NCBI GenBank assembly: GCA_022113835.1
Contig: JAILWY010000014.1
Coordinates: forward strand, 15,621,501 to 15,685,500
From: Atopsyche davidsoni
Lineage: Eukaryota > Arthropoda > Insecta > Trichoptera > Hydrobiosidae
DNA length: 64,000 nucleotides
Reading direction: 5' to 3'
The translations under genes and the position numbers were made by a program. The notes under the pieces are model-generated. The model saw only the letters and a list, made by a program, of their open reading frames with translations, was not told where the DNA came from and did not search any database. Shown in pieces: positions 1 through 64,000 of the stretch (positions are counted from its first letter, which is position 1; every line of letters starts with the position of its first letter).

Positions 1-760
1 AACTTATTTTAAAAAAATGACCGAGGCACGGTGCGCGACTTCTGTCTTCGTGCATTAGGAAGTGCAATCAAGGCTGCGTTGGCTTGGACCTCATCGCAAA
101 TGCATTCAATACTGCATATTTCAATAAATACTCTCCTGTACAGTAGAGACGCGACTAGCGGCAATCTCGACCAGAGCATTCGTAATTAAAGTGAAATGAA
201 ACATTGTCATGAGTTTGTCTGAAGTATTCTGTTCAACATCTACTATAATAATAGCCATTGTGTGTTTATTTGTATGTTTGTATGTATGTTTCATTTTTCC
301 GTTCTGTATAGAATATCTTAAAAGATACAACGCTGATTTTTTGCACATAAGTTAAGTAAATTTTTCCGCAGCTATGTGCCGAATTTCAAGACGATAGGAT
401 AATATTTTCATTCATAAACTTTAAAATATGCTTTAGCTAAACTTTAATTATATAATTCACTTCTTCGCCGCGAGATGTCGTTCACCATCAAATTCGTCAT
501 TTTGTGACGGGCTACATTACTAGTCAAATAATAATGGAACAGATCGCATCGTCGTAAGTTTGCCGGTTACTGATAGTTTTAATTTGGAATTGTATTTTTA
601 TATAGTTATAATAATTATAATAAGTCTATCAATAAAAAAAATAGAAAAACAATTTATTATAAGATGAATATCAAAATAATAAGCCAGCTATCATGCCACA
701 GCATGCTTATTACCAGCAGCAAGCAGAATGAAATCCCGTACCAGTAATCATTATATAAAT

Positions 761-1222
761 CATAGGTTCCCAAACTATTTTGTGTCGTTGACCCCTTGTC
801 GAGTTCTCCTGTTTTTCGTAGACCCCTGCCTTGCTAATATTGAATTTTTGCAAATTCATCATTTTCAAACATATTTTTGACATCTTTCGGTATGTAAACA
901 TTGAATAATATTTTTTTTTTGTAAGAAGGTTGACAACTGCACGACCCTTTTCCATGTGATATGAATAAGGAAGCTATTAAAAACCTTCTTGCGATAGTCC
1001 ATAATGCAGCATTATTATGTAAGTACATAGGTTCAATCTGTGTTCAATTATGACATTTACGGAATGCCTAAATTTTGGTTATGACCTGCTTAAATGGGAT
1101 TCACTCTCGTAGACCCCAATTTACAGTTCGTGGACCCTCAATTTAATTTTTCGCTGTCATCGACCCCTTGAAGGGCGAAATCGACCCCTGGGGGTCAATA
1201 TTGACCACTTTGGGAACCAGTG
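761..1222. mobile_element. Non-autonomous hAT element (MITE), 462 bp
   Basis: Terminal inverted repeats share GGTTCCCAAA: the left end reads CATAGGTTCCCAAACT and the right end, reverse-complemented, reads CACTGGTTCCCAAAGT. The element is flanked by a perfect 8-bp duplication ATATAAAT (753-760 and 1223-1230). An 8-bp duplication with CA...TG ends is diagnostic of the hAT superfamily. The interior repeats a GACCCC motif near both ends (subterminal repeats, typical hAT transposase-binding architecture). No transposase fragment is visible, so it would have to be mobilised in trans. Confidence 0.85.
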
Positions 1223-4200
1223 ATATAAATCAATGCTTTTTAGATATTTTTTCAGAAAATACTGTGATACCTATTCTCAGCTATATTATAAGTGCGGAGC
1301 TTTAAATTGAACAGAATGGCAAGCTCCGGCTTTTTTCATCGCACTACTCACTGCGGCCTCATATCGTAATTGATAAAATTATCAAAACGCCGTGCAAACC
1401 TGTCTCTTCACGAGGAGTCACCAGGTTGAGTGACTCCTCTACCAAACTGACGAGTTGCTTTTATAATTTGCGATTTAAATATTGGCGTAGTATGGTTGGC
1501 ACTACGAACTCCGTGAATTTTCATTGCACGAAAACCTATTTTAATTTGTGTCGAGTTACTAAATAGTCTTTGCTATTGAGTTGCGAATGACGTCTTCTAT
1601 CTTCTGTGTTGTTTGCGGTGTAATTGATGTGCTGACACTTAAAAAGTGGCAAAAAGCCACAGCTAACAGAAGTAACGAGCTACCGCTTAAATTCTTCGCA
1701 AGCATTACAAAAATTAATATTGACTTTATGTTATAATTGATGTCTCAGTTTCAAGCAAACTACTTTTCATACACCTATTTTTAAAAATTCTCAAAATATT
1801 TTAGCATTATTTTTTTTTTCATCACGCTAATGGTAGAATTGTGGTCTCTGTAAATGATTACAAAAATAATAATCTAAATATTTAAGAGACTAGTAGAAAA
1901 ATACTTTTATACTACAGGATAATATGCGCAAGCTATTCATTGTGTGTTTAAAGGTATATCCTTTCTTTTTGGTAGGGTCCTTGATATTCAAAGCTTGAAT
2001 TATTATTTTTTTTATAAAGATCTGTTTTTTTTAATAAAAATTACCTAAAAGTAATTACAAAGGGAAGATTTTTTTAAGACAAGAAATACGCCTTTCAACG
2101 ATGGAAGTGGTCTAACCAATTATTTTAAATGAACTTAATTGTCTAACTAGGTTTATATGAAAATAGAGTATTATAAATTAAAGTTGGCCGTCATAAAAAA
2201 TATATGTACTTTTCATTGGGAAATTATATTAATTTATTTATGTGTTTTATACATTAAAATATAGACAGAGTTGAGAACTGATGTAGTTAGGCCAAAGTTT
2301 TCACATACCGGTTATGGTAAGCCCCTTGTTCCTTAAATTTCAGGTTCATTAGTTTCAATACGTCGGGGGTTTACCAGAGTGTTGAAAGTTTTGACGTTAT
2401 TCTCGTGAGGTGGGCCTGGGGCTCCTCACCTGTTCTAAGCCGCATTAATAGAGTCCAGCAGTCTGCCCTGTCCTTCCTCACCTGCCTCGTCCCCTCGTGA
2501 CCCCCAAGGGAGCGCTAATCACAAATTTGACTAGAAATTACTTGTTTCATTTCAATCAATTAATTTTTGGAAATTAATTGATAAAGTAAAAAGAAAGTCT
2601 GGCGCTCTTGAAGAGTTTTCTCGAACCGAGTCAAGATTACGAAACAGTTTTATAGTTTAATAATTGATAACGTGGCCGACTTCCCGGGATCGAAATTTCC
2701 AATTTTATTAATGTTATAGTTTGTTGGAACTACAAGAAAACTATTAATTGAAAACATTCTCTATTACAGGTTTTCAGGCTCATCTGGATACCTCATATTA
2801 AAAAGCGATGTTAGTAAATTTTTGTTTGTAAATTTGGCATATATGTATATACAGTAAAACAAGTAAAATGTCAACACGTTATGATAGATGTAAAAAAAAT
2901 AGAATTATAATTGAATTTTAGGTTAGTTGCAAAAATAACAATTTCACAAGTCAAGCTACTCAGAAGTCGCTTCTCCGATAGCAAAATTTTTAAAAATTTT
3001 TCTCAATCAGTTGGAATATTATCCGCATCGTCTAGTTAAGACTACAGGTCAATGAGCTTAGCAAAAAGTTTTTTGAAAAACTTGCTAAGATATCTCAAAC
3101 CGTCTCCGAGCGTATTTCGCTAATATGATTTTAAAAGACGGGTGAGATAAGGTTACTGCGCGGAGAGAGTCGACGAGACGGTCGGGCCCTGTTATTAGTT
3201 GCATTGGTGTGGGCCCTGGCTGGGAGGCTGTAACCTCCTCCCTCCCATCCCTCCCCCACCGCTTCATCCCCCATTGTCTCCCGCAGCGTTTAAGATACGT
3301 TACAGACTAAGTGAGTGGAGCGTCGGCGGGTCGGGTCCCCTCGCGTAAGGGATGCCTCGTGCGATGGTTGTGCCTTTAATTAATATTTATTTCAACGCCT
3401 ATGGAAATGTATATACATTATTATATATACAGCCTTAAAATAAAAATAAATTTAAAAAAATTGTTTTGATATTATGATAATTGAATGGTGCTTATTTTAT
3501 TTTACACTGAGTTCTTATCTATTTATAATATTCGAATTTTTATATTTCAGACATTAAAACGTGATTTTCCACAAAAATGAGCCATTTTTTGTAGTTCTGG
3601 TTAATGTCATCGGGCGTAGTTAGGAAAAAGTATGTCACCAGCGGTACCCGTGGATGTACTTATTTTTATACTGTCGTATATAATATTTGATAAAATAAAC
3701 GCACGAGGTATCGTAGAAAAAAGGTGCTAGAGGTGTCAGGGCGTGCTCATTAAAATGGGTGCAACTACACTCATATTCCGCCTCGGCGATACCCTAAACC
3801 GTGAAATACTGAAGGAGATGAGGGTAATGGTTCCGGGAAAGTGGATGTCGGCAGATAGTCCCAACTATTTGTGTTGCGAAATGTTTGATTTTTTATTATT
3901 TTTGAAATCAATATTTTTGAATTGTTTTTTTTTTTTTTTTTGAGCTACTGTAGATAATATTTTGTAAATTTTATGAAATTAAACAGGAAATTACACGCGC
4001 GTTCATTTTTTAGGTGAATAAAATTAATTATCATATTTGAAATAAAATCCTTTCTAGTTGATTCTTACAGATAAATGTTAACGTTATCGCAGAATGGTGA
4101 TCGCTTATGAAATACGTTTATACTGAAATATACCTTAAATTGGTGATGATGGCTACGCCACGTGGTTTATCATCAGTCGCTGATGATGAACTTCTTGATC

Positions 4201-4456
4201 TTCTTTACAGAAGATGGCGCAGGGCCTTTCACCCTCTACTTCCGGTGTTAAGTACGACAGCCCTGAGGGCCCGGCAGTCAAGTAACGACATGTGACACGC
4301 CACTCAGAGGCAGGCGGGGGCGGAGCGCTCTGCTTCTAATTTTGTCATTTTATTTAATAACAAATAACATTACTCCGCGCTCTTAGCGGCGCTCTAGCCA
4401 GAAGCACTGCGAGGGAGCAAGACTGCCGGGAGCGATCCCAGCTACATTACTAAAGC

Positions 4457-4476
4457 TAACCTAACCTAACCTAACC
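4457..4476 (-). repeat. Short interstitial telomere-type repeat, (TTAGG)4
   Basis: Four copies of TAACC on the plus strand, which is TTAGG on the minus strand, the canonical insect telomere unit. It is too short to be more than a relic or a chance run; the 13-copy array at 23511-23575 is the stronger case. Confidence 0.6.
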
Positions 4477-4929
4477 CATGTGAAAAATCTCCAAATAATT
4501 TACAAGTTTAATAAATACTCGTCTTACCATACATATTTTGGTTTATTTAAAAAATTAGTGCCCATTATAATTGAAATCATCCATCAAGCGTGGGTGTTGA
4601 ACTTTCTTCAATAAGCCCTTATTGATTATTTTTATACTGATTCTTTATCTTCTTGGACTACTTTGAACAAATTATCAATGAGCGGAAGAGCACTCAGTGG
4701 CAATATTGTCACCGTGATGTCCCGATCTTCTTGCATATCATGTTTGATCAATAAGTCAATAAATCTATAAATACTTGAACTAAAACCGATATCGATAATC
4801 GATATTTTGGCAATTTAATTGTTTGTTACACGAAGTCAGTTTTATTGAAAAAATGCACAGTGAATTTGAGCAGTAGCAGAGCAGTTTATTTAAACAAGTT
4901 GATAACACCGGCACGCTCTTTGGCTTTGG

Positions 4930-4978
4930 GGTTGGGGGATAGGAGGTTGGGGGATAGGAGGTTGGGGGATAGGAGGCT
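4930..4978. repeat. 15-bp minisatellite, about 3 copies
   Basis: Three near-perfect copies of the G-rich 15-mer TTGGGGGATAGGAGG, followed by a degenerate fourth. The plus strand has regularly spaced runs of five G. Confidence 0.8.
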
Positions 4979-6085
4979 GAGGGTTAGGGGGGCGCGCCCT
5001 GCTCTGAGATTTGTAGAATGAACACGGAGTGCGCCGTGACTAACAAAGGCCAGTGCAGGTCGGGCCTTGGGGAGCCCACGATTGGCTGAAAATCGACCCA
5101 TAAACACGAGGGTTCTCTGTCAAGAGAAACATACAAAAAAGGAAGATGAGAAACTAAGATGTTTCATTATCACTTTATCAACATTTTCTTATTCAATGAA
5201 GTTCTCGCTTTAAAAACAATCTCATACCTTAATCGAAAAAGTGCATAAACTGTGTTTTCATATATTATCCATACTCTGTGTTTACTGAGATTCTTAATGG
5301 AATTCTTTACTATAATGTTTAACCGCATCGAATTTGGTTGAGTGTTTCAAAGCTTTGGTTTTGGAAATTCTAATTAAATGCAACCTTCCAACTGGAGTAC
5401 CGAGTGTAAAAATCATCGTATGGAATTCAGCAGCCCTTCTACTAAAGTTTAAGGCGCTCTCCAGAATCAAAGGAAAAAATATACACCTAGTGATGATGAT
5501 CAGAATCAAATTCGACTTTAATAAAGACGATGGTCTAAGGTTGACAACCGCCCGGTGGCCAAAGGAAACTAGATTTCGAAGTGGTGCACTTAACTCCGTA
5601 CTAATGATAAATAAACATTTAAGTAATATTGAAATCAAAAGGATGAAACTTCGAGAAATATTCGAAGCGGCAAAATTAAAATAGTTGAAAATTTTCTGAA
5701 CAGCTGAATACAGTAATTGGATAAAAAATATTTGTGAACTTTTATAATTGTAAGAAAAATAATATTGCATTTCTTTTGAGTTTTTAATATTTTATGGTTA
5801 TAATAAATATGAATAGTAAAATGCGCAATTAGGTTTTTATAATAAAATATGGATAATTTCTAAAAAATCTAGAGATGGAAAATTGAAATTCGAAAAGTAC
5901 ATAACTAATTTAAATAACGTTCATAATATTGACAACAGCTAAAAATTAAGATTAATTTATTTATAAAAAATTTTAATTTTGTCAGCTGGGCGCATGTCTT
6001 TTATTTTTTAAACATTACATATTTAGAAAAAATATTTTTGCTCAGCTGATGAAAATTTGTACACAAAAACAAGAAAAGTAAATCA

Positions 6086-6215
6086 ATATTTTTGACAGGG
6101 AGTACTTGGTATTGGTATGGTAATATTTTAAATAAAATAAAATACTTGAGTGATTTTTCAACATGTGAATTTTTATTGGTGACCGGTTTTGCCCATTTTT
6201 CACGTTGGCATTCAC
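6086..6215. repeat. P1 repeat copy (degenerate), Penelope-like terminal-repeat candidate
   Basis: Shares with five other copies the landmarks TTTTTGACAGGGAGTACTTG, AAATACTTGAGTGATTTTTC, GTGACCGGTTT and CACGTTGGCATT. On the minus strand the ACCGGUC stem III/cleavage segment is kept, but stem II and the UUGAUAA box are damaged, so no functional ribozyme is expected. It is identified only by similarity to the better copies at 28118-28304 and 58046-58230. Confidence 0.65.
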
Positions 6216-6273
6216 GAGAAAATTCTCCACTATTTCCCCTTAACCTGATAACTGGGCGGGTAAATAATTTCGG

Positions 6274-6868
6274 TAACGGGTAGGACGTATGAATACGTCC
6301 TAGATATATACGAGTATGTTGCGCCCTGGAACAGGTAGGACGTATATTTCTGAACAACAAAAGTATTTAGTCATCCATACATGTCTCGACATGAATTTAA
6401 GACATGAAGGGAATCAGTATCATTTTGCTATTGAGAGTGGTGGACGTGTTCTGGGTGAGCGTGAGCGTGTTACCTACCCATTTTCGTATTATATATTATT
6501 TACTTATATTTTTTATATCTCCAACATTTTTATTTTAGAATACATTTTTACGAGTATCCATTAGAATGAATGAAAGCAGTATCAGCGATGACAAAATCAA
6601 TCTACCGGCAGGTAGAAAAAGGAGACGTATTATGAGTTCGTCATCGGAGTCATCTGACAGAAATTTTGACTACGACACGGAATTGAGCGAAACTAAGAAT
6701 GAAGATAGCGAAGAAGTTTGTTTTATAAATAAATAAACGATAAAATATATACTTCATAGACTTTTCTTTTATTATAAGCATAAATAAAAAAAAATCTCAC
6801 ATGAAATTACGTCCTCCGGGCGTGACGTACTGACACGTCCTAGGGAAAAAGTACGCGCCCGTTGTATG
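6274..6868. mobile_element. Possible decayed DNA transposon with TAGGACGT inverted motifs
   Basis: The left side has a perfect short palindrome (TAGGACGTA TGAA TACGTCCTA, 6274-6295) and a second TAGGACGTAT about 50 bp on. The right side (6807-6868) has ACGTCC and GTCCTAGGG motifs in the opposite orientation, next to GGGCG-like blocks at both ends. Between them lies a short acidic ORF (6565-6735). TTAA occurs outside both motif clusters, which would suit a piggyBac-like element, but I cannot define exact ends. Confidence 0.3.
6565..6735 (+). pseudogene. Short Ser/Asp/Glu-rich ORF (56 aa), possible transposase N-terminus
   Basis: An open frame from ATG to TAA contains a basic patch (GRKRRRI) followed by MSSSSESSD and an acidic tail rich in Asp, Glu and Ser. 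Such acidic, serine-rich leaders with a basic cluster are common at the N-terminus of piggyBac-type transposases and many nuclear proteins. I see no catalytic domain after it. Its location between the TAGGACGT inverted motifs suggests it is what remains of a transposon gene. It could equally be a chance ORF. Confidence 0.3.
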
Positions 6869-6899
6869 TTGCATAATTAAAAAGGGAACTCCCCGGTCA

Positions 6900-6985
6900 A
6901 CAGATAAAGAAACCGTGAACACTTAGTATTTGCTCAGTGAAATGTTCGCCAACCTCCTCTGAAGAGAGGCACCTGATGAAGAAGA
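6900..6985 (+). mobile_element. Non-LTR retrotransposon 3' end remnant (family R)
   Basis: Ends with the family signature CGCCAACCTCCTCTGA followed by AGAGGCACCTGATGAAGAAGAT. In the best relatives this segment reads as an ORF C-terminus, EMVANLL-stop, followed by a very short 3' UTR. Here the coding part is frameshifted. The plus orientation is antisense to the receptor gene. Confidence 0.45.
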
Positions 6986-8119
6986 TAAATAAATTATGTT
7001 AAAAATATCTAAATATAAATTTTGTTAATAAGGAGCGTTATTTGCTTGCGATTTCCAATCACAACCTGCTCCATCCTCCGAGTTCCCGGGAGGTGACTCA
7101 CCAGCGGGCAACGCGAGCCTTCATTTGATTGATCGACAAGTGGTTGGATGGACGAGATGGATCGTAATTAATCGCATCCACTCTGCTGCTGTCTGACCAA
7201 GCTGGCGCGAAGGGAAACCTCACCTAGCGGCGATATTTGGACGGTTTCAGAAACACCAGAGTCGAGTACTGAATACAAAACTAATATTACGGTTGTAATT
7301 TATGATAGTAGATGTGTGGTAAAAGTGTTCGTAACATTTCATAATATTTTTCTGATACAAAAACTAATTTATTTTGGTAAATGTGTATATTGAGTATGCA
7401 TAAATTTACAGACACACACATATATATACTTTATAAGTACATAGTAGGTTGTCCGAGACCGCTACGTGTGAAGCCTCGGCGACTGAAGTGTAATTACATA
7501 ATTTATCGGAATTCGATAAATGAGAAATACTTTAAACTTGAGCATCGGCAATAATTTAAAACAAATTAGCTGAACACAAAGGTGATTTAATTTGGGGGAG
7601 CCGCAGGGTGCCTGGGATCCCGGGAGCCAATTTTAATAAGTTAATTTAAAGCAAACACTGCTTATTGCTTTCATTAGACGTTTTTCAAAATATTAGAATT
7701 AAGATTATCAAAATATTATTTTATGTAATTTTCTTGGTCAGAAATACAAAATCCAGATAATTTTAATGCGAAATCTATTAATTGGCCTAATCTCTAATGA
7801 TAGAGAGATGCAGAAGACAGGTAAAAAACCGATGAGGGTGGATGGTAGCAGAACAGTAGGTTTGCCTATAACTGGCTGTGTTTCTGGTTAGAAAATAAAA
7901 ATATGTAAATTATAAGAATATTTCTATTTTTTAATAAGAAAACGTTGCGCTTTTTGTGAGAATCACAAATCATCAACGTAGTATTTTAAAAGTAAACAAA
8001 TAAGTCATTTTAATAGAAAATATAGTGTATATAGTGTTGTGTTGTTTTAAGTTTTTTGTGCTGATACAATCTTCAAGAATCTAAGGGATTTAACTAATCC
8101 CCGAAGATAGACCCAGTAC

Positions 8120-8345
8120 GGGTGTTCAATATAGATCGACTACCGCCATTTTTGGGTTTTGGACTGTACTTGTGACGAACAATGAGAGAAAGGGGGGGGG
8201 GAGGGTAGTTCTTATGTATATAAAAACACGCGAGCAAGCTCGAGCGCTCTCTCTTCCAGCGCGGCAGCGGACTGCTACGGTTCTTAAATCAGCTAGTAGG
8301 GACAGTGTAATTTAAAGTTAATAAACTGACTTAAAATGAGAGTTC
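8120..8345 (+). promoter_or_regulatory. TATA box plus AATAAA arrangement, possible solo LTR or cryptic promoter
   Basis: TATATAAAA near 8217 is followed about 30 bp later by a pyrimidine-rich stretch (8246-8258) that could hold a start site, and by AATAAA at 8321-8326. The spacing (U3 with TATA, short R, polyadenylation signal) resembles an insect LTR. I cannot find a second copy or confident TG/CA ends. It lies 260 bp from the receptor exon, on the opposite strand. Confidence 0.2.
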
Positions 8346-8604
8346 ATATTTCATTGACGAAGAGAAGCATGGAAAGCGGTCGAGAGTACGACTCGTGTCT
8401 TCAACGCACGTGTGATAGCTGGCTTAACGACCCAGTGAAGATCTATACGAGCTCGATGCTCTCAGCGTGGATGCATCAGAGGAATAGTCCGAACAACGGG
8501 AATTGAAAAGCACAAAACCATATAATGCCCATCTTAGCTTGGCCCGAGAAGGTTCGGCTGGGTGCGGGCTGAAGGAATGAGTTACATGTGCAGCTCCGAC
8601 TTAC

Positions 8605-8825
8605 TCCTTGGAGTGGTCCGGAGACCAGGCGCGTGCCACGGTGTACACGAGGACGGCCACGGCCGGCAGCGCCCAGCCCAGCACCAGCAGCCCCCGCAGC
8701 AGACGCTGCTCTGCTACGAAGGCCGATACCAGCACCGTGTGCAGGTACAGCCCTTCGCACAGCATCCAGGAATAGTTGGTCAACAGCACGTAGTGGATCA
8801 CCACGTGCAGGGCCTTGCACCACAG
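8605..8825 (-). CDS. Receptor exon: TM3, ICL2, TM4 (class B GPCR)
   Basis: A 221-bp exon with acceptor TTTGATTTCAG and donor GA|GTAAGT. It enters in phase 0 and leaves in phase 2, and encodes residues 176-248. It begins LWCKALHVVIHY: Cys178 is the conserved TM3 cysteine that pairs with extracellular loop 2. Then come SWMLCEGLYLH with Glu199 of the class B polar network and a characteristic EGLYLHT motif, and a short intracellular loop 2 (VAEQRLLRG). TM4 carries GWALP at 225-229 where most family members have GWGxP, so an Ala replaces the second Gly. The exon ends in the start of extracellular loop 2 (WSPDHSK). The conserved Cys-Trp of that loop and TM5 must be on the next exon, beyond the left edge. 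Confidence 0.93.
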
Positions 8826-9023
8826 CTGAAATCAAACACTCGTCAGTTCGGAGAAATCGAAAATTCGAACACTACTCATATCATTGATGAACAAAGAGTA
8901 TCAAACTATATATTTATAGCTTATGAAACAAAGATATAATTAATCTAGGTATATATTTAGACTATTATAATTTATCATTTCAAAACTTATCTTAACCTAT
9001 TTACAAACATACTAAACATGTCT

Positions 9024-9235
9024 AAAAATTCAATATTTTTGACAGAGAGTACTTGGTGGAATTCTATTTTAATATTTTTGAGTAAAATACTTGAGTGATT
9101 TTCCACATTTTCGTTTTTATTTGTGACCGGTTTCGCTAACCTTTCACGTTGGCATTATCAAACAGAGACTCTGTTTGATAATGCCGAACGAAAATGTGGA
9201 AAATCACTCAAGTATTTTACTCAAAAATATTAAAC
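9024..9235. repeat. P1 repeat copy, head-to-head foldback with hammerhead-like core
   Basis: Left arm: TTTTTGACAGAGAGTACTTG, then AAATACTTGAGTGATTTTCC and GTGACCGGTTTCGC, down to CAAACAGAG. A single A follows, then CTCTGTTTGATAATGCC begins an inverted partial copy ending in the complement of the TATTTTACTCAAAAATATTA landmark. On the minus strand of the left arm (9168-9121) the hammerhead-like order is UUGAUAA, U, stem II GCCAAC/GUUAGC with one mismatch, GAAAC, palindrome ACCGGU, C. The right arm lacks the ribozyme 3' half. Confidence 0.75.
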
Positions 9236-9975
9236 ATGTCTAAACTATCACTAACCCTTGACAGGAAAAAAAATAAATTTCGATTTTAGTACCACCGTAA
9301 TATTAACTTTTTTGATAAATGAACGCACGCTATAAAATAGCCACATAACAGTGCCAGCTGCATTTTACTTGGAATCTTGTTTTTGTTTTGCTTGATGCCT
9401 GGCACTGAACTTCATATGGTGCTGATAAATTTCCACGCAGGGAGAAAGAAGAATGGTCAGTAAGAGAACTCGGCCGGTGATTTATTAGAATTGTGATGAC
9501 ACGTCTCTCGCATCAGCAATTGAGCAAAGGCAACATTTACAGAATGTTCCAGAATGTTTCATCGGAATTTTTTTATGTCTGCAGCGATAAAACGAGTAAG
9601 GTTATTTGGTTGAGTGTCCTGAGTTACAATACCTCTTAGACAAGGCAGACCTCCCTTTCGCGGATCAAAGATAAATCAATGTTTTATTTTAATTTTTATG
9701 TCTTATACAATATTTTCAAGCTATCAAAATATTTGAAAAAAATAATTGCAATAAGAGAATGATTGTTTGATGAGAATGAAATATAGCAATTTAATTTCAC
9801 ACTATAAACATATTCTTCGTTCTGCAATTTTACAAAAAGATTTATATCTTATTGTGTTTATTGTTTTTTTTGGGTCCAACACCATTAACATTTCTCACTC
9901 AAAGACATTGGCAGATGACGGCCAATTCTTTATTTTCCCTGGTTTAGCTGCGACACGGCGGCAGGGCTTGACCAC

Positions 9976-10000
9976 TGCCTGGATCTTCAAGATCCAGGCA
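9976..10000. repeat. 12-bp palindrome with 1-nt spacer
   Basis: TGCCTGGATCTT, then C, then AAGATCCAGGCA: two perfect 12-bp arms. As RNA it cannot form a normal hairpin loop without opening the centre. It could be a binding site for a dimeric protein or a transposon scar. Confidence 0.7.
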
Positions 10001-13000
10001 GATCTGTCGGTTTATTTTAATTCGTAAATAACATATATTTAAATGACAACGCTTGGTGGTTTTAGACGTCGCTGTGGGTGTAGGATTATTCTATGGAATG
10101 TTCAGGTCGTCCAGGCTCGGAAGTGCCTCGTGTGCCTCTGATTCGAGCCGAGTCGGTCTATTGCCAAAAGCTGCTCATACTCTTCTGGAAACTGCTGTGT
10201 CGCCTATCAACGGATCAAAACTTTCCTTATTAAAAAAATCCAAGCCCAAACTACCCATACCTGCTGCAATTCGTACTTTCGATAAATTAAATAATGTTTT
10301 CTAGTCCTCAAATACTTTTCGACTGTTCACACTTGCATAAAAGTTTGGTCTTGACCACAGAGCCACAAGGGCGAAAAAGACTTAAAAATTATACAAATCC
10401 CGTAAATGGTATAAATTATAAAAAATAAATCACGTCGACAGGCTGTGGTACCGGAAGAGCTAAGGAGAACCGCTTGGATCCCGAAAAAAATAATCTCTTA
10501 TCGACCCGTGTGTGAACCATTTACCTAAAGCATATTACTTACAAATAGCATTTTAATGGTGTTGTCCGCATAACGTGAAAGCACTCTCTCGTGGAAACCT
10601 CCGATGTAATCTCCCGGCGAGGGCTCGTACGCGGTCGTTAATAAAATTACAGTCACATGTCCTCACGTCCCGTTCAGAGAATGAATTTAATGCCAATAAA
10701 AGCATATCTGTGTGAAGGCTCACCGGCCGGGAGATTTACTGACTAGCCTCACACGGCGACAGGCAACGCACGGACATGCAGTCTCATGGTCATTTTTGTA
10801 CTGTTTTGTGAGATTCATTTAATAAACTAACCATAAGATGCATAATGTGCGAAAAAAATATCGAAGAAATTAAAAATCTTTTACAATAATCAATAAACAG
10901 TCCATCGCGGTGACGCTTGAGATCTTCAGCCTCCTTCGAGGGTGAGTAAACGCGGGACGGGGACAATTGCTAACGGCAGATGAATTTCTATAAAAATTAT
11001 TATTTAAATTTGCATTATACAATATATACTTTATGGGATGTACACCTTTGCGCTAATATATATATAATAAACACTTTACCACGAAAATTGTTTTCACAGC
11101 GCACATTGGCTTCGAATAAACCCCGAAGACTTGATTGAGTTTACTGTAATGTTTAAACAGCGTCGCTTCTTTGTTACTTAATACAATGCCCAGTAAATAA
11201 AGTTAACCGGATTGGATAAAGTGCTTTTTGTTTGTGTATGAAAGGATTTACATAGAGCCTTAAATTATGGTATTCTTCAGGTTTTGATTTCAGGTAGATT
11301 CGCGTAACGCGGCTCGGCGGCAAAACCGGCTTAAGATATTCACAACACATTCCGCGCAAAGCAGTAAATCGCGTTATATCGAAGTTTGAAATAAACTGAG
11401 GGTGAACCGAGAGACGCAGGGTGAATACAATAATTATTATTTATTTTAACAATACACCTTAGGCTGGGCGAGCTTGTCATTTTCATATTTAAATATAATA
11501 TTAATCGCCAAAATACCTTCAGAAGTTTATTATAAATTATATGAGAATTGCCGAGTCAGCACACTGCTTTCTTTTCAACGCAATTTTAACATTACAATAA
11601 TACATTACTTATATAATAATAAAAAAAAAATACATTTTCTCATAGGTAAAAAACACTTTTGTGTTTCTGAAAATTTTCATTCTGTATTTCACAAGACGCT
11701 TGATGCGTTTGAGGCGGGGTGCTGGTAAAGGTGCTGCAGATTTATGCAGATAAATTTCTGATGCTGGGGTTCGGCAAAAGGGTAAGAAGAAGGAACGAGA
11801 GAGAGGTTGCGAACATATATATGAAACCAGTCGGTTAACGAATTTTTTTGACTTTTTTATTCAAATACTGAGAGATCTTTCACTCTTCAGAGGTATTGCC
11901 AAACAGATAAAAAGCGATGGCCGATATTTGGATCACACGGCAGTTAATGTCGGGAGAGATCATACTATTTCAAGATTTTTTGCTTTCGAACATTATTTAT
12001 TTAGTGTAATAATAATTATATTGTTTGAGTTCAAAGATTACGGGAAACTTTGGGCAGGAACACGACCTAAAAATGGTTTATATCCAAAATGGATCACTTG
12101 CTTTCTTGGATGCTTGCCGCGGGCGAGGCGGGGCCGATCTGGCCGATTCGAGGAAAGTATTTAACGCCAGAGAAATAAAATCCAAACAGACAAGACAGGG
12201 CCGCACTAAAGGGAAACTAAAAAAATGAAACATTTTCTGAATTCAACAAATAAGCGTGCTGACCCCATTTTGGGTAACTTAGAAAGGATGGCAAATTGAG
12301 GGCCGTCCCAGGTGGAAAAAGGTTTAGTTGCACCTGACAATTATCAAAATATAATTACATATTTATAGAGAAAAACCTTTCGAATGTCTATTGCCTTATC
12401 AAATCTGGATTTGTCGCATATCTTCTATATTTTAATGTCTGACTGTCGATGGCCAATCTCAATGCAATTTCTGCAGCCGGCCCCGGCTGTCTTCGTGAGG
12501 CGCGCGTACTCGAGCGGCATTGCTTGAGATAAGTCGGCTATATTCGATTTTTATTGACAGCTTTAGAATTGAGAGTTACTTTTGGAAACTCTCGGCTGAT
12601 ACAGAATTAGCTCAATAGAAAAAATCTCAATAGAAAAGGCACAATAGAAGATTGGCTGTCGAGACTCGACGTGACTCGTTTCTAATGGAACTGTCCAAAT
12701 ATTAATATCTCGCATTATATTGTATTCAGATCCTCCATGACGAATAATATGTTCGTGTATTACGTCTATATATAATATGAACGAATTATCTAACTTTCAA
12801 TATAAAATATAATCCCAATCCCAGCTGCTGTCAGAGGAGTTCGCAAGTTTTGACGGCTGTTGTTAATTTATTTATTTTCACCAGACTACGCCATGCTTAG
12901 ATTAACACTCCAACGTTTCAGCTCCGGCTGTAGAGCTGATTAAATACATGTTCTTTAATCGTATTTTTTTTTATATCGTTGATAAAGGTATATTGAATCT

Positions 13001-14676
13001 TCTGTGTGACATATGTCAACTGTGATAACCGTGATTCTTAATAAACGTTCCTCCGGCGAAGCGTCTTGAGCTGAAGAAAAACTTTGGTGCCGGAACTTTG
13101 CCGCGCAATAAAAAATAATATGATTAAGGAATCAGGGATTATTGCAAACGACGGCATAATGGGTCTCGTATTGACTTACTTACTTCATTCGTGATGAACT
13201 CATGTTAACATGCGATAAAATAGCTGAGACGGCATGTGCCCCAGGCCCGCGCCGCGTCGTTATTTATCATTGTTTACTTTATGAGATGTAATTCCCAGAG
13301 AAGATTTCGTGAATTGTGCGAGTTTTCTCTGACATTAATTTACGAGTAAAATAATAAAATGAATGTAACGAAATAGGCCCACTTAAAAAATACAAATAAT
13401 TTATATTTTTTAATTTACAAATAGTTTTTTAATCAAGTCATTGAAACGTCGAGTAAAATTATATTAATTTTTTTTTTTAAATTGTCTGCAGCGATTCATT
13501 AAAATTGTGAATAAATTGATATACCTGCCTCTAACTAGCGAGGATATAAACAAGATTCAGCTACGTATATTCCAGTAGAAGCTTAGATTTCAGCGTGCGA
13601 CTCTTCACGGAAGCTTTCAAGCTCTTTGTGATTAAGTTCATAATTTTTTAAGTCGACTGGAGTGACGTGTTTATTCAGAGAGAATAAATTGCACTTGGAT
13701 GATACATTTAGAATAATAATAGCTTTATATTTAAGTTTTATTACCACTTCCACATTAATTATTTTGTTTTTAATTATTCAATAGATTATGCATATCGAAT
13801 ATGACTTCTGCGCTGTGTGTTGACGACGGATGCGTCCACGAGCTATAATATTTATTATTTATGCATTTCTGAAACCGTAAATGTTAGATGGTCAAAACAA
13901 AGAGTCTGTGAACAATACAACAGTCAGAGGCTGCAGGCGACGGGGCTGAATAAGCATGAACGTTTGCTCGAGCTGCCCTCTGACTTGCATGCTCCGTCGA
14001 CTGTTTCATAATGAACTGTGTGTAGGTCTAACGACAAAATTTAAAACATTTGATTAGAAACTACAATTGATTTATTATTATATGAAAACTACACCAAGCC
14101 CCAGAATGGAGGTAGGGAAACATAACTTATTATGATTGGATGTTGGATTTACACTCCTGTGTAATTCATCAAGATAATCCGATTTTCCATTTTGACTAAC
14201 AACATTTTCGTATTTTCATGCGAATAGCAAATAAGCTGGTCGAGGCGTCGTCGGGACGGTGTTTGCTTTTAGTCTCCGCGGGAGTAAAAGCCGTCGGCTC
14301 TCTCTATTTTATTCGTGCCCTTTCACGAGAACAACCGAAAATCGGACTGAATTCAAGGGTACACACATGTTAATCAAGATATTATCGACTGAGATACCAC
14401 ATAAAAAAATATTATGATGAATGTATTTAAACTAATTTCAAGACAGCTCAAAATTACCTCAAGCATAATATTTCAAGTAAAATCTACCTTACAATATATC
14501 TTAGCGGAACCAACAACAAATTAGCGAAGTTGAGTGGTTTTTATTATTAATATTAAAAACACAACCAGGTGCTTAATCACAGTATACGCGTGTTATATAT
14601 ACATAAATATATTTATGTGCATTTTATCATAAAACTTAGCAAAATCTTTCCGTAGGTAGAGGAACTAAAATGTTGG

Positions 14677-14806
14677 TTGAGCTTAAAGGACCCGGGGACC
14701 CAATACACTATTCTCTCTAAGAAAACCATGAACAATGGCTCAGCATAAATATAGTATATGCTCAGTGAACCTCCTCTTAGGAGAGGCACCAGAAGAAAAA
14801 GCTGAG
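14677..14806 (+). mobile_element. Non-LTR retrotransposon 3' end remnant (family R)
   Basis: Shares GGACCCGGGGACC, CTAAGAAAACCATGAACA, TGGCTCAGCATAAATAT and CCTCCTCTTAGGAGAGGCAC with the copies at 21845-22282 and 60763-61145. A 9-base deletion (GAGATGGTC) precedes the conserved end. It is non-coding as it stands. Confidence 0.5.
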
Positions 14807-15099
14807 CTTGGAATGCAAGAAGCATTTGAGTTCTGAAGAATTTGAGCAATGAAGTTTAAGTTTTGCTTTTTTTTAATTAAAAGCAGAAATAATCAGAAAA
14901 GACACTTGGAAACTCGTCACGCACGCACGAGCTAATCACGAGGAAAACGTTATCTTAGGTGATAGATCCCTGTATATTTGTTTGTCGGTTCCCCGTGCAC
15001 GCACGACATGCTCGCGGTTACGTCTATCGGTTTTCCCTCACCTCACTGAAATATTGAATTAAATCATTCAAAACGATAACTTGAACTAAAGAGTGATCA

Positions 15100-15268
15100 A
15101 TGCTATTGACAGGGAGTACTTGGTGAAATTCCATTTAAATATTGTAAACAAAATACTTGAGTGATTTTTCCACGTGTTCATTTTTATTGGTAACCGATTT
15201 CGTCTACCTTTCACGTTGGAATAAACAAACTATATAAATAAAATCACTCAAATATTTTATTTAAAATA
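15100..15268. repeat. P1 repeat copy (degenerate)
   Basis: Contains TTGACAGGGAGTACTTGGTG, AAATACTTGAGTGATTTTTC, GGTAACCGATTTCGTC and ACCTTTCACGTTGG, then an inverted tail matching the ATCACTCAAATATTTTATTT landmark. The minus-strand hammerhead-like elements are eroded: the stem III palindrome is ATCGGT and stem II is broken. Confidence 0.6.
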
Positions 15269-15409
15269 ATTAACTAAAGATTTAAAATCCTAAGAAATTA
15301 TATAATATTTACTGTACAAAATGCGACTCACTGAGAAAAGGTCTATCGCCTGAATGCATTTTATAAATGGACACGGCTTTTCGTAAATTACATGTACAGG
15401 GAAGCGGTG

Positions 15410-15951
<542 letters not shown>

Positions 15952-18900
15952 GTGGCCTTACGTGAAGTGGAATGAAATATTTAATTTGAGACCGCAGCCT
16001 TCACCTGTAACCGGGCCAGGTATTATGTATGTTTATTTTCCGGTGTGAAATCAACTTTGGGATGTTTTTCTAACTACTCAAATAAGAAAATACTTTTGTC
16101 AGACGCTGAAACTGTAAAAAACACCGAAAACAAACGAAATAAATGTTTATTTCACGTGAGTCATGATGGGTTTGGACGTACAGCCAATATACGTTCCCAC
16201 GTACATTTGTTTTGTAGCTCCGGCTGGAAATAAACATAGAAATTCTGTCAATGTATAATAAATGTACGAACTTTTCAGAATTACTGAGCAGCTTTATTCA
16301 TGTATTGTACGTTCACACAAACTACTGCTGAGGTGTGGTTTTATGAACTAACATCTAATATTTGATTTTATAAAAAAGTGTTAGCACAAGCACTGTCTAC
16401 AGTCGCAGGTGCACAAAAAATATTTTATAATTGAAGATTTCATGGATATATTTGAACAATTACATTCAGAAGGTCAAGTAAACTATTAGTAAAGCAATTA
16501 AAATAAACTGAAAATTAAACAAAAAACACAAACTCCAATTATCCTCAGTAATAAATTTTGAAGGTATAATATCGCAGAAATGAAACTATCAGATATTTTC
16601 GCATTGCCCAAAGTCTGGGCGAAGTTTTTTCTCAATTAACCTTTAGAGCTTAAATTAATCCCGACGGGGTATGGGGGAAGGGGATCTCGCAAGTGGCGGC
16701 GGGTGTGTTAGGCATTCTGATTATTGGGTTGACATTCGGAAGGATAACTCCAGTGTTAATGAATTTACTGATCTCTGCGATGGATTGTGAGGACCTCTGC
16801 CGTCCTGGAGCACCTGGGAGCACCTTTCTGCAGACAATCGTTCTACTGAGAAATTTCATACAGTTGAGTTATCGATTTCAATATCAACCAATTAAATCAC
16901 AAATGTAATACGTTCCACTATTTTATATCGTGCGTTACATTTTGAACATTCAGGCATGCAACATAAATATTTCGTCCGATACTTGTGAATTCCGGGTTCG
17001 GTATCACTTCGAGGTTGTAATTTCTAACGAATGTGTGATAATTTGTTGGGTACTGTCATAAGAATTATGCAAAAAATTTCTTGTTTATATAAAACCATTA
17101 GAAAAAATGCTAACCTTATTTATTATTATTAGAATTGTTTTTATGTTTCGTTAATGTATAATGTGTTTGTGTGGATATGAGCAGTGGGGAATGAGTACGG
17201 CTTGAAGATCGGGTGGGCTACTCGATTGTGAAAACTTAATGCTATAAACACATTATCACTTAATCTAAAAGGCCTTTGCAATCAATATTTTAAATATTTT
17301 TTGCTAAGTAAACAACGAAACATTGATTGCAACGTGTGACATAAGACACTATTGGTTTGATTGCAAATCGGTCGCATGTCGTGTCGCGGCGTGTGTAGAG
17401 AGTAACTAACAGGAAGTAACTAACTACTTAGCGTCTTTGTTCCAAATTAATCTAGTGTTTGAATTAATTTAGGCATCCTCTTATCTACACAATCTCCAAG
17501 GTCGGTCGTCGTGACTCGGGTGGTTTTGTATATTCTAAATTCCTCTACACTTCGCAACCGACTTTCAGCTAGCCACGTGTGTAGAGGCCTTAAGGTTAAT
17601 TTACGGTCCTCTGTATTCAATGCGGCATCGATGTCTGATATCACGATCTTCGTTTGGTCCAAAATATCAAATGCATATTTACCATCTCACGAAGGAGGAG
17701 GATTCACCGAGTGCCATATCCAAAATGAAAGCACTTTTATTGCTCGCGTCTGTTACGGCAGCAGAAACCCAAGAAACGATAGGGGTGAGCAAAGCGAGAG
17801 ATAAACCACTTCAAAAACTTTTGGAAGTTTTTGAGGTATCTACTTCTTATTAATTGATAACATAGTTAAAAAGCATTAAAAAGTTAATAGATGCACACTA
17901 AATGCAATAAAAACGCCTACAGGTTTTAGATTACGAATGCTACTGTGCCCATGAACTGAAGTTAGTGAATTATCGAGTATAGCATTGTGGAGAATGTCAA
18001 CACAAGCGAGTGATTCAAACAAATAAATTTAAGGTGTTGATTTATTTCATAGAAAACAACATTCTTTCAATGCGGAGTGAAAAAAATCCACTTTTTAGCT
18101 TTCGAGTCAAAGGTGGCCGCCTGTACTCTCCGCCGCCGGGGCGGGCCTGAGGAGGAGAAGGGAGGTAATTGGATCACAGGTGCTAAGGAGCCGATTAAAA
18201 GATTCCTCTCCTTTGTACCGAGGGAGTGCCGGAGCTGCTGAGAGGCTCGGATGGACCTGCCTTGGCGAGGAATTGACGAGAACTTACAAAATAAATATTT
18301 ACAATCGATTCAAAATATACAGATTTCCTTTTTTTAAACAGATTAAACAATCAGATTCAACACAAACTCACGAGTGGTTATCGCCACGTCGAAGCTTTAG
18401 TTTTTGTACTATTTCTTAAAGGTCTTTGCTCCACTGGACGCTGGTGGGTCTGAGGGCAGTCACGGAAACACTACACGAAGCTTGGAGCAGCTGAACCACT
18501 ATTTTAATTGATGGCCGAAAAACCATCTAGCGAAAAAAAATCCCTACGACCTTGTATTATTTTTCCCTGGTATTTTAAAATACGACTAAGAGGACGAGCT
18601 TGTGATTACGCAGAGAAGCGAGCGATTGGATTTATATAAAATTAAGTTAAAAAGTTTTATTTTACCTCTGTACAATCTTGTGAGCCATTAGGGTTCCTTC
18701 CTACATTTTTGTTACTTATTTTTTTATATAGTGTTACTCCCACCCGTGAGTCTGAAAGAATTTGTCCGTAACAGGAAATTATTCCTACAAAAATAACACG
18801 TTATTTTGAAATTCCAAAAATGAATATGAAATTAAAACATGAAAGGGATTGTTAGAGAAAAAGATACAATTGCAAAAAATCCAATAAGTGCATATTCAAT

Positions 18901-19984
18901 TTGATCACTACCTTATCTTTATCTAATGCATTTCTTAAAATTAACCTCGTGTAATTTAAAAAAAAAAACTATCCTATTGCCTTTACAAAGCAAGCAAATC
19001 GAATTATAATAAATATTTTATTCTAAACAATAAATTAAAAAACAAAAGCATGTAGTTATTCAATTAAAGTGTTACATTATTCCAAACAACTGGAAGGCTT
19101 TATCAATCGCGCTGTTTTTTGTTCCAGATAATTTTAAGCCAGCCGCGATAATAAAAAAAACTTATCATTAAAAAACAAAAGTCACTCTACAAATAAACAA
19201 TTCTTAAGTAAATATTATCACATGGATTCACATTTTTCGTGAATATTAAGAATGTGACCATGCCATTGTGTCATGATAAATTTTTCCTTATTCAGTGCTT
19301 CGTAATCATAGAGGGAGAGGGAGTATTGCTCTATCACGCCGATAATAGTATAACGAAGATCAAAAAAATTTAAAAATCAAACGAGTAATTAAATTATGTT
19401 TCATTGAATATTTCAAATGGACCTTTGCGCTTTGTAAACCGCTGTGTCGGTAAATGAAATGGATTTTGTGTCATTTAATTAATAAAATTGTCACTTTATT
19501 TTGCTATGTCGAAAGTTGATTTTTTTACAAAGTATTGAAAAAATTATAAATTATATTTATCTATTTTTAATTATTTAATTAACGTCCATTTTCAGGGTAA
19601 AATAAAATCTTGAAGATGTTGAAAAATTGGATAAAATGACGACTTTCAAAACCAAAGTTTGGTAAAGATTTTTTTTTTTTTAATTTTCAAACTAATCCCA
19701 ACAGGAGGGTTTATAATTAATCTTTTATTTCCAATTGAAAAAAAGAGTCATAAATGTTAAGGATTCTTGGAACAGGAAAAACACATATTTATCATATTAA
19801 AAGTAAATTATAAGAAATAAAAAAAGGTAGTAGAAGAAAGGATGTATCTAACTTTCTGCATTAAAAATTTTTTGATTGGTGCAGTCGATTTTTCGCAATA
19901 GGACAAGCAAATGGTCAAAAATCTCGAATTCACGGCTCTTCACGTTGATATGATTTACAATTTTAGGTGTATTGATAAATACTT

Positions 19985-20056
19985 ATTCTTATACCCGAAT
20001 CGAACCCGGGACCGCACTCTAAACGAGACCATTAACCGCTGGACCATGGGGCACTA
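19985..20056 (-). repeat. tRNA-like sequence, probable SINE head
   Basis: On the minus strand there is an excellent A box (TGGTCCAGCGG) and B box (GGTTCGATTC) with a T-arm stem CCCGG/TCGGG. The acceptor strands GTGCCCC and TATAAGA do not pair, and no anticodon stem forms, so it is not a functional tRNA. The internal Pol III promoter plus downstream AT-rich sequence fits a tRNA-derived SINE or a decayed tRNA pseudogene. Confidence 0.5.
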
Positions 20057-21844
20057 TATTATTTTTTTATAAAATAAAAATGGATGTGATGATGGAAAGG
20101 GTTCGAAGGATACTCAATTCGCGAGCACTTCCTTATTGGAGAGTACAAAGTGTATGTGTGGAGAGTCCCTGGAGGGCCTTGGCTTCCGGCAGTACGAGCA
20201 TCCGGTTCATACAATTCTACTTCCGCCGTGGTAAGCCTCGTTGCGGTGTAAAAGTTTCTGGGTTCGTAATAATATACTTCTTCTCAACAGCAACTCAACG
20301 TCGGGATGGCGTGCGCGGCTAACGGTTAGTTCAATTTGTAAGTTTTTACTTAATACTGAAGATATACAGCGACTGCTCAGAGTTGGTATCTGTGTCGAGC
20401 CTTAATGAGCTTTGCACCTGGAAAAGAGAGCAGTCGCGGAAGCCGGAGGCTTAATTTTAGGGTCTCAATAGTTGAGCTCCGATGCTTCCAGAGATGGAAA
20501 ATTTGCAATGGAGTTGGAGACAGGCTTTCTTGTATCGGAATGCGGCGAGGGAAGCGCTCGTGAGGGCACGCAGCGAAGGCAAAAGCACTGCAATATTTCT
20601 CTCGACATATTTTATTAAATATTAAATAAAAGACACCCACACTTATAAATTAGGGTTCATTCCAGAACAAAGAGGCAATCTATCAATAATATTTTAGCAG
20701 TAAACTCACTATACCATAGTAGTTACCAGAAAATCAAACATAACATCGTACGTTGGATTTCTTGATTGAAAACTGATGGAGTAAATCTAGCTTCATTAAC
20801 AAACGATAAGCTGAAAAGTAATGACGAAAGTTTTGTCAGCTGATGGTGTAGCTAGCAGGCACGCCCGCTCTCCCGACTTATTTGCTTGTAATAATTACTA
20901 ACTGATCGTCGTCAGACACGCAGGTCCCGGTTTGCGTCGGGTCGAGGAGTGTCCGTGGCCGCATTCGAAGTCTTGCCAATGGGCCGCGTTAGTATATCGA
21001 CACTCGTTTGGAGCTTTTACTTTCGCGAATTAAAATTGACACTCCACGAACGCAAATTTTAAGAGTAAACACATTCATAAACGTATTAATATGCGCCCCG
21101 CCTTCAGGCAGTAGTCCGCGGAACGGGTACTAGTACCAGCCCTGCCCTGTGGTCAGGAGGCTTTCAGTTGATGAGTGGGTTTACGAGCCCCGAGGCGCTC
21201 GTTGATAATGAGAGTGCACTTCCGTCTCGGAGTATCTGCCCGGAAACAGTCAACTCGCCGATCAATTATACGACAGCGCTTATTGTTAATCGGCCGACGC
21301 TTTCACATTGACGAGACGAAATGATTACTTTAATGTATTCATGTTGAGCTATTCGAATGTAATTTATACGCAGGGTGGGCGTCTAAAAGGCAAACTCTTG
21401 CCAAATGCCACCTGCAATGCTCATCATCAGGGTATTGATATTAGATAGATCTCGCAAATGAACCGAGATATTTGAGTTGTATTTCGACAGATAATGAAAA
21501 ATGAACGGCAATTTTAAACCGCATCAAACATGATTCACTTGACCATTGAGTCATGTTTTTCCGTCCGTGGATTACAAAATTTGTATTTCATAAAAAATAC
21601 CAGAGCTGTGTTAAATTACTAAAAAATGTGTGGTGATGTTGTTAGATCCTCAGAAAGATTTTAATCATAATATCACTTTAGTTAAAATGTTACTCAACGC
21701 TGTAAAGTATGTCGACTTTATGAGCAAGTCTCGTAATAACTTATTTATTTAACAAATAAAACTCAAAATGACATTCTTAAACGTTTCCCAAGCGGCGTTT
21801 ATAACATTCCTTAATTTAATCTATTCGAAAAAAAAAAAATGAAA

Positions 21845-22282
21845 AATTTACAACTTGTTGCATATCCCTCCCTGATCGTCCCATTCTGTTGCTTGTGCAT
21901 GGCTGCCGTTCTGTACCCTGAGCATGTGTAAAGGATCGGTAATGGAGTGGTGGACTTGGAATGATTGTGGAGGGATGTGCTCTGGAAGTACCTTGTCGAG
22001 GTAGGGGGGTTCCTGATATTGTTTCTGTAGCTGGCTGTTGAAGGATTATCAGATCTAAACGCCAGAGCTTTGTAAGGAAATGATCATATAATAATGCTTT
22101 TGGGCAGCAGAAATACGCAGACTTTTCCTTCCAATATAAAACTGCGGTGTAGAAGGACCCAGGGACCCACTATACTATTTTTCCCTTAGAAAACCATGAA
22201 CACTGGCTCAGCATGAGTATATGGTCAGTGAGATGGTCACGAACCTCCTCTGGGGAGAGGCACCCGATGAAGAAGCATATCC
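21845..22282 (+). mobile_element. Non-LTR retrotransposon 3' fragment (family R, long copy)
   Basis: About 440 bp repeated with visible high similarity at 60763-61145, starting near GTTGCTTGTGCATGGCTGCC and ending GAGAGGCACCCGATGAAGAA. Near the 3' end one frame reads LAQHEYM before the conserved EMV-NLL-stop segment. The same C-terminal pattern (LAQDKYIFNEMVTNLL) is seen at 55320-55475. That is consistent with the C-terminus of a reverse-transcriptase ORF. Stops interrupt the frame upstream. There is no poly(A) tail; the family ends in a GAAGAAGAT-type tail. Confidence 0.5.
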
Positions 22283-23134
22283 TCGGTGCTCTTTACAAGT
22301 GGCATAAAAAACCTCATTAAGTCGGAAAAAAATGTGATACAGTTATTTGTAAGGAAGGCGGTTGTTCAGTGCGAATATATCTTTTGAAAAAACGATTTTG
22401 TAAATGTGCTCCGTCATGCCCCCTGAAAGAGCAGCGTAATCAAAACAAATTCCGTCCAAGTAAGGGCAAGGGTGGACGTCCGGCCGATTGAACCACGGCC
22501 TCGTGAAATACTGTAAAGAATGTTTAATGCGATTCGAGCTAGCCCGGCGCTGGGAGTGACTACAATCTACTATCGGGTTTTGGATTGTCGACCTGAATTA
22601 CCGGGATTTAGGGATAAGTTCTGAAAAAAAATCAACTCATTACTTGATTGAACTATTAGAAATCGTTCTAGTATTTTTAAGTAGTACTATTAATTTTAGA
22701 TGTGTCTAGTTTCTTTAAAACTCTCATTACAAGAACAGGCATTAGTGGAAATGCCCCATTGGAGAAGTATTAATATATTAAAATCAAGCCCGAGAGCGTC
22801 ATTATAAATAAATGTAAGTGGTATAAAGAATAGTTCTACAATAAAATTAATCGATGAAACCAATACATTTTATAACGACTCAAAATAGAAAATATTTAAA
22901 ATAAGCAAAGAGAGTAAATGACTAATGCATAACGCATACATTACTGATGGCTGAAAACTAATCGTTCAATAGACGACAATCTGTTGTTGACGACTCTGTC
23001 GCAATGACTAAAAAAACTCTGCTAAATAATCACTTCTGGTTGCAAACAGCGACTTCAATCAGTCAAAAAGCTTTGTGATGAAGCTCAACAAGTTTCATTC
23101 GTCAGCCAGAGGTGTTGTAAAAAGGGTCACTCAC

Positions 23135-23261
23135 CGAGTTCTCCTGGACGACGTGCAGCTGGCGGATGACTGCGCCGTACCACAGCAGCCAGAGCGCGTT
23201 GTTCACGGCGAAGGATGCGAAGAGGTTCATGTGCAGCGTGATGCGTGCGCACCGCAGGGAC
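23135..23261 (-). CDS. Receptor exon: ICL1, TM2, ECL1 (class B GPCR)
   Basis: A 127-bp exon with acceptor TGTGCCGACAG and donor TCG|GTGAGT. It enters in phase 2 (completing Arg133) and leaves in phase 0, and encodes residues 134-175. It opens with the intracellular loop 1 motif SLRCARITLHMN. His143 occupies the conserved class B TM2 histidine position that helps hold the intracellular polar network. TM2 continues LFASFAVNNALWLLWY. The exon ends in extracellular loop 1 (RQLHVVQENS), directly upstream of the TM3 Trp-Cys on the next exon. The surrounding intron is AT-rich while the exon is strongly GC-rich. Confidence 0.93.
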
Positions 23262-23510
23262 CTGTCGGCACACAACGACGAGCCTCATGAGATCTCAGCA
23301 TCGCAGTCTGCCACCGTGTTTATGTTATTTGTATTGAAATTGTTTTATAAATGTTCCAGTCTAGTTACAAGAATGAGGATGTATTTCGGTCCGAATCGTC
23401 GACCCGCCGACCCGCCAGCTTCCGCGGGGCTCATTGGCCTCGGCGCGCTGGCGGAACGGCAACGCGAGGAGCCGCTGTGACGTCACCGGGCCGCGGAGGC
23501 TTCCCCGGCC

Positions 23511-23575
23511 TAACCTAACCTAACCTAACCTAACCTAACCTAACCTAACCTAACCTAACCTAACCTAACCTAACC
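23511..23575 (-). repeat. Interstitial telomeric array (TTAGG)13
   Basis: Thirteen perfect copies of TAACC on the plus strand, i.e. TTAGG on the minus strand. The array is flanked by a 10-bp direct repeat TCCCCGGCCT at 23502-23511 and 23576-23585 (sharing one base with the array on the left). A duplicated flank means the array was inserted into a pre-existing unique site, rather than left by a chromosome-end fusion. Confidence 0.97.
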
Positions 23576-24447
23576 TCCCCGGCCTCCATCCCCAGCGGGG
23601 GAGGGTCGTCGTGCGCCTCGAGCCTTCGGTTGTGCTCTTTATACATTTTGAATGGGAGCGATAAAGAAATATGTTACTGTCTTTATTCAATTTTCACAAA
23701 AAATTATTTTGGTTTCATTTTCTACGTTTCAGAAATAATTTTGACCAATTACTATTTATAGCTTAAAAACGTTATGTTAAAAATAAAAGGGATAATTTAT
23801 ATTGGGATAGGAATATATATTTATATATTTCATTGTTGCCATGAAAGCCAGGATACCGAATCGTTTGTTTTTTTATTCTGAAATTTTTTTTTTTAATAAT
23901 TGAAGAATTATTGAGAAATTTACGAATTATATTCACGTCCGGGATCCTCGCTCCTCCTTCCGCCAAAAATATTATTTTGTTCATTCGATTTCAATTTGGA
24001 GTTTTAACGCTCGATAACATCGGCTTAACCGCCAATGAGGAATTATAATCTTCAGAAGGATTCTTGATATCGTGCTGGGAAATCGGAATCCAGTGCGATT
24101 ATATAATTTTAGAAAGTACTTTCAGATTTAAACAAACTACTATCCCTCAACATCGAAAACCGCTTTCTACGTGGCTCCAGTTCTGAAAAAATAATCTAAT
24201 AGAATATATGTGAACTTGAGGCGTTTCTGTCTGTATATAGTTTGGTATCAAATGATTTTATTTGCATTGCTTATATAAGAAGTATTTTCGGTATAGACGC
24301 ATGTGGCCTTGCTCTGGCATTAGTCACAGCACTGAAGAAACACCACTCCAGATCGCACAGACGCAGTTTAGCGAAACTGCCTTCACCAACTGGCCGCGTA
24401 TGGACTTTGTTTTGTTTTTTTTAATATAATACAACAAGAAGAAAATT

Positions 24448-24610
24448 TTATTGAGGGACAAGGCATTTGATTTGTGAAGTTCCATTATTGTTATGATAGA
24501 AAGTAACTTTGTATTTTTGTCTTCACTTTGAGTTTATTAGAATTATTTGCATAGCTAGTTTCGACCCTATACACTGGGTCATCATCAGATGCATGACTAA
24601 GTTTAGTAAA
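24448..24610 (-). repeat. P2 repeat copy with hammerhead-like core
   Basis: The minus strand reads ATGCAT, CTGATGA (24588-24582), T, GACCC, loop, GGGTC, GAAAC (24562-24558), TAGCTATGCA. Stem I UGCAU/AUGCA and stem II GACCC/GGGUC are intact. The stem III palindrome ACUAGU is damaged to ACUAGC. The rest of the repeat carries the family landmarks AACTCAAAGTGAAGACAAAA, CAAAGTTACTTTCT and AAATGCCTTGTCCCTCAA. Confidence 0.75.
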
Positions 24611-24689
24611 TTATTATTGTTTTAATATTACATTAAACATGCCCAGTTATATTTAAATTGAACATAATATAGAAAAATGCTAACTAGGT

Positions 24690-24800
24690 TTTTTGATCTG
24701 TGATTAGGCCAAGGACTCTCAATCGACAACTCCTTGGTTCGATCTCCAGACAAGTTACCCACGAAACAATATTGTTGGGCTCGGGCCTGTTTCAGTTCAG
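24690..24800 (+). repeat. tRNA-derived SINE-like sequence
   Basis: A B-box-like GGTTCGATCTC, preceded about 35-45 bp earlier by an A-box-like TGTGATTAGGCCAAGG, with a partial T-arm around the B box. No full cloverleaf forms. The following sequence (CAAGTTACCCACGAAACA onward) would be the SINE body. This rests on the promoter boxes only. Confidence 0.35.
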
Positions 24801-25218
24801 ATGAAGACGAATTATACTGGAATTTCACTTATCAATATAAATTTAAAAAACTGAGTTAGTATGGTAAAATTAAAAACGAAATAGGTTTAACACGAAAAGC
24901 AAAGGGAACACTCGAGCACTTCTCGATAATGACGACTCCCACTCTAAAAGAGAGAACATTCAAGAATTTCTCCATTAATAAGCTATCGATTGCGGTCTTG
25001 ATATATCAATGAAACTTCTTTCACCAGCTTGCACACTTAACTGATTTTATTTTCATAAACACGAAACGAATAATCAATTGAAGTTATTACTAATACGCAG
25101 GCCACCGTGCACATTTTTTCATCGAAAAAACATTGGGTGTATTTATTTTTAATTTTTTTAGCGATTCCTCCAAAGGGGGCTGCATGGATCGCAGCTACTT
25201 GGCAGCATATAGTCGCAC

Positions 25219-25307
25219 GCGGGCAGGCCAGGGCAGGGCAGGCCAGGGCAGGGCAGGCCAGGCCAGGGCAGGGCAGGCCAGGCCAGGGCAGGGCAGGGCA
25301 GGCCCGG
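25219..25307. repeat. G-rich 5-bp-based minisatellite
   Basis: Mixed GGGCA and GGCCA pentamers arranged in higher-order 10- and 15-bp units, about 17 pentamers. It lies about 140 bp left of the Tc1-type element. The ORFs reading through it in several frames are low-complexity artefacts. Confidence 0.9.
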
Positions 25308-25445
25308 GGACCGCGTGCCGGGGATGCAGCCCGCCGTGCCGCTCACTCCACCCTTCAGTTTGCACACGGTCCACGGATAAATTGGATTTCGTGATATCAA
25401 TCCAATCGTCATACCGACGTATATATATATATATAAATATATATA

Positions 25446-26726
25446 TAGTGTGTTTAACAAGAACGTGACCACTATAAAAAAATGTTTTCGGGGTTTTTTG
25501 CAAAGAAAAGAAATAAGCAGGTAGCCCAATGTTTTGTTCTTAATGCATCGTATAAATTATTCAGTTTTCGTGTTTACTTCGCACAGAGTGCAAATTTCCA
25601 GAGATGAGTGCCGCGTATGCTTCCCGCTATGAGGCAGTGTTCCTTTGTTTGCATCCTAAAGGACCAAAAATGTCACGCGTTCAGGCTGCAAAGTATATGG
25701 ATAAGTCGAAGGGGTTTGTTACTAAGTGGGTAAACCAATATTTAGAAACAAAACACGTCGATGACCTACCAGAAAGTGGTAAAACAAAAAAGACGTCGTC
25801 CGCCGAGGATAAGCTGATAACTAACCTATTTTTGAAGAAACCACATCTATCTTTGCAATCTGCATAAGAAAAACTGAAGCCAAAAGGACTAAATATATCT
25901 CTAGCTATAATAAGAAGACTTATAATGTAGATTAAGTTAGAATACTGAAGCACATTGAAGAAACCGCTCCTTTCAGAAAATCACATTAAAAAATGAATGT
26001 CCTGGGCACATGAAAACAAAGACCGCGACTGGGGCAAGATAATATTTTAGTTAAATTATTAAAGTTTTAGGCAACTAGTATCTCATCTCGTGCTTGGTCA
26101 ACTGCCGATAACAGACTAGCCAAAAAAAACTGTTAAACATCCGGTAAAGGTGCATGTTTGGGGATGCTTCTCAAAACGTGGTTTTGGCAATTTTAACTTG
26201 TTTACCGGAACTTTGAATGCTGCAAGGATTATCAAAATATTACTATCTACCCAAACCAGAAAGTATTATTACTATCTGCCCAAAAACTGTTCCCAAGCCC
26301 AAGTGAATCATGGATATTATAAGAAGATAACAACCCAAACACCGAAGTCGCCTATGCAGCACGTGGAAACAAGATAAAGGCATCGAGGTCTTGGATTGGC
26401 CCTCACAATCTCCTGACGCAAACCCAATTAAAAACGTTTAGACGTTGATGAAGCCTAAATTCGAGGAAAAAAACCGCCAACTGCCACAGAGCTTACTCGC
26501 AACTTAAATGGCATATGGAGGTCATTATCCCAAGAATATGCAGAAAAATTAGTTGAAAGAATACCTCGAAGATGCCTGGCTATTATAAACAACGGAGGAA
26601 ACTGGACACCTTATTGATAATAAAGCATCTAAGTATGTATGATTAACTACGTGTTTTATTATTTTAAAATGCTAGACTTAATTTTTTTTACAACTTATGC
26701 GAGTTACGCTCTTTTGTTACATACTG
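25446..26726 (+). mobile_element. Tc1-type (DD34E) DNA transposon, decayed
   Basis: About 1.28 kb bounded by TA dinucleotides. The diverged inverted ends are AGTGTGTTTAACAAGAACGT on the left and, reverse-complemented on the right, CAGTATGTAACAAAAGAGCG. Inside, on the plus strand, are an intact transposase N-terminus (25604-25867) and then displaced pieces of the catalytic core. The length, TA flanks and motif order fit a full-length but dead Tc1/mariner-superfamily element. Confidence 0.85.
25604..26441 (+). pseudogene. Tc1-like transposase, frameshifted and inactive
   Basis: The first 87 residues are open and look like a helix-turn-helix DNA-binding domain (SRVQAAKYMDKSKGFVTKWV) with a Pro/Lys-rich linker. 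After a stop at 25865 the frame shifts repeatedly. SWAHENKDRDWGKI, VHVWGCFSKRGFG, EDNNPKHRSR and DWPSQSPDANPIKNV are recognisable in order. The second catalytic Asp is present (in EDNNPKH). 34 residues separate it from the third catalytic position, where Glu has become Lys (NPIKNV), and the following Trp codon is a stop. The first catalytic Asp region is lost in frameshifted sequence. Confidence 0.85.
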
Positions 26727-27598
26727 TATATATATATTGGTAAATATTTTTTTTTTATAAAGCGTTTTTGAGTGGTGAACATATTGTAAATATAAGTATC
26801 CCAAGTGCAACACGCTGCAGTCACTCTGAGCTGGTGAAGCTCGCCTCCCTTGCCGGGCTTCAGTCGATAGATTCCAGCCGCGAAAATACTTATAGTATTT
26901 ACCGATAAATCTGATTAGAGAGTGAAAAGTTAAATTTAAAAATCTAGTAAACATCATTATTTACGAATGACTAAAAGCATATGAAGAATCGAGCCTTCGC
27001 ATTTATTAATTTTTAATCTTTATGGAATGTCTTCACGATAAAGAATGTTACCAATATGTGTTTATAAAGTGTGTCTTCCTGGTCCACGTTTCTTCCTGGT
27101 CCACGTTTTCAAACAACCTTATGATAATAAGATCAAATTATGGACATGACTATTGTTGCTGGGATAGTGAAGGCTCTCTTATTTTTCATTATTAATTCAA
27201 AAAATTCTATGTAACATTTACAACTGATTCCCGCTAATTTTTTATAAATATTAAACAAACAAATGTCAGATCATTTTCTTAATCGAACTAAGGTGAGATT
27301 TATTGTGTGGCAGGAGTGTGTGAGAAGTAATTACTCTGTATTCACAAGTGGCCAGTACCGCTTGGCGATACAACGCTTTAAATTCCTGCTGCTCCGCAGA
27401 CAGCTACGGATACAGTAATATGAAAGGGATCTCCATTATAAGCGATAGTGACAATTTATCGCAGAGAGGTGTGAAGACCTCTACAATGGAAACCCTCGTC
27501 ACCCCTATAAATAACTCTGTCCTGCAGCTCTGCCAGCTTTTTCGGGATGATATATCGAATCACCTCACCGCGTCCCCGGCGACCTGGCGTGGCGCGTG

Positions 27599-27637
27599 AC
27601 CTCACCTCACCTCACCTCACCTCACCACACCTCACCT
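27599..27637. repeat. (CCTCA)n pentanucleotide repeat
   Basis: About seven copies of CCTCA with one variant (CCACA). It does not match the telomeric unit CCTAA. Confidence 0.85.
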
Positions 27638-27737
27638 GCCTTGCGTGCATCCCGCGTGTCTCGCACGTGACACGCGGACACTCATTAAAAATATGAAAAC
27701 TACACGCCGCGACTGGAGTAAACAGTAAACAAGTATA

Positions 27738-27945
27738 ATTATAATTATAAAAAGTAACCCAATGACCGGGTCATCATCATGACTAAACTGGTAATCTGAT
27801 GATGACCCGGTCATTGGGACGAAACTAGTTATGCAAATAATTTCAATAAACTCAAAAGTGAAGACAAAAATACAAAGTTACTTTTTATAATTATAATAAT
27901 GGATCTTCACCGTTCAAATGCCTTGTCCCTCAACAAGAGTTAACA
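27738..27945 (+). repeat. P2 repeat copy with hammerhead-like core and inverted stub
   Basis: Plus strand: CTGATGA (27796-27802), T, GACCC, loop, GGGAC, GAAAC (27821-27825), palindrome ACTAGT (27824-27829), T, ATGCA. Stem II has an A-A mismatch and the upstream stem I strand is lost (GGTAAT instead of TGCAT). The left 50 bp (CAATGACCGGGTCATCATCA) is an inverted partial copy ending inside stem II. The right part has the landmarks CAAAAGTGAAGACAAAAATA and CAAATGCCTTGTCCCTCAAC. Confidence 0.75.
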
Positions 27946-28117
27946 AGTAAACCGAAATATGGTTGTAAAAGAGACAAACAATCGTATAATTTTTGAGTTA
28001 TTTTAAGTTTAATTAAAAAATTCAATTCTATTTCCTTTCCACGTTTTCCTTCTTTAAAAATTAACTCAAATAAGTCATGTCTTTGTTATGATTAAAACAA
28101 TAATTACAAAGAAATTC

Positions 28118-28304
28118 AATATTTTTGACAGAGAGTACTTGGTGGAATTCCATTTTAATATTTTTGAATAAAATACTTGTGAAACTTGTAAAACACTTGT
28201 AAAATACTAAAATACTCTGTTTGATAATGCCAACGTGAAAGGTTGGCGAAACCGGTCACTAATAAAAATAAAAATGTGGAAAATCACTCAAGTATTTTAT
28301 GTTT
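28118..28304 (+). repeat. P1 repeat copy with the best P1 hammerhead-like core
   Basis: Plus strand: UUGAUAA (28221-28227), U, stem II GCCAAC (28229-28234) with loop GUGAAAG and GUUGGC (28242-28247), all six pairs intact. Then GAA (28248-28250), palindrome ACCGGU (28251-28256) and C at 28257 in the cleavage position. Left-hand family landmarks (TTGACAGAGAGTACTTGGTG) lie in the opposite orientation relative to the ribozyme arm, so the copy is a rearranged foldback. Confidence 0.75.
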
Positions 28305-31089
28305 ACTTATGCAGCGGTGGCCTCTTCCCGCGCGATCGCTTTTCTCGCTGAGTTGCCCTGTTAGAGATCACTAGTCAGATTGTCTGATTTCAAGTGTCTC
28401 CCGCTCGGGAGTGTGCGACGATGAGCTCCAGTAGCGTGTGTCAGGGGGCAGGCCTCCTGCACCCCCTTGCTGACCTCGCGAGCTGACACAAGCCTGTGGT
28501 GGCCCCACCCTTGCGAGTCTTCAATAAAATGCAGCAAGAGTTCCGACGACGAACACTCGACCACGAGACCCATCAATAATTTACATCCAACTGTGTACCG
28601 CCCGCTGTTGACAATCCAAAGAAAAACAATTTTCTTTCTAGCCACAATGCAGTAAAGACGCACGAGCAGTGATCACCGATTCAAGTAAACATATTTCAAA
28701 AGAATAATATTTTTGAAAAGACAATGCCGGGGCCGAAATATTAAAATAAAAAAACGTAGAAAACTCGATACAAACACTTTTTTTCAATGCAACAAAACAC
28801 AACAATGACCGCAGCGGCCGAGTCCCGGCTATTTGCGCCGCCATTCATGAGCATATTTATTATTAGTTTTACGACCGTAGTATCATAAAATTAGTCGAAT
28901 TAAAAAAACCGAGCATAAATCTTGCCACAAGCGGCTTGGCAAGCGCGGGCCGGTCCACGGCAGATGCTCTTCACGCGTCGTTAGTAAACCGTTTACAGAA
29001 AAAAATCTTTAAAATTAAATAATTTAAAACTATTACAGATTATAGAATGTTTAAAATTATCCTAAGTGCTGAAAATCGCGATATTATATTTATTAGGGAT
29101 TGAGTCACATGCCCTTGTCCTCGAAGTCTGCCATGGAAGGTCTTCTACATTCCACTCTTTGCTCGTATTTAAAAACATTAAAATCTCGCCGTTGATGAAC
29201 AGCTGCTGTATTATCTTGTACATGACAAGCAAGGTACCTAATTTAAAAAGAAGCAGCTGTTGTAAAATCCCATTACTTAACATGTGGGAAAAGTTAACGT
29301 TGAATTGAATTGTTGAAGTTTGCCGGATCAGAGAATCGACGCCCAGACTCCTCGCTGAGGGCACGGAGAGACTCTGTATTGCAGAATACAGTAAAAAGAA
29401 AGAAATTGCTCACAAAATTTAGAATCAATATTATACCGTTGACATTCATTAAAATATCTCAACTCCATTGGCTGAAGTCCAATGTAAGCAATTAATTTTG
29501 GTTATTGTTAAACACATATGAACACCATTTTACAATAAAATAAAACTTTTGTAAATTATGAAACCAATAACCAAGCCAAGCAACCAATGACAAGCATCAC
29601 GTGTTCAGAAACTATGAGGTGAGTGTTTTGCTTTATTTATTGCCTTCATCAGTCATCGGGCTCCATCAATAACCATCTAGCCCTACGAAGGCTCTCGCTA
29701 CACCCTCCCCCGACCTGCCCTCCCCTGACCCCGCATCTTACTCAGAGTTTTTGCTAAAATTTTGCACATGTTTTATTTATTGAAGTTTCCGGTGAAATGA
29801 TTTTGTGTTGTGATACAATATTGGTATGTTCACAATTACTAAAACAATAATCAAACCATGTTGGTTTACTTACATACAAATAATAATAGTTTTATAAAAT
29901 AAAAAAAACAAAAGACACAATGAAAATTATTGATCGGCAAATGTGTTTGTTTAACGCCAAATTGTAATAATATTTTTCTTGAAACTCTCCTACGAGTTTG
30001 TGTACGCTTGAGGTATGCCAGACATGTCGGCTTTGGTTAACACAAAACACTTAAATACTTAACAACACATTGTTCGAAACAAGTATGCATGTATAAATTA
30101 TAGAAATAATAGACTGAGATTATTTGAATGCCTTTATCAGGGCAACTCTCTGGTGGCCTCCGTTTTATTTGTATTCAAAATAAACCTACTTCAGCAAGCT
30201 CTGGCCGTTTGAATAAAACGAGAGTAGGAAATGCGGTCCGCGCTTGAACTGCAGATGTAAACACGCGGTTATTAAATCTCGCAAATATTTCCGACAAACA
30301 AGCCGACAACCATCACTCCAACCATTGTGTACTACTTTCATATCTATATGTGGTACAGAATTAATTCTGATTTATTTATACTGTAGCATTGTTTTAACAT
30401 TGGCTGTAAAATTATTTTAAAATTGAGTCGTTGTATTTAGATATTATACTGAAAAATATATTTAAAAAAATTAAAAACATAATGAACCCTCATTAAGGGA
30501 TGTTTAGCCTCAAAAGTGATAAAGATTTCAATAGTAATTTTTCTGAAAAACTGTGATAAACAAAATATGACCGAACGAATGATTAACATATGATATTATT
30601 AAATACATAAAAGGTTATCGATTCAAAAATTCAGATTTATAATAATATCAAAAAAAATCAGGATTACTGACAGAACGGGAAACCGTACAAGAGCAAAATT
30701 GTTCTAGCAATATTCTGTTCCATCTATGTAGATATTTTTACAGCAAGTGAGCATTCATCTCTGACAATACGTACGGTGAACTGTTTTAAACTTGTAATCT
30801 GAAAATTCTCAAAATAAAGTAAATATGTATTATTTGTTTTGGATTCGAATCAGAAACATTGCGTGCTGTTCTCAAGACATAATCAAGATTATTCTACAAA
30901 AAAACCAAATTGGCAATGACCAAAGAGAATACGGAATCAAAACCGTTTGATATATTTTGTCGCAGTCATTCGCATCGCTTAAGCGCTTGTGGAGTAAACT
31001 ATTCTATTTTTTTAAAATCTAAAATTACTTATAATTTATACATACGTGATTAATCAGTAAGTTTGTGTGTAATTTTGTCGGTCGCTTAC

Positions 31090-31181
31090 CTGAAATAGGT
31101 GAGAAGGCACAGAGACAGGACCAGCGCTATGAGGGAGATGGAGTACCCCACCTCGTACACCGTGGTCACCGTCTGCATGTC
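31090..31181 (-). CDS. Receptor exon: TM1 (class B GPCR)
   Basis: A 92-bp exon with acceptor GATTTTCTCGCAG and donor TTCAG|GTAAGC. It enters in phase 0 and leaves in phase 2, and encodes residues 103-132. DMQTVTTV forms the stalk joining the ectodomain to the membrane; VYEVGYSISLIALVLSLCLL is a clean hydrophobic TM1 with the class B Gly-Tyr-Ser pattern. The next residue, Arg133, is split across the intron. A 100-bp (GCGGG)n array begins only about 75 nt upstream of the acceptor. Confidence 0.93.
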
Positions 31182-31785
31182 CTGCGAGAAAATCAGTCTT
31201 TGTTTTACTCGCTCCTCGAAACTTGCCTTGCCGCGGCGGCTCCCGCTCGTGCCTTGCGAGGCGGGGCGAGGCGGGGCGGGGCGGGGCGGGGCGGGGCGGG
31301 GCGGGGCGGGGCGGGGCGGGGCGGGGCGGGGCGGGGCGGGGCGAGGCGGGGCGAGGGCGAAGCGTTACACGCGACGCGGTCACCCGTGGCCAATGAATTA
31401 TCTTATTATTATTGCAGTCATTGCAATTGGTCAAAAGTTTGTCTTTTCATTTTAAAACACTTCAATCCTAAAAATCTCATAGATTATTGCATCACCCGAA
31501 AAGGAAAAACTGGATATCACTTCTGTGCAAAAGAACTGTTTCAAATATTTATTTGATTTTATTATATAGTCAAGTGTCGATTTCAAATTGAAATGATTTT
31601 GGTACTTATACGAAAAGAGTTTTTATTTTCCATTAAACACAACACTTGACTTGACACAAATACAATCGATTTTCGAGTTTCATTTTCTCTCCTCTTCGTG
31701 TCTTCATTTGATACTTGAAGTGTAAATGTGATACTTGTAAATGAAGTAAAAGAATATTGCCGAGCCCACCTTCAGGGGTACTCAC
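31182..31785 (-). other. Receptor intron, 604 bp, carrying a (GCGGG)n array
   Basis: The shortest intron in the window, between the end of the ectodomain and TM1. Apart from the array at 31256-31358 it is AT-rich and featureless. Confidence 0.85.
31256..31358. repeat. (GCGGG)n minisatellite near a splice acceptor
   Basis: About 20 pentamers with three GCGAG variants near the ends. The plus strand has a GGGG run every five bases (potential G-quadruplexes). The receptor transcript, from the minus strand, would carry the C-rich complement 75 nt upstream of the TM1 exon. Confidence 0.95.
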
Positions 31786-31889
31786 CCTGACGTCGTCCGG
31801 GACGCAGCCGGTGTAGTTGGTCCAGGGCTTGTTGGTCTCCGGGTGGCGGAACCACGTGCCGTTGGACTCGCAGTACTTGGGGGCGGATC
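31786..31889 (-). CDS. Receptor exon: C-terminal half of hormone-binding domain
   Basis: A 104-bp exon with acceptor TGTCGGTCGCAG and donor GTCAGG|GTGAGT. It enters in phase 1 (completing Arg68) and leaves in phase 0, and encodes residues 69-102. It carries the fifth and sixth ectodomain cysteines (Cys74 in KYCESNGTW and Cys96 in NYTGC). It also holds two N-glycosylation sequons (NGT and NYT) and the core GTWFRHPETNKPWTNYT, which follows the calcitonin-receptor pattern. The tail CVPDDVR leads to the stalk. Confidence 0.94.
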
Positions 31890-31929
31890 CTGCGACCGAC
31901 AATAAATACATTAGATAGCATGTGTCGAC

Positions 31930-32060
31930 GATAAAAATCATCGAAAATAAATCACGACACGAGTGGGATTCGAGCCTACGACCTTTGCCGGCTGCCCGGC
32001 TGCTGTGCCTGATCGAGAAGTCGACTAGCCGCGTCGTGCGGAGCGTTGTTTCACGTTTTA
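31930..32060 (-). repeat. tRNA-derived SINE-like element, about 40 nt from exon acceptor
   Basis: Minus strand: A-box-like GGCTAGTCGACTTC, then AAAGGTCGTAGGCTCGAATC with a good B box and T-arm, then CCACTCGTGTCGTGA. This is the standard head of an insect tRNA-derived SINE. It is in sense orientation to the receptor, and its 3' part runs to roughly 40 nt from the acceptor of the 31889 exon. Confidence 0.55.
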
Positions 32061-34183
32061 CTTGGCAAGCCGCAGAACTCGCGACGTCTATCATTAAAAT
32101 AAAGTTCTCAGTGTTGTTAGGACACATCAATATTTTTAACTCAACTAAGGTGCCAATCAGTGTTTTATAAAGATTTTTATCAAATGTTTTTAATTGATCC
32201 GCGTTTTTTCTCATGATATTGATTTTTATCGTCGTTCCATGCGTAAACAGATTACCTAAATATCGCATATGCGATAAGCTTGTATGGATGAATAATGCAG
32301 ATTAATTGCAAGTGTTTTCTTATAAGCATTGGATTGTTGAAGCGCGACCTGAAACACGATTGAGATAAAACCGCGGTGAGCCTCCCGTGACACTCTCAGG
32401 GGGAACAAGCGTTATTTACGAGCACACTCACAAAATAAACATATGATTAACTACCATATTTTATTGCTGTGAATTGATTTTTATGAGTGCATGTAGTACT
32501 AACGCATTCGACTTTTAATAAATAAGAACCAATATAGAGAAGACTCATCAAATCGTGGCAGAAAATATCTTTCATACAATTGCGAAAATATCCAAGGTTC
32601 TGTTATATATTGTGGTCCAAAGTTTTGTGTATAACACATGAGTTTTTAAAATAAAAAAGTTCATTTAATTATTGTTAAACCAAATTAAGATTTTTGAATG
32701 AATTCTTTTAGATTTTTTTTAACGGACAATTAAACATGCATGGATACAATGTAGATATTATAAACGAACGTTTTTTTTTAATAAAGCAAACATCTTATTG
32801 ATTATTTGTTAAATTGATAACCCAGTTAACTAGTGATAAACACATTAAGTTCACTGATTTCTGTCCAGGTGGAGTAAAGTTTTATTAAAACAATTAAAAC
32901 TACCACAAACACTTAAGACAGAAATCTCTTAATAAGAAGAATAAAAGCTTTTTAATTCGATTTACAATGACTGCATAATACAACACCGGAAACACAAAAA
33001 TCCGAACACAGCCACAATTTTCGTATGATTTTCTTTGCTTTTCTCACCTACCTCCCGCTTGCAGAAGCTGAACCTGACAGGGCGTATTGATAATTTTATA
33101 CATTTATATAGAATATCGATTTTAGAAACGATTATCTTGTTACGTTTAATGTTTGGCTGATGCTATTTGGCAAGAGCACAGGTCCGGTGGCAAGGGTGGA
33201 GGTGCAGGTCGACCCAATTACGATAGCAATAGTGCGCGGTCGGCAGGGCTCGGGGATGATGGTAAAATAAAAGAAACAACGCAAAATATAACTACATTTA
33301 TTAATCACCGTTGTGTCGTAACGTGTGTTGGGAGCCATATGTGTATATACATATATGAGGGGTGGATAATTCGACGGCGACGATCACCGCCCGTGGCAGT
33401 CGAGCCACCTGCTGTGGTGGCTGACTCGAGACGCCCAAGGTAACCAAGGATCTCTGCCAGGACACGTGGCCGGGTGGAATAATTTGATAAATTGTGGGCG
33501 GGTTCAAAATAGATTAAGTCGGGTTAGATTATGGGTTATTTAGTTTAGGTCGTAAATAGTACAACACAGCTCCCGTAATAAACCCCGGGTAACTAAACAC
33601 ATCATACTTGCTCAAGTTTCACATGTTTACTTAGGTACATAAAAAGCTCTGAGCAAATATGATAACCCAAATGACTTAATTTCCTATATCTTACGATACG
33701 ATACGATTTGGCTAGTCACACTTGTGCATAAAAAACACAAAGTATCACAAATAAAATTAGTTCGTTGTAAATAAAACATCTCTGATTTGAGAAGAAATAA
33801 ATTCACAAACGTCAATTTTTGAAAATGAAACAGAAATTATGGATTAATCGTGACAGGGAAAATAACTTTTGTCAATATTTAATACAATAATATTCCAGAA
33901 TTGGATAACTTCGCATGTAGCAAGTTGAGTTCAGATGAACAAAACTGATCGAAGGTTTCCAAAATTTTCAAATTGAATTATAAATTATTAATTGTTTAAT
34001 ACAGAGGTTCGCACATGGAGCGCATTTTTTTCGGATGCGTGAAGGACGAAACCGTTTTCTTGAATTTACAGTTACACCTCCCTTCTCCTTTCACCACCCC
34101 TCGCCGCCCGCCTGCCCTATAAACACTCTAGAAAGTCCACCGCAGACGGCGAAAAAACCAAAGAGTCGAATAATCACGGCCGG

Positions 34184-34298
34184 CTAGGGGGCCAAGGGGC
34201 CAGGGGAACAGGGTGACAGGGTGACAGCGGGACAGGGTGACAGGGTGACAGGGGGACAGCGGGACAGCGGGATAGGGGGACAGGGGGACAGGGGGCTA
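34184..34298. repeat. G-rich minisatellite, period 9-10
   Basis: Tandem GACAGGGTG, GACAGGGGG and GACAGCGG variants, about 11 units, preceded by GGGGCCA repeats. Many regularly spaced GGG runs lie on the plus strand. Confidence 0.85.
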
Positions 34299-37200
34299 GG
34301 ATGCTCTGACGAGGCGTTAACGTTATAACGAGTTAGCTGTTGATGCGACCGGCGTTTTAATGACCCGTTCATGTTATTACTACAAATAGAAAGTTAATTT
34401 ATAAATTTCAAAAGTGAACTTCGATAACCAGGAAACGTCCTTCACCCGCGGGTCGCTAAAGGTTAATAATGCGATCCCAGAACGCAAACCCGGCGAGCGC
34501 CCACACATCTCTAGTGGCATTTAAGTAGCTTTACGTTTAAATAAATTTTACTTTTTTGAATAAGATATTTCCATTTAAGTAAAAGATAGTGAATTTGGGT
34601 TCTTTGTATTTGTGACAATACATACAATTAATAATTATGGAAGTATAGTTTTAGCTGATATTCAATATTAAATAAATACAACAACAACAAAAAATATAAG
34701 GACTTGTTATAATTAAAAAGTTTGGATGTGAATGAGTTGTTATTGAATATTCAGCCTTCATAAGACAAACACAATCCACTTCATAATCTAATCATGTTTT
34801 GAAATGCTGGAAAAATCATAAATATTTATAGCCTACAATTTTATCGGTTTAACACGTGACGCCGAGGTGGTCGATAAGATTTAGTTTCGCTGCGATAGCT
34901 GAGAGGTGCGACTTGAATCAGGTTTAATTTTTTGAAAGTTATCCGTAAAATATCTCGAAGACGACATTTCAAACGATGTCTGGGAGAGTTAACAATCGAG
35001 ATGACAAAGATGTCTTTTTGATAGGATTTTTCAGTAATTAATTTTGATAAATATAATGACAATTTAAATTTCAAAATTGGTGGCACAATTTGGTGTTACG
35101 GGTGTCGAGGCCTTTAAAAACGGAGACCAGGCAGGAAGCGATTAAAAAAAATTCTTGGGGACGCAGGAGTGATTCGAGGTCTCTCGCTTATTTTTGGAGA
35201 TTTTTCAGAAAATATTAATTTAAAAAATTTAATTTTCTTGGTTAAAATTTTCTAAAAACATTTTTTTAACTTTAAAATCATTTTCATTCAGTAAAAAATA
35301 CAGAAAGTTTGATAAAGTTCTTGTTTTTAAATTTAAAGTACTCAGACCTCTAAGCGAGGAAGAATGACAGTACAGGACTTATATTTATTCTTAATTATTT
35401 TTTTACTACAAAAAATATAAAAAAACTTAACTAAATATTTCGCCATATCTTTACACAAGAAAATCAATTGAGCAGTCTGATAGGTGGGTAAATCTGTACT
35501 GTGATGCCTTTTAATAAATGAGCTAATATGAGGGTGACCCGTGAACTTAAATATGACCACCGCGACAGCACAAGGGCAATTATGATTGACATCCCAACTT
35601 CATCTAGTCTGGAGTGATTTGAGTTTGACCATACTTGATGATTTTCAATTTCTAGTTTTACAATGCATTAAAAGTTATATGCTCCATAACTAAGTTTTAA
35701 TTTCACTTATAATAATAATAACTGAGTGGCAGACTTGTTTTTTAGTATAAAAACAAGCCATTGGCTCTGCCCGCTGAGCTGCCTCGAAAGGCTTCCAGTG
35801 AGATGGAAAGCTCAGGAGCTTCTGTCGTGTTGCATTATCATACGCTAACAAGTTCAGTCTCGGGCGGGAGGGTGACTGGACAATGGGGAATCGAGAGGGG
35901 AGAAGACGAGAAGCCCCGGGGGAGACTTCATCCCGCGAGCTGATCGTCTCTACCAGACGTTCCGGATCAAGTCATAGAACTCAACGCTGAAGCATCTCCG
36001 CTCTATTATACAGCTCCATATATCCGGCAAAATACTTTACTCTCAAGGCGTGTGGGCAATACGGGATTGAATTGTCAACTAAACTAAATATTTATATGCA
36101 TACATATTCATATATATTTATATTTTTTATTTTTTTTAAATATGTATGTATTGAAATATAGAAAAGCCTTAACCAGTTGCGTTCAGAGCAAAATTCATCC
36201 GCAAAGTACTTGAGTTATGGTAAATGAGGTAATCGTTTTCCTCAAAATGATCCATATGTTAAACGAGCTCTCCTATTTCAGCGAGATTTTAATAAAATGA
36301 GAAGATCTATATAAACATTTTACTAAAAACCAAACACAATTGTTGATTACGGATTTTATTACCAAGGTTCGACAGTCTGATTTTTCTTGAATCGCATCAA
36401 GTACTATCGAGTGATGAAAATGGCACCATACCAATCAGGAAGAAAAGGTTAAAAGTTTACGAAAGTGATAGCAGTTATAAAAGTTTTTTTATTACTGAAT
36501 TAATTTTGTTTTCCTTCATTTTGTCCCTTAAAAAGCCTAGTTTTGGGTGCAGTGTATGGGCATGGAAGCCGCCCGCCTCGCAGAATGTTCTCTCGCTGCT
36601 TGGCGGGATATTAATAAACATTTCCGCGGCGACTTCACGACGTCGTTAAGTCTTTTATGCTTTTATCAAAACTCTAAAAAAAAATACGCATTCGACTACA
36701 TAGAGAGCGAGTAAACTGGATGTACTTAAGATTTTTAGAGCAAATTATTTTTGTACACTTACTTTACTAAATAATTCAAAAAATGATTCTGAACTGGAAT
36801 ATCATATTTTGATAATTTTTCAAGATTAAATAAGAAAGATGTTTTTTTTTATTGTAATTGTAAGCTCGACAGACGACAGACGCATAATTTTACTATTCTA
36901 AGACGTGAAAACAACTTTGATATTTTAATGCAGACCTATCATATCAATGATTCCATTCAATAGATTGCATTGGAAAAGCAATTGACAGCTTCTCAAAGTC
37001 ATTCCAAAAAGATTTATCAGTAAGAGCAGTATAATATAAATTGGAGATATTTGATAAAATCCAAAATTATTGATTTTTGGAGGCTACCCTAATTATAATA
37101 ATTTAATGTTTAATGCGGATATTTACAGGGATTTGAAATTGCTTTGAGCTGATGGGTGAAAACATTTCAAAGATGGCAACTGTTCAAACACCAAATTGAC

Positions 37201-37756
37201 GAAACATTATATTGATCGAAAAAAAACTGAATTTAGAGGTGAGACGTCTTAACACTCAGAGAGGGTTCACCATAAATTTTTTATACATGTACTATTTTTT
37301 CGGAAAGTGCCCGGTACGTGAGTAGGAGGAAACACACCTCGAGGTTGTCCATTCCTGAAAATAGTTTTAAAATCCTTTTATCCTATTCAATTTTGTTTTC
37401 ACGATTAGCCGGCGGTCAGAAGTTGCGAAGTCCGTATCTCCGCGGCGAGTTGAAGGTTGTGGGGCCAGAGAAGGGCCGCCGGGACCACGCTCTAAATGAT
37501 TTACTCGGCTTTGTACTTTATATGGATTTTCTTCACAATTTTTTTTCAAATATTTGTAGTATGCTGATAACTTGATAAATAGTTTTAAACGTGACATGTT
37601 CGCTATATCTTAAAAATGCCAGCTATAAGTTGTTTGGGTTGTTTTTGTTTAATTGACGAACACTGCGTATAGCGCGTGAACAAATGACCACAGCACTAGC
37701 CACGGAGGTCGTGTCTGAGAAGCAGCTTTTCGATTCGGTGTCTTCTTCAGGGCAGG

Positions 37757-37815
37757 GGCTTGGCGGGACCCGGTGGGGACCGGCGGGGACCGGCGGGGAC
37801 CGGCGGGGACCAGCG
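37757..37815. repeat. 11-bp minisatellite (GGGGACCGGCG), about 5 copies
   Basis: Successive GGGGACCGGCG units with GGTG and AGCG variants at the ends. Confidence 0.85.
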
Positions 37816-38351
37816 GGGAGCGCGGGCGGAGTGGCAGCGCAGCAAACAGCGCCTACGAGTGTTTGCAGACCTAATGGGTTCTTTTTTCAGCTAAATTATT
37901 AAGTCACCAGCTATTAGGGTTGCCACATTTTTCAGCACTCAAACCTCAAAAACAATCGACATAATTTTTCCTTACGTATTTTTTTAATGCATTGATCGAC
38001 ATAGCAACGAAACAACTGACATCTAACGGTGATTAGCCAATATTGTCTTTATTTTGCTGTTCACTAAGCGAAACTTTAAAAAATACATAAAATAAGAAGT
38101 CGCAATTGGTGACTGAAAAAAAACTTTGAAAGTTCTGTGAATTACCCGTATACAAAAAAAAACGAATGCCCGAGTCGCACTGATCTGGATCATTCGCGAT
38201 CCTAACGAGCCCGAATGTCTCTTGATAGGAAAATACAAAATTAAAAAAAAAAACTGGCTGATAAAAACTCGCGCTTAAATCGGAAGTGACCACTTTCAAG
38301 ATTTATTACAATTACCAAAATACCCTTACAATTTGATAAAAAGATACTCAC

Positions 38352-38462
38352 GTCTGGGGTCGAAGCCGGAAACAAACTTGGGGCAGGGCGCCCACGCCGT
38401 GGCGCCGGCGAGGGTGTGCGGCCAGCAGGTCCAGCGGTCGAAGGTGCCGCTGCAGTACGGCT
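38352..38462 (-). CDS. Receptor exon: N-terminal half of hormone-binding domain
   Basis: A 111-bp exon with acceptor CCCGTTGCAG and donor AGAC|GTGAGT. It enters in phase 1 (completing Glu31) and leaves in phase 1, and encodes residues 32-67. It holds the second to fourth ectodomain cysteines (Cys34 in PYC, Cys43 in WTCWP, Cys57 in APCPK). The family signature FD-W-CW-T-AG appears as FDRWTCWPHTLAGATA, and the exon ends FVSGFDPR. In secretin-family receptors these cysteines pair 1-3, 2-5 and 4-6 to form the peptide-binding fold. Confidence 0.94.
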
Positions 38463-38782
38463 CTGCAACGGGAGACACTGGTTCAATTTCAACATTTAAC
38501 ACCGAGGTCAGCGAAATGGTTGTCAACCGATATTAATAAAATAGATAAACATGATTTTTCATAAGTAAGTCCCCTCCCTGCCTCCCTCTGCTTCCGTGCA
38601 AGTGCGGGGCCGACCTGAAGGAGGCGCGAGGATGCGACACAATGACCTCCAGAATTACATTAAACATAACTGTTTTTAAGAAATATTTCAAATATTAAAG
38701 CAAAGTATATATTTGCAGCCACAATTACAAGTACTTTTTTTTTCTTCTTTAAATACAAATATTCACCAGTGTTATATTTAAT

Positions 38783-39072
38783 CTTGTTGAAGGACAAAGC
38801 ATTTGATTGGTGAAGATCCATTATTATAATAATAAAAGTAGCTTTGTATTTTGTCTTCACTTTGAGTTTATTATATATATATATTTTTTTTTTTTGCATG
38901 ACTAGTTTCAACCAAATAGACTAGGTCATCATCAGATGCATAACTAAACTGAGTTTAGTTATGCATCTGATGATGACCTAGTCTATTTGGTCGAAACTAT
39001 TCATGCAAAAAAAAAAAAAAAAAAACTCGAAGTGAAGACAAAATACAAAGTTACTTTTATTATTATAATATG
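38783..39072. repeat. P2 head-to-head foldback with two hammerhead-like cores
   Basis: Two P2 copies in inverted orientation meet at ATGCATAACTAAACT-G-AGTTTAGTTATGCAT (38937-38967). The minus-strand core (38942-38896) has stem I UGCAU/AUGCA, CUGAUGA, U, stem II GACC/GGUU, GAAAC, palindrome ACUAGU and C in the cleavage position. The plus-strand core (38961-39007) has CUGAUGA (38967-38973), stem II GACC/GGUC, GAAAC (38993-38997), damaged palindrome ACUAUU, C and AUGCA. The outer arms share AAGTGAAGACAAAATACAAA. Confidence 0.85.
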
Positions 39073-42000
39073 TTATATTAAGAACATTCTTGTTGAAATT
39101 ATGTTTAATATTCCAACGAAACTAAGAACAGCAGTATAAAAAAAACCAATTTATCACAGAAAAACACCTCAACCCTACATGACTTTCGAAATATATAATT
39201 TTTATGACACACATATACTACATTGGTCAAGTTGTATAATTTTATAGCTTAGACGAAGCATTATAATTTAGACGTTATTGACATTCGATATAAACATGAA
39301 CAGTTTTTTAGTACAAAAACGGATAATCTCGCATGCATCTTTTTAAACAATACACAATCATTCTAATAGAATCTTTGACAAACTGAATAGAATTCATCGG
39401 TTGAACGCGTCATCGGCGTCAGAACGAAGAAGAAAAACAAGCTAAATAAATACATGCGCTTTGTAGCCAAATTTCTTTGCCGGCAAATAAAACGAAAAGC
39501 TGAGCTTTACCGACCTTAGGAAAATTCATGCGTAAATCGTCGCCGATGACAAAATCCACTTCGAAATACGGTATTTAAGCCTGGACCGACTTAAAACTTA
39601 TTCCGTTCCTAGGGGCTTCGATTGTTTTGACAGTCGAGGGGGTGGGGGGAGGCTTTTAGGCAATTCCGATTGATACACGCAAGTGATGGGAAAACTTCCG
39701 GCCCTGCAAATCCACTCTGCCGCCGTCATTTCTGGAGGTACCAAAAATCTTTGAATGCTTCTTTTCTTTGCGCCGGTGATATCTTTAAGAATGTTGGATT
39801 AGCGCGAAATGAAAATGTACTCAAATAGAGAGGGGACGATCGTCGTGACGAGCTTCGAGGGCGGCGAGGGACTACCCGGAAGCGGGGGTGTTAAGCGCGC
39901 GGGTTATTGTCGAATGAATATCACATTTATTATTTACAATCAAAATCTCCATTTTAAATGAAGATCTAAGGCAATTTTTGTTGCTATTATTAAGTAGCGG
40001 CCATTCGGATGTAAATGAAAAAAACAAAACAAAATAAAAATACCCTACTAATCACACCATTAAGGGGTACGAGTGCACTAAGAGATGTGCTGGCGACCAA
40101 GGGGGTAATGGAATTGCTGAGATTCTACTACAGGGGATTGAGAAAGGTTCTCCGGGAACGGTAAATTTTGTATGAGAGAATGTTTAATAGAGGATGCGGA
40201 GGCTTTGTACATGGAATAACCTGTTTGAATTTACATTTAATATTATCACAATTATGAAAGCAATATATTTAGTCCATGTGTAAGTATTCATATTATTAGA
40301 TATTTGGTGTGCGAGATCCGAAAAGATACTAAACATTTAAGTAGCGCGAATTCTTTTGGACTCATATATTATAGTACAAAACCGTTATGCAATCTGACAA
40401 ACAAGTACATTTTTTCACCGAATATTTGATAAATAGATTTGATTTTCTAAACAACTAATTCATTTCATTGATTCGGAAAGACTATCTCAAATGAATATAT
40501 ACATTAAAGTTATAAAAATAAGTAATTTATTCGGTTTGAATAAAATTAAAAACAGCATTTTTATTTACTTTTCGGTCTGGGAACGCTGGCACGCTTGCTT
40601 GCCGCTGGAACAGGGCAAATATGAAATAGGAGAACGAAATTAAATTTTACACAAAAGCAGAATTATTCCCAGGGTATTTACAGACGAAGCACACGAGGAG
40701 CAGAAAACGTCGCCTCGTCTATCATAATTTACATTATTTTTACCATTAAGTCACTAATAGTCGTTCATACATCAGGTAAACTCCAAAATACACTGGTGAT
40801 ATGCTGGTTCTTAACAAGAATGCAGCATACATTGATGAAATGTCTGCGGGGATCTCCCCGGTAGGGACTGATGCTTTCTTGCAGTTTTTTTTTGTTTTTC
40901 TATATTATTTTAATTTTGAGGCTGTACCAAAAGTAGAATAAAGAAGACGCCACCTGAGCTGAAAAATGACCTGCGGGTTTCCCAGCTCGGATGGAAAAAA
41001 AAGAAAGGTTTTGCAGGAGGGGGTGTCACCTTCGTGTGGAGCGCAACCCACAGAAGTCATTCCGGATAAAAGTGATCAAACTGAACTGCCTTTTGGTCTA
41101 TACTGTACAACTAAACTTTTCACTGAGAGACGAAATGCGTAAAAAAAAAATGAAATGAAGTACGTGGAGCTGGAGGAGCTCCAGCACATTTGCGGGTCTG
41201 TCGCCTATTCTTATCAATAATGCTCGGTGATTACGTTTATTGCTGGCAATAATCCGCCAAAGAGTGACGAGCGGTTGGCGAAGGAGATTTCTCATTCAGT
41301 CTTCATCATCGCACAATTTATAGATACAGACGGAGGAAATCCATTATTTTCTTGAGCATTACTTTTATTGATAGCGGTCTCACCGATAGGAAACTCACTC
41401 GCACGGGAGTAAAGGTCAATTAGTTCTGGACGATTTACCCTCGAAATGTTATTTCTTTGTTTATTGGTTAATTGGATTTGCGGGTATATTTATTTTATAT
41501 TAAATACTCTGGGATTTTCAGATTAAAATGCAGGTTTTTGCATTTCTTTGCAAGTCTTCGCTTGTTTATTTCCTGCAGCTATAAATACACGGTTTGAAAT
41601 TACTCGCATTGGATTAAGATTGACTGGTGTACGGGCAGTGTGCATAATGGCTAACCTTTAAATATTGACAGCGGCTGATCTTCAAACATGTGCGGGCTTG
41701 ATAGCAAAAATGTATCAGATTATAAAAAACATACAAGTGCTGAAAGAGAAGGTGATTAGTCCGACAGTGAAGATGACGCAAATCAACCTGTAGTTCCTGC
41801 TGGTAGGCTCTCCAAATATATCTATGATATTATAAAATATTATCATTGGACATCCGTTCGTTTTTCGCTTGCAGGTGTATGTGTTTTCAAGCTGATCTAC
41901 GATATCTACTGTTGCTTCTGAGCGCCTCCTTTCAGTATCCTTTTTTTTTAAATAGGCATATTTGTTTTTTTTAGTTTTTTTGATTTGTTCTTTTGGTTGA

Positions 42001-42220
42001 ATAACGTATTAATAACAACAAATGTAATAAATATTTGTCAATCAACTTAGGAGCATAGTCCTTGCTTGAAAAATAATGCCTAAAATCATAATTTCATGGT
42101 ACGGGTCATATTGACCCGAATGATACAACCGCACAGTAGAGCGGAACAGAACAGCAGGGTTAGTTGATAGGCTTTAATAAAAGATGTCAAAAACGCATTA
42201 AATACATTTATGTAATATAC

Positions 42221-42243
42221 GTGTGTGTGTGTGTGTGTGTGTG
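42221..42243. repeat. (GT)n microsatellite
   Basis: About 11 perfect GT dinucleotides followed by GAGTG. Confidence 0.9.
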
Positions 42244-45200
42244 AGTGTTAATTTTGTGATTTATCATAAAAATTGTCGCGTTTACTACATTTAATGATTG
42301 TAATTAATAAAATATGTGAGACGTATTTGAAAACTTCATCGATCATTATTCAGTTGGAAATATTTTTTCAACTATCGACCATCAATTCTACAATTTAAAA
42401 CACAACGTCTCGGCATAAAACGGGTGAAAAAATTTCGTAGAAAAAAATTCACCCATCAAATTGGATGTTTTCTGTTGGATGAAATCTACGAACATATAAA
42501 AGTTTTCATATGTAATCAATCACCCAAGCCACGAATCTTAAATATACATCACGAAGAATCATATTTCTATGCTTTAGATTAAACAATGGGTAATTCAACA
42601 GGGATGGAATATTACTATGGTGAGGCGCGATAGATAAAAGAAACACTTGATTCACGATTAAAGTTTTTCAAATATTTACTTAGGTTGCACCTCAGTTGGT
42701 CGTCAATTATTCGATAACGTTGGATCCAACCCCCGGCACTCGACTCGAGACGATCGCCGGAGAGCAGTTCCACCTCGTGCCTCGCACCCTTTCCTCCACC
42801 CTCACTTCAAATCCGAATTGTAATCCATTACCGTCGCATTAACGGCCGTTATCCTCCCCGGTACGACGACTTGTATGATTTGACGAATTGGAATAAGCTT
42901 GATAATAAAATTTTATGGGCGCTCGGCACGGGTTTCATTCGTTTGTAGAACATGCCTAACGAGGTCGGGGCGCATCGGACGGCTCGCCAGAGACACTCTA
43001 CTGCTACTTTTACCTTTACCTTTACCTACCTTTGCTTGCATTAGACGAGCACAGCGATGCTTTGAGTGAGTAACCATCGAAACCTCCGGCAGAGAAGCGA
43101 TCATCATTCATAATTGTCGTTCCAACAAATATTCCTGAACTACGAATAAGCTCTGCAAAATAACGAGAGTGCGTCGCAGAATCATTAATGTGCGACTGTT
43201 TTTGAGAAAGTTGGTGACAAAAGCGTATCTTTTATGACGTTTAGCATTATCACAGATTACCTTCTGATTTTTGATGGTAACTAAAATTGATATTGAACTA
43301 GTAAATATATGTAAAATAAAAATAGAAACTAAGTATTCGTCTAATGAGAATTACTTACACCCTTACACACCGCTAGCAAAACAAAAGTGAAGAGCGATTG
43401 GCCGAAACGCGTGAATCACACGTGTTTATGATTTAATCGGAGCGACTGATGCCGCTTTCAAAAGACATGAGTTCGGTGGTGTTTTAATTATTATTTAGGA
43501 TAGTATGTTTATTTCCTGCGGTGCTGCAGGGAGGACGCCGCGCCCGGCAGCTCGCCCGAACCGAAACCGACTATTAATTACGAAAAAAAGAGCTTGTGTG
43601 ATCTTTTGGAACGGACTTTGACGGCGTCTGAATAAGAGAACTTTCATAATGTAGATTGTCTATTTTTTTAAAAGCAAGAAAATAAAAATCTTACGAATCT
43701 AAATTTGAACGAAGAAAATGCTAGCAGACTCACGGGGAATTGAGAAGCGAGTATAAATGAGTTTCAGGAGGCTTTTAGGTGGAGATTCGCCGGGGAGCGC
43801 CCGCCGGCCACCGAACAGGATCCCCGCAGCCTCCCAGCCGATCTCCTGTATTTTCTTATTTATTTCTCATTTTGAATCCCTCCTTGAGTGGTTTTTGGCT
43901 GCACGAAGCACACTTCGATCGCATATGGATTTTGGTATCACCATGAACATTAAAACTATTATAAAATTGAAGATCCGATAGTAAGTGATGGGTGAAATAT
44001 TTTTCGGTTGCAATTGTAATATTCCGGTTGATTGATGCGTACTTACATAATATTTGTAACAGTCGTTGTGTGACGACCGTTGCATTCATAAAGATGGAGA
44101 ACGGAAAAGGTCTGTCGGCAAAGATCAACTTTTATCACGACCCGGGGATAATAGTTTTTACATTGAAAAAACTATTTTGAAGATATGTAAAACAAAACCG
44201 TGACGTTGCGCGGATTCTATAGATTTAAAAAAATATATATGCAGCATTTTAATATGTTTAAATTTATTTGAAAAACTATCAACGAAAGCGTTGGCATCAT
44301 TTCATGCTTGGGGAGAGATGCAATCTCGAAGATGGATGGTGCTTTTATAAAAAAATACTGGTTAAACTGTAATAGTTTAATTTAACCGTGTAACGTATTT
44401 ATCGAGAATTTGATAATAATTTAAGTCATATTCGACTGAAGCCTGACTTGCTTATTTCGAGCGTACATACGATTTTCAGTGTTGCTAACAAAAATAAGCG
44501 TCGAAAAGTTACCAGTGATTCAGTCCAACGAAGACCTCAAATCTAGAAAGCGTTCCTCCAAAATATATCTAGTAATATCCTAACCATTCAACTGGGCATA
44601 CTTTTTAAAAATATAGAGTATTGAAAACTATACTAGTCCTTCCTGGACGGTGAACCGGCCGCCGGTAAATATTCAACTTCCCACTGAAAGGCAGCGGGCA
44701 TTTCTTTTCTCTTCCATTATTTATAATAAATTAAAATTTAAGACTTATTTTAAAAAAGTACAGAAACAACATGAATGTTTAACATCCCGCTTTATTGCGT
44801 TGCTGGAATAGGTATTAATTGGGTAAATTGTAGGAAGCTATAAAATAATTCAACGGAGAAATATTTTACCATTAAATTTAATGCTATATTAGATTTGAAA
44901 GCCCACTTAAGTTAATGATGCTAAAATTGAGTCTTCGCTGAATTTGGGTCATTGGGTGTTATTAAAGCGCGGTCTTGCTTTGTTTTGCTCCGAGAGCGAT
45001 GTTGGGTGCTAATTTATAGTATTCGCACAATAAATGTTATCTCATAATGATATAAAGAAAACAATAAATAATAACAAATAGCGAAAAAGTTCATTAATCG
45101 GTATCATCGTCCTTCCAGCTTTGCTGAGCAAAGGGAACAATGGACTCGTTTCTGATGCTTCCTGAATGAATCCTTCCAAGGAGCGACAGGAGTTCCTGGA

Positions 45201-47836
45201 CCCCTGCAGAAGCGCCCGTCACGTCCGCCCTGCAGGGGCCTGATTGAACAATCCACTGAAGTTAAAAAAAACCGGGACGAAATTTCATCAGGATGCTTCC
45301 GGAGCCCAGAAATAATTACATTTCGCTTGCGTATTAATCCGACGAAAGAAAACCGAGTCAGGAATAAATCAAAATTATAAAAATGTTCAGAATTCACTCT
45401 CGGATAAAATTTTCAAGTAAAATTAGTTAAATACTTACAAGAGAGCCCTACAAGACAAGGGGGGCATAGTGGTCCGATCGATGGTGCATTTAAAACATAA
45501 AATTTAGTTTTTATAAGTCAAGCAAGCTGCCATATTGTCTGGGTGCTCTGCTACTCTACGGTAATGGAGTATTGTGGAAGTCCAGTGTCGAACACACGTG
45601 GAGTCATGGCGCTGGCTCAACCCGAAGGCTACAGGGCGAGGGAAGCTGCTTAATCAACAGGGATTATTTATTAATTTTCTTCAAATAATAATACTGTTTT
45701 TATTGTTGATTTAAATGCAGGTGTATCAACCTAAACATAAAACATTTAACAGAATTCCTGATCTAATATGATGACAGTCATTTTGCGATCGAAGAGGTGA
45801 TATGAGATTATTTAATGATATAAAAATATTGTGAAAAGAAATGAAAGAAAATGAAATCCTTACTACTTTAAGAATTATCATAAAATATTCTGGGCCATCA
45901 GAAGAATTTAACCTGCCGGAGGACGAATCATATCACGTTTTTATATTTAAGGACTCGCGATCAAACACTTCTTGGCAGTGCTATTTCTCGGGCAGGTGTA
46001 GAGCAGGTGGCGACTCGCCTCGAGGGATCGGCTCATCCCCAGGGCGCGCGGGACCCACACCGTTAAATACCAGATAAAACAAGCTGTTCAAAATAATCAA
46101 CCAACAAAATAATTTAAAAAATAAAATGCTCTCAACGTTTTCGGCCGAAATATCAAATAATGCGTTCCAAAAGGTTACAAGGGCAGAATGTTTGTTTGAT
46201 GAATATATTGGAAAGGATGAGAGCGATTCATATTGCTTCCCGGAAGCGTCTGCTCGAAATCATAAAATATATTTTGCTCTAGGTGAGACGCCCTCGCCTC
46301 GAGAATTCACATTACAGATGAATATTTACAGCATCGCCATGTTTACACTTACTTCGGAAATTTTCTTTCGAATCTCCCTGACGGTCTACTTTATTTTATT
46401 GGTGAAAAATATAATCAGCGGAAACGCGAGATGGTAAACATAAGTCGTTTATAGCTTGGGATGGTGCGAGATGGTGCGAGATGGCCGAGCGATCTGACGA
46501 GGGGTTTATGTGAGCCACTGAGAACAAACAAACGTCGACTGTGTCTCCTCGTCACCACACCATACCCCGCATCACCACACCGGCCAATTTATCTTAGTTT
46601 ACCCGTGATCATTAAAACGGCAAATTACAAGTAATAATAAAATGAAATTAATTAAATTATGATAAAATGAATTTAGCTTGTAACAGTGTTTTCGTTGTGG
46701 TACGCATGAACTTTGTAATATTTGGAAGGATTTTGCAGCTTCAAGGTTATCCTTCTGATGACATAGTACATGCATTTTTTTTTACATCTGTCTCCTACGT
46801 CCATAATGCTATTACCATTTTAAACCATTTCATTAAAAGTAATCATAACATTATTATCATTTTCGAAAAAAGCTGCCGTTACGCGTGTACATCAAAAAGC
46901 ACTACTTTTGAACTTAAACTTATATAAGGCATACCCAAATATTATAGTATCCGGAAATTCAACGCACATTTTTTACGTTATTATGTAATGATTTTTTTAG
47001 AACAAAATTAAACCGAAACTTCCAATGTCAATGGAATCGTCATCGACCAAACTGAACAAGATGCGAGTCTTCCTGAACCAGCTTGGGATTTGCTAGTGAG
47101 ATTTCTTCAGAGTAGCGAGTAGTTTTTATATTCAGTCGCCGTTTCCAGGGTGCAGCAGCAGGCTGCTGGCATGGCGGCGAGATGCCATGGAAACACCCTC
47201 GCAAGTTCATCACAAACGAGTCGAGACTTAGAAGGCAATCGACCGCTGCGAGGAGGAACTTCGAGGAGCAGGGGACGGCAGTACTCGTTAATACTATATC
47301 TGAACGATAAAAATGATTTTTAGCTAGTTCCATTTTAGGGTTCAAATGTATAAAAGCTTAATACTCGCAGTGTATTTTATACTTTTCTTTGTAATACGGA
47401 TTATTAAAATGAACATATGGTCACCATGCTAGGTGTATGAACTAACCCGGCAGGACTACGAGCAGCCCCCGGCCTTGAGGAGCACGAGGTTCCCCCTCAT
47501 TCAAAACAAACAAAGCCCCGCGTAGCTACTTCTGAGCACATAAGATCAATTTGAGGATTTCTAATTAAATAAACATAGGGTTCGGGTTTTATTCCACGTT
47601 TCTAATACGATTTCAAGTATTACATTTGTAAATATTCTATACACGCTTTAGTACACGGTTAAATATGTTCTAGAGATAAGATTAAGCAGAGTCTTTTGAG
47701 ACTTCCTCCCCTTTTGCCCGCCAAGCTCTGCCGTGAGATCTCTTAGAAGTTTAAATTTCAACGCATTATTTGTTTTCTCTGTTCCTGTGCGGAGCGAGAA
47801 TTCATTTCAAAGAATTAGCCCCCGCCCCGCTGCACG

Positions 47837-48092
47837 GCGGGGGCGAGCCGGGGGCGAGGCGGGGGCGAGGCGGGGGCGAGGCGGGGGCGAGGCGGGGGCG
47901 AGGCGGGGGCGAGGCGGGGGCGAGGCGGGGGCGAGGCGGGGGCGAGGCGGGGGCGAGGCGGGGGCGAGGCGGGGGCGAGGCGGGGGCGAGGCGGGGGCGA
48001 GGCGGGGGCGAGGCGGGGGCGAGGCGGGGGCGAGGCGGGGGCGAGGCGGGGGCGAGGCGGGGGCGAGGCGGGGGTGAGCCGGGGGCGAGGCG
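47837..48092. repeat. 11-bp minisatellite (GGGGGCGAGGC), about 23 copies
   Basis: Near-perfect tandem units with rare GAGCC and GGTGAGCC variants at both ends. Each unit has a run of five G plus GG. It is located about 400 bp downstream (in gene sense) of the first visible receptor exon. Because 11 is not a multiple of 3, all three frames on each strand read through it, giving spurious Gly/Ala/Arg- or Pro-rich ORFs. Confidence 0.97.
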
Positions 48093-48497
48093 GCAACACC
48101 GTGTTGGTAAACGGTGCGCCTTTTCAAAAACATACATTACCTCAAATTCAACAAAACTTTGTTTACTTTAAAAATGAAATATATAATTAGCGTGGGTTTG
48201 TTCAAGCAACAACATCTTTACATTTTTTCCTAGGGTAAAACCAGTATTATCAATAGACTTAAATTAAATTTGTTCTTTTAAAAAAATTATTAATAAAAAT
48301 AACCAGAAGCAATAAGTACACCAGCATTGAGTGTAATTATTTTTAATTGAAAAGTGATACTGTAAAACGATTCTCAGTGAAAACTTTCAAATGGAAATTT
48401 GTCAAGATATGCTCGTAGAATATATTTTGCAAAAACGTTCCTACGAGAATATTAATCATGAATAATGTTAGATCAGCTTTGGCCGGCCTGCACTCAC

Positions 48498-48595
48498 CCT
48501 CGGGCGGCTCCGTCCGGCTGTTGCTGTCGATGCAGTCCACCTCCGCCTGGTCCAGGTACGCGCCCAGCTCGTCCGCCGTCAGCCCCATGGTCGCC
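48498..48595 (-). CDS. Receptor exon: start of ectodomain, first conserved cysteine
   Basis: A 98-bp exon with acceptor CTTGTGTGCAG and donor GAGG|GTGAGT; it leaves in phase 1. It contains ATG at 48588-48586 in a strong start context (GCGACCATGG), then GLTADELGAYLDQAEVDC, an amphipathic helix of the type that caps the class B ectodomain, with Cys19 as the first conserved cysteine. The tail is acidic and Pro-rich (RTEPPE). No signal peptide is encoded after this ATG. Either translation starts upstream on an exon beyond 48600 (the frame is open through the exon start), or the receptor lacks a cleaved signal. Confidence 0.88.
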
Positions 48596-49758
48596 CTGCA
48601 CACAAGAAAAGCGTCAGCCAAGTCTCGAAACAAGTCTCGGGACTCAAGTTTGTGTCTCTGTGATCGATGTTGTAGAACCAAAAACATCAAGGTACTCAAT
48701 TAAACATCCAAAAAAGGACTGATCGAGTACAAGTCCTGAAGTCCTGAACGCTCATTGTCCCTGAATATCTTAGAACCGGCGATAACCGAAGCGGAGCAGA
48801 TCAATTTAATAAGGATTGAAGCTGTGCTTCAGGATGTCATAATTTATCCCGCTGTTACTTCCTCGGGGTATAGAAAGATGGGCGACGGTCGTGCCTCTGC
48901 GAGGGAAACGTTATTTGCCTTCTTTTGATTGAATGTTATTTGCGCTATTGACGAACTAGGCCACAAAGAACTGTACAAGCATTTAAAGACTTAAACAACT
49001 TTTGCAGTTGTGATGATTCATTAGGATGAATTATTAGTGAACCGTTGTCGATGGCACTCACGAGCGACTGAAAGACGTTAGATACAAAAATAACTTCTTT
49101 GAATAAACATTGTTTGCACGTTGTCAGATTATTAAAAAATGGTTACTTAAAAAGCAATGTCAAATATCTGTCTTTAAATAAATAATTTACAGAATTTTGA
49201 CTCTCAAATTACCAGCTGGAGTTTCGTCACTGTTATCTATTTTTGCGTTTTTGAATACTTATTTCACTGTTGAAGGTTTTTTTCTAATTGATTGAAAAAA
49301 ACATGTATTCGAATAATTACACCAGACGTGAACTGCTGCTATGAAATTATATATTTAATAAAAGCTTGTTCGGTTTTGTCAAAAAAGATTTACCTTGAGA
49401 TGTAAGTGTCGATTTTAACCGTTTCTTACGTCTTTGATTTAGCGTTGAAAAGCAGAGTTCGCGGAAAAGAACCCCGCCAGGCTGGCCCCGAGGTTATCGG
49501 ACTGGGATAAAAGACTTAAGCCGTGTCATGCTGCATTATAATACTACTGAAATCGTCAGTATCGTCAAATATAAATTTAAAAAATGCGTTGCTTACTTTT
49601 TAGGTCTTCACGTTGCAAAAAAAGCTACTGGGAATATTTCGCCGTTGTTTTGTCGATGAAATTTTTTGCCGTTTTATGCAATTATGATGACACAATAATA
49701 TTACTAAGGATACGCTACCGTGCGGGGTGCAAATGCCACCCCCAAAAAAAAAATAAGA

Positions 49759-50583
49759 TTATAACAATAAAATAAAACTAAATGGTTTTGGAGACTACGT
49801 TTATTTTGCTTATAGCGAGAGCTCTTTCGCCGAACACGGCATCTTCAAGACTGATTCTATATAGAAAACACGAGTTTATACATAACAAAATCAACAAAAT
49901 TACATGAGTCATAGATATTACAAATTTATGTGGAAAAAATTGCTTCTATTGGGTGCTGTGAAACCCCATTAAAATGACATTAACAGCAATAATTTTAATA
50001 CTAAGTACTTAAATAAACTATTTTATGATGATTCCTGGCTGTCCTGGCCGCCACCTGAAAGCAATTAGTTTGGAAGCAGAATCACATTGTATTTTTAAAA
50101 ATATTAAGAAGGGGAGAATTATGGTTGTTAAGTTGTTCATTGATCAAAGGGAATTCTAGATTTTGGTGCTTAATTATTTCTAATTGCTCCAAAATATTAA
50201 GTCTATAGCCTTTATTGGAAACATGAAGGAGACTTGGCTTATTATCAACATTTAACTTATGTTTACTGTCATTAAGATGTATTGCAAATTGTGAATCTAA
50301 TTTATTATTTTTAAAAGAAGCCAGATGCTCTTTGTATCTTGTTGCAAAACTACGACCTGTTTGACCAATGTACATAGCTTTGCAGTCATCACACGTTAAT
50401 TTGTAGACTCCACTCTTTTGGAAGGCATCAACTTTGTCCTTACTGTTTTTTAAAAGTATTCCTAAGTTGCTTCTATTCTTAAAGGCCATTTTAAATTCTG
50501 GTAATTGTTTCTGGTAAGAGCTCTCGCTATAAGCAAAATAAACGTAGTCTCCAAAACCATTTGGTTTTATTTTATTGTTATAA
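49759..50583 (-). mobile_element. Penelope-like element, 5'-truncated, with inverted terminal repeats (P3)
   Basis: About 68 bp at 49759-49826 recurs almost perfectly as an inverted copy at 50516-50583 (landmark GGTTTTGGAGACTACGTTTA and its complement). Between them, on the minus strand, lies the 3' part of an ORF with a GIY-YIG endonuclease domain. Penelope-like elements are the retroelements that combine a telomerase-like RT with a C-terminal GIY-YIG domain and carry direct or inverted terminal repeats. Here the RT is missing. The left repeat also contains a hammerhead-like core (49848-49817 on the minus strand): UUGAAGA, U, GCCG/CGGC, GAA, AGAGCUCU, C. Confidence 0.85.
50082..50489 (-). 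pseudogene. GIY-YIG endonuclease domain of a Penelope-like retroelement, 5'-truncated
   Basis: 135 open residues from an internal Met. The frame is also open upstream (SSYQKQLPEFK) to the junction at 50517. The endonuclease core starts GVYKLTCDDCKAMYIGQTGR, with the GVY/YIG pair, the Cys-x2-Cys motif typical of the Penelope endonuclease linker, and the catalytic-type Arg in GQTGR. Next come FATRYKEH and a downstream HLNDSKH block. A conserved Glu-type residue may be supplied by LEQLEIIKH. In the intact element this domain nicks target DNA for reverse transcription. The RT part is absent, so this copy is dead. The stop at 50082 looks like the natural C-terminus. Confidence 0.88.
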
Positions 50584-51103
50584 AATGGAGTATTACAAAA
50601 TAAATACCAGTTCCATTAATTAAAATAAGATTACTTATTCAAAATTGTTGAAAACGCGATACAATGGTCGACCATTCTTTCAGCTCACAAAGCCGAGCGG
50701 TATCAAGCATCTAAGGCGACTGGCTGACGATTATCAGCTCTCTCGAGTTAATATTTACTGAAACTGAGATGATTATCTACGAAGGGCGTCCCGACCGGAA
50801 CCCGCTGTCCGCGATAAGGCCGGGCAGGGCGCAACTAGACCCACACCGAGGCCAGACCGTTCTTCACCCGAACCTTCACTGGGAATCAAAATAGTCATGA
50901 ATTACCCAGCAACGCAAAAATGTACTCGGTCGAGCTTCTGAGGCTTTGAATCACGTTGCGGCAAAAGCTGTTTGAGATAGATTTTGACAAAAGTTTTTGA
51001 GTTGTTTTTAAACTTGTTACTTGTGACTGACTAGTTTATGAGACTTTTTACAAATGACAAAAATTAGTTCTTTCAGTACAACTGTCAGCAGTAATACCTA
51101 GAG

Positions 51104-52013
51104 CAGGGGTGTCAAACTCAATTTTGCAAAGGGCCATATATTAAATTTAGAATGTGTAGGCGGGCCAGATTTAACTTAACGTTTTTTTGACATTATGCCT
51201 GTTGGCGACGCGAACACGCACAAGCGGATATTAACACTTTGATTTTACTTTATGAGATACTTATTTATTAACTTTTCTATAAGACACTTATTCTCAATCG
51301 CCTTTTGATTTCACTTTTATCTTTACTTAGATAATTTAACACTTTGATTTTACTTTACTTCCGACTCGCGGCAGTATGTTCACTGAGATTTGTAAAATCT
51401 CTTTTCATTAACGACGGGTATGCGAACGCATCGTAATCCCGCCGGAGTAACTTCGCTCCCGGGCAGCGGTTACCCATCGGAGTTCCTTCGAATACTGCCG
51501 TCTAAACTGCTTGGTCCTCTTTTTTGTAATGGTCCAGGACATAGATTTGCGTGGGGTAGCGTGTAATCAAAACAAAGAGAATGCAGATTAGCAGCTGGAC
51601 ACGTACTTCGGGACGCGCCAGGAAGTTCGATCGTAAAACTACTCGGGCGGGTCTTATCCTGTGCCGTCTTAAGCCCAGGTGCGTGCTTAAGGCTCTGGGA
51701 AGCAACAATTATTAGTTGTTTACTAGAACTGCGGCCTGCGGCTGTGGTGTGATTTCTCGTGGCGAATACTTTAGTTTTAGCTGCTCGCGCGCGCGAGATA
51801 GAAAAAAGCATAAAAAAATAGGTACCTAACTAATACTCTCTCGCTTGTCTAATGTAGTGTACGCATTTTAAAAACTTCCGTAGAGGAATCGAGTGAAGTC
51901 TAAAAGCTCTAAAAAACATGATTCTTTTTTCTGTGACACATTGCGATCGCGGGCCGTATTGATACAGCCCGAGGGCCGGATGCGGCCCGCGGGCCGTATC
52001 TTTGACACCCCTG
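51104..52013. mobile_element. Non-autonomous hAT element, 910 bp
   Basis: Both ends begin CAGGGGTGTCAAA (13-bp terminal inverted repeats). A perfect 8-bp duplication ACCTAGAG flanks it (51096-51103 and 52014-52021). Subterminal GGGCC/CGGCCC palindromes cluster within 70 bp of the right end. The interior is more GC-rich than its surroundings but carries no transposase similarity I can see; the ORFs at 51470-51811 are not recognisable. Confidence 0.9.
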
Positions 52014-52329
52014 ACCTAGAGATTAAAGTCAGACTACCAAAACCTGTTGCGATAAATTAATATCAGCGGGCATAGAGCTAACTTGTGTTTGTTAAGATAA
52101 ATTAAATTTGCACAAGCGACAGTTAAATTTCTTTTGCTTCATCCGACATTTTTGAATCCAGTGTAACGTTATTTTTGACTTTTATACAGTTTTAGTTCCG
52201 CATTGCGAGTTGAGGCTCAGCCTAAGCGACCTGGTCGGCTCAGGTTGAGAGATAAGAAAGGTATTTATATTTCGTTATATCAGCAGCTTTCGGGCAGCGA
52301 GTCACAAGAACAGGCGCAAGTCATGCGGG

Positions 52330-52466
52330 TCGGCCTCAGGGTGGCCGGCGGGGTGGCCCGCGGGGTGGCCCTCAGGGTGGCCCTCAGGGTGGCCCTCAGG
52401 GTGGCCCTCAGGGTGGCCCTCAGGGTGGCCCTCAGGGTGGCCCTCAGGGTGGCCCGCGGGGTGGCC
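52330..52466. repeat. 12-bp minisatellite (CAGGGTGGCCCT), about 11 copies
   Basis: Tandem CAGGGTGGCCCT units, homogeneous in the middle and diverging to GCGGGGTGGCC at both ends. 12 being a multiple of 3 gives uninterrupted tetrapeptide repeats in all frames, which I treat as artefact. Confidence 0.95.
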
Positions 52467-54045
52467 TGCTCGGATCGAGGGTGCAGGCGATAGTACCCGG
52501 GGGGTGCAGCGGGAGGCGCTCGGACCCGAGATATCCAGCACAAGCGGTTTCATTTATATCTGCATAACAAAACCAAAATGTTTTATTTTATATTTATTTT
52601 TTATTGAGGGTGTCCCGTGATCGAATTTTTTTATACGTATAAACACTTTAGATCCAATCTTAATGGTGAAATTTATCAAAATATTTATAAAATAAATTAA
52701 TATTTAAATCGTTCTGTTAGAAAACGTTCTTCCAGTTTTAAATTCTTTACGCATTCAGTTATACGTTAATTTACAAGAATTTTCTGCAAAACTTTGTTTA
52801 TTGAATCATAATTTTATCCGAAAGATATTTTAGCATCTTGTCTAAACAGCGGCCGAGTCTATTGCCGTGGGTGCAGGTCGCGCGAGTCATCGCAGGTCGA
52901 AGAGAAGTTTTTAAAATTTCGTTTCGCTCATCGGCCTAACTTTTCAAGCGATACTCACTATAGAAATTCTACAAGCGTACGACTTCGAATGCACGAAGGA
53001 GGAGACGCTTTGCAAGGAAGTGTGGCGAACCTTTAAGCCGGCGCCCCGGAGGTTTTTCTGAGCACGCTTGCCGACTTCTAAAAATATGTCAGTAATTTGA
53101 TCAATAACGCGAACGTTAAAACTGTATAGTCATTTTCCGAAGAAACAAGATTCAATTAAACAACTTAAAAGTAGAAAAATTTATTTATTAACGGGTTACC
53201 TTATTATAACATAACTCTCTAAAAAATCAAGACTAGACGAGTTAGTGAACAGCGGTCGAAGCGGTCAGAGATTCTTGCGGCTGTACTCGGGTGAGAATGT
53301 ACCGAGGGAAATCACAGAAGACGCGCATTATGGATACCTAAATAGAGATGCATATAGTATATTTCGTAGAGCGGGTAGAGGGCGGGGCACGAGGGGACGG
53401 CAGAGTAGAGGAGCACTCAGTCCGCACGAGGATGTGTTTATTGGTTATGAGCAATATTTAGTCAGTGCCTCGGCGCGGCGCCCACGCGTCTCAGAACGAG
53501 CCGCGAGAAGTCGAACGAGGTAAACAGAGATCGCGGCTTTTGCGAGGGATTTACAAAATTTAAGCAAATATTATCTTTTTTCGTTAAAATAGCTTTTGTG
53601 GATTATCTTAGAATCAAAAGTAAATGGTAAGTGTGCAAAATTTAAAATGAACTCGAAAAATACACGCAAAGACGACCGCAGAAGGATTCGGTTTTTAACT
53701 ATAAAACTGATTTATTAGTGTTGAAAAAACTAAAAATAGGATAGAATACGAGCTTATTCCAATGAATTTTTCTGGACCCTTAGATGTACATTTAATGCTT
53801 AATGTTTAATTTAAACAAAAACCACAGTAGGTTTTTTTTTAAATAAAAATATGAAATAGAAAATAATAATTTTTATTCAATCAACCAAATGTAGTACTCA
53901 ATTTTAAATGTAAATTAAGTTGATTTTTTTTTCTATATGTGCATGAACGATTAAATAGACAGCTGTCGTCGGCTAAATATTATATATAAACATAAGAAGA
54001 GTTCAAATTCATGTAATTTCACAATTCGCTGGTAGCATTGCGTGC

Positions 54046-54073
54046 GTGGAGCGTGGAGCGTGGAGCGTGGAGG
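54046..54073. repeat. 7-bp tandem repeat (GCGTGGA)4
   Basis: Four perfect copies, then a diverged GGGTGTC. Confidence 0.85.
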
Positions 54074-55319
54074 GTGTCTGGTCCGCCGAGGCGCCTCTGC
54101 CTGGCAGGAACCGTCCGAGCCATCGCTTTAATTATTATCGTAAGCCTCGAGTATAAAATTAAATTGAAAAAATAAGATTGGCTGCAGAAGCGGCACTACC
54201 GCTCGATGTTTCGAATTATCAGAGCTCAGGTGAGTTTCCAAGGTTTATGGGCGATATTTTTCCAATCTTTACGAGAGAAGATGAGCATATTTATGGGTTG
54301 TAAATTCTCGCTTTGGCCGCGAGGAGCTGAGGAGTTTATGGGGGCTTAATTTGGCCCAGCCCGAGCCGCGAGGCAGGGGCGCGGGGCCGGGCCGTATTTA
54401 AAAATATGAAAAGATCATTCCAACTAATGAATAAAGTTACGAATGACCATACTTAACTATTATGCAAGCTCATCGATAGGGACTTTAAATATTTTTTTTA
54501 TAAATTTGACCTGAGTTTCTGTAGCAATTGCTTTGGTGCGCGATCCCAAACGACTGCGAGTGCGCGGCACACATGAGGTTACATTTATTTCCGTCACCAG
54601 CACTAATATTATTGTTATGAAGATATCTCCGCATTAAGCTGTGGAAGGGGCGCTGAACTACCGGCATGCGGATACCGAATGAAAGTTTATAACTACAACG
54701 AGCCACTAGCTTTGTCGTAGTTTGAGCATAAATATACTCGATTCAAGCGCACTTGCTGAAAGTCTAGCAGGCTCATGTTTGGAGCCTGATGAAATATCAG
54801 CCTGGCCTCTCCTGCGAAGGCGCACAAAGTAGAACACCAGGCCACTTACTGAATTGTCAGTATCTTATCGACCTTTCTACTGAAATCGATTCCACGTGAA
54901 ATAAAGAGAAAGACCACCGATTCCCGGCTTTCACGGCCTGACGCCGTACCTACCTGCGTTTCTCTGTACTTTTTATTTAATGAAATATAAACTTTTTATA
55001 ATCTTGAACATTTTTACACCCTTAGAAGAAGTAAGAGTGTCAATGAGAGAAAGTGCTCAGGGGAATCCGAATAGTCATACTTAAAAAGTAATTGGATAGT
55101 TTCTCATTTGAAACAAACATTTCAAGTAAGCTCTAGCGTATACCATATTTCCCGCATATAATTATATTTTTATTTATAAAGCCATTAACACTTGGGGTGA
55201 AAAGATTTTGATTTGTGAATTCTGCTCCATGAGTCGGGGCCGGTGCGGGCACACCTGTTGCACTACCGGGCGCCTATATATTGCTTATTTATCAAGTCGT
55301 AAGCCTACCATCCGAGGAA

Positions 55320-55475
55320 TAATAAGCATCGGTAGAACAAATCTATCGTGGATGTGGAATTCGCGGCAGTGGTTGGAAGTCGGAAGTGCCGCCGAAGTAG
55401 TAAGACTGGCCCAGGATAAATATATATTCAATGAGATGGTCACCAATCTCCTCTGAAGAGAGGCACTTGAATTAA
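55320..55475 (+). mobile_element. Non-LTR retrotransposon 3' end with readable ORF C-terminus (family R)
   Basis: The plus-strand frame reads ...EVVRLAQDKYIFNEMV and TNLL-stop, immediately followed by AGAGAGGCACTTGAATT. The LAQ-x2-Y-x3-EMV-x-NLL ending recurs in the 21845 and 60763 copies. This looks like the acidic/aromatic C-terminus typical of RT ORFs of insect non-LTR elements. Sequence upstream of about 55320 is not clearly related to the other copies. Confidence 0.45.
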
Positions 55476-55622
55476 AAAAATCTACCATCGTATATACATA
55501 CTACTTTATAATATGTATTTGTAAATTGCACTACGGTGCGTCATTTAACGGTCGAGCTGGTGAAACCTAACTAACGCAGATCTCTGGCGGTAAAAAAAGG
55601 TCTTGAACATGAACCTATAAGA

Positions 55623-56142
55623 CATGGGTGGCCAAACCGCGGCCCACGGAGCATATGCTAAATATATATATCCACATGTTTTACAAAACATATTTGGACA
55701 AGGAGAAATATCCTGCATTAAGCAAACATGCTCTATCGATGATTTCGCTATTTGGAAATACTCACTCGTGTGAACAGCTTTTTACTCGAATGAAGCATAT
55801 TAAATCTCATATGAGAACTCGAATTACTGATGAGCATTTGGAAAACTGTTTGCGTGTAGCAACAACATCGATCGTTATCAACATTGATGCACTTATTTCT
55901 GACAAACAAAATCAGACGTCTCACTAAAATTTATTATATTTTGCTTATTTTTTATTATTATTATTTATATTTCCTAATTCTAATTTAATAAATATGTTTG
56001 ATTCACATTTGTATTGTATATTCTTCAAAAACACTATATTTCTTGCTTGCTTTGTATATTAAATGAAATTTTGTTGTACGGCCCGGTAGGAAATCTCATT
56101 TCCTTAATCTGGCGCGGCTGCTGAAAAAGGTTGGCCACGATG
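55623..56142 (+). mobile_element. hAT deletion derivative, 520 bp, keeping the transposase C-terminus
   Basis: Imperfect terminal repeats: CATGGGTGGCCAAAC on the left and, reverse-complemented on the right, CATCGTGGCCAACC. An 8-bp duplication with one mismatch flanks it (CTATAAGA at 55615-55622, CTATAAGG at 56143-56150). The only coding content is the last part of a transposase, so an internal deletion has removed everything from the left terminal region to the dimerisation domain. Confidence 0.88.
55664..55927 (+). pseudogene. hAT transposase C-terminal dimerisation domain fragment
   Basis: About 85 residues of recognisable hAT C-terminal (dimerisation) domain: KYPALSKHALSMISLFGNTH, then SCEQLFTRMKHIKSHMRTR and ITDEHLENCLRVA. 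The pattern S-x-LFG-x-T-x-S-CEQLF-x-RMK-x-K-x2-R-x-R-x-T-D-x-HL is shared by active hAT transposases and host proteins derived from them. The open frame starts upstream at 55628 inside the terminal repeat, so the first Met is artificial. The catalytic DDE portion and zinc finger are missing, and the stop at 55925 is probably the native one. Confidence 0.88.
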
Positions 56143-58045
56143 CTATAAGGCAAGGTATATGAGAAGTGACATTACAAAAATTTCAATATATCCAATAGCA
56201 GATGACTCTTTCGCTTTCTTTTTACAACAGCCGCTCGATTGTGCGATATGGATAACACGGGACGGCGTCTGCAGATTCAAAATATAATGCAATACGTCAC
56301 CCATTTGACCCGCGACCCGAGAGTCGACTGGGTCGCCTCGCCAGTTGGCCTTAGTTTTCGAGCGCTACGGAAAATGGCCTTATACTCTACCCTAGCTGCC
56401 GTGTTATCTGGCACTCCAGAGACGATTAGCCTCAGCCGTGGCTCATCGAACCTGCAACGGTCAACCAGAAAGCAAAATTTACGAACTCGAATAACTCGCT
56501 AATATATTGAAAAGATTGAGGCAAAAAAATAAAAGCTGTCAACTAATCGATACATCTGAATAAGCTTAACGTTGTCGTGGAACGTGTAAATCTTATTTTA
56601 TATTTTGGAAATTAATTTTTTTATAATATAGCGTAAATATTATTATTTTAAATAAAAACACATTATACCGGTTTCAATATTGAATATTTGATTTGTAAAA
56701 AGGATTTTTGAGATTTTTGTTGTTGTTGTTTGTTTTCCGATTTTATTGGATTCATTGGAATTCAGGCTTAAAAGAGGGAGACGGGGGAGAGGAGGCCGCT
56801 GGGTTTACAGGGGAACTCAAACACAGTATCACTCGTCGTAGCGACTTGCTTAACAACTAAGGTAGCCTCAAATTATCAACAACATTTTGATGTTATAGCA
56901 TCGATCAATAATAACAATCTCAAGCTTGCTGAGTAATAGAGAAATAAATAAATTGAAATTTTACTATATGCAATGGCTTTAAAATATAATTTGTGAAATC
57001 ACTTTTTAAAGTCGCACTCTACACACGCTCGGGGAATTTCAGAGTGGTGCAATTAAAACTATATAAAAACTACAATTTTGATAAAGAAATATAAAAATGT
57101 CTTTAATACCGGTCGACACTGGAAAAGTAATACGGAAACATAGTTTATTTAAATTAGCTGCCATGGCCTAAGAACAAATCTATACAATGTGTACTGATGG
57201 GGCACTGTCTTGTATTTGTCAAATTGTCTAAATACAAGTGCCTTACATTATTAAATCTTATAAAGAAAATAAACATACCGTTCTAGTCGGCAGTCGGCTT
57301 CTAGCTTGCGACAAGAACATGTATTATTTACTCTCTACCCCGCGTTACTACTGTAAAAAGGATCAAGAAACCGTGTACACATTCGACATGTTTGACCTCA
57401 AAAACATCGAATATTTACGGCTTTGTATCGGTTTGTTTGTGTTTGGTTTCTGTGAAACGACGTGGATTTTGAAAAAACATCCTTCTACGCTCTAGCACAA
57501 TTCCCATTGAAAACAACTAACCCTTTTCTATTAATATAAAAAATAACATCAATAAAAAAAGTCCCTAACTGGGAACTATTTGCACTATAAAAAAAATTAT
57601 ATCTTTAAAGTTACAAATACAGTTTCCAGTCTAAAAAATAAATACATTTTTTTTATTTGTTCGAAAAAAAGGAATTTTTGTTTTTTATTAACTTTTTTAT
57701 CTTAATGCTAGCGGATAAACAATATATTGAGTTTTTTCGGTAGGTGTGTAAACAAAGATTTTTCGGCTTTGATTTTGATTGCGGCTTCGATTAACTACGT
57801 GGCGATAGTTTTTTAACGGCAAGTTTTATTCCGTTGCACAATTTAGGTGGATTTAAGGGGTGAATGAGCATCTATGGTGAACCAACTTTTAAAGTTAAGA
57901 TGTGTGGTGACATTCCAGATGGTTCCAAAGAGTTAAAAAACTCTATTGGACAGTTGACTCTATTTAGGAACTTCATTTATACAGCAATTTTTCGCAAAAT
58001 TATTGTGGCTGTGCTGCTCGTTATTCGGGTTTTTTTTTCAGTAAA

Positions 58046-58230
58046 ATAAATATTTTTGAATAAAATACTGGAGTGATTTTCCACTTTTTTGTTTTTATTA
58101 GTGACCGGTTTCGCCAACCTTTCACGTTGGCATTATCAAACAGAGATAGATGACTCTGTATTTTATTCAAAAATATTAAAATGGAATTTCACCAAGTACT
58201 CTCTGTCAAAAATATTGAATTTCTTAACAG
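58046..58230. repeat. P1 repeat copy, foldback with hammerhead-like core
   Basis: The minus-strand core (58140-58100) is UUGAUAA, U, GCCAAC, loop, GUUGGC, GAA, ACCGGU, C: stem II and the palindrome are intact. The right part is the inverted outer arm (ATTTTATTCAAAAATATTAA, then CCAAGTACTCTCTGTCAAAA). It lies 75 bp from a P2 copy. Confidence 0.75.
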
Positions 58231-58304
58231 TAAAATAAACACATTATTCGTTTTCTAAATGAACAGCAAGATGTTGAACAGTTGGGTAAGTCATGAAGTC
58301 ATGA

Positions 58305-58480
58305 CATGAAGTTTAAGTCCTGCATCTGATGATGACCCGGTTTATAGGGTCGAAACTAGTTATCCAAATACAATATTCTAAATAAACTCACTGTGAAGAT
58401 TTAAATAAAAATTTATTCTTTTCATTATATTAATGGATCTTCACCATTCAAATGCCTTTTCCCTCACAACCATTATTATT
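58305..58480 (+). repeat. P2 repeat copy with the best P2 hammerhead-like core
   Basis: Plus strand: stem I UGCAU (58321-58325), CUGAUGA (58326-58332), U, GACCC (58334-58338), loop GGUUUAUA, GGGUC (58347-58351), GAA (58352-58354), palindrome ACUAGU (58355-58360), U (58361), then AUCCA opposing stem I with one mismatch. Family landmarks CTCACTGTGAAGATTTAAAT and TTCACCATTCAAATGCCTTT follow. Confidence 0.8.
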
Positions 58481-59656
58481 AACTATTTTCTGAAATTTAG
58501 TAAATATATACATTAAAAAAATGTCGGATGAGTTGTGGGTCGGTACTTCAGCGGAAACGCCTGCTCTGACAGCAATCTACAATAAGAGACTTCAAGAAAC
58601 AAAAGGCGGTTGACTTATGGCGGTGAAATATGTTTAAATATAAAATTTTCTTCTTTGAAAATGCCATAAAAATACAATGCCATCTTTTTTTAGAAAATAT
58701 TGTTACATGGCATTGTGCAAGATCGTCGCTGGCCAACACGTCACTTTTTGATAGAAATTTTTTTCTATCAAACGCGGCCAGTTATTTACATATTTTTTGT
58801 AAAGATGTTTACCAAAAAATCAAGTCAGATATAAATTTGGAAATATGTGACAGGAGAGGGGTCTCGTGAAAAAGTTACTAACAAAATCAGCTGCGGGAGG
58901 GACGGGGAGGGAACTTCAAAATAATATTGGATTTGGCACCCTGTGCCACCTTAAAGTTCCGCAAGTTTTCGTTGTTCAACCATGAAGTATTTTGAAGAAG
59001 ACCTGATTGTAGCGAATGGTACAGTATTATCATATCCCTTAGATCTAAAATATGTAAATAGACTTACTAGTAAATAATTTAGATATGAATCGGCGAAAAA
59101 GTTTTGAGAAATAAGTTATAGTAAAAATACGTAGAAGTGCGTTTTCTCCCGGTGAGTTAGCCACCGCCACCAAAACGAGAGCTCCTCCTCCAGGACCTGA
59201 GGTCAGAGCTGCTCCTGCGGGGCTGGCCAGTCAAGAAGGCAATCAAACAACACACAGACAGTTCTACACAAGGAAGGCGCGAATAGGTAAAACAAAAGTA
59301 GCGGATAATAGATTGACTAGATGATATAACTGTTTTTTGGTTGAAACTTAACTATAATGTGAACTAGGCTGTTGAACTATCTGCATCATTTTCTTGGAAA
59401 AGTCAAAACTCACTCTGGCAGGATTAGGTTAAAATCTAAAAAAATGGGAAAAACCCCTGCGTTTGGACTGAAATATAGCCGAATGGCTCACGAGGAAGAT
59501 GCTTTATTTCAAGATTTTTAAGAATTTCACTACCCTCTGAAACAACTTTTATTTGATATTATTGTCGCATTTTTAAAGTTTCCACCTATAACAAACAATT
59601 TTCGCGTTCATTCTTAAATTCATTTATTGGTCTGAGCTTTATCAAATTCAAATATT

Positions 59657-59690
<34 letters not shown>

Positions 59691-59699
59691 GAGTATATA

Positions 59700-59908
59700 T
59701 AACAACAAATATTTAAAAAAAAATACTTTTGCGATTTTCCCACATGTTTAATTTTATCGGTGACCGGTTTCGCCAACCTTTCATCTTGTCACTATCAAAG
59801 TCAGTTTGAATTTGAAAGTTGTGAATTTGGCAATTGGCATTTGGAATTCAATTTTATTTAAAATATTAAAATAGAATTCCACTAAGTACTCTCTGTCAAA
59901 ACTTAAAT
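59700..59908. repeat. P1 repeat copy (partly degenerate)
   Basis: Contains GTGACCGGTTTCGCCAACCT and the inverted outer arm CTAAGTACTCTCTGTCAAAA. On the minus strand the GAA-ACCGGU-C segment is intact, but the box has changed to UUGAUAG and the 5' strand of stem II to GACAAG. An AT microsatellite (59659-59698) abuts the left edge. Confidence 0.7.
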
Positions 59909-60608
59909 TCGTAGAAATAATATTTAATCCTAAACAATTATCTTATAACGCTTTATTTTATTTACCTTATATCACAGGTGAAAACAAAACTAATCAACTG
60001 ACGTTTTATTTGTATAATCATATGTCAGTTGTTCAGACAACATACACAGAAGATTTTAAAGTGGGCTCTTTGCTATTGTAAATGTTTTCCCATTAGAAAA
60101 AGTCGAAACGTCCAACGAGGCCTTTATGATGCAGACGAGCGGATTTATGGTTTCATAGCATGAACTGTAAAGTTGCATAAATCTCATTCAACCCAAAAGC
60201 GCGTAGAACTCATAAAATAAATCTACGGTATTTTGAGTGAATAATATATCATACTCTCTAAAATATGGATGTAGAAATTTTACATTACCGTTTATATCTT
60301 CGGTGGAGACATTTTAAGATGAAGGATGCACGAGAAAATGCAGTACAATCACGACGTACGATAAAATCTGGCCGGGGGAGCAGTCTGCACATCCCGAGAG
60401 GAAAACATTAGCGACTAAATCTTATTACGTCCGGAAAATTACACAGGCAACGGTTCTTAAATATCACTTAAGGGATTTTTCAGTAATTAAATTATTAGAA
60501 CGGTAAAAAGGTAGGCTTGATGTAAAAAATATTATTTGACATTTGGAACGGAAAATATTGCATGTTGCTTAGTGTTCTTGCTGAGTTCGTGGCGGCCGAG
60601 GAGCATTG

Positions 60609-60640
60609 GGATTGTTAGCATGCCGCAATGCTAACAATCC
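60609..60640. repeat. Perfect 13-bp inverted repeat with 6-nt loop
   Basis: GGATTGTTAGCAT, loop GCCGCA, ATGCTAACAATCC. It is not followed by a T run and there is no gene nearby, so a terminator role is unlikely. It could be a transposon scar or a small-RNA hairpin. Confidence 0.85.
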
Positions 60641-60762
60641 GCTTCAGTAAAATGTTAATCGCAACAAGTCAAAGATGGACAATTCCCAAAAACCATTAGA
60701 AATTACTTATTGATAGTATATACATATAATATATATATATATATATTTATTTATTTATATTT

Positions 60763-61145
60763 AATCCTCCCCGCTCTGTTGCTTGTGCATGGCTGCCATT
60801 CTGTACCCAGAGCGTGTGTAAAAGTTCGGTAATGGAGTAGTAGACTTGGAATAATTGTAAAGAAATGCGCTCTGGAAGTACCTTGTCAATCTGGGGAGGC
60901 TCCTGACATTATTTCTGTAGCATGCTGCTGAAGGATTATCAGATTTAAACGCCAGAGCTTTGTAAGGAACAATAGGGTAACAACAATACGCAGACTTTTT
61001 CCTTTCAATATAAAACTGCGGTGTAGAAGGACCCGGGGACCTACTACACTATTTTTCCCTTAGAAAACTATGTACACTGGCTTAGAATGAGTATATGCTC
61101 AGTGAGATGGTCGCCAACCTCCTCTAAGAGGCACTCGACGAAGAA
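60763..61145 (+). mobile_element. Non-LTR retrotransposon 3' fragment (family R, long copy)
   Basis: Matches the 21845-22282 copy through TTGCTTGTGCATGGCTGCC, GAAGTACCTTGTC, AACGCCAGAGCTTTGTAAGG, AAAACTGCGGTGTAGAAGGA and the GAGATGGTCGCCAACCTCCT end. The EMVANLL C-terminus is readable. A TA-rich run (60720-60750) precedes it. Confidence 0.5.
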
Positions 61146-62439
61146 GATCAATTTAAAATATTGTTTTATGGTTATTGTGTAAGAGTGTTTATGACATAAA
61201 TTGCGAGCGTGCGGCTACGAATTTGTAAAATAAATATATGTCTAGTGTAAGGTTTATGTGATTTCCCTATTTCAATGCCGGTAATGGAATCGCTGACGCT
61301 GGACAGGTTCTGCAGGTTGCTCCCATGGCAAGCGGCCCTAATGACAAGCGACCTGCTGGCGCTCTGTGATCGGAGCCTTCGCCGCCCCTCGCGTTTCCGA
61401 GGTTGTAATTTCCGTCTCACTTAGTAAATCTCAAACGGATGTCACCGTCTCCCACTCTATTCAGTAGGCCCGATTGTGTATTCTCTATAGTATGTGATAT
61501 AAGTTATTCATTTATTCGAGAACACTCGGAAAATGTTCACTAATTTATGGAATGTTTTTTTGTCTATGCCCCACGAGCGAGAGACATTCCAGAGTCATAG
61601 AGAGGGTCACAACTGCGCAGCTTTGCCATTGTCAGAAGAGTCAAATCGGTAAAAAAAACTCGATAGCGGTCGGAAACAGCTTTACACAAAAAGTTATTTT
61701 AAAAATATTTAACAAATGAAGAAAAAAATCTCGAATAATGGATTTACGGTTCGCTTCAGTAACATGTTTCGAAGTATCTGCGATCTCCCGAGAGGCGTGG
61801 AAGACTCGCCGGGATCTCCGAGCTGACGGGCCTCGGCAAGACGACGAGCCTGGCGGGTTCCCCACCCGGCAGCGTAGATTATTGCACTATGCATTCTTAG
61901 CCTGATCTAGCCCTTTGATGTTACCCACATAAATAGAAATAACAAAATCGCATAACCTACACTTTGGCTGCTCGCCTTGGGTTATATGGAAGTCTTTGAA
62001 TATTTCAATAGTTGAACGCGTTCGAGTCGGACCGGAGAGCCTCGCAGACAAGAGAGGTGTGAAATCGATAAGACCGCGTGCCGCAGCTGCAGCGCTCGGT
62101 CAGCTCCTGCGATGTGATGATTCTGTGGCAAGCGTGCCTATACTAAAGAAAACACTTCGACCTATTTAATGACAAAATTTTTGGACTCTCTAGACTCTCG
62201 TGCGACTGAATTGTCGAACGCTAGCGGCTGGCCTCGCACTCTAACGCCCATTCTTCCAGGAAAACGATCCCCGCCTTCTCCCCGGTGCCGGGGTGACGGC
62301 GAATCATTTCGGATTGTCGATTTCGATGATCGGGGGATTCTTATTTTACTTTCCTGCAATTGAAATTTCATCAAAAATCGACGAGAGTCAACTGCGTACT
62401 TATATTTCCCAGAATTGACGCTGCGTCGCGTTCCCTCAT

Positions 62440-62498
62440 TTTGAGTTATATCCGAAATCTGTTGAAGAGGGGTCCGTTATATCGAGGTTTTACTTTAT
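62440..62498 (+). mobile_element. Possible pogo/Tigger-type DNA transposon end
   Basis: GTTATATCCGAAATC and TCCGTTATATCGAGGTTTTA resemble the terminal repeats of pogo-type elements (complement: TAAAACCTCGATATAACGGA). I see no left partner or transposase, so it can only be a fragment. Confidence 0.3.
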
Positions 62499-64000
62499 AA
62501 ATAAAAACACACAAAATGCAAATATAGTAACATTCACTAAAAAAAATCAATACTTTTAATGGGAGGGATAGGTCTGATGCTTTGCAAATAAGTCAGATAT
62601 AACTTTAAATCTCCTCGCCTAGTGATTTCCAATCTATTTCTTTTTTTGTAAGAGGAATGGCAACCACATTTAGTCTTTTCAACAGTCTTCAGAGCAGTTC
62701 TTTCGTTCAGACTTTAGAGAAGTCTTCCATTGCTAACATGAGAATGATCATCTGAAGGTGGATGCTGCATGTGAGTGTGACTTCTGCATGTGGAACTCCT
62801 GGCAATAAAATACTGGGGTTTCGTAGGATCACGGTTCGCGGATTACCTTCTCCGCGACGCTCTCCCTCGCTGCGGAACTTGTTGCGGGACTCCAGGGGCG
62901 AGGAGGGAGAGCACCCAACGCGAGGAACGCATCTCAACAGAAGTAAACCTATGTTATTCTCGGACTTTTTATTACAATTATATATTATATTGAATATAAA
63001 ATTTAAGTTAATCCAGCTATTTAGAATTTCGGATGACTATTTAGACCAGGGTAGCAACAACAATGCTTAAATCTCGTTTTTAGAAATAATATACAATAAG
63101 TAACTAAATGGCCGAAGAGGAAATATTATTTTTAATCTTGAGAGAATTTTCAAGCACGCGTGATCAAGGTCCCTATTCACGGATGCAAGCAAATAGAGAC
63201 TGAGTTCTGAAAAACGGACACGTTTACGGTATGAGCATGGCTCGTGTGGGCGTATCGGGGGGCGATCTGCGTGGGACTCCCGGACATCTCCCGCTGCCAG
63301 CTAGGACCTGAGGGACTGGAACCTCACTCGAAATCTCTAATCGGAGTCAGGTCTGCGAGGATATCGCAGGGTGAAAAAAGCGGAGAAGCTCGAGCCGCCG
63401 CGACGGGTTTTGCGGGCTGCTTAACGCAATCGCACCGCTCCTCCGCCCGCCCCTTGCGGCCCTGCACCCGCGGGGGTCGGAGCTACGGCTCCCCATAGAA
63501 GCCAGTCTTGGCACTCGCACTGCTCGCAGGAAGTCCACGAATTTAAAATTATCTTATTTTATCTAAAGTCATTAAGAAAGTATTCCAAACTTCGATGCTG
63601 GGTAATAATCAGCAAATATATTTTATAACGCAGGTGTTTTTAAATATTAGTGTATCGGACGTCATCTGACTTGTCTATGATTATGATCGTATCTATGGTG
63701 TAATAAATTGTGCTGATGCTCGCGAGTGGGCATAGAGCATCCGATACAAGATGTCGTGAGCGCGCCTAAATTATCCCGAGCCCGCCTTCCTGTATCAAAG
63801 ACTCTAGAAACTCGGAACAGGACTCGCACAAGTCAGCTGTCAACAGTTCCGGAAAGATAGTATTAATTTGTCCACGTATAAAAATAGTAATCTATATATA
63901 AGTCATAGATTTAGACATGTTTTTTTTCATGGTTGTGTACCTGCATCACTACATCTCTACGTCATGAAGTACGGGGAATATATCCCTATTATTTACAATT

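Follow-up and report, generated by a model that had tools for sequence, protein, structure and literature searches.

Hammerhead-like motifs with a loopless palindromic stem III in three repeat families of Atopsyche davidsoni, probable pseudo-LTRs of Penelope-like elements

Three repeat families of the Atopsyche davidsoni genome, P1, P2 and P3, are very probably the pseudo-LTRs (pLTRs) of three families of Penelope-like elements (PLEs), whose mRNA would be led by a hammerhead, whose insertion would proceed by two-site reverse transcription, and whose ribozymes would act as dimers. On the basis of its sequence, each pLTR carries a minimal type I hammerhead-like motif with a loopless palindromic stem III, a helix that can form only between two motifs since it has no loop. 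The element kind is a known one; it is the changes in the core of the hammerhead motif that are unusual here. The analysis covers a 64,000-nt stretch of A. davidsoni DNA (the window) and the 370.7-Mb host genome.

The hammerhead-like core in three repeat families

A strict descriptor (core, one extra base, stem II, GAA, palindromic stem III, H17) gives five matches in the window, every one of them a copy of P1, P2 or P3; these five are obtained with one inserted base, and 0 or 2 inserted bases give none. The cores are present where the original prediction placed them, at 28221 (plus strand) for P1, 58326 (plus) and 38935 (minus) for P2 and 49848 (minus) for P3, and the descriptor finds a second P1 core at 58139 (minus). 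Counted as loci, the window holds six of P1, four of P2 and one of P3, several of the P1 and P2 loci being decayed and a weak P2 match at 52662-52710 (E 3e-4) being excluded from the count. Chance matches together with ordinary inverted repeats have next to no probability as an explanation. A slightly looser descriptor applied to arbitrarily chosen stretches of this genome, 200 kb in total, found six matches (P1 twice, P2 once, P3 once and two chance-looking), so that about one chance match per 100 kb must be allowed for in this genome. Against chance, the exact P2 pattern occurs at 1719 places genome-wide and the reversed pattern at none, 60 dinucleotide shuffles of the window (2-kb blocks) yielded no match to the strict descriptor, and the motifs recur in the 79 P2, 17 P1 and 11 P3 distinct copies collected. 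Genome-wide recurrence and the shuffle controls thus refute the chance reading, and the observation of three families with a hammerhead-like core is confirmed. As a specificity control, 89 alternative descriptor settings produced three matches altogether.

Compared with the type I core (CUGANGA, GAA, A15.1-U16.1), P2 conforms with C3-G8 apart from an extra U that is common to all three families; P1 (UUGAUAA, U3-A8) and P3 (UUGAAGA, mostly U3 with G8) depart at C3, and P1 also at G8. A second possible register of P3 has C3, an extra U and a 3-bp stem I. In the plus-strand hammerhead of chrysanthemum chlorotic mottle viroid an extra residue follows A9, and stem III is looped. The one extra core residue of that hammerhead is A, as given in the part of the report consulted (PMC3705267), unlike the U found here. 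Relative to the minimal hammerheads of PLEs, as papers citing Lunse et al. 2017 describe them, the A. davidsoni motifs are alike in being type I, in the reduced or missing stem III loop, and in tandem arrangement with predicted dimers; possible differences are the U3-A8 that P1 fixes in place of C3-G8, the U3 with G8 that P3 mostly has, and the extra U after A9 in all three.

The stems differ among families. The P1 core at 28215..28263 (plus) combines U3-A8 and the extra U with stem II GCCAAC/GTTGGC, palindrome ACCGGT and C17; the P2 hammerhead at 58320-58367 has C3-G8, the extra U, stem II GACCC/GGGTC, palindrome ACTAGT and T17; and the P3 core at 49811..49854 (minus) has TTGAAGA, the extra U, GCCG/CGGC, palindrome AGAGCTCT and C17. 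Stem I is short, with 5 bp in the best P2 copies and 2-3 bp in the three best P1 copies, and is poor in P3. ACCGGT is found in 16 of 17 P1 copies and AGAGCTCT was read in most P3 copies, while the ACTAGT pairs are kept in 75/76, 77/78 and 76/78 scorable P2 copies, many of which were chosen by a pattern that fixes ACTAGT. Covariation, which had been proposed as a check on the stems, gave a divided answer: pairing is maintained between families with differing stem II, but within P2 a single stem II pair is compensatory, in a pair table made by our own script in which stem II pairs 1-4 and the palindrome are biased because most loci were picked by a pattern fixing them. Among five copies folded as dimers, the palindrome-paired form is the minimum-energy dimer for three (P1_28109, P2_58310 and P3), and the other two, P2_24444, whose palindrome is decayed, and P2_38788R, favour another dimer. 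Dimeric hammerheads with a palindromic stem III have already been described (PMC6466107, PMC3088659), and on the portions of these reports available the palindromic stem III and dimeric PLE hammerheads are already published and not new here.

Reading frames associated with the repeats

The original prediction held P1 and P2 to be Penelope-type terminal repeats like P3, and proposed a search for RT-GIY-YIG frames beside them; copies of each family do lie behind a GIY-YIG frame, with P2 the weakest case. Intact single open reading frames of 810 aa (P1 family) and 816 aa (P3 family) both contain RVT_1, the sole Pfam domain reported for them, and their GIY-YIG end is seen by alignment. The P3 fragment in the window scores 20.6 bits against Pfam GIY-YIG PF01541 relative to a cut-off of 22.6. 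Among stretches fetched downstream of GIY-YIG matches, all 10 of the 10 from the 43%-identity family contain the P1 hammerhead and 9 of the 10 from the P3 family contain the P3 hammerhead, none being found in the remaining one (L081); several of the fetched P1 and P3 copies are near-identical and hence not independent. Units are spaced in tandem at ~2801 bp (P1) and ~2775 bp (P3), with the next frame opening inside the repeat, and in one tandem P1 copy the next start codon comes after the P1 repeat.

The protein evidence for P2 consists of the decayed C-terminal part, in a GIY-YIG frame in front of P2 at L103 (tblastn 1.6e-10) and in another at L101 that was read by eye and reached a tblastn value of 0.17. 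An intact P2 frame was sought in the genome and none was found. A TATA-plus-initiator pattern for full-length P2 returned 19 rows, among which several represent a single place read in shifted positions, and three loci cut out from this search contained no clear PLE frame. The RT/GIY-YIG frames that accompany P1 and P3, together with the decayed GIY-YIG frame before P2, argue that all three repeats are PLE pLTRs.

The P1- and P3-family proteins are 41% identical over their length. Since these frames are homologous, the hammerhead architecture shared by P1 and P3 is accounted for by descent, and the earlier view that the shared architecture is not simple homology is contradicted for P1 and P3 at least. 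A protein search with the P3 GIY-YIG fragment recovered 10 relatives, mostly without a given name, which in turn gave two weak matches (E 0.27 and 0.81) in the window outside the P3 locus; none of the PDB sequences matched the fragment. Searches of viral contigs with the P2 and P1 patterns and the GIY-YIG protein, and of genome contigs outside this genome with the P2 pattern, returned nothing.

Anatomy of the insertions

The arms of paired P2 copies stand head to head, and in 17 of 17 such pairs a long-tailed arm faces a short-tailed one; two further pairs more than 140 nt apart (L005, L024) also have one long and one short arm. Repeated words of at least 9 nt occur near the ends of 12 of the 17 pairs as compared to 20 of 272 mismatched flanks; five pairs are without such a word. 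In the window, 6 of 11 loci carry at their arm ends a repeated word 8-14 nt long, and all six have one long and one short arm, the arm lengths of the P3 member having been judged by reading.

Among the P1 loci of the window, the insertion at 28109..28299 (plus) consists of an inverted long-tail arm (28109-28179), filler and a right arm (28215-28299) whose end is ~12 nt short of the usual short site; a target site duplication (TSD) was looked for at its ends and none was found. The insertion at 58039..58239 (minus; left arm long, right arm short, hammerhead 58097-58145) has the 12-nt repeated word TTTATTTTACTG at 58228-58239 and 58039-58050. That at 9013..9244 (minus; right arm long, left arm short, hammerhead 9119-9167) has the repeated word TTTAGACATGTTTA, and its short left arm is in two pieces that skip the catalytic half. 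Older P1 insertions lie at 15084..15280 (minus), where the repeated word is TCTTTAGTT, the hammerhead (15186-15234) is decayed and the right arm is the long one, the left being short, and at 59717..59901 (minus), where the left arm is the long one, the right being short, and the hammerhead (59756-59804) is likewise decayed. An old right arm with a decayed hammerhead lies at 6075..6222 (minus), and no left arm was found for it.

The P2 loci comprise a head-to-head insertion at 38770..39079 (minus), with one long and one short arm, the repeated word AATATAACA and two hammerheads (38894-38941 minus and 38961-39008 plus), and a second at 27728..27949 (plus), with the repeated word AACAAGTA, a hammerhead at 27789-27836, a long right arm and a left arm that is short and rearranged. 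Right arms are found at 58310..58466 (plus), which contains the hammerhead 58320-58367 and a long tail opening ATGGATCTTCACC, and at 24451..24600 (minus), where the hammerhead 24547-24594 has 16.1 decayed to C. The P3 locus is a 5'-truncated Penelope-like element at 49750..50633 (minus) with the repeated word TAATCTTATTTT at both ends, an inverted long-tail arm at the 5' end and a short-tailed 3' pLTR; its open frame at 50082..50615 (minus) contains the GIY-YIG end, the codons upstream of ~50515 being derived from the inverted tail.

The junctions imply an RNA 5' end near which the hammerhead starts, as right arms begin ~6 nt (P1) and ~15 nt (P2) before core position 3. An ATGGA, which in P1 and P3 serves as the ORF start, follows the predicted cleavage site at a distance of 57-68 nt; another ATG arises from A9, the extra U and G10.1, and the frame that it opens is short in the copies read. 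Copies end mostly at two sites, at or just before the main ATG, or ~37-46 nt inside the frame. In the proposed mechanism, a promoter in the pLTR would produce an mRNA beginning with the hammerhead, the PLE protein would nick both DNA strands, and reverse transcription would be initiated on each strand at a different one of two internal sites. Head-to-head joining of the resulting cDNAs would leave an inverted pair, long-tailed on one side and short-tailed on the other, together with a target site duplication, and if both strands started on the 5'-proximal pLTR the product would be a short ORF-less copy such as most copies examined. Several of these features have counterparts. The Penelope of Adineta vaga has, in the portion of its report available (PMC3846280), an inverted pLTR with an optional tail on one of the pair and an 8-9-bp TSD, and resembles the present elements in these respects and in a pLTR reaching into the ORF. 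Poseidon of Anolis, in the corresponding part of PMC11167929, starts RT at two internal sites and has a hammerhead where its ORF begins, a likeness to what is seen here; its start codon is at stem II with the cut site 26 bp downstream of the start codon, unlike the position of the main ATG here after the predicted cut site. Both known elements, as there described, share with P1 and P3 a single RT/GIY-YIG ORF, tandem units and pLTRs.

It is highly improbable that P1 and P2 are instead stand-alone non-autonomous animal retrozymes that borrow PLE enzymes and spread via hammerhead-cut circular RNA. Most examined copies are indeed ORF-less, with ~100-165 nt per arm, and animal retrozymes with type I hammerheads are described as coexisting with PLEs (PMC7229834, PMC7761336, in the sections consulted), the animal non-LTR retrozymes of the former resembling P1-P3 as short repeats with such hammerheads. 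But animal retrozymes, as represented there, are tandem ORF-less repeats with classical type I hammerheads, whereas the sequences of the short copies serve here as pLTRs of ORF-bearing elements, and the cut site is not where right arms begin, their start lying upstream of the hammerhead. Among 20 P2 loci there is one same-strand core pair 155 nt apart (L010) and one case of two cores 776 nt apart (L025), and no array longer than these was seen. The retrozyme reading of P1 and P2 is thus largely refuted.

Cleavage, dimerisation and the role of the motif

In the preferred reading of the motifs as working parts of PLE pLTRs, the palindromes of adjacent hammerheads in tandem transcripts would pair to give two complete ribozymes, whose cuts at position 17 would set free RNA of unit length. 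As a tentative estimate, self-cleavage is likely for P2, possible for P1 given the U3-A8 swap, and doubtful for P3. Short copies ending at the ribozyme cut site were considered and dropped after a small hand-picked set of arm ends: of 13 P1 arm ends that fail to reach the RNA 5' end, a by-eye selection omitting weaker matches, a single one falls 2 nt or less from the cleavage site, and the copies hence give no sign of cut RNA as template.

This lack of a pile-up of arm ends at the cleavage site also favours an alternative that is unlikely but carries appreciable weight, namely that the repeats are PLE pLTRs in which the hammerhead is a catalytically dead relic, kept solely for its overlap with the promoter start and with the RNA recognized by the protein. 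In the same direction, the recently active P3 family retains in its copies the departing core UUGAAGA and a poor stem I, and Anolis Poseidon, in the portion of PMC11167929 available, inserts in vitro without hammerhead activity, hammerhead mutants inserting normally; its RNA is cut in vitro only when the protein is present. Against a dead relic, stem II and the palindrome differ among families yet stay paired, and the 3-8 pair is consistent within families: of the 17 P1 copies 12 could be scored at both 3 and 8, and 11 of these have U-A, and 73 of the 78 P2 copies that could be scored have C-G. Position 17 also argues against it, being A in 36, C in 25, T in 15 and G in one of 79 P2 copies, with two gaps; however, G is scarce anyway (23 of 1862 letters at 24 P2 tail positions with consensus A), so that it is the frequent occurrence of each of A, C and T that carries the argument. 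In P1 position 17 is C in 16 copies and T in one, and in P3 it is C or A by reading.

Quite improbable, in turn, is that the palindromic stem III persists chiefly for RNA dimerisation. It would then link two PLE RNAs, or both pLTRs within a single tandem RNA, allowing a PLE protein that is itself dimeric to start one cDNA per internal site and DNA strand. If true, this would explain both the exactly one long and one short arm of each inverted insertion and the persistence of the palindrome in P3 despite a weak-looking catalytic core.

In the parts of the literature consulted, the PLE insertion mode and the function of the hammerhead are still open questions. The genome offers a resource for these in two families whose ORFs are intact and in exact P2 hammerheads at 1719 places, and it allows direct tests of the rule of site choice, of what the palindrome does and of how well the core tolerates U3-A8 and the extra U. 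The Rfam models tried overlook the P1-P3 motifs, with no hammerhead match on the window at gathering score nor at E up to 10, and may perhaps lack coverage of a loopless palindromic stem III; on some fold-backs of the window Rfam gives sub-threshold matches to miRNA precursors instead.

Hammerhead motifs and their core variants

The repeat families P1, P2 and P3 are real and informative elements of a kind already known, with core variants that were missed by the Rfam models tried. Their hammerhead-like motifs lie in the window where the original prediction had placed them, and a descriptor of the motif ([TC]TGANRA, one base, a stem II of at least 4 bp, GAA, a palindrome starting with A, then A, C or T) matched the two strands of the window five times, in every case within P1, P2 or P3. 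The window gave no match with 0 or 2 inserted bases instead of one, sixty dinucleotide shuffles of it gave none, and 89 alternative descriptor settings together gave three matches. In 200 kb of arbitrary genome stretches a looser descriptor found six matches, four of them P1, P2 or P3. Minimal type I hammerheads are described for Penelope-like elements (PLEs) in passages of PMC7761336, PMC6155905 and PMC7229834, the first of which mentions that they may cut as dimers. Dimeric hammerheads require a palindromic stem III loop, in eukaryotes also tandem motifs, according to an excerpt of PMC6466107, and a supplement legend of PMC3088659 lists several ribozymes whose stem III is palindromic, giving an example from Aedes aegypti.

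P2 has the standard core plus one extra U after A9 in 79/79 copies, with a C-G 3-8 pair in 73 of 78 scorable copies and a variable position 17 (A36, C25, T15, G1 and 2 gaps among the 79). The extra U is also present in all 14 scorable P1 copies. Of 17 P1 copies, 11 have U-A at 3-8 and one has U-U, the other 5 being unscorable there; of 11 P3 copies, 9 have U-G, one has U-A and one has a gap. P3 is the weak case among the three ribozymes predicted from sequence, its stem I being poor in the simple register; an alternative register, with C3, an extra U and 3 bp in stem I, can also be drawn. In the Anolis PLE Poseidon a C3/G8 double change can partly restore activity, according to PMC11167929. 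The same paper places the Poseidon start codon after G8 and at the beginning of stem II, which we read as implying the same extra U as in P1-P3. In the P1, P2 and P3 hammerheads A9, the extra U and G10.1 together form an AUG; read from the sequence, the frame it opens is closed after 3 codons in P1 and after 10 in P3.

Covariation in stem II, a proposed check on the structure, is borne out between families, where both sides change (GCCAAC/GTTGGC in P1, GACCC/GGGTC in P2, GCCG/CGGC in P3), but not consistently within P2, where the inner pair is paired in 43/77 copies (C-G 31, A-T 7, T-A 4, T-G 1) and otherwise T-T 33 or C-T 1. The palindrome likewise differs on both sides: ACCGGT (P1), ACTAGT (P2) and AGAGCTCT (P3). 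Given the homology of the P1 and P3 elements, such both-sided change between families supports the structure better than any evidence within a single family.

Penelope-like elements carrying the motifs

That homology, with P1- and P3-family proteins 41% identical over 818 aligned positions, overturns, for P1 and P3 at least, the earlier view that the shared architecture is not simple homology. The P3 GIY-YIG fragment has at least 153 genome matches (150 of 1729 candidates scored), mostly 64-100% identical, with another group at 43%. Among the matches listed, open frames reach at least 858 and 839 codons in tandem and inverted arrangement, and in tandem copies the tail ATGGA opens the next ORF, in agreement with a hint from the window copies. 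A P1 hammerhead lies downstream of the GIY-YIG match in 10/10 loci fetched from the 43% group (further cases L070, L071 and L072), as does a P3 hammerhead in 9/10 loci fetched from the P3 group (further cases L069 and L073), so that P1 is, as proposed, a Penelope-type terminal repeat like P3. P1 looks abundant, with several matches inside single arbitrary 10-kb stretches (L051, L053).

In the 370.7-Mb assembly, where the window spans C14:15621501-15685500, the exact P2 pattern has 1719 matches and the reversed pattern 0. The Penelope-type assignment holds for P2 through locus L103, where a decayed frame with a readable GIY-YIG motif precedes the P2 hammerhead by ~200 bases (tblastn 1.6e-10); a similar decayed frame is readable at L101, but its tblastn value is just 0.17. 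No intact P2 ORF was found in the genome loci searched.

Insertion anatomy and putative RNA 5' ends

Most window copies consist of head-to-head arms, an inverted tail piece followed by hammerhead and tail; no clear left arm was found for the window copies P1_6075, P2_24444 and P2_58310. Of the 15 listed inverted repeat pairs with spacings up to 1200 nt, nine, including the first eight, fall in P1, P2 or P3 loci. Arm ends fall mostly on one of two sites: in P1 a short end around reference position 97-100 (ATGGA near 101) and a long end near 142; on the P2 tail ruler 75 (ATG at 75) and 115; and in P3 one site a few bases ahead of ATGGAG and the other ~40 nt further on. In 6/11 window loci the outer ends bear a repeated word 8-14 nt long, adjacency to the arm ends being judged by eye.

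Among 17 genomic P2 head-to-head pairs, taken from the exact-pattern list and counted only if two recognisable cores lay within 140 nt of each other, nine are long/short and eight short/long, with no long/long or short/short pair; two outlying short ends, at 39 and 84, mean that end sites are not all exact. Two wider-spaced pairs, L005 and L024, obey the rule too. Words of at least 9 nt recur near both ends in 12/17 pairs vs 20/272 mismatched flank combinations, and words of at least 11 nt in 10/17 vs 2/272. A longer P2 type (L005, L024, L101-L103) has ~140-180 nt extra upstream and its own fold-back junction near AAACGATAAACAC.

This anatomy fits two-ended target-primed reverse transcription, in which synthesis would start at two internal sites and, in short copies, both cDNAs would begin on the 5'-proximal pseudo-LTR of the mRNA. 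Passages of PMC11167929 report two internal start sites shown biochemically for Poseidon and reverse transcription starting alike on both strands, and a tail on one of an inverted pair is already described in words for Penelope in part of PMC3846280. Early-stopping arms show no clustering at the predicted cleavage site (1/13 hand-picked P1 ends within 2 nt), which is in line with uncut RNA as template.

In three near-identical window P1 copies the right arm begins within 1-2 bases of a common CTCTG, upstream of which ORF-bearing P1 elements run on with TATATAAAATCTCA or TATATAGAATCTCA. Upstream of AGTTTAGT, with which 27 P2 copies start, the bases mostly differ between copies, five longer ones having TTTTGCT or TTCTGCT; because T is favoured at -2 (19/27) and C at -1 (13/27), the true P2 end may be one or two bases farther upstream. 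These start points resemble RNA 5' ends and lie close to TCACT or TCAGT, which we take to be initiator-like. The P1 and P2 ends are read from junctions; the 4-nt figure for the putative P3 5' end depends on taking its TCAGT as the initiator. An Inr-like TCACT is mentioned in a passage of the Adineta PLE paper (PMC3846280).

Other features of the window

Fold-back PLE copies at 9076-9226, 38910-38993 and 27758-27818 give sub-threshold Rfam miRNA-precursor matches, an annotation hazard. Oppositely oriented P2 copies flank what is by eye a Tc1/mariner transposase-like gene remnant (25580-26640). A perfect 68-bp repeat of CCTAA, the arthropod telomere unit, lies contig-internally at 23509-23576. 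An open frame at 31633-32301 (minus strand) matches the Hormone receptor domain PF02793 at 25.1 bits, just below cut-off, and is perhaps a peptide-hormone receptor exon. Another dispersed repeat family, with the motif CCTCCTCT...AGAGGCAC, occurs at 14711-14793, 21880-22267, 55421-55470 and 60770-61141.
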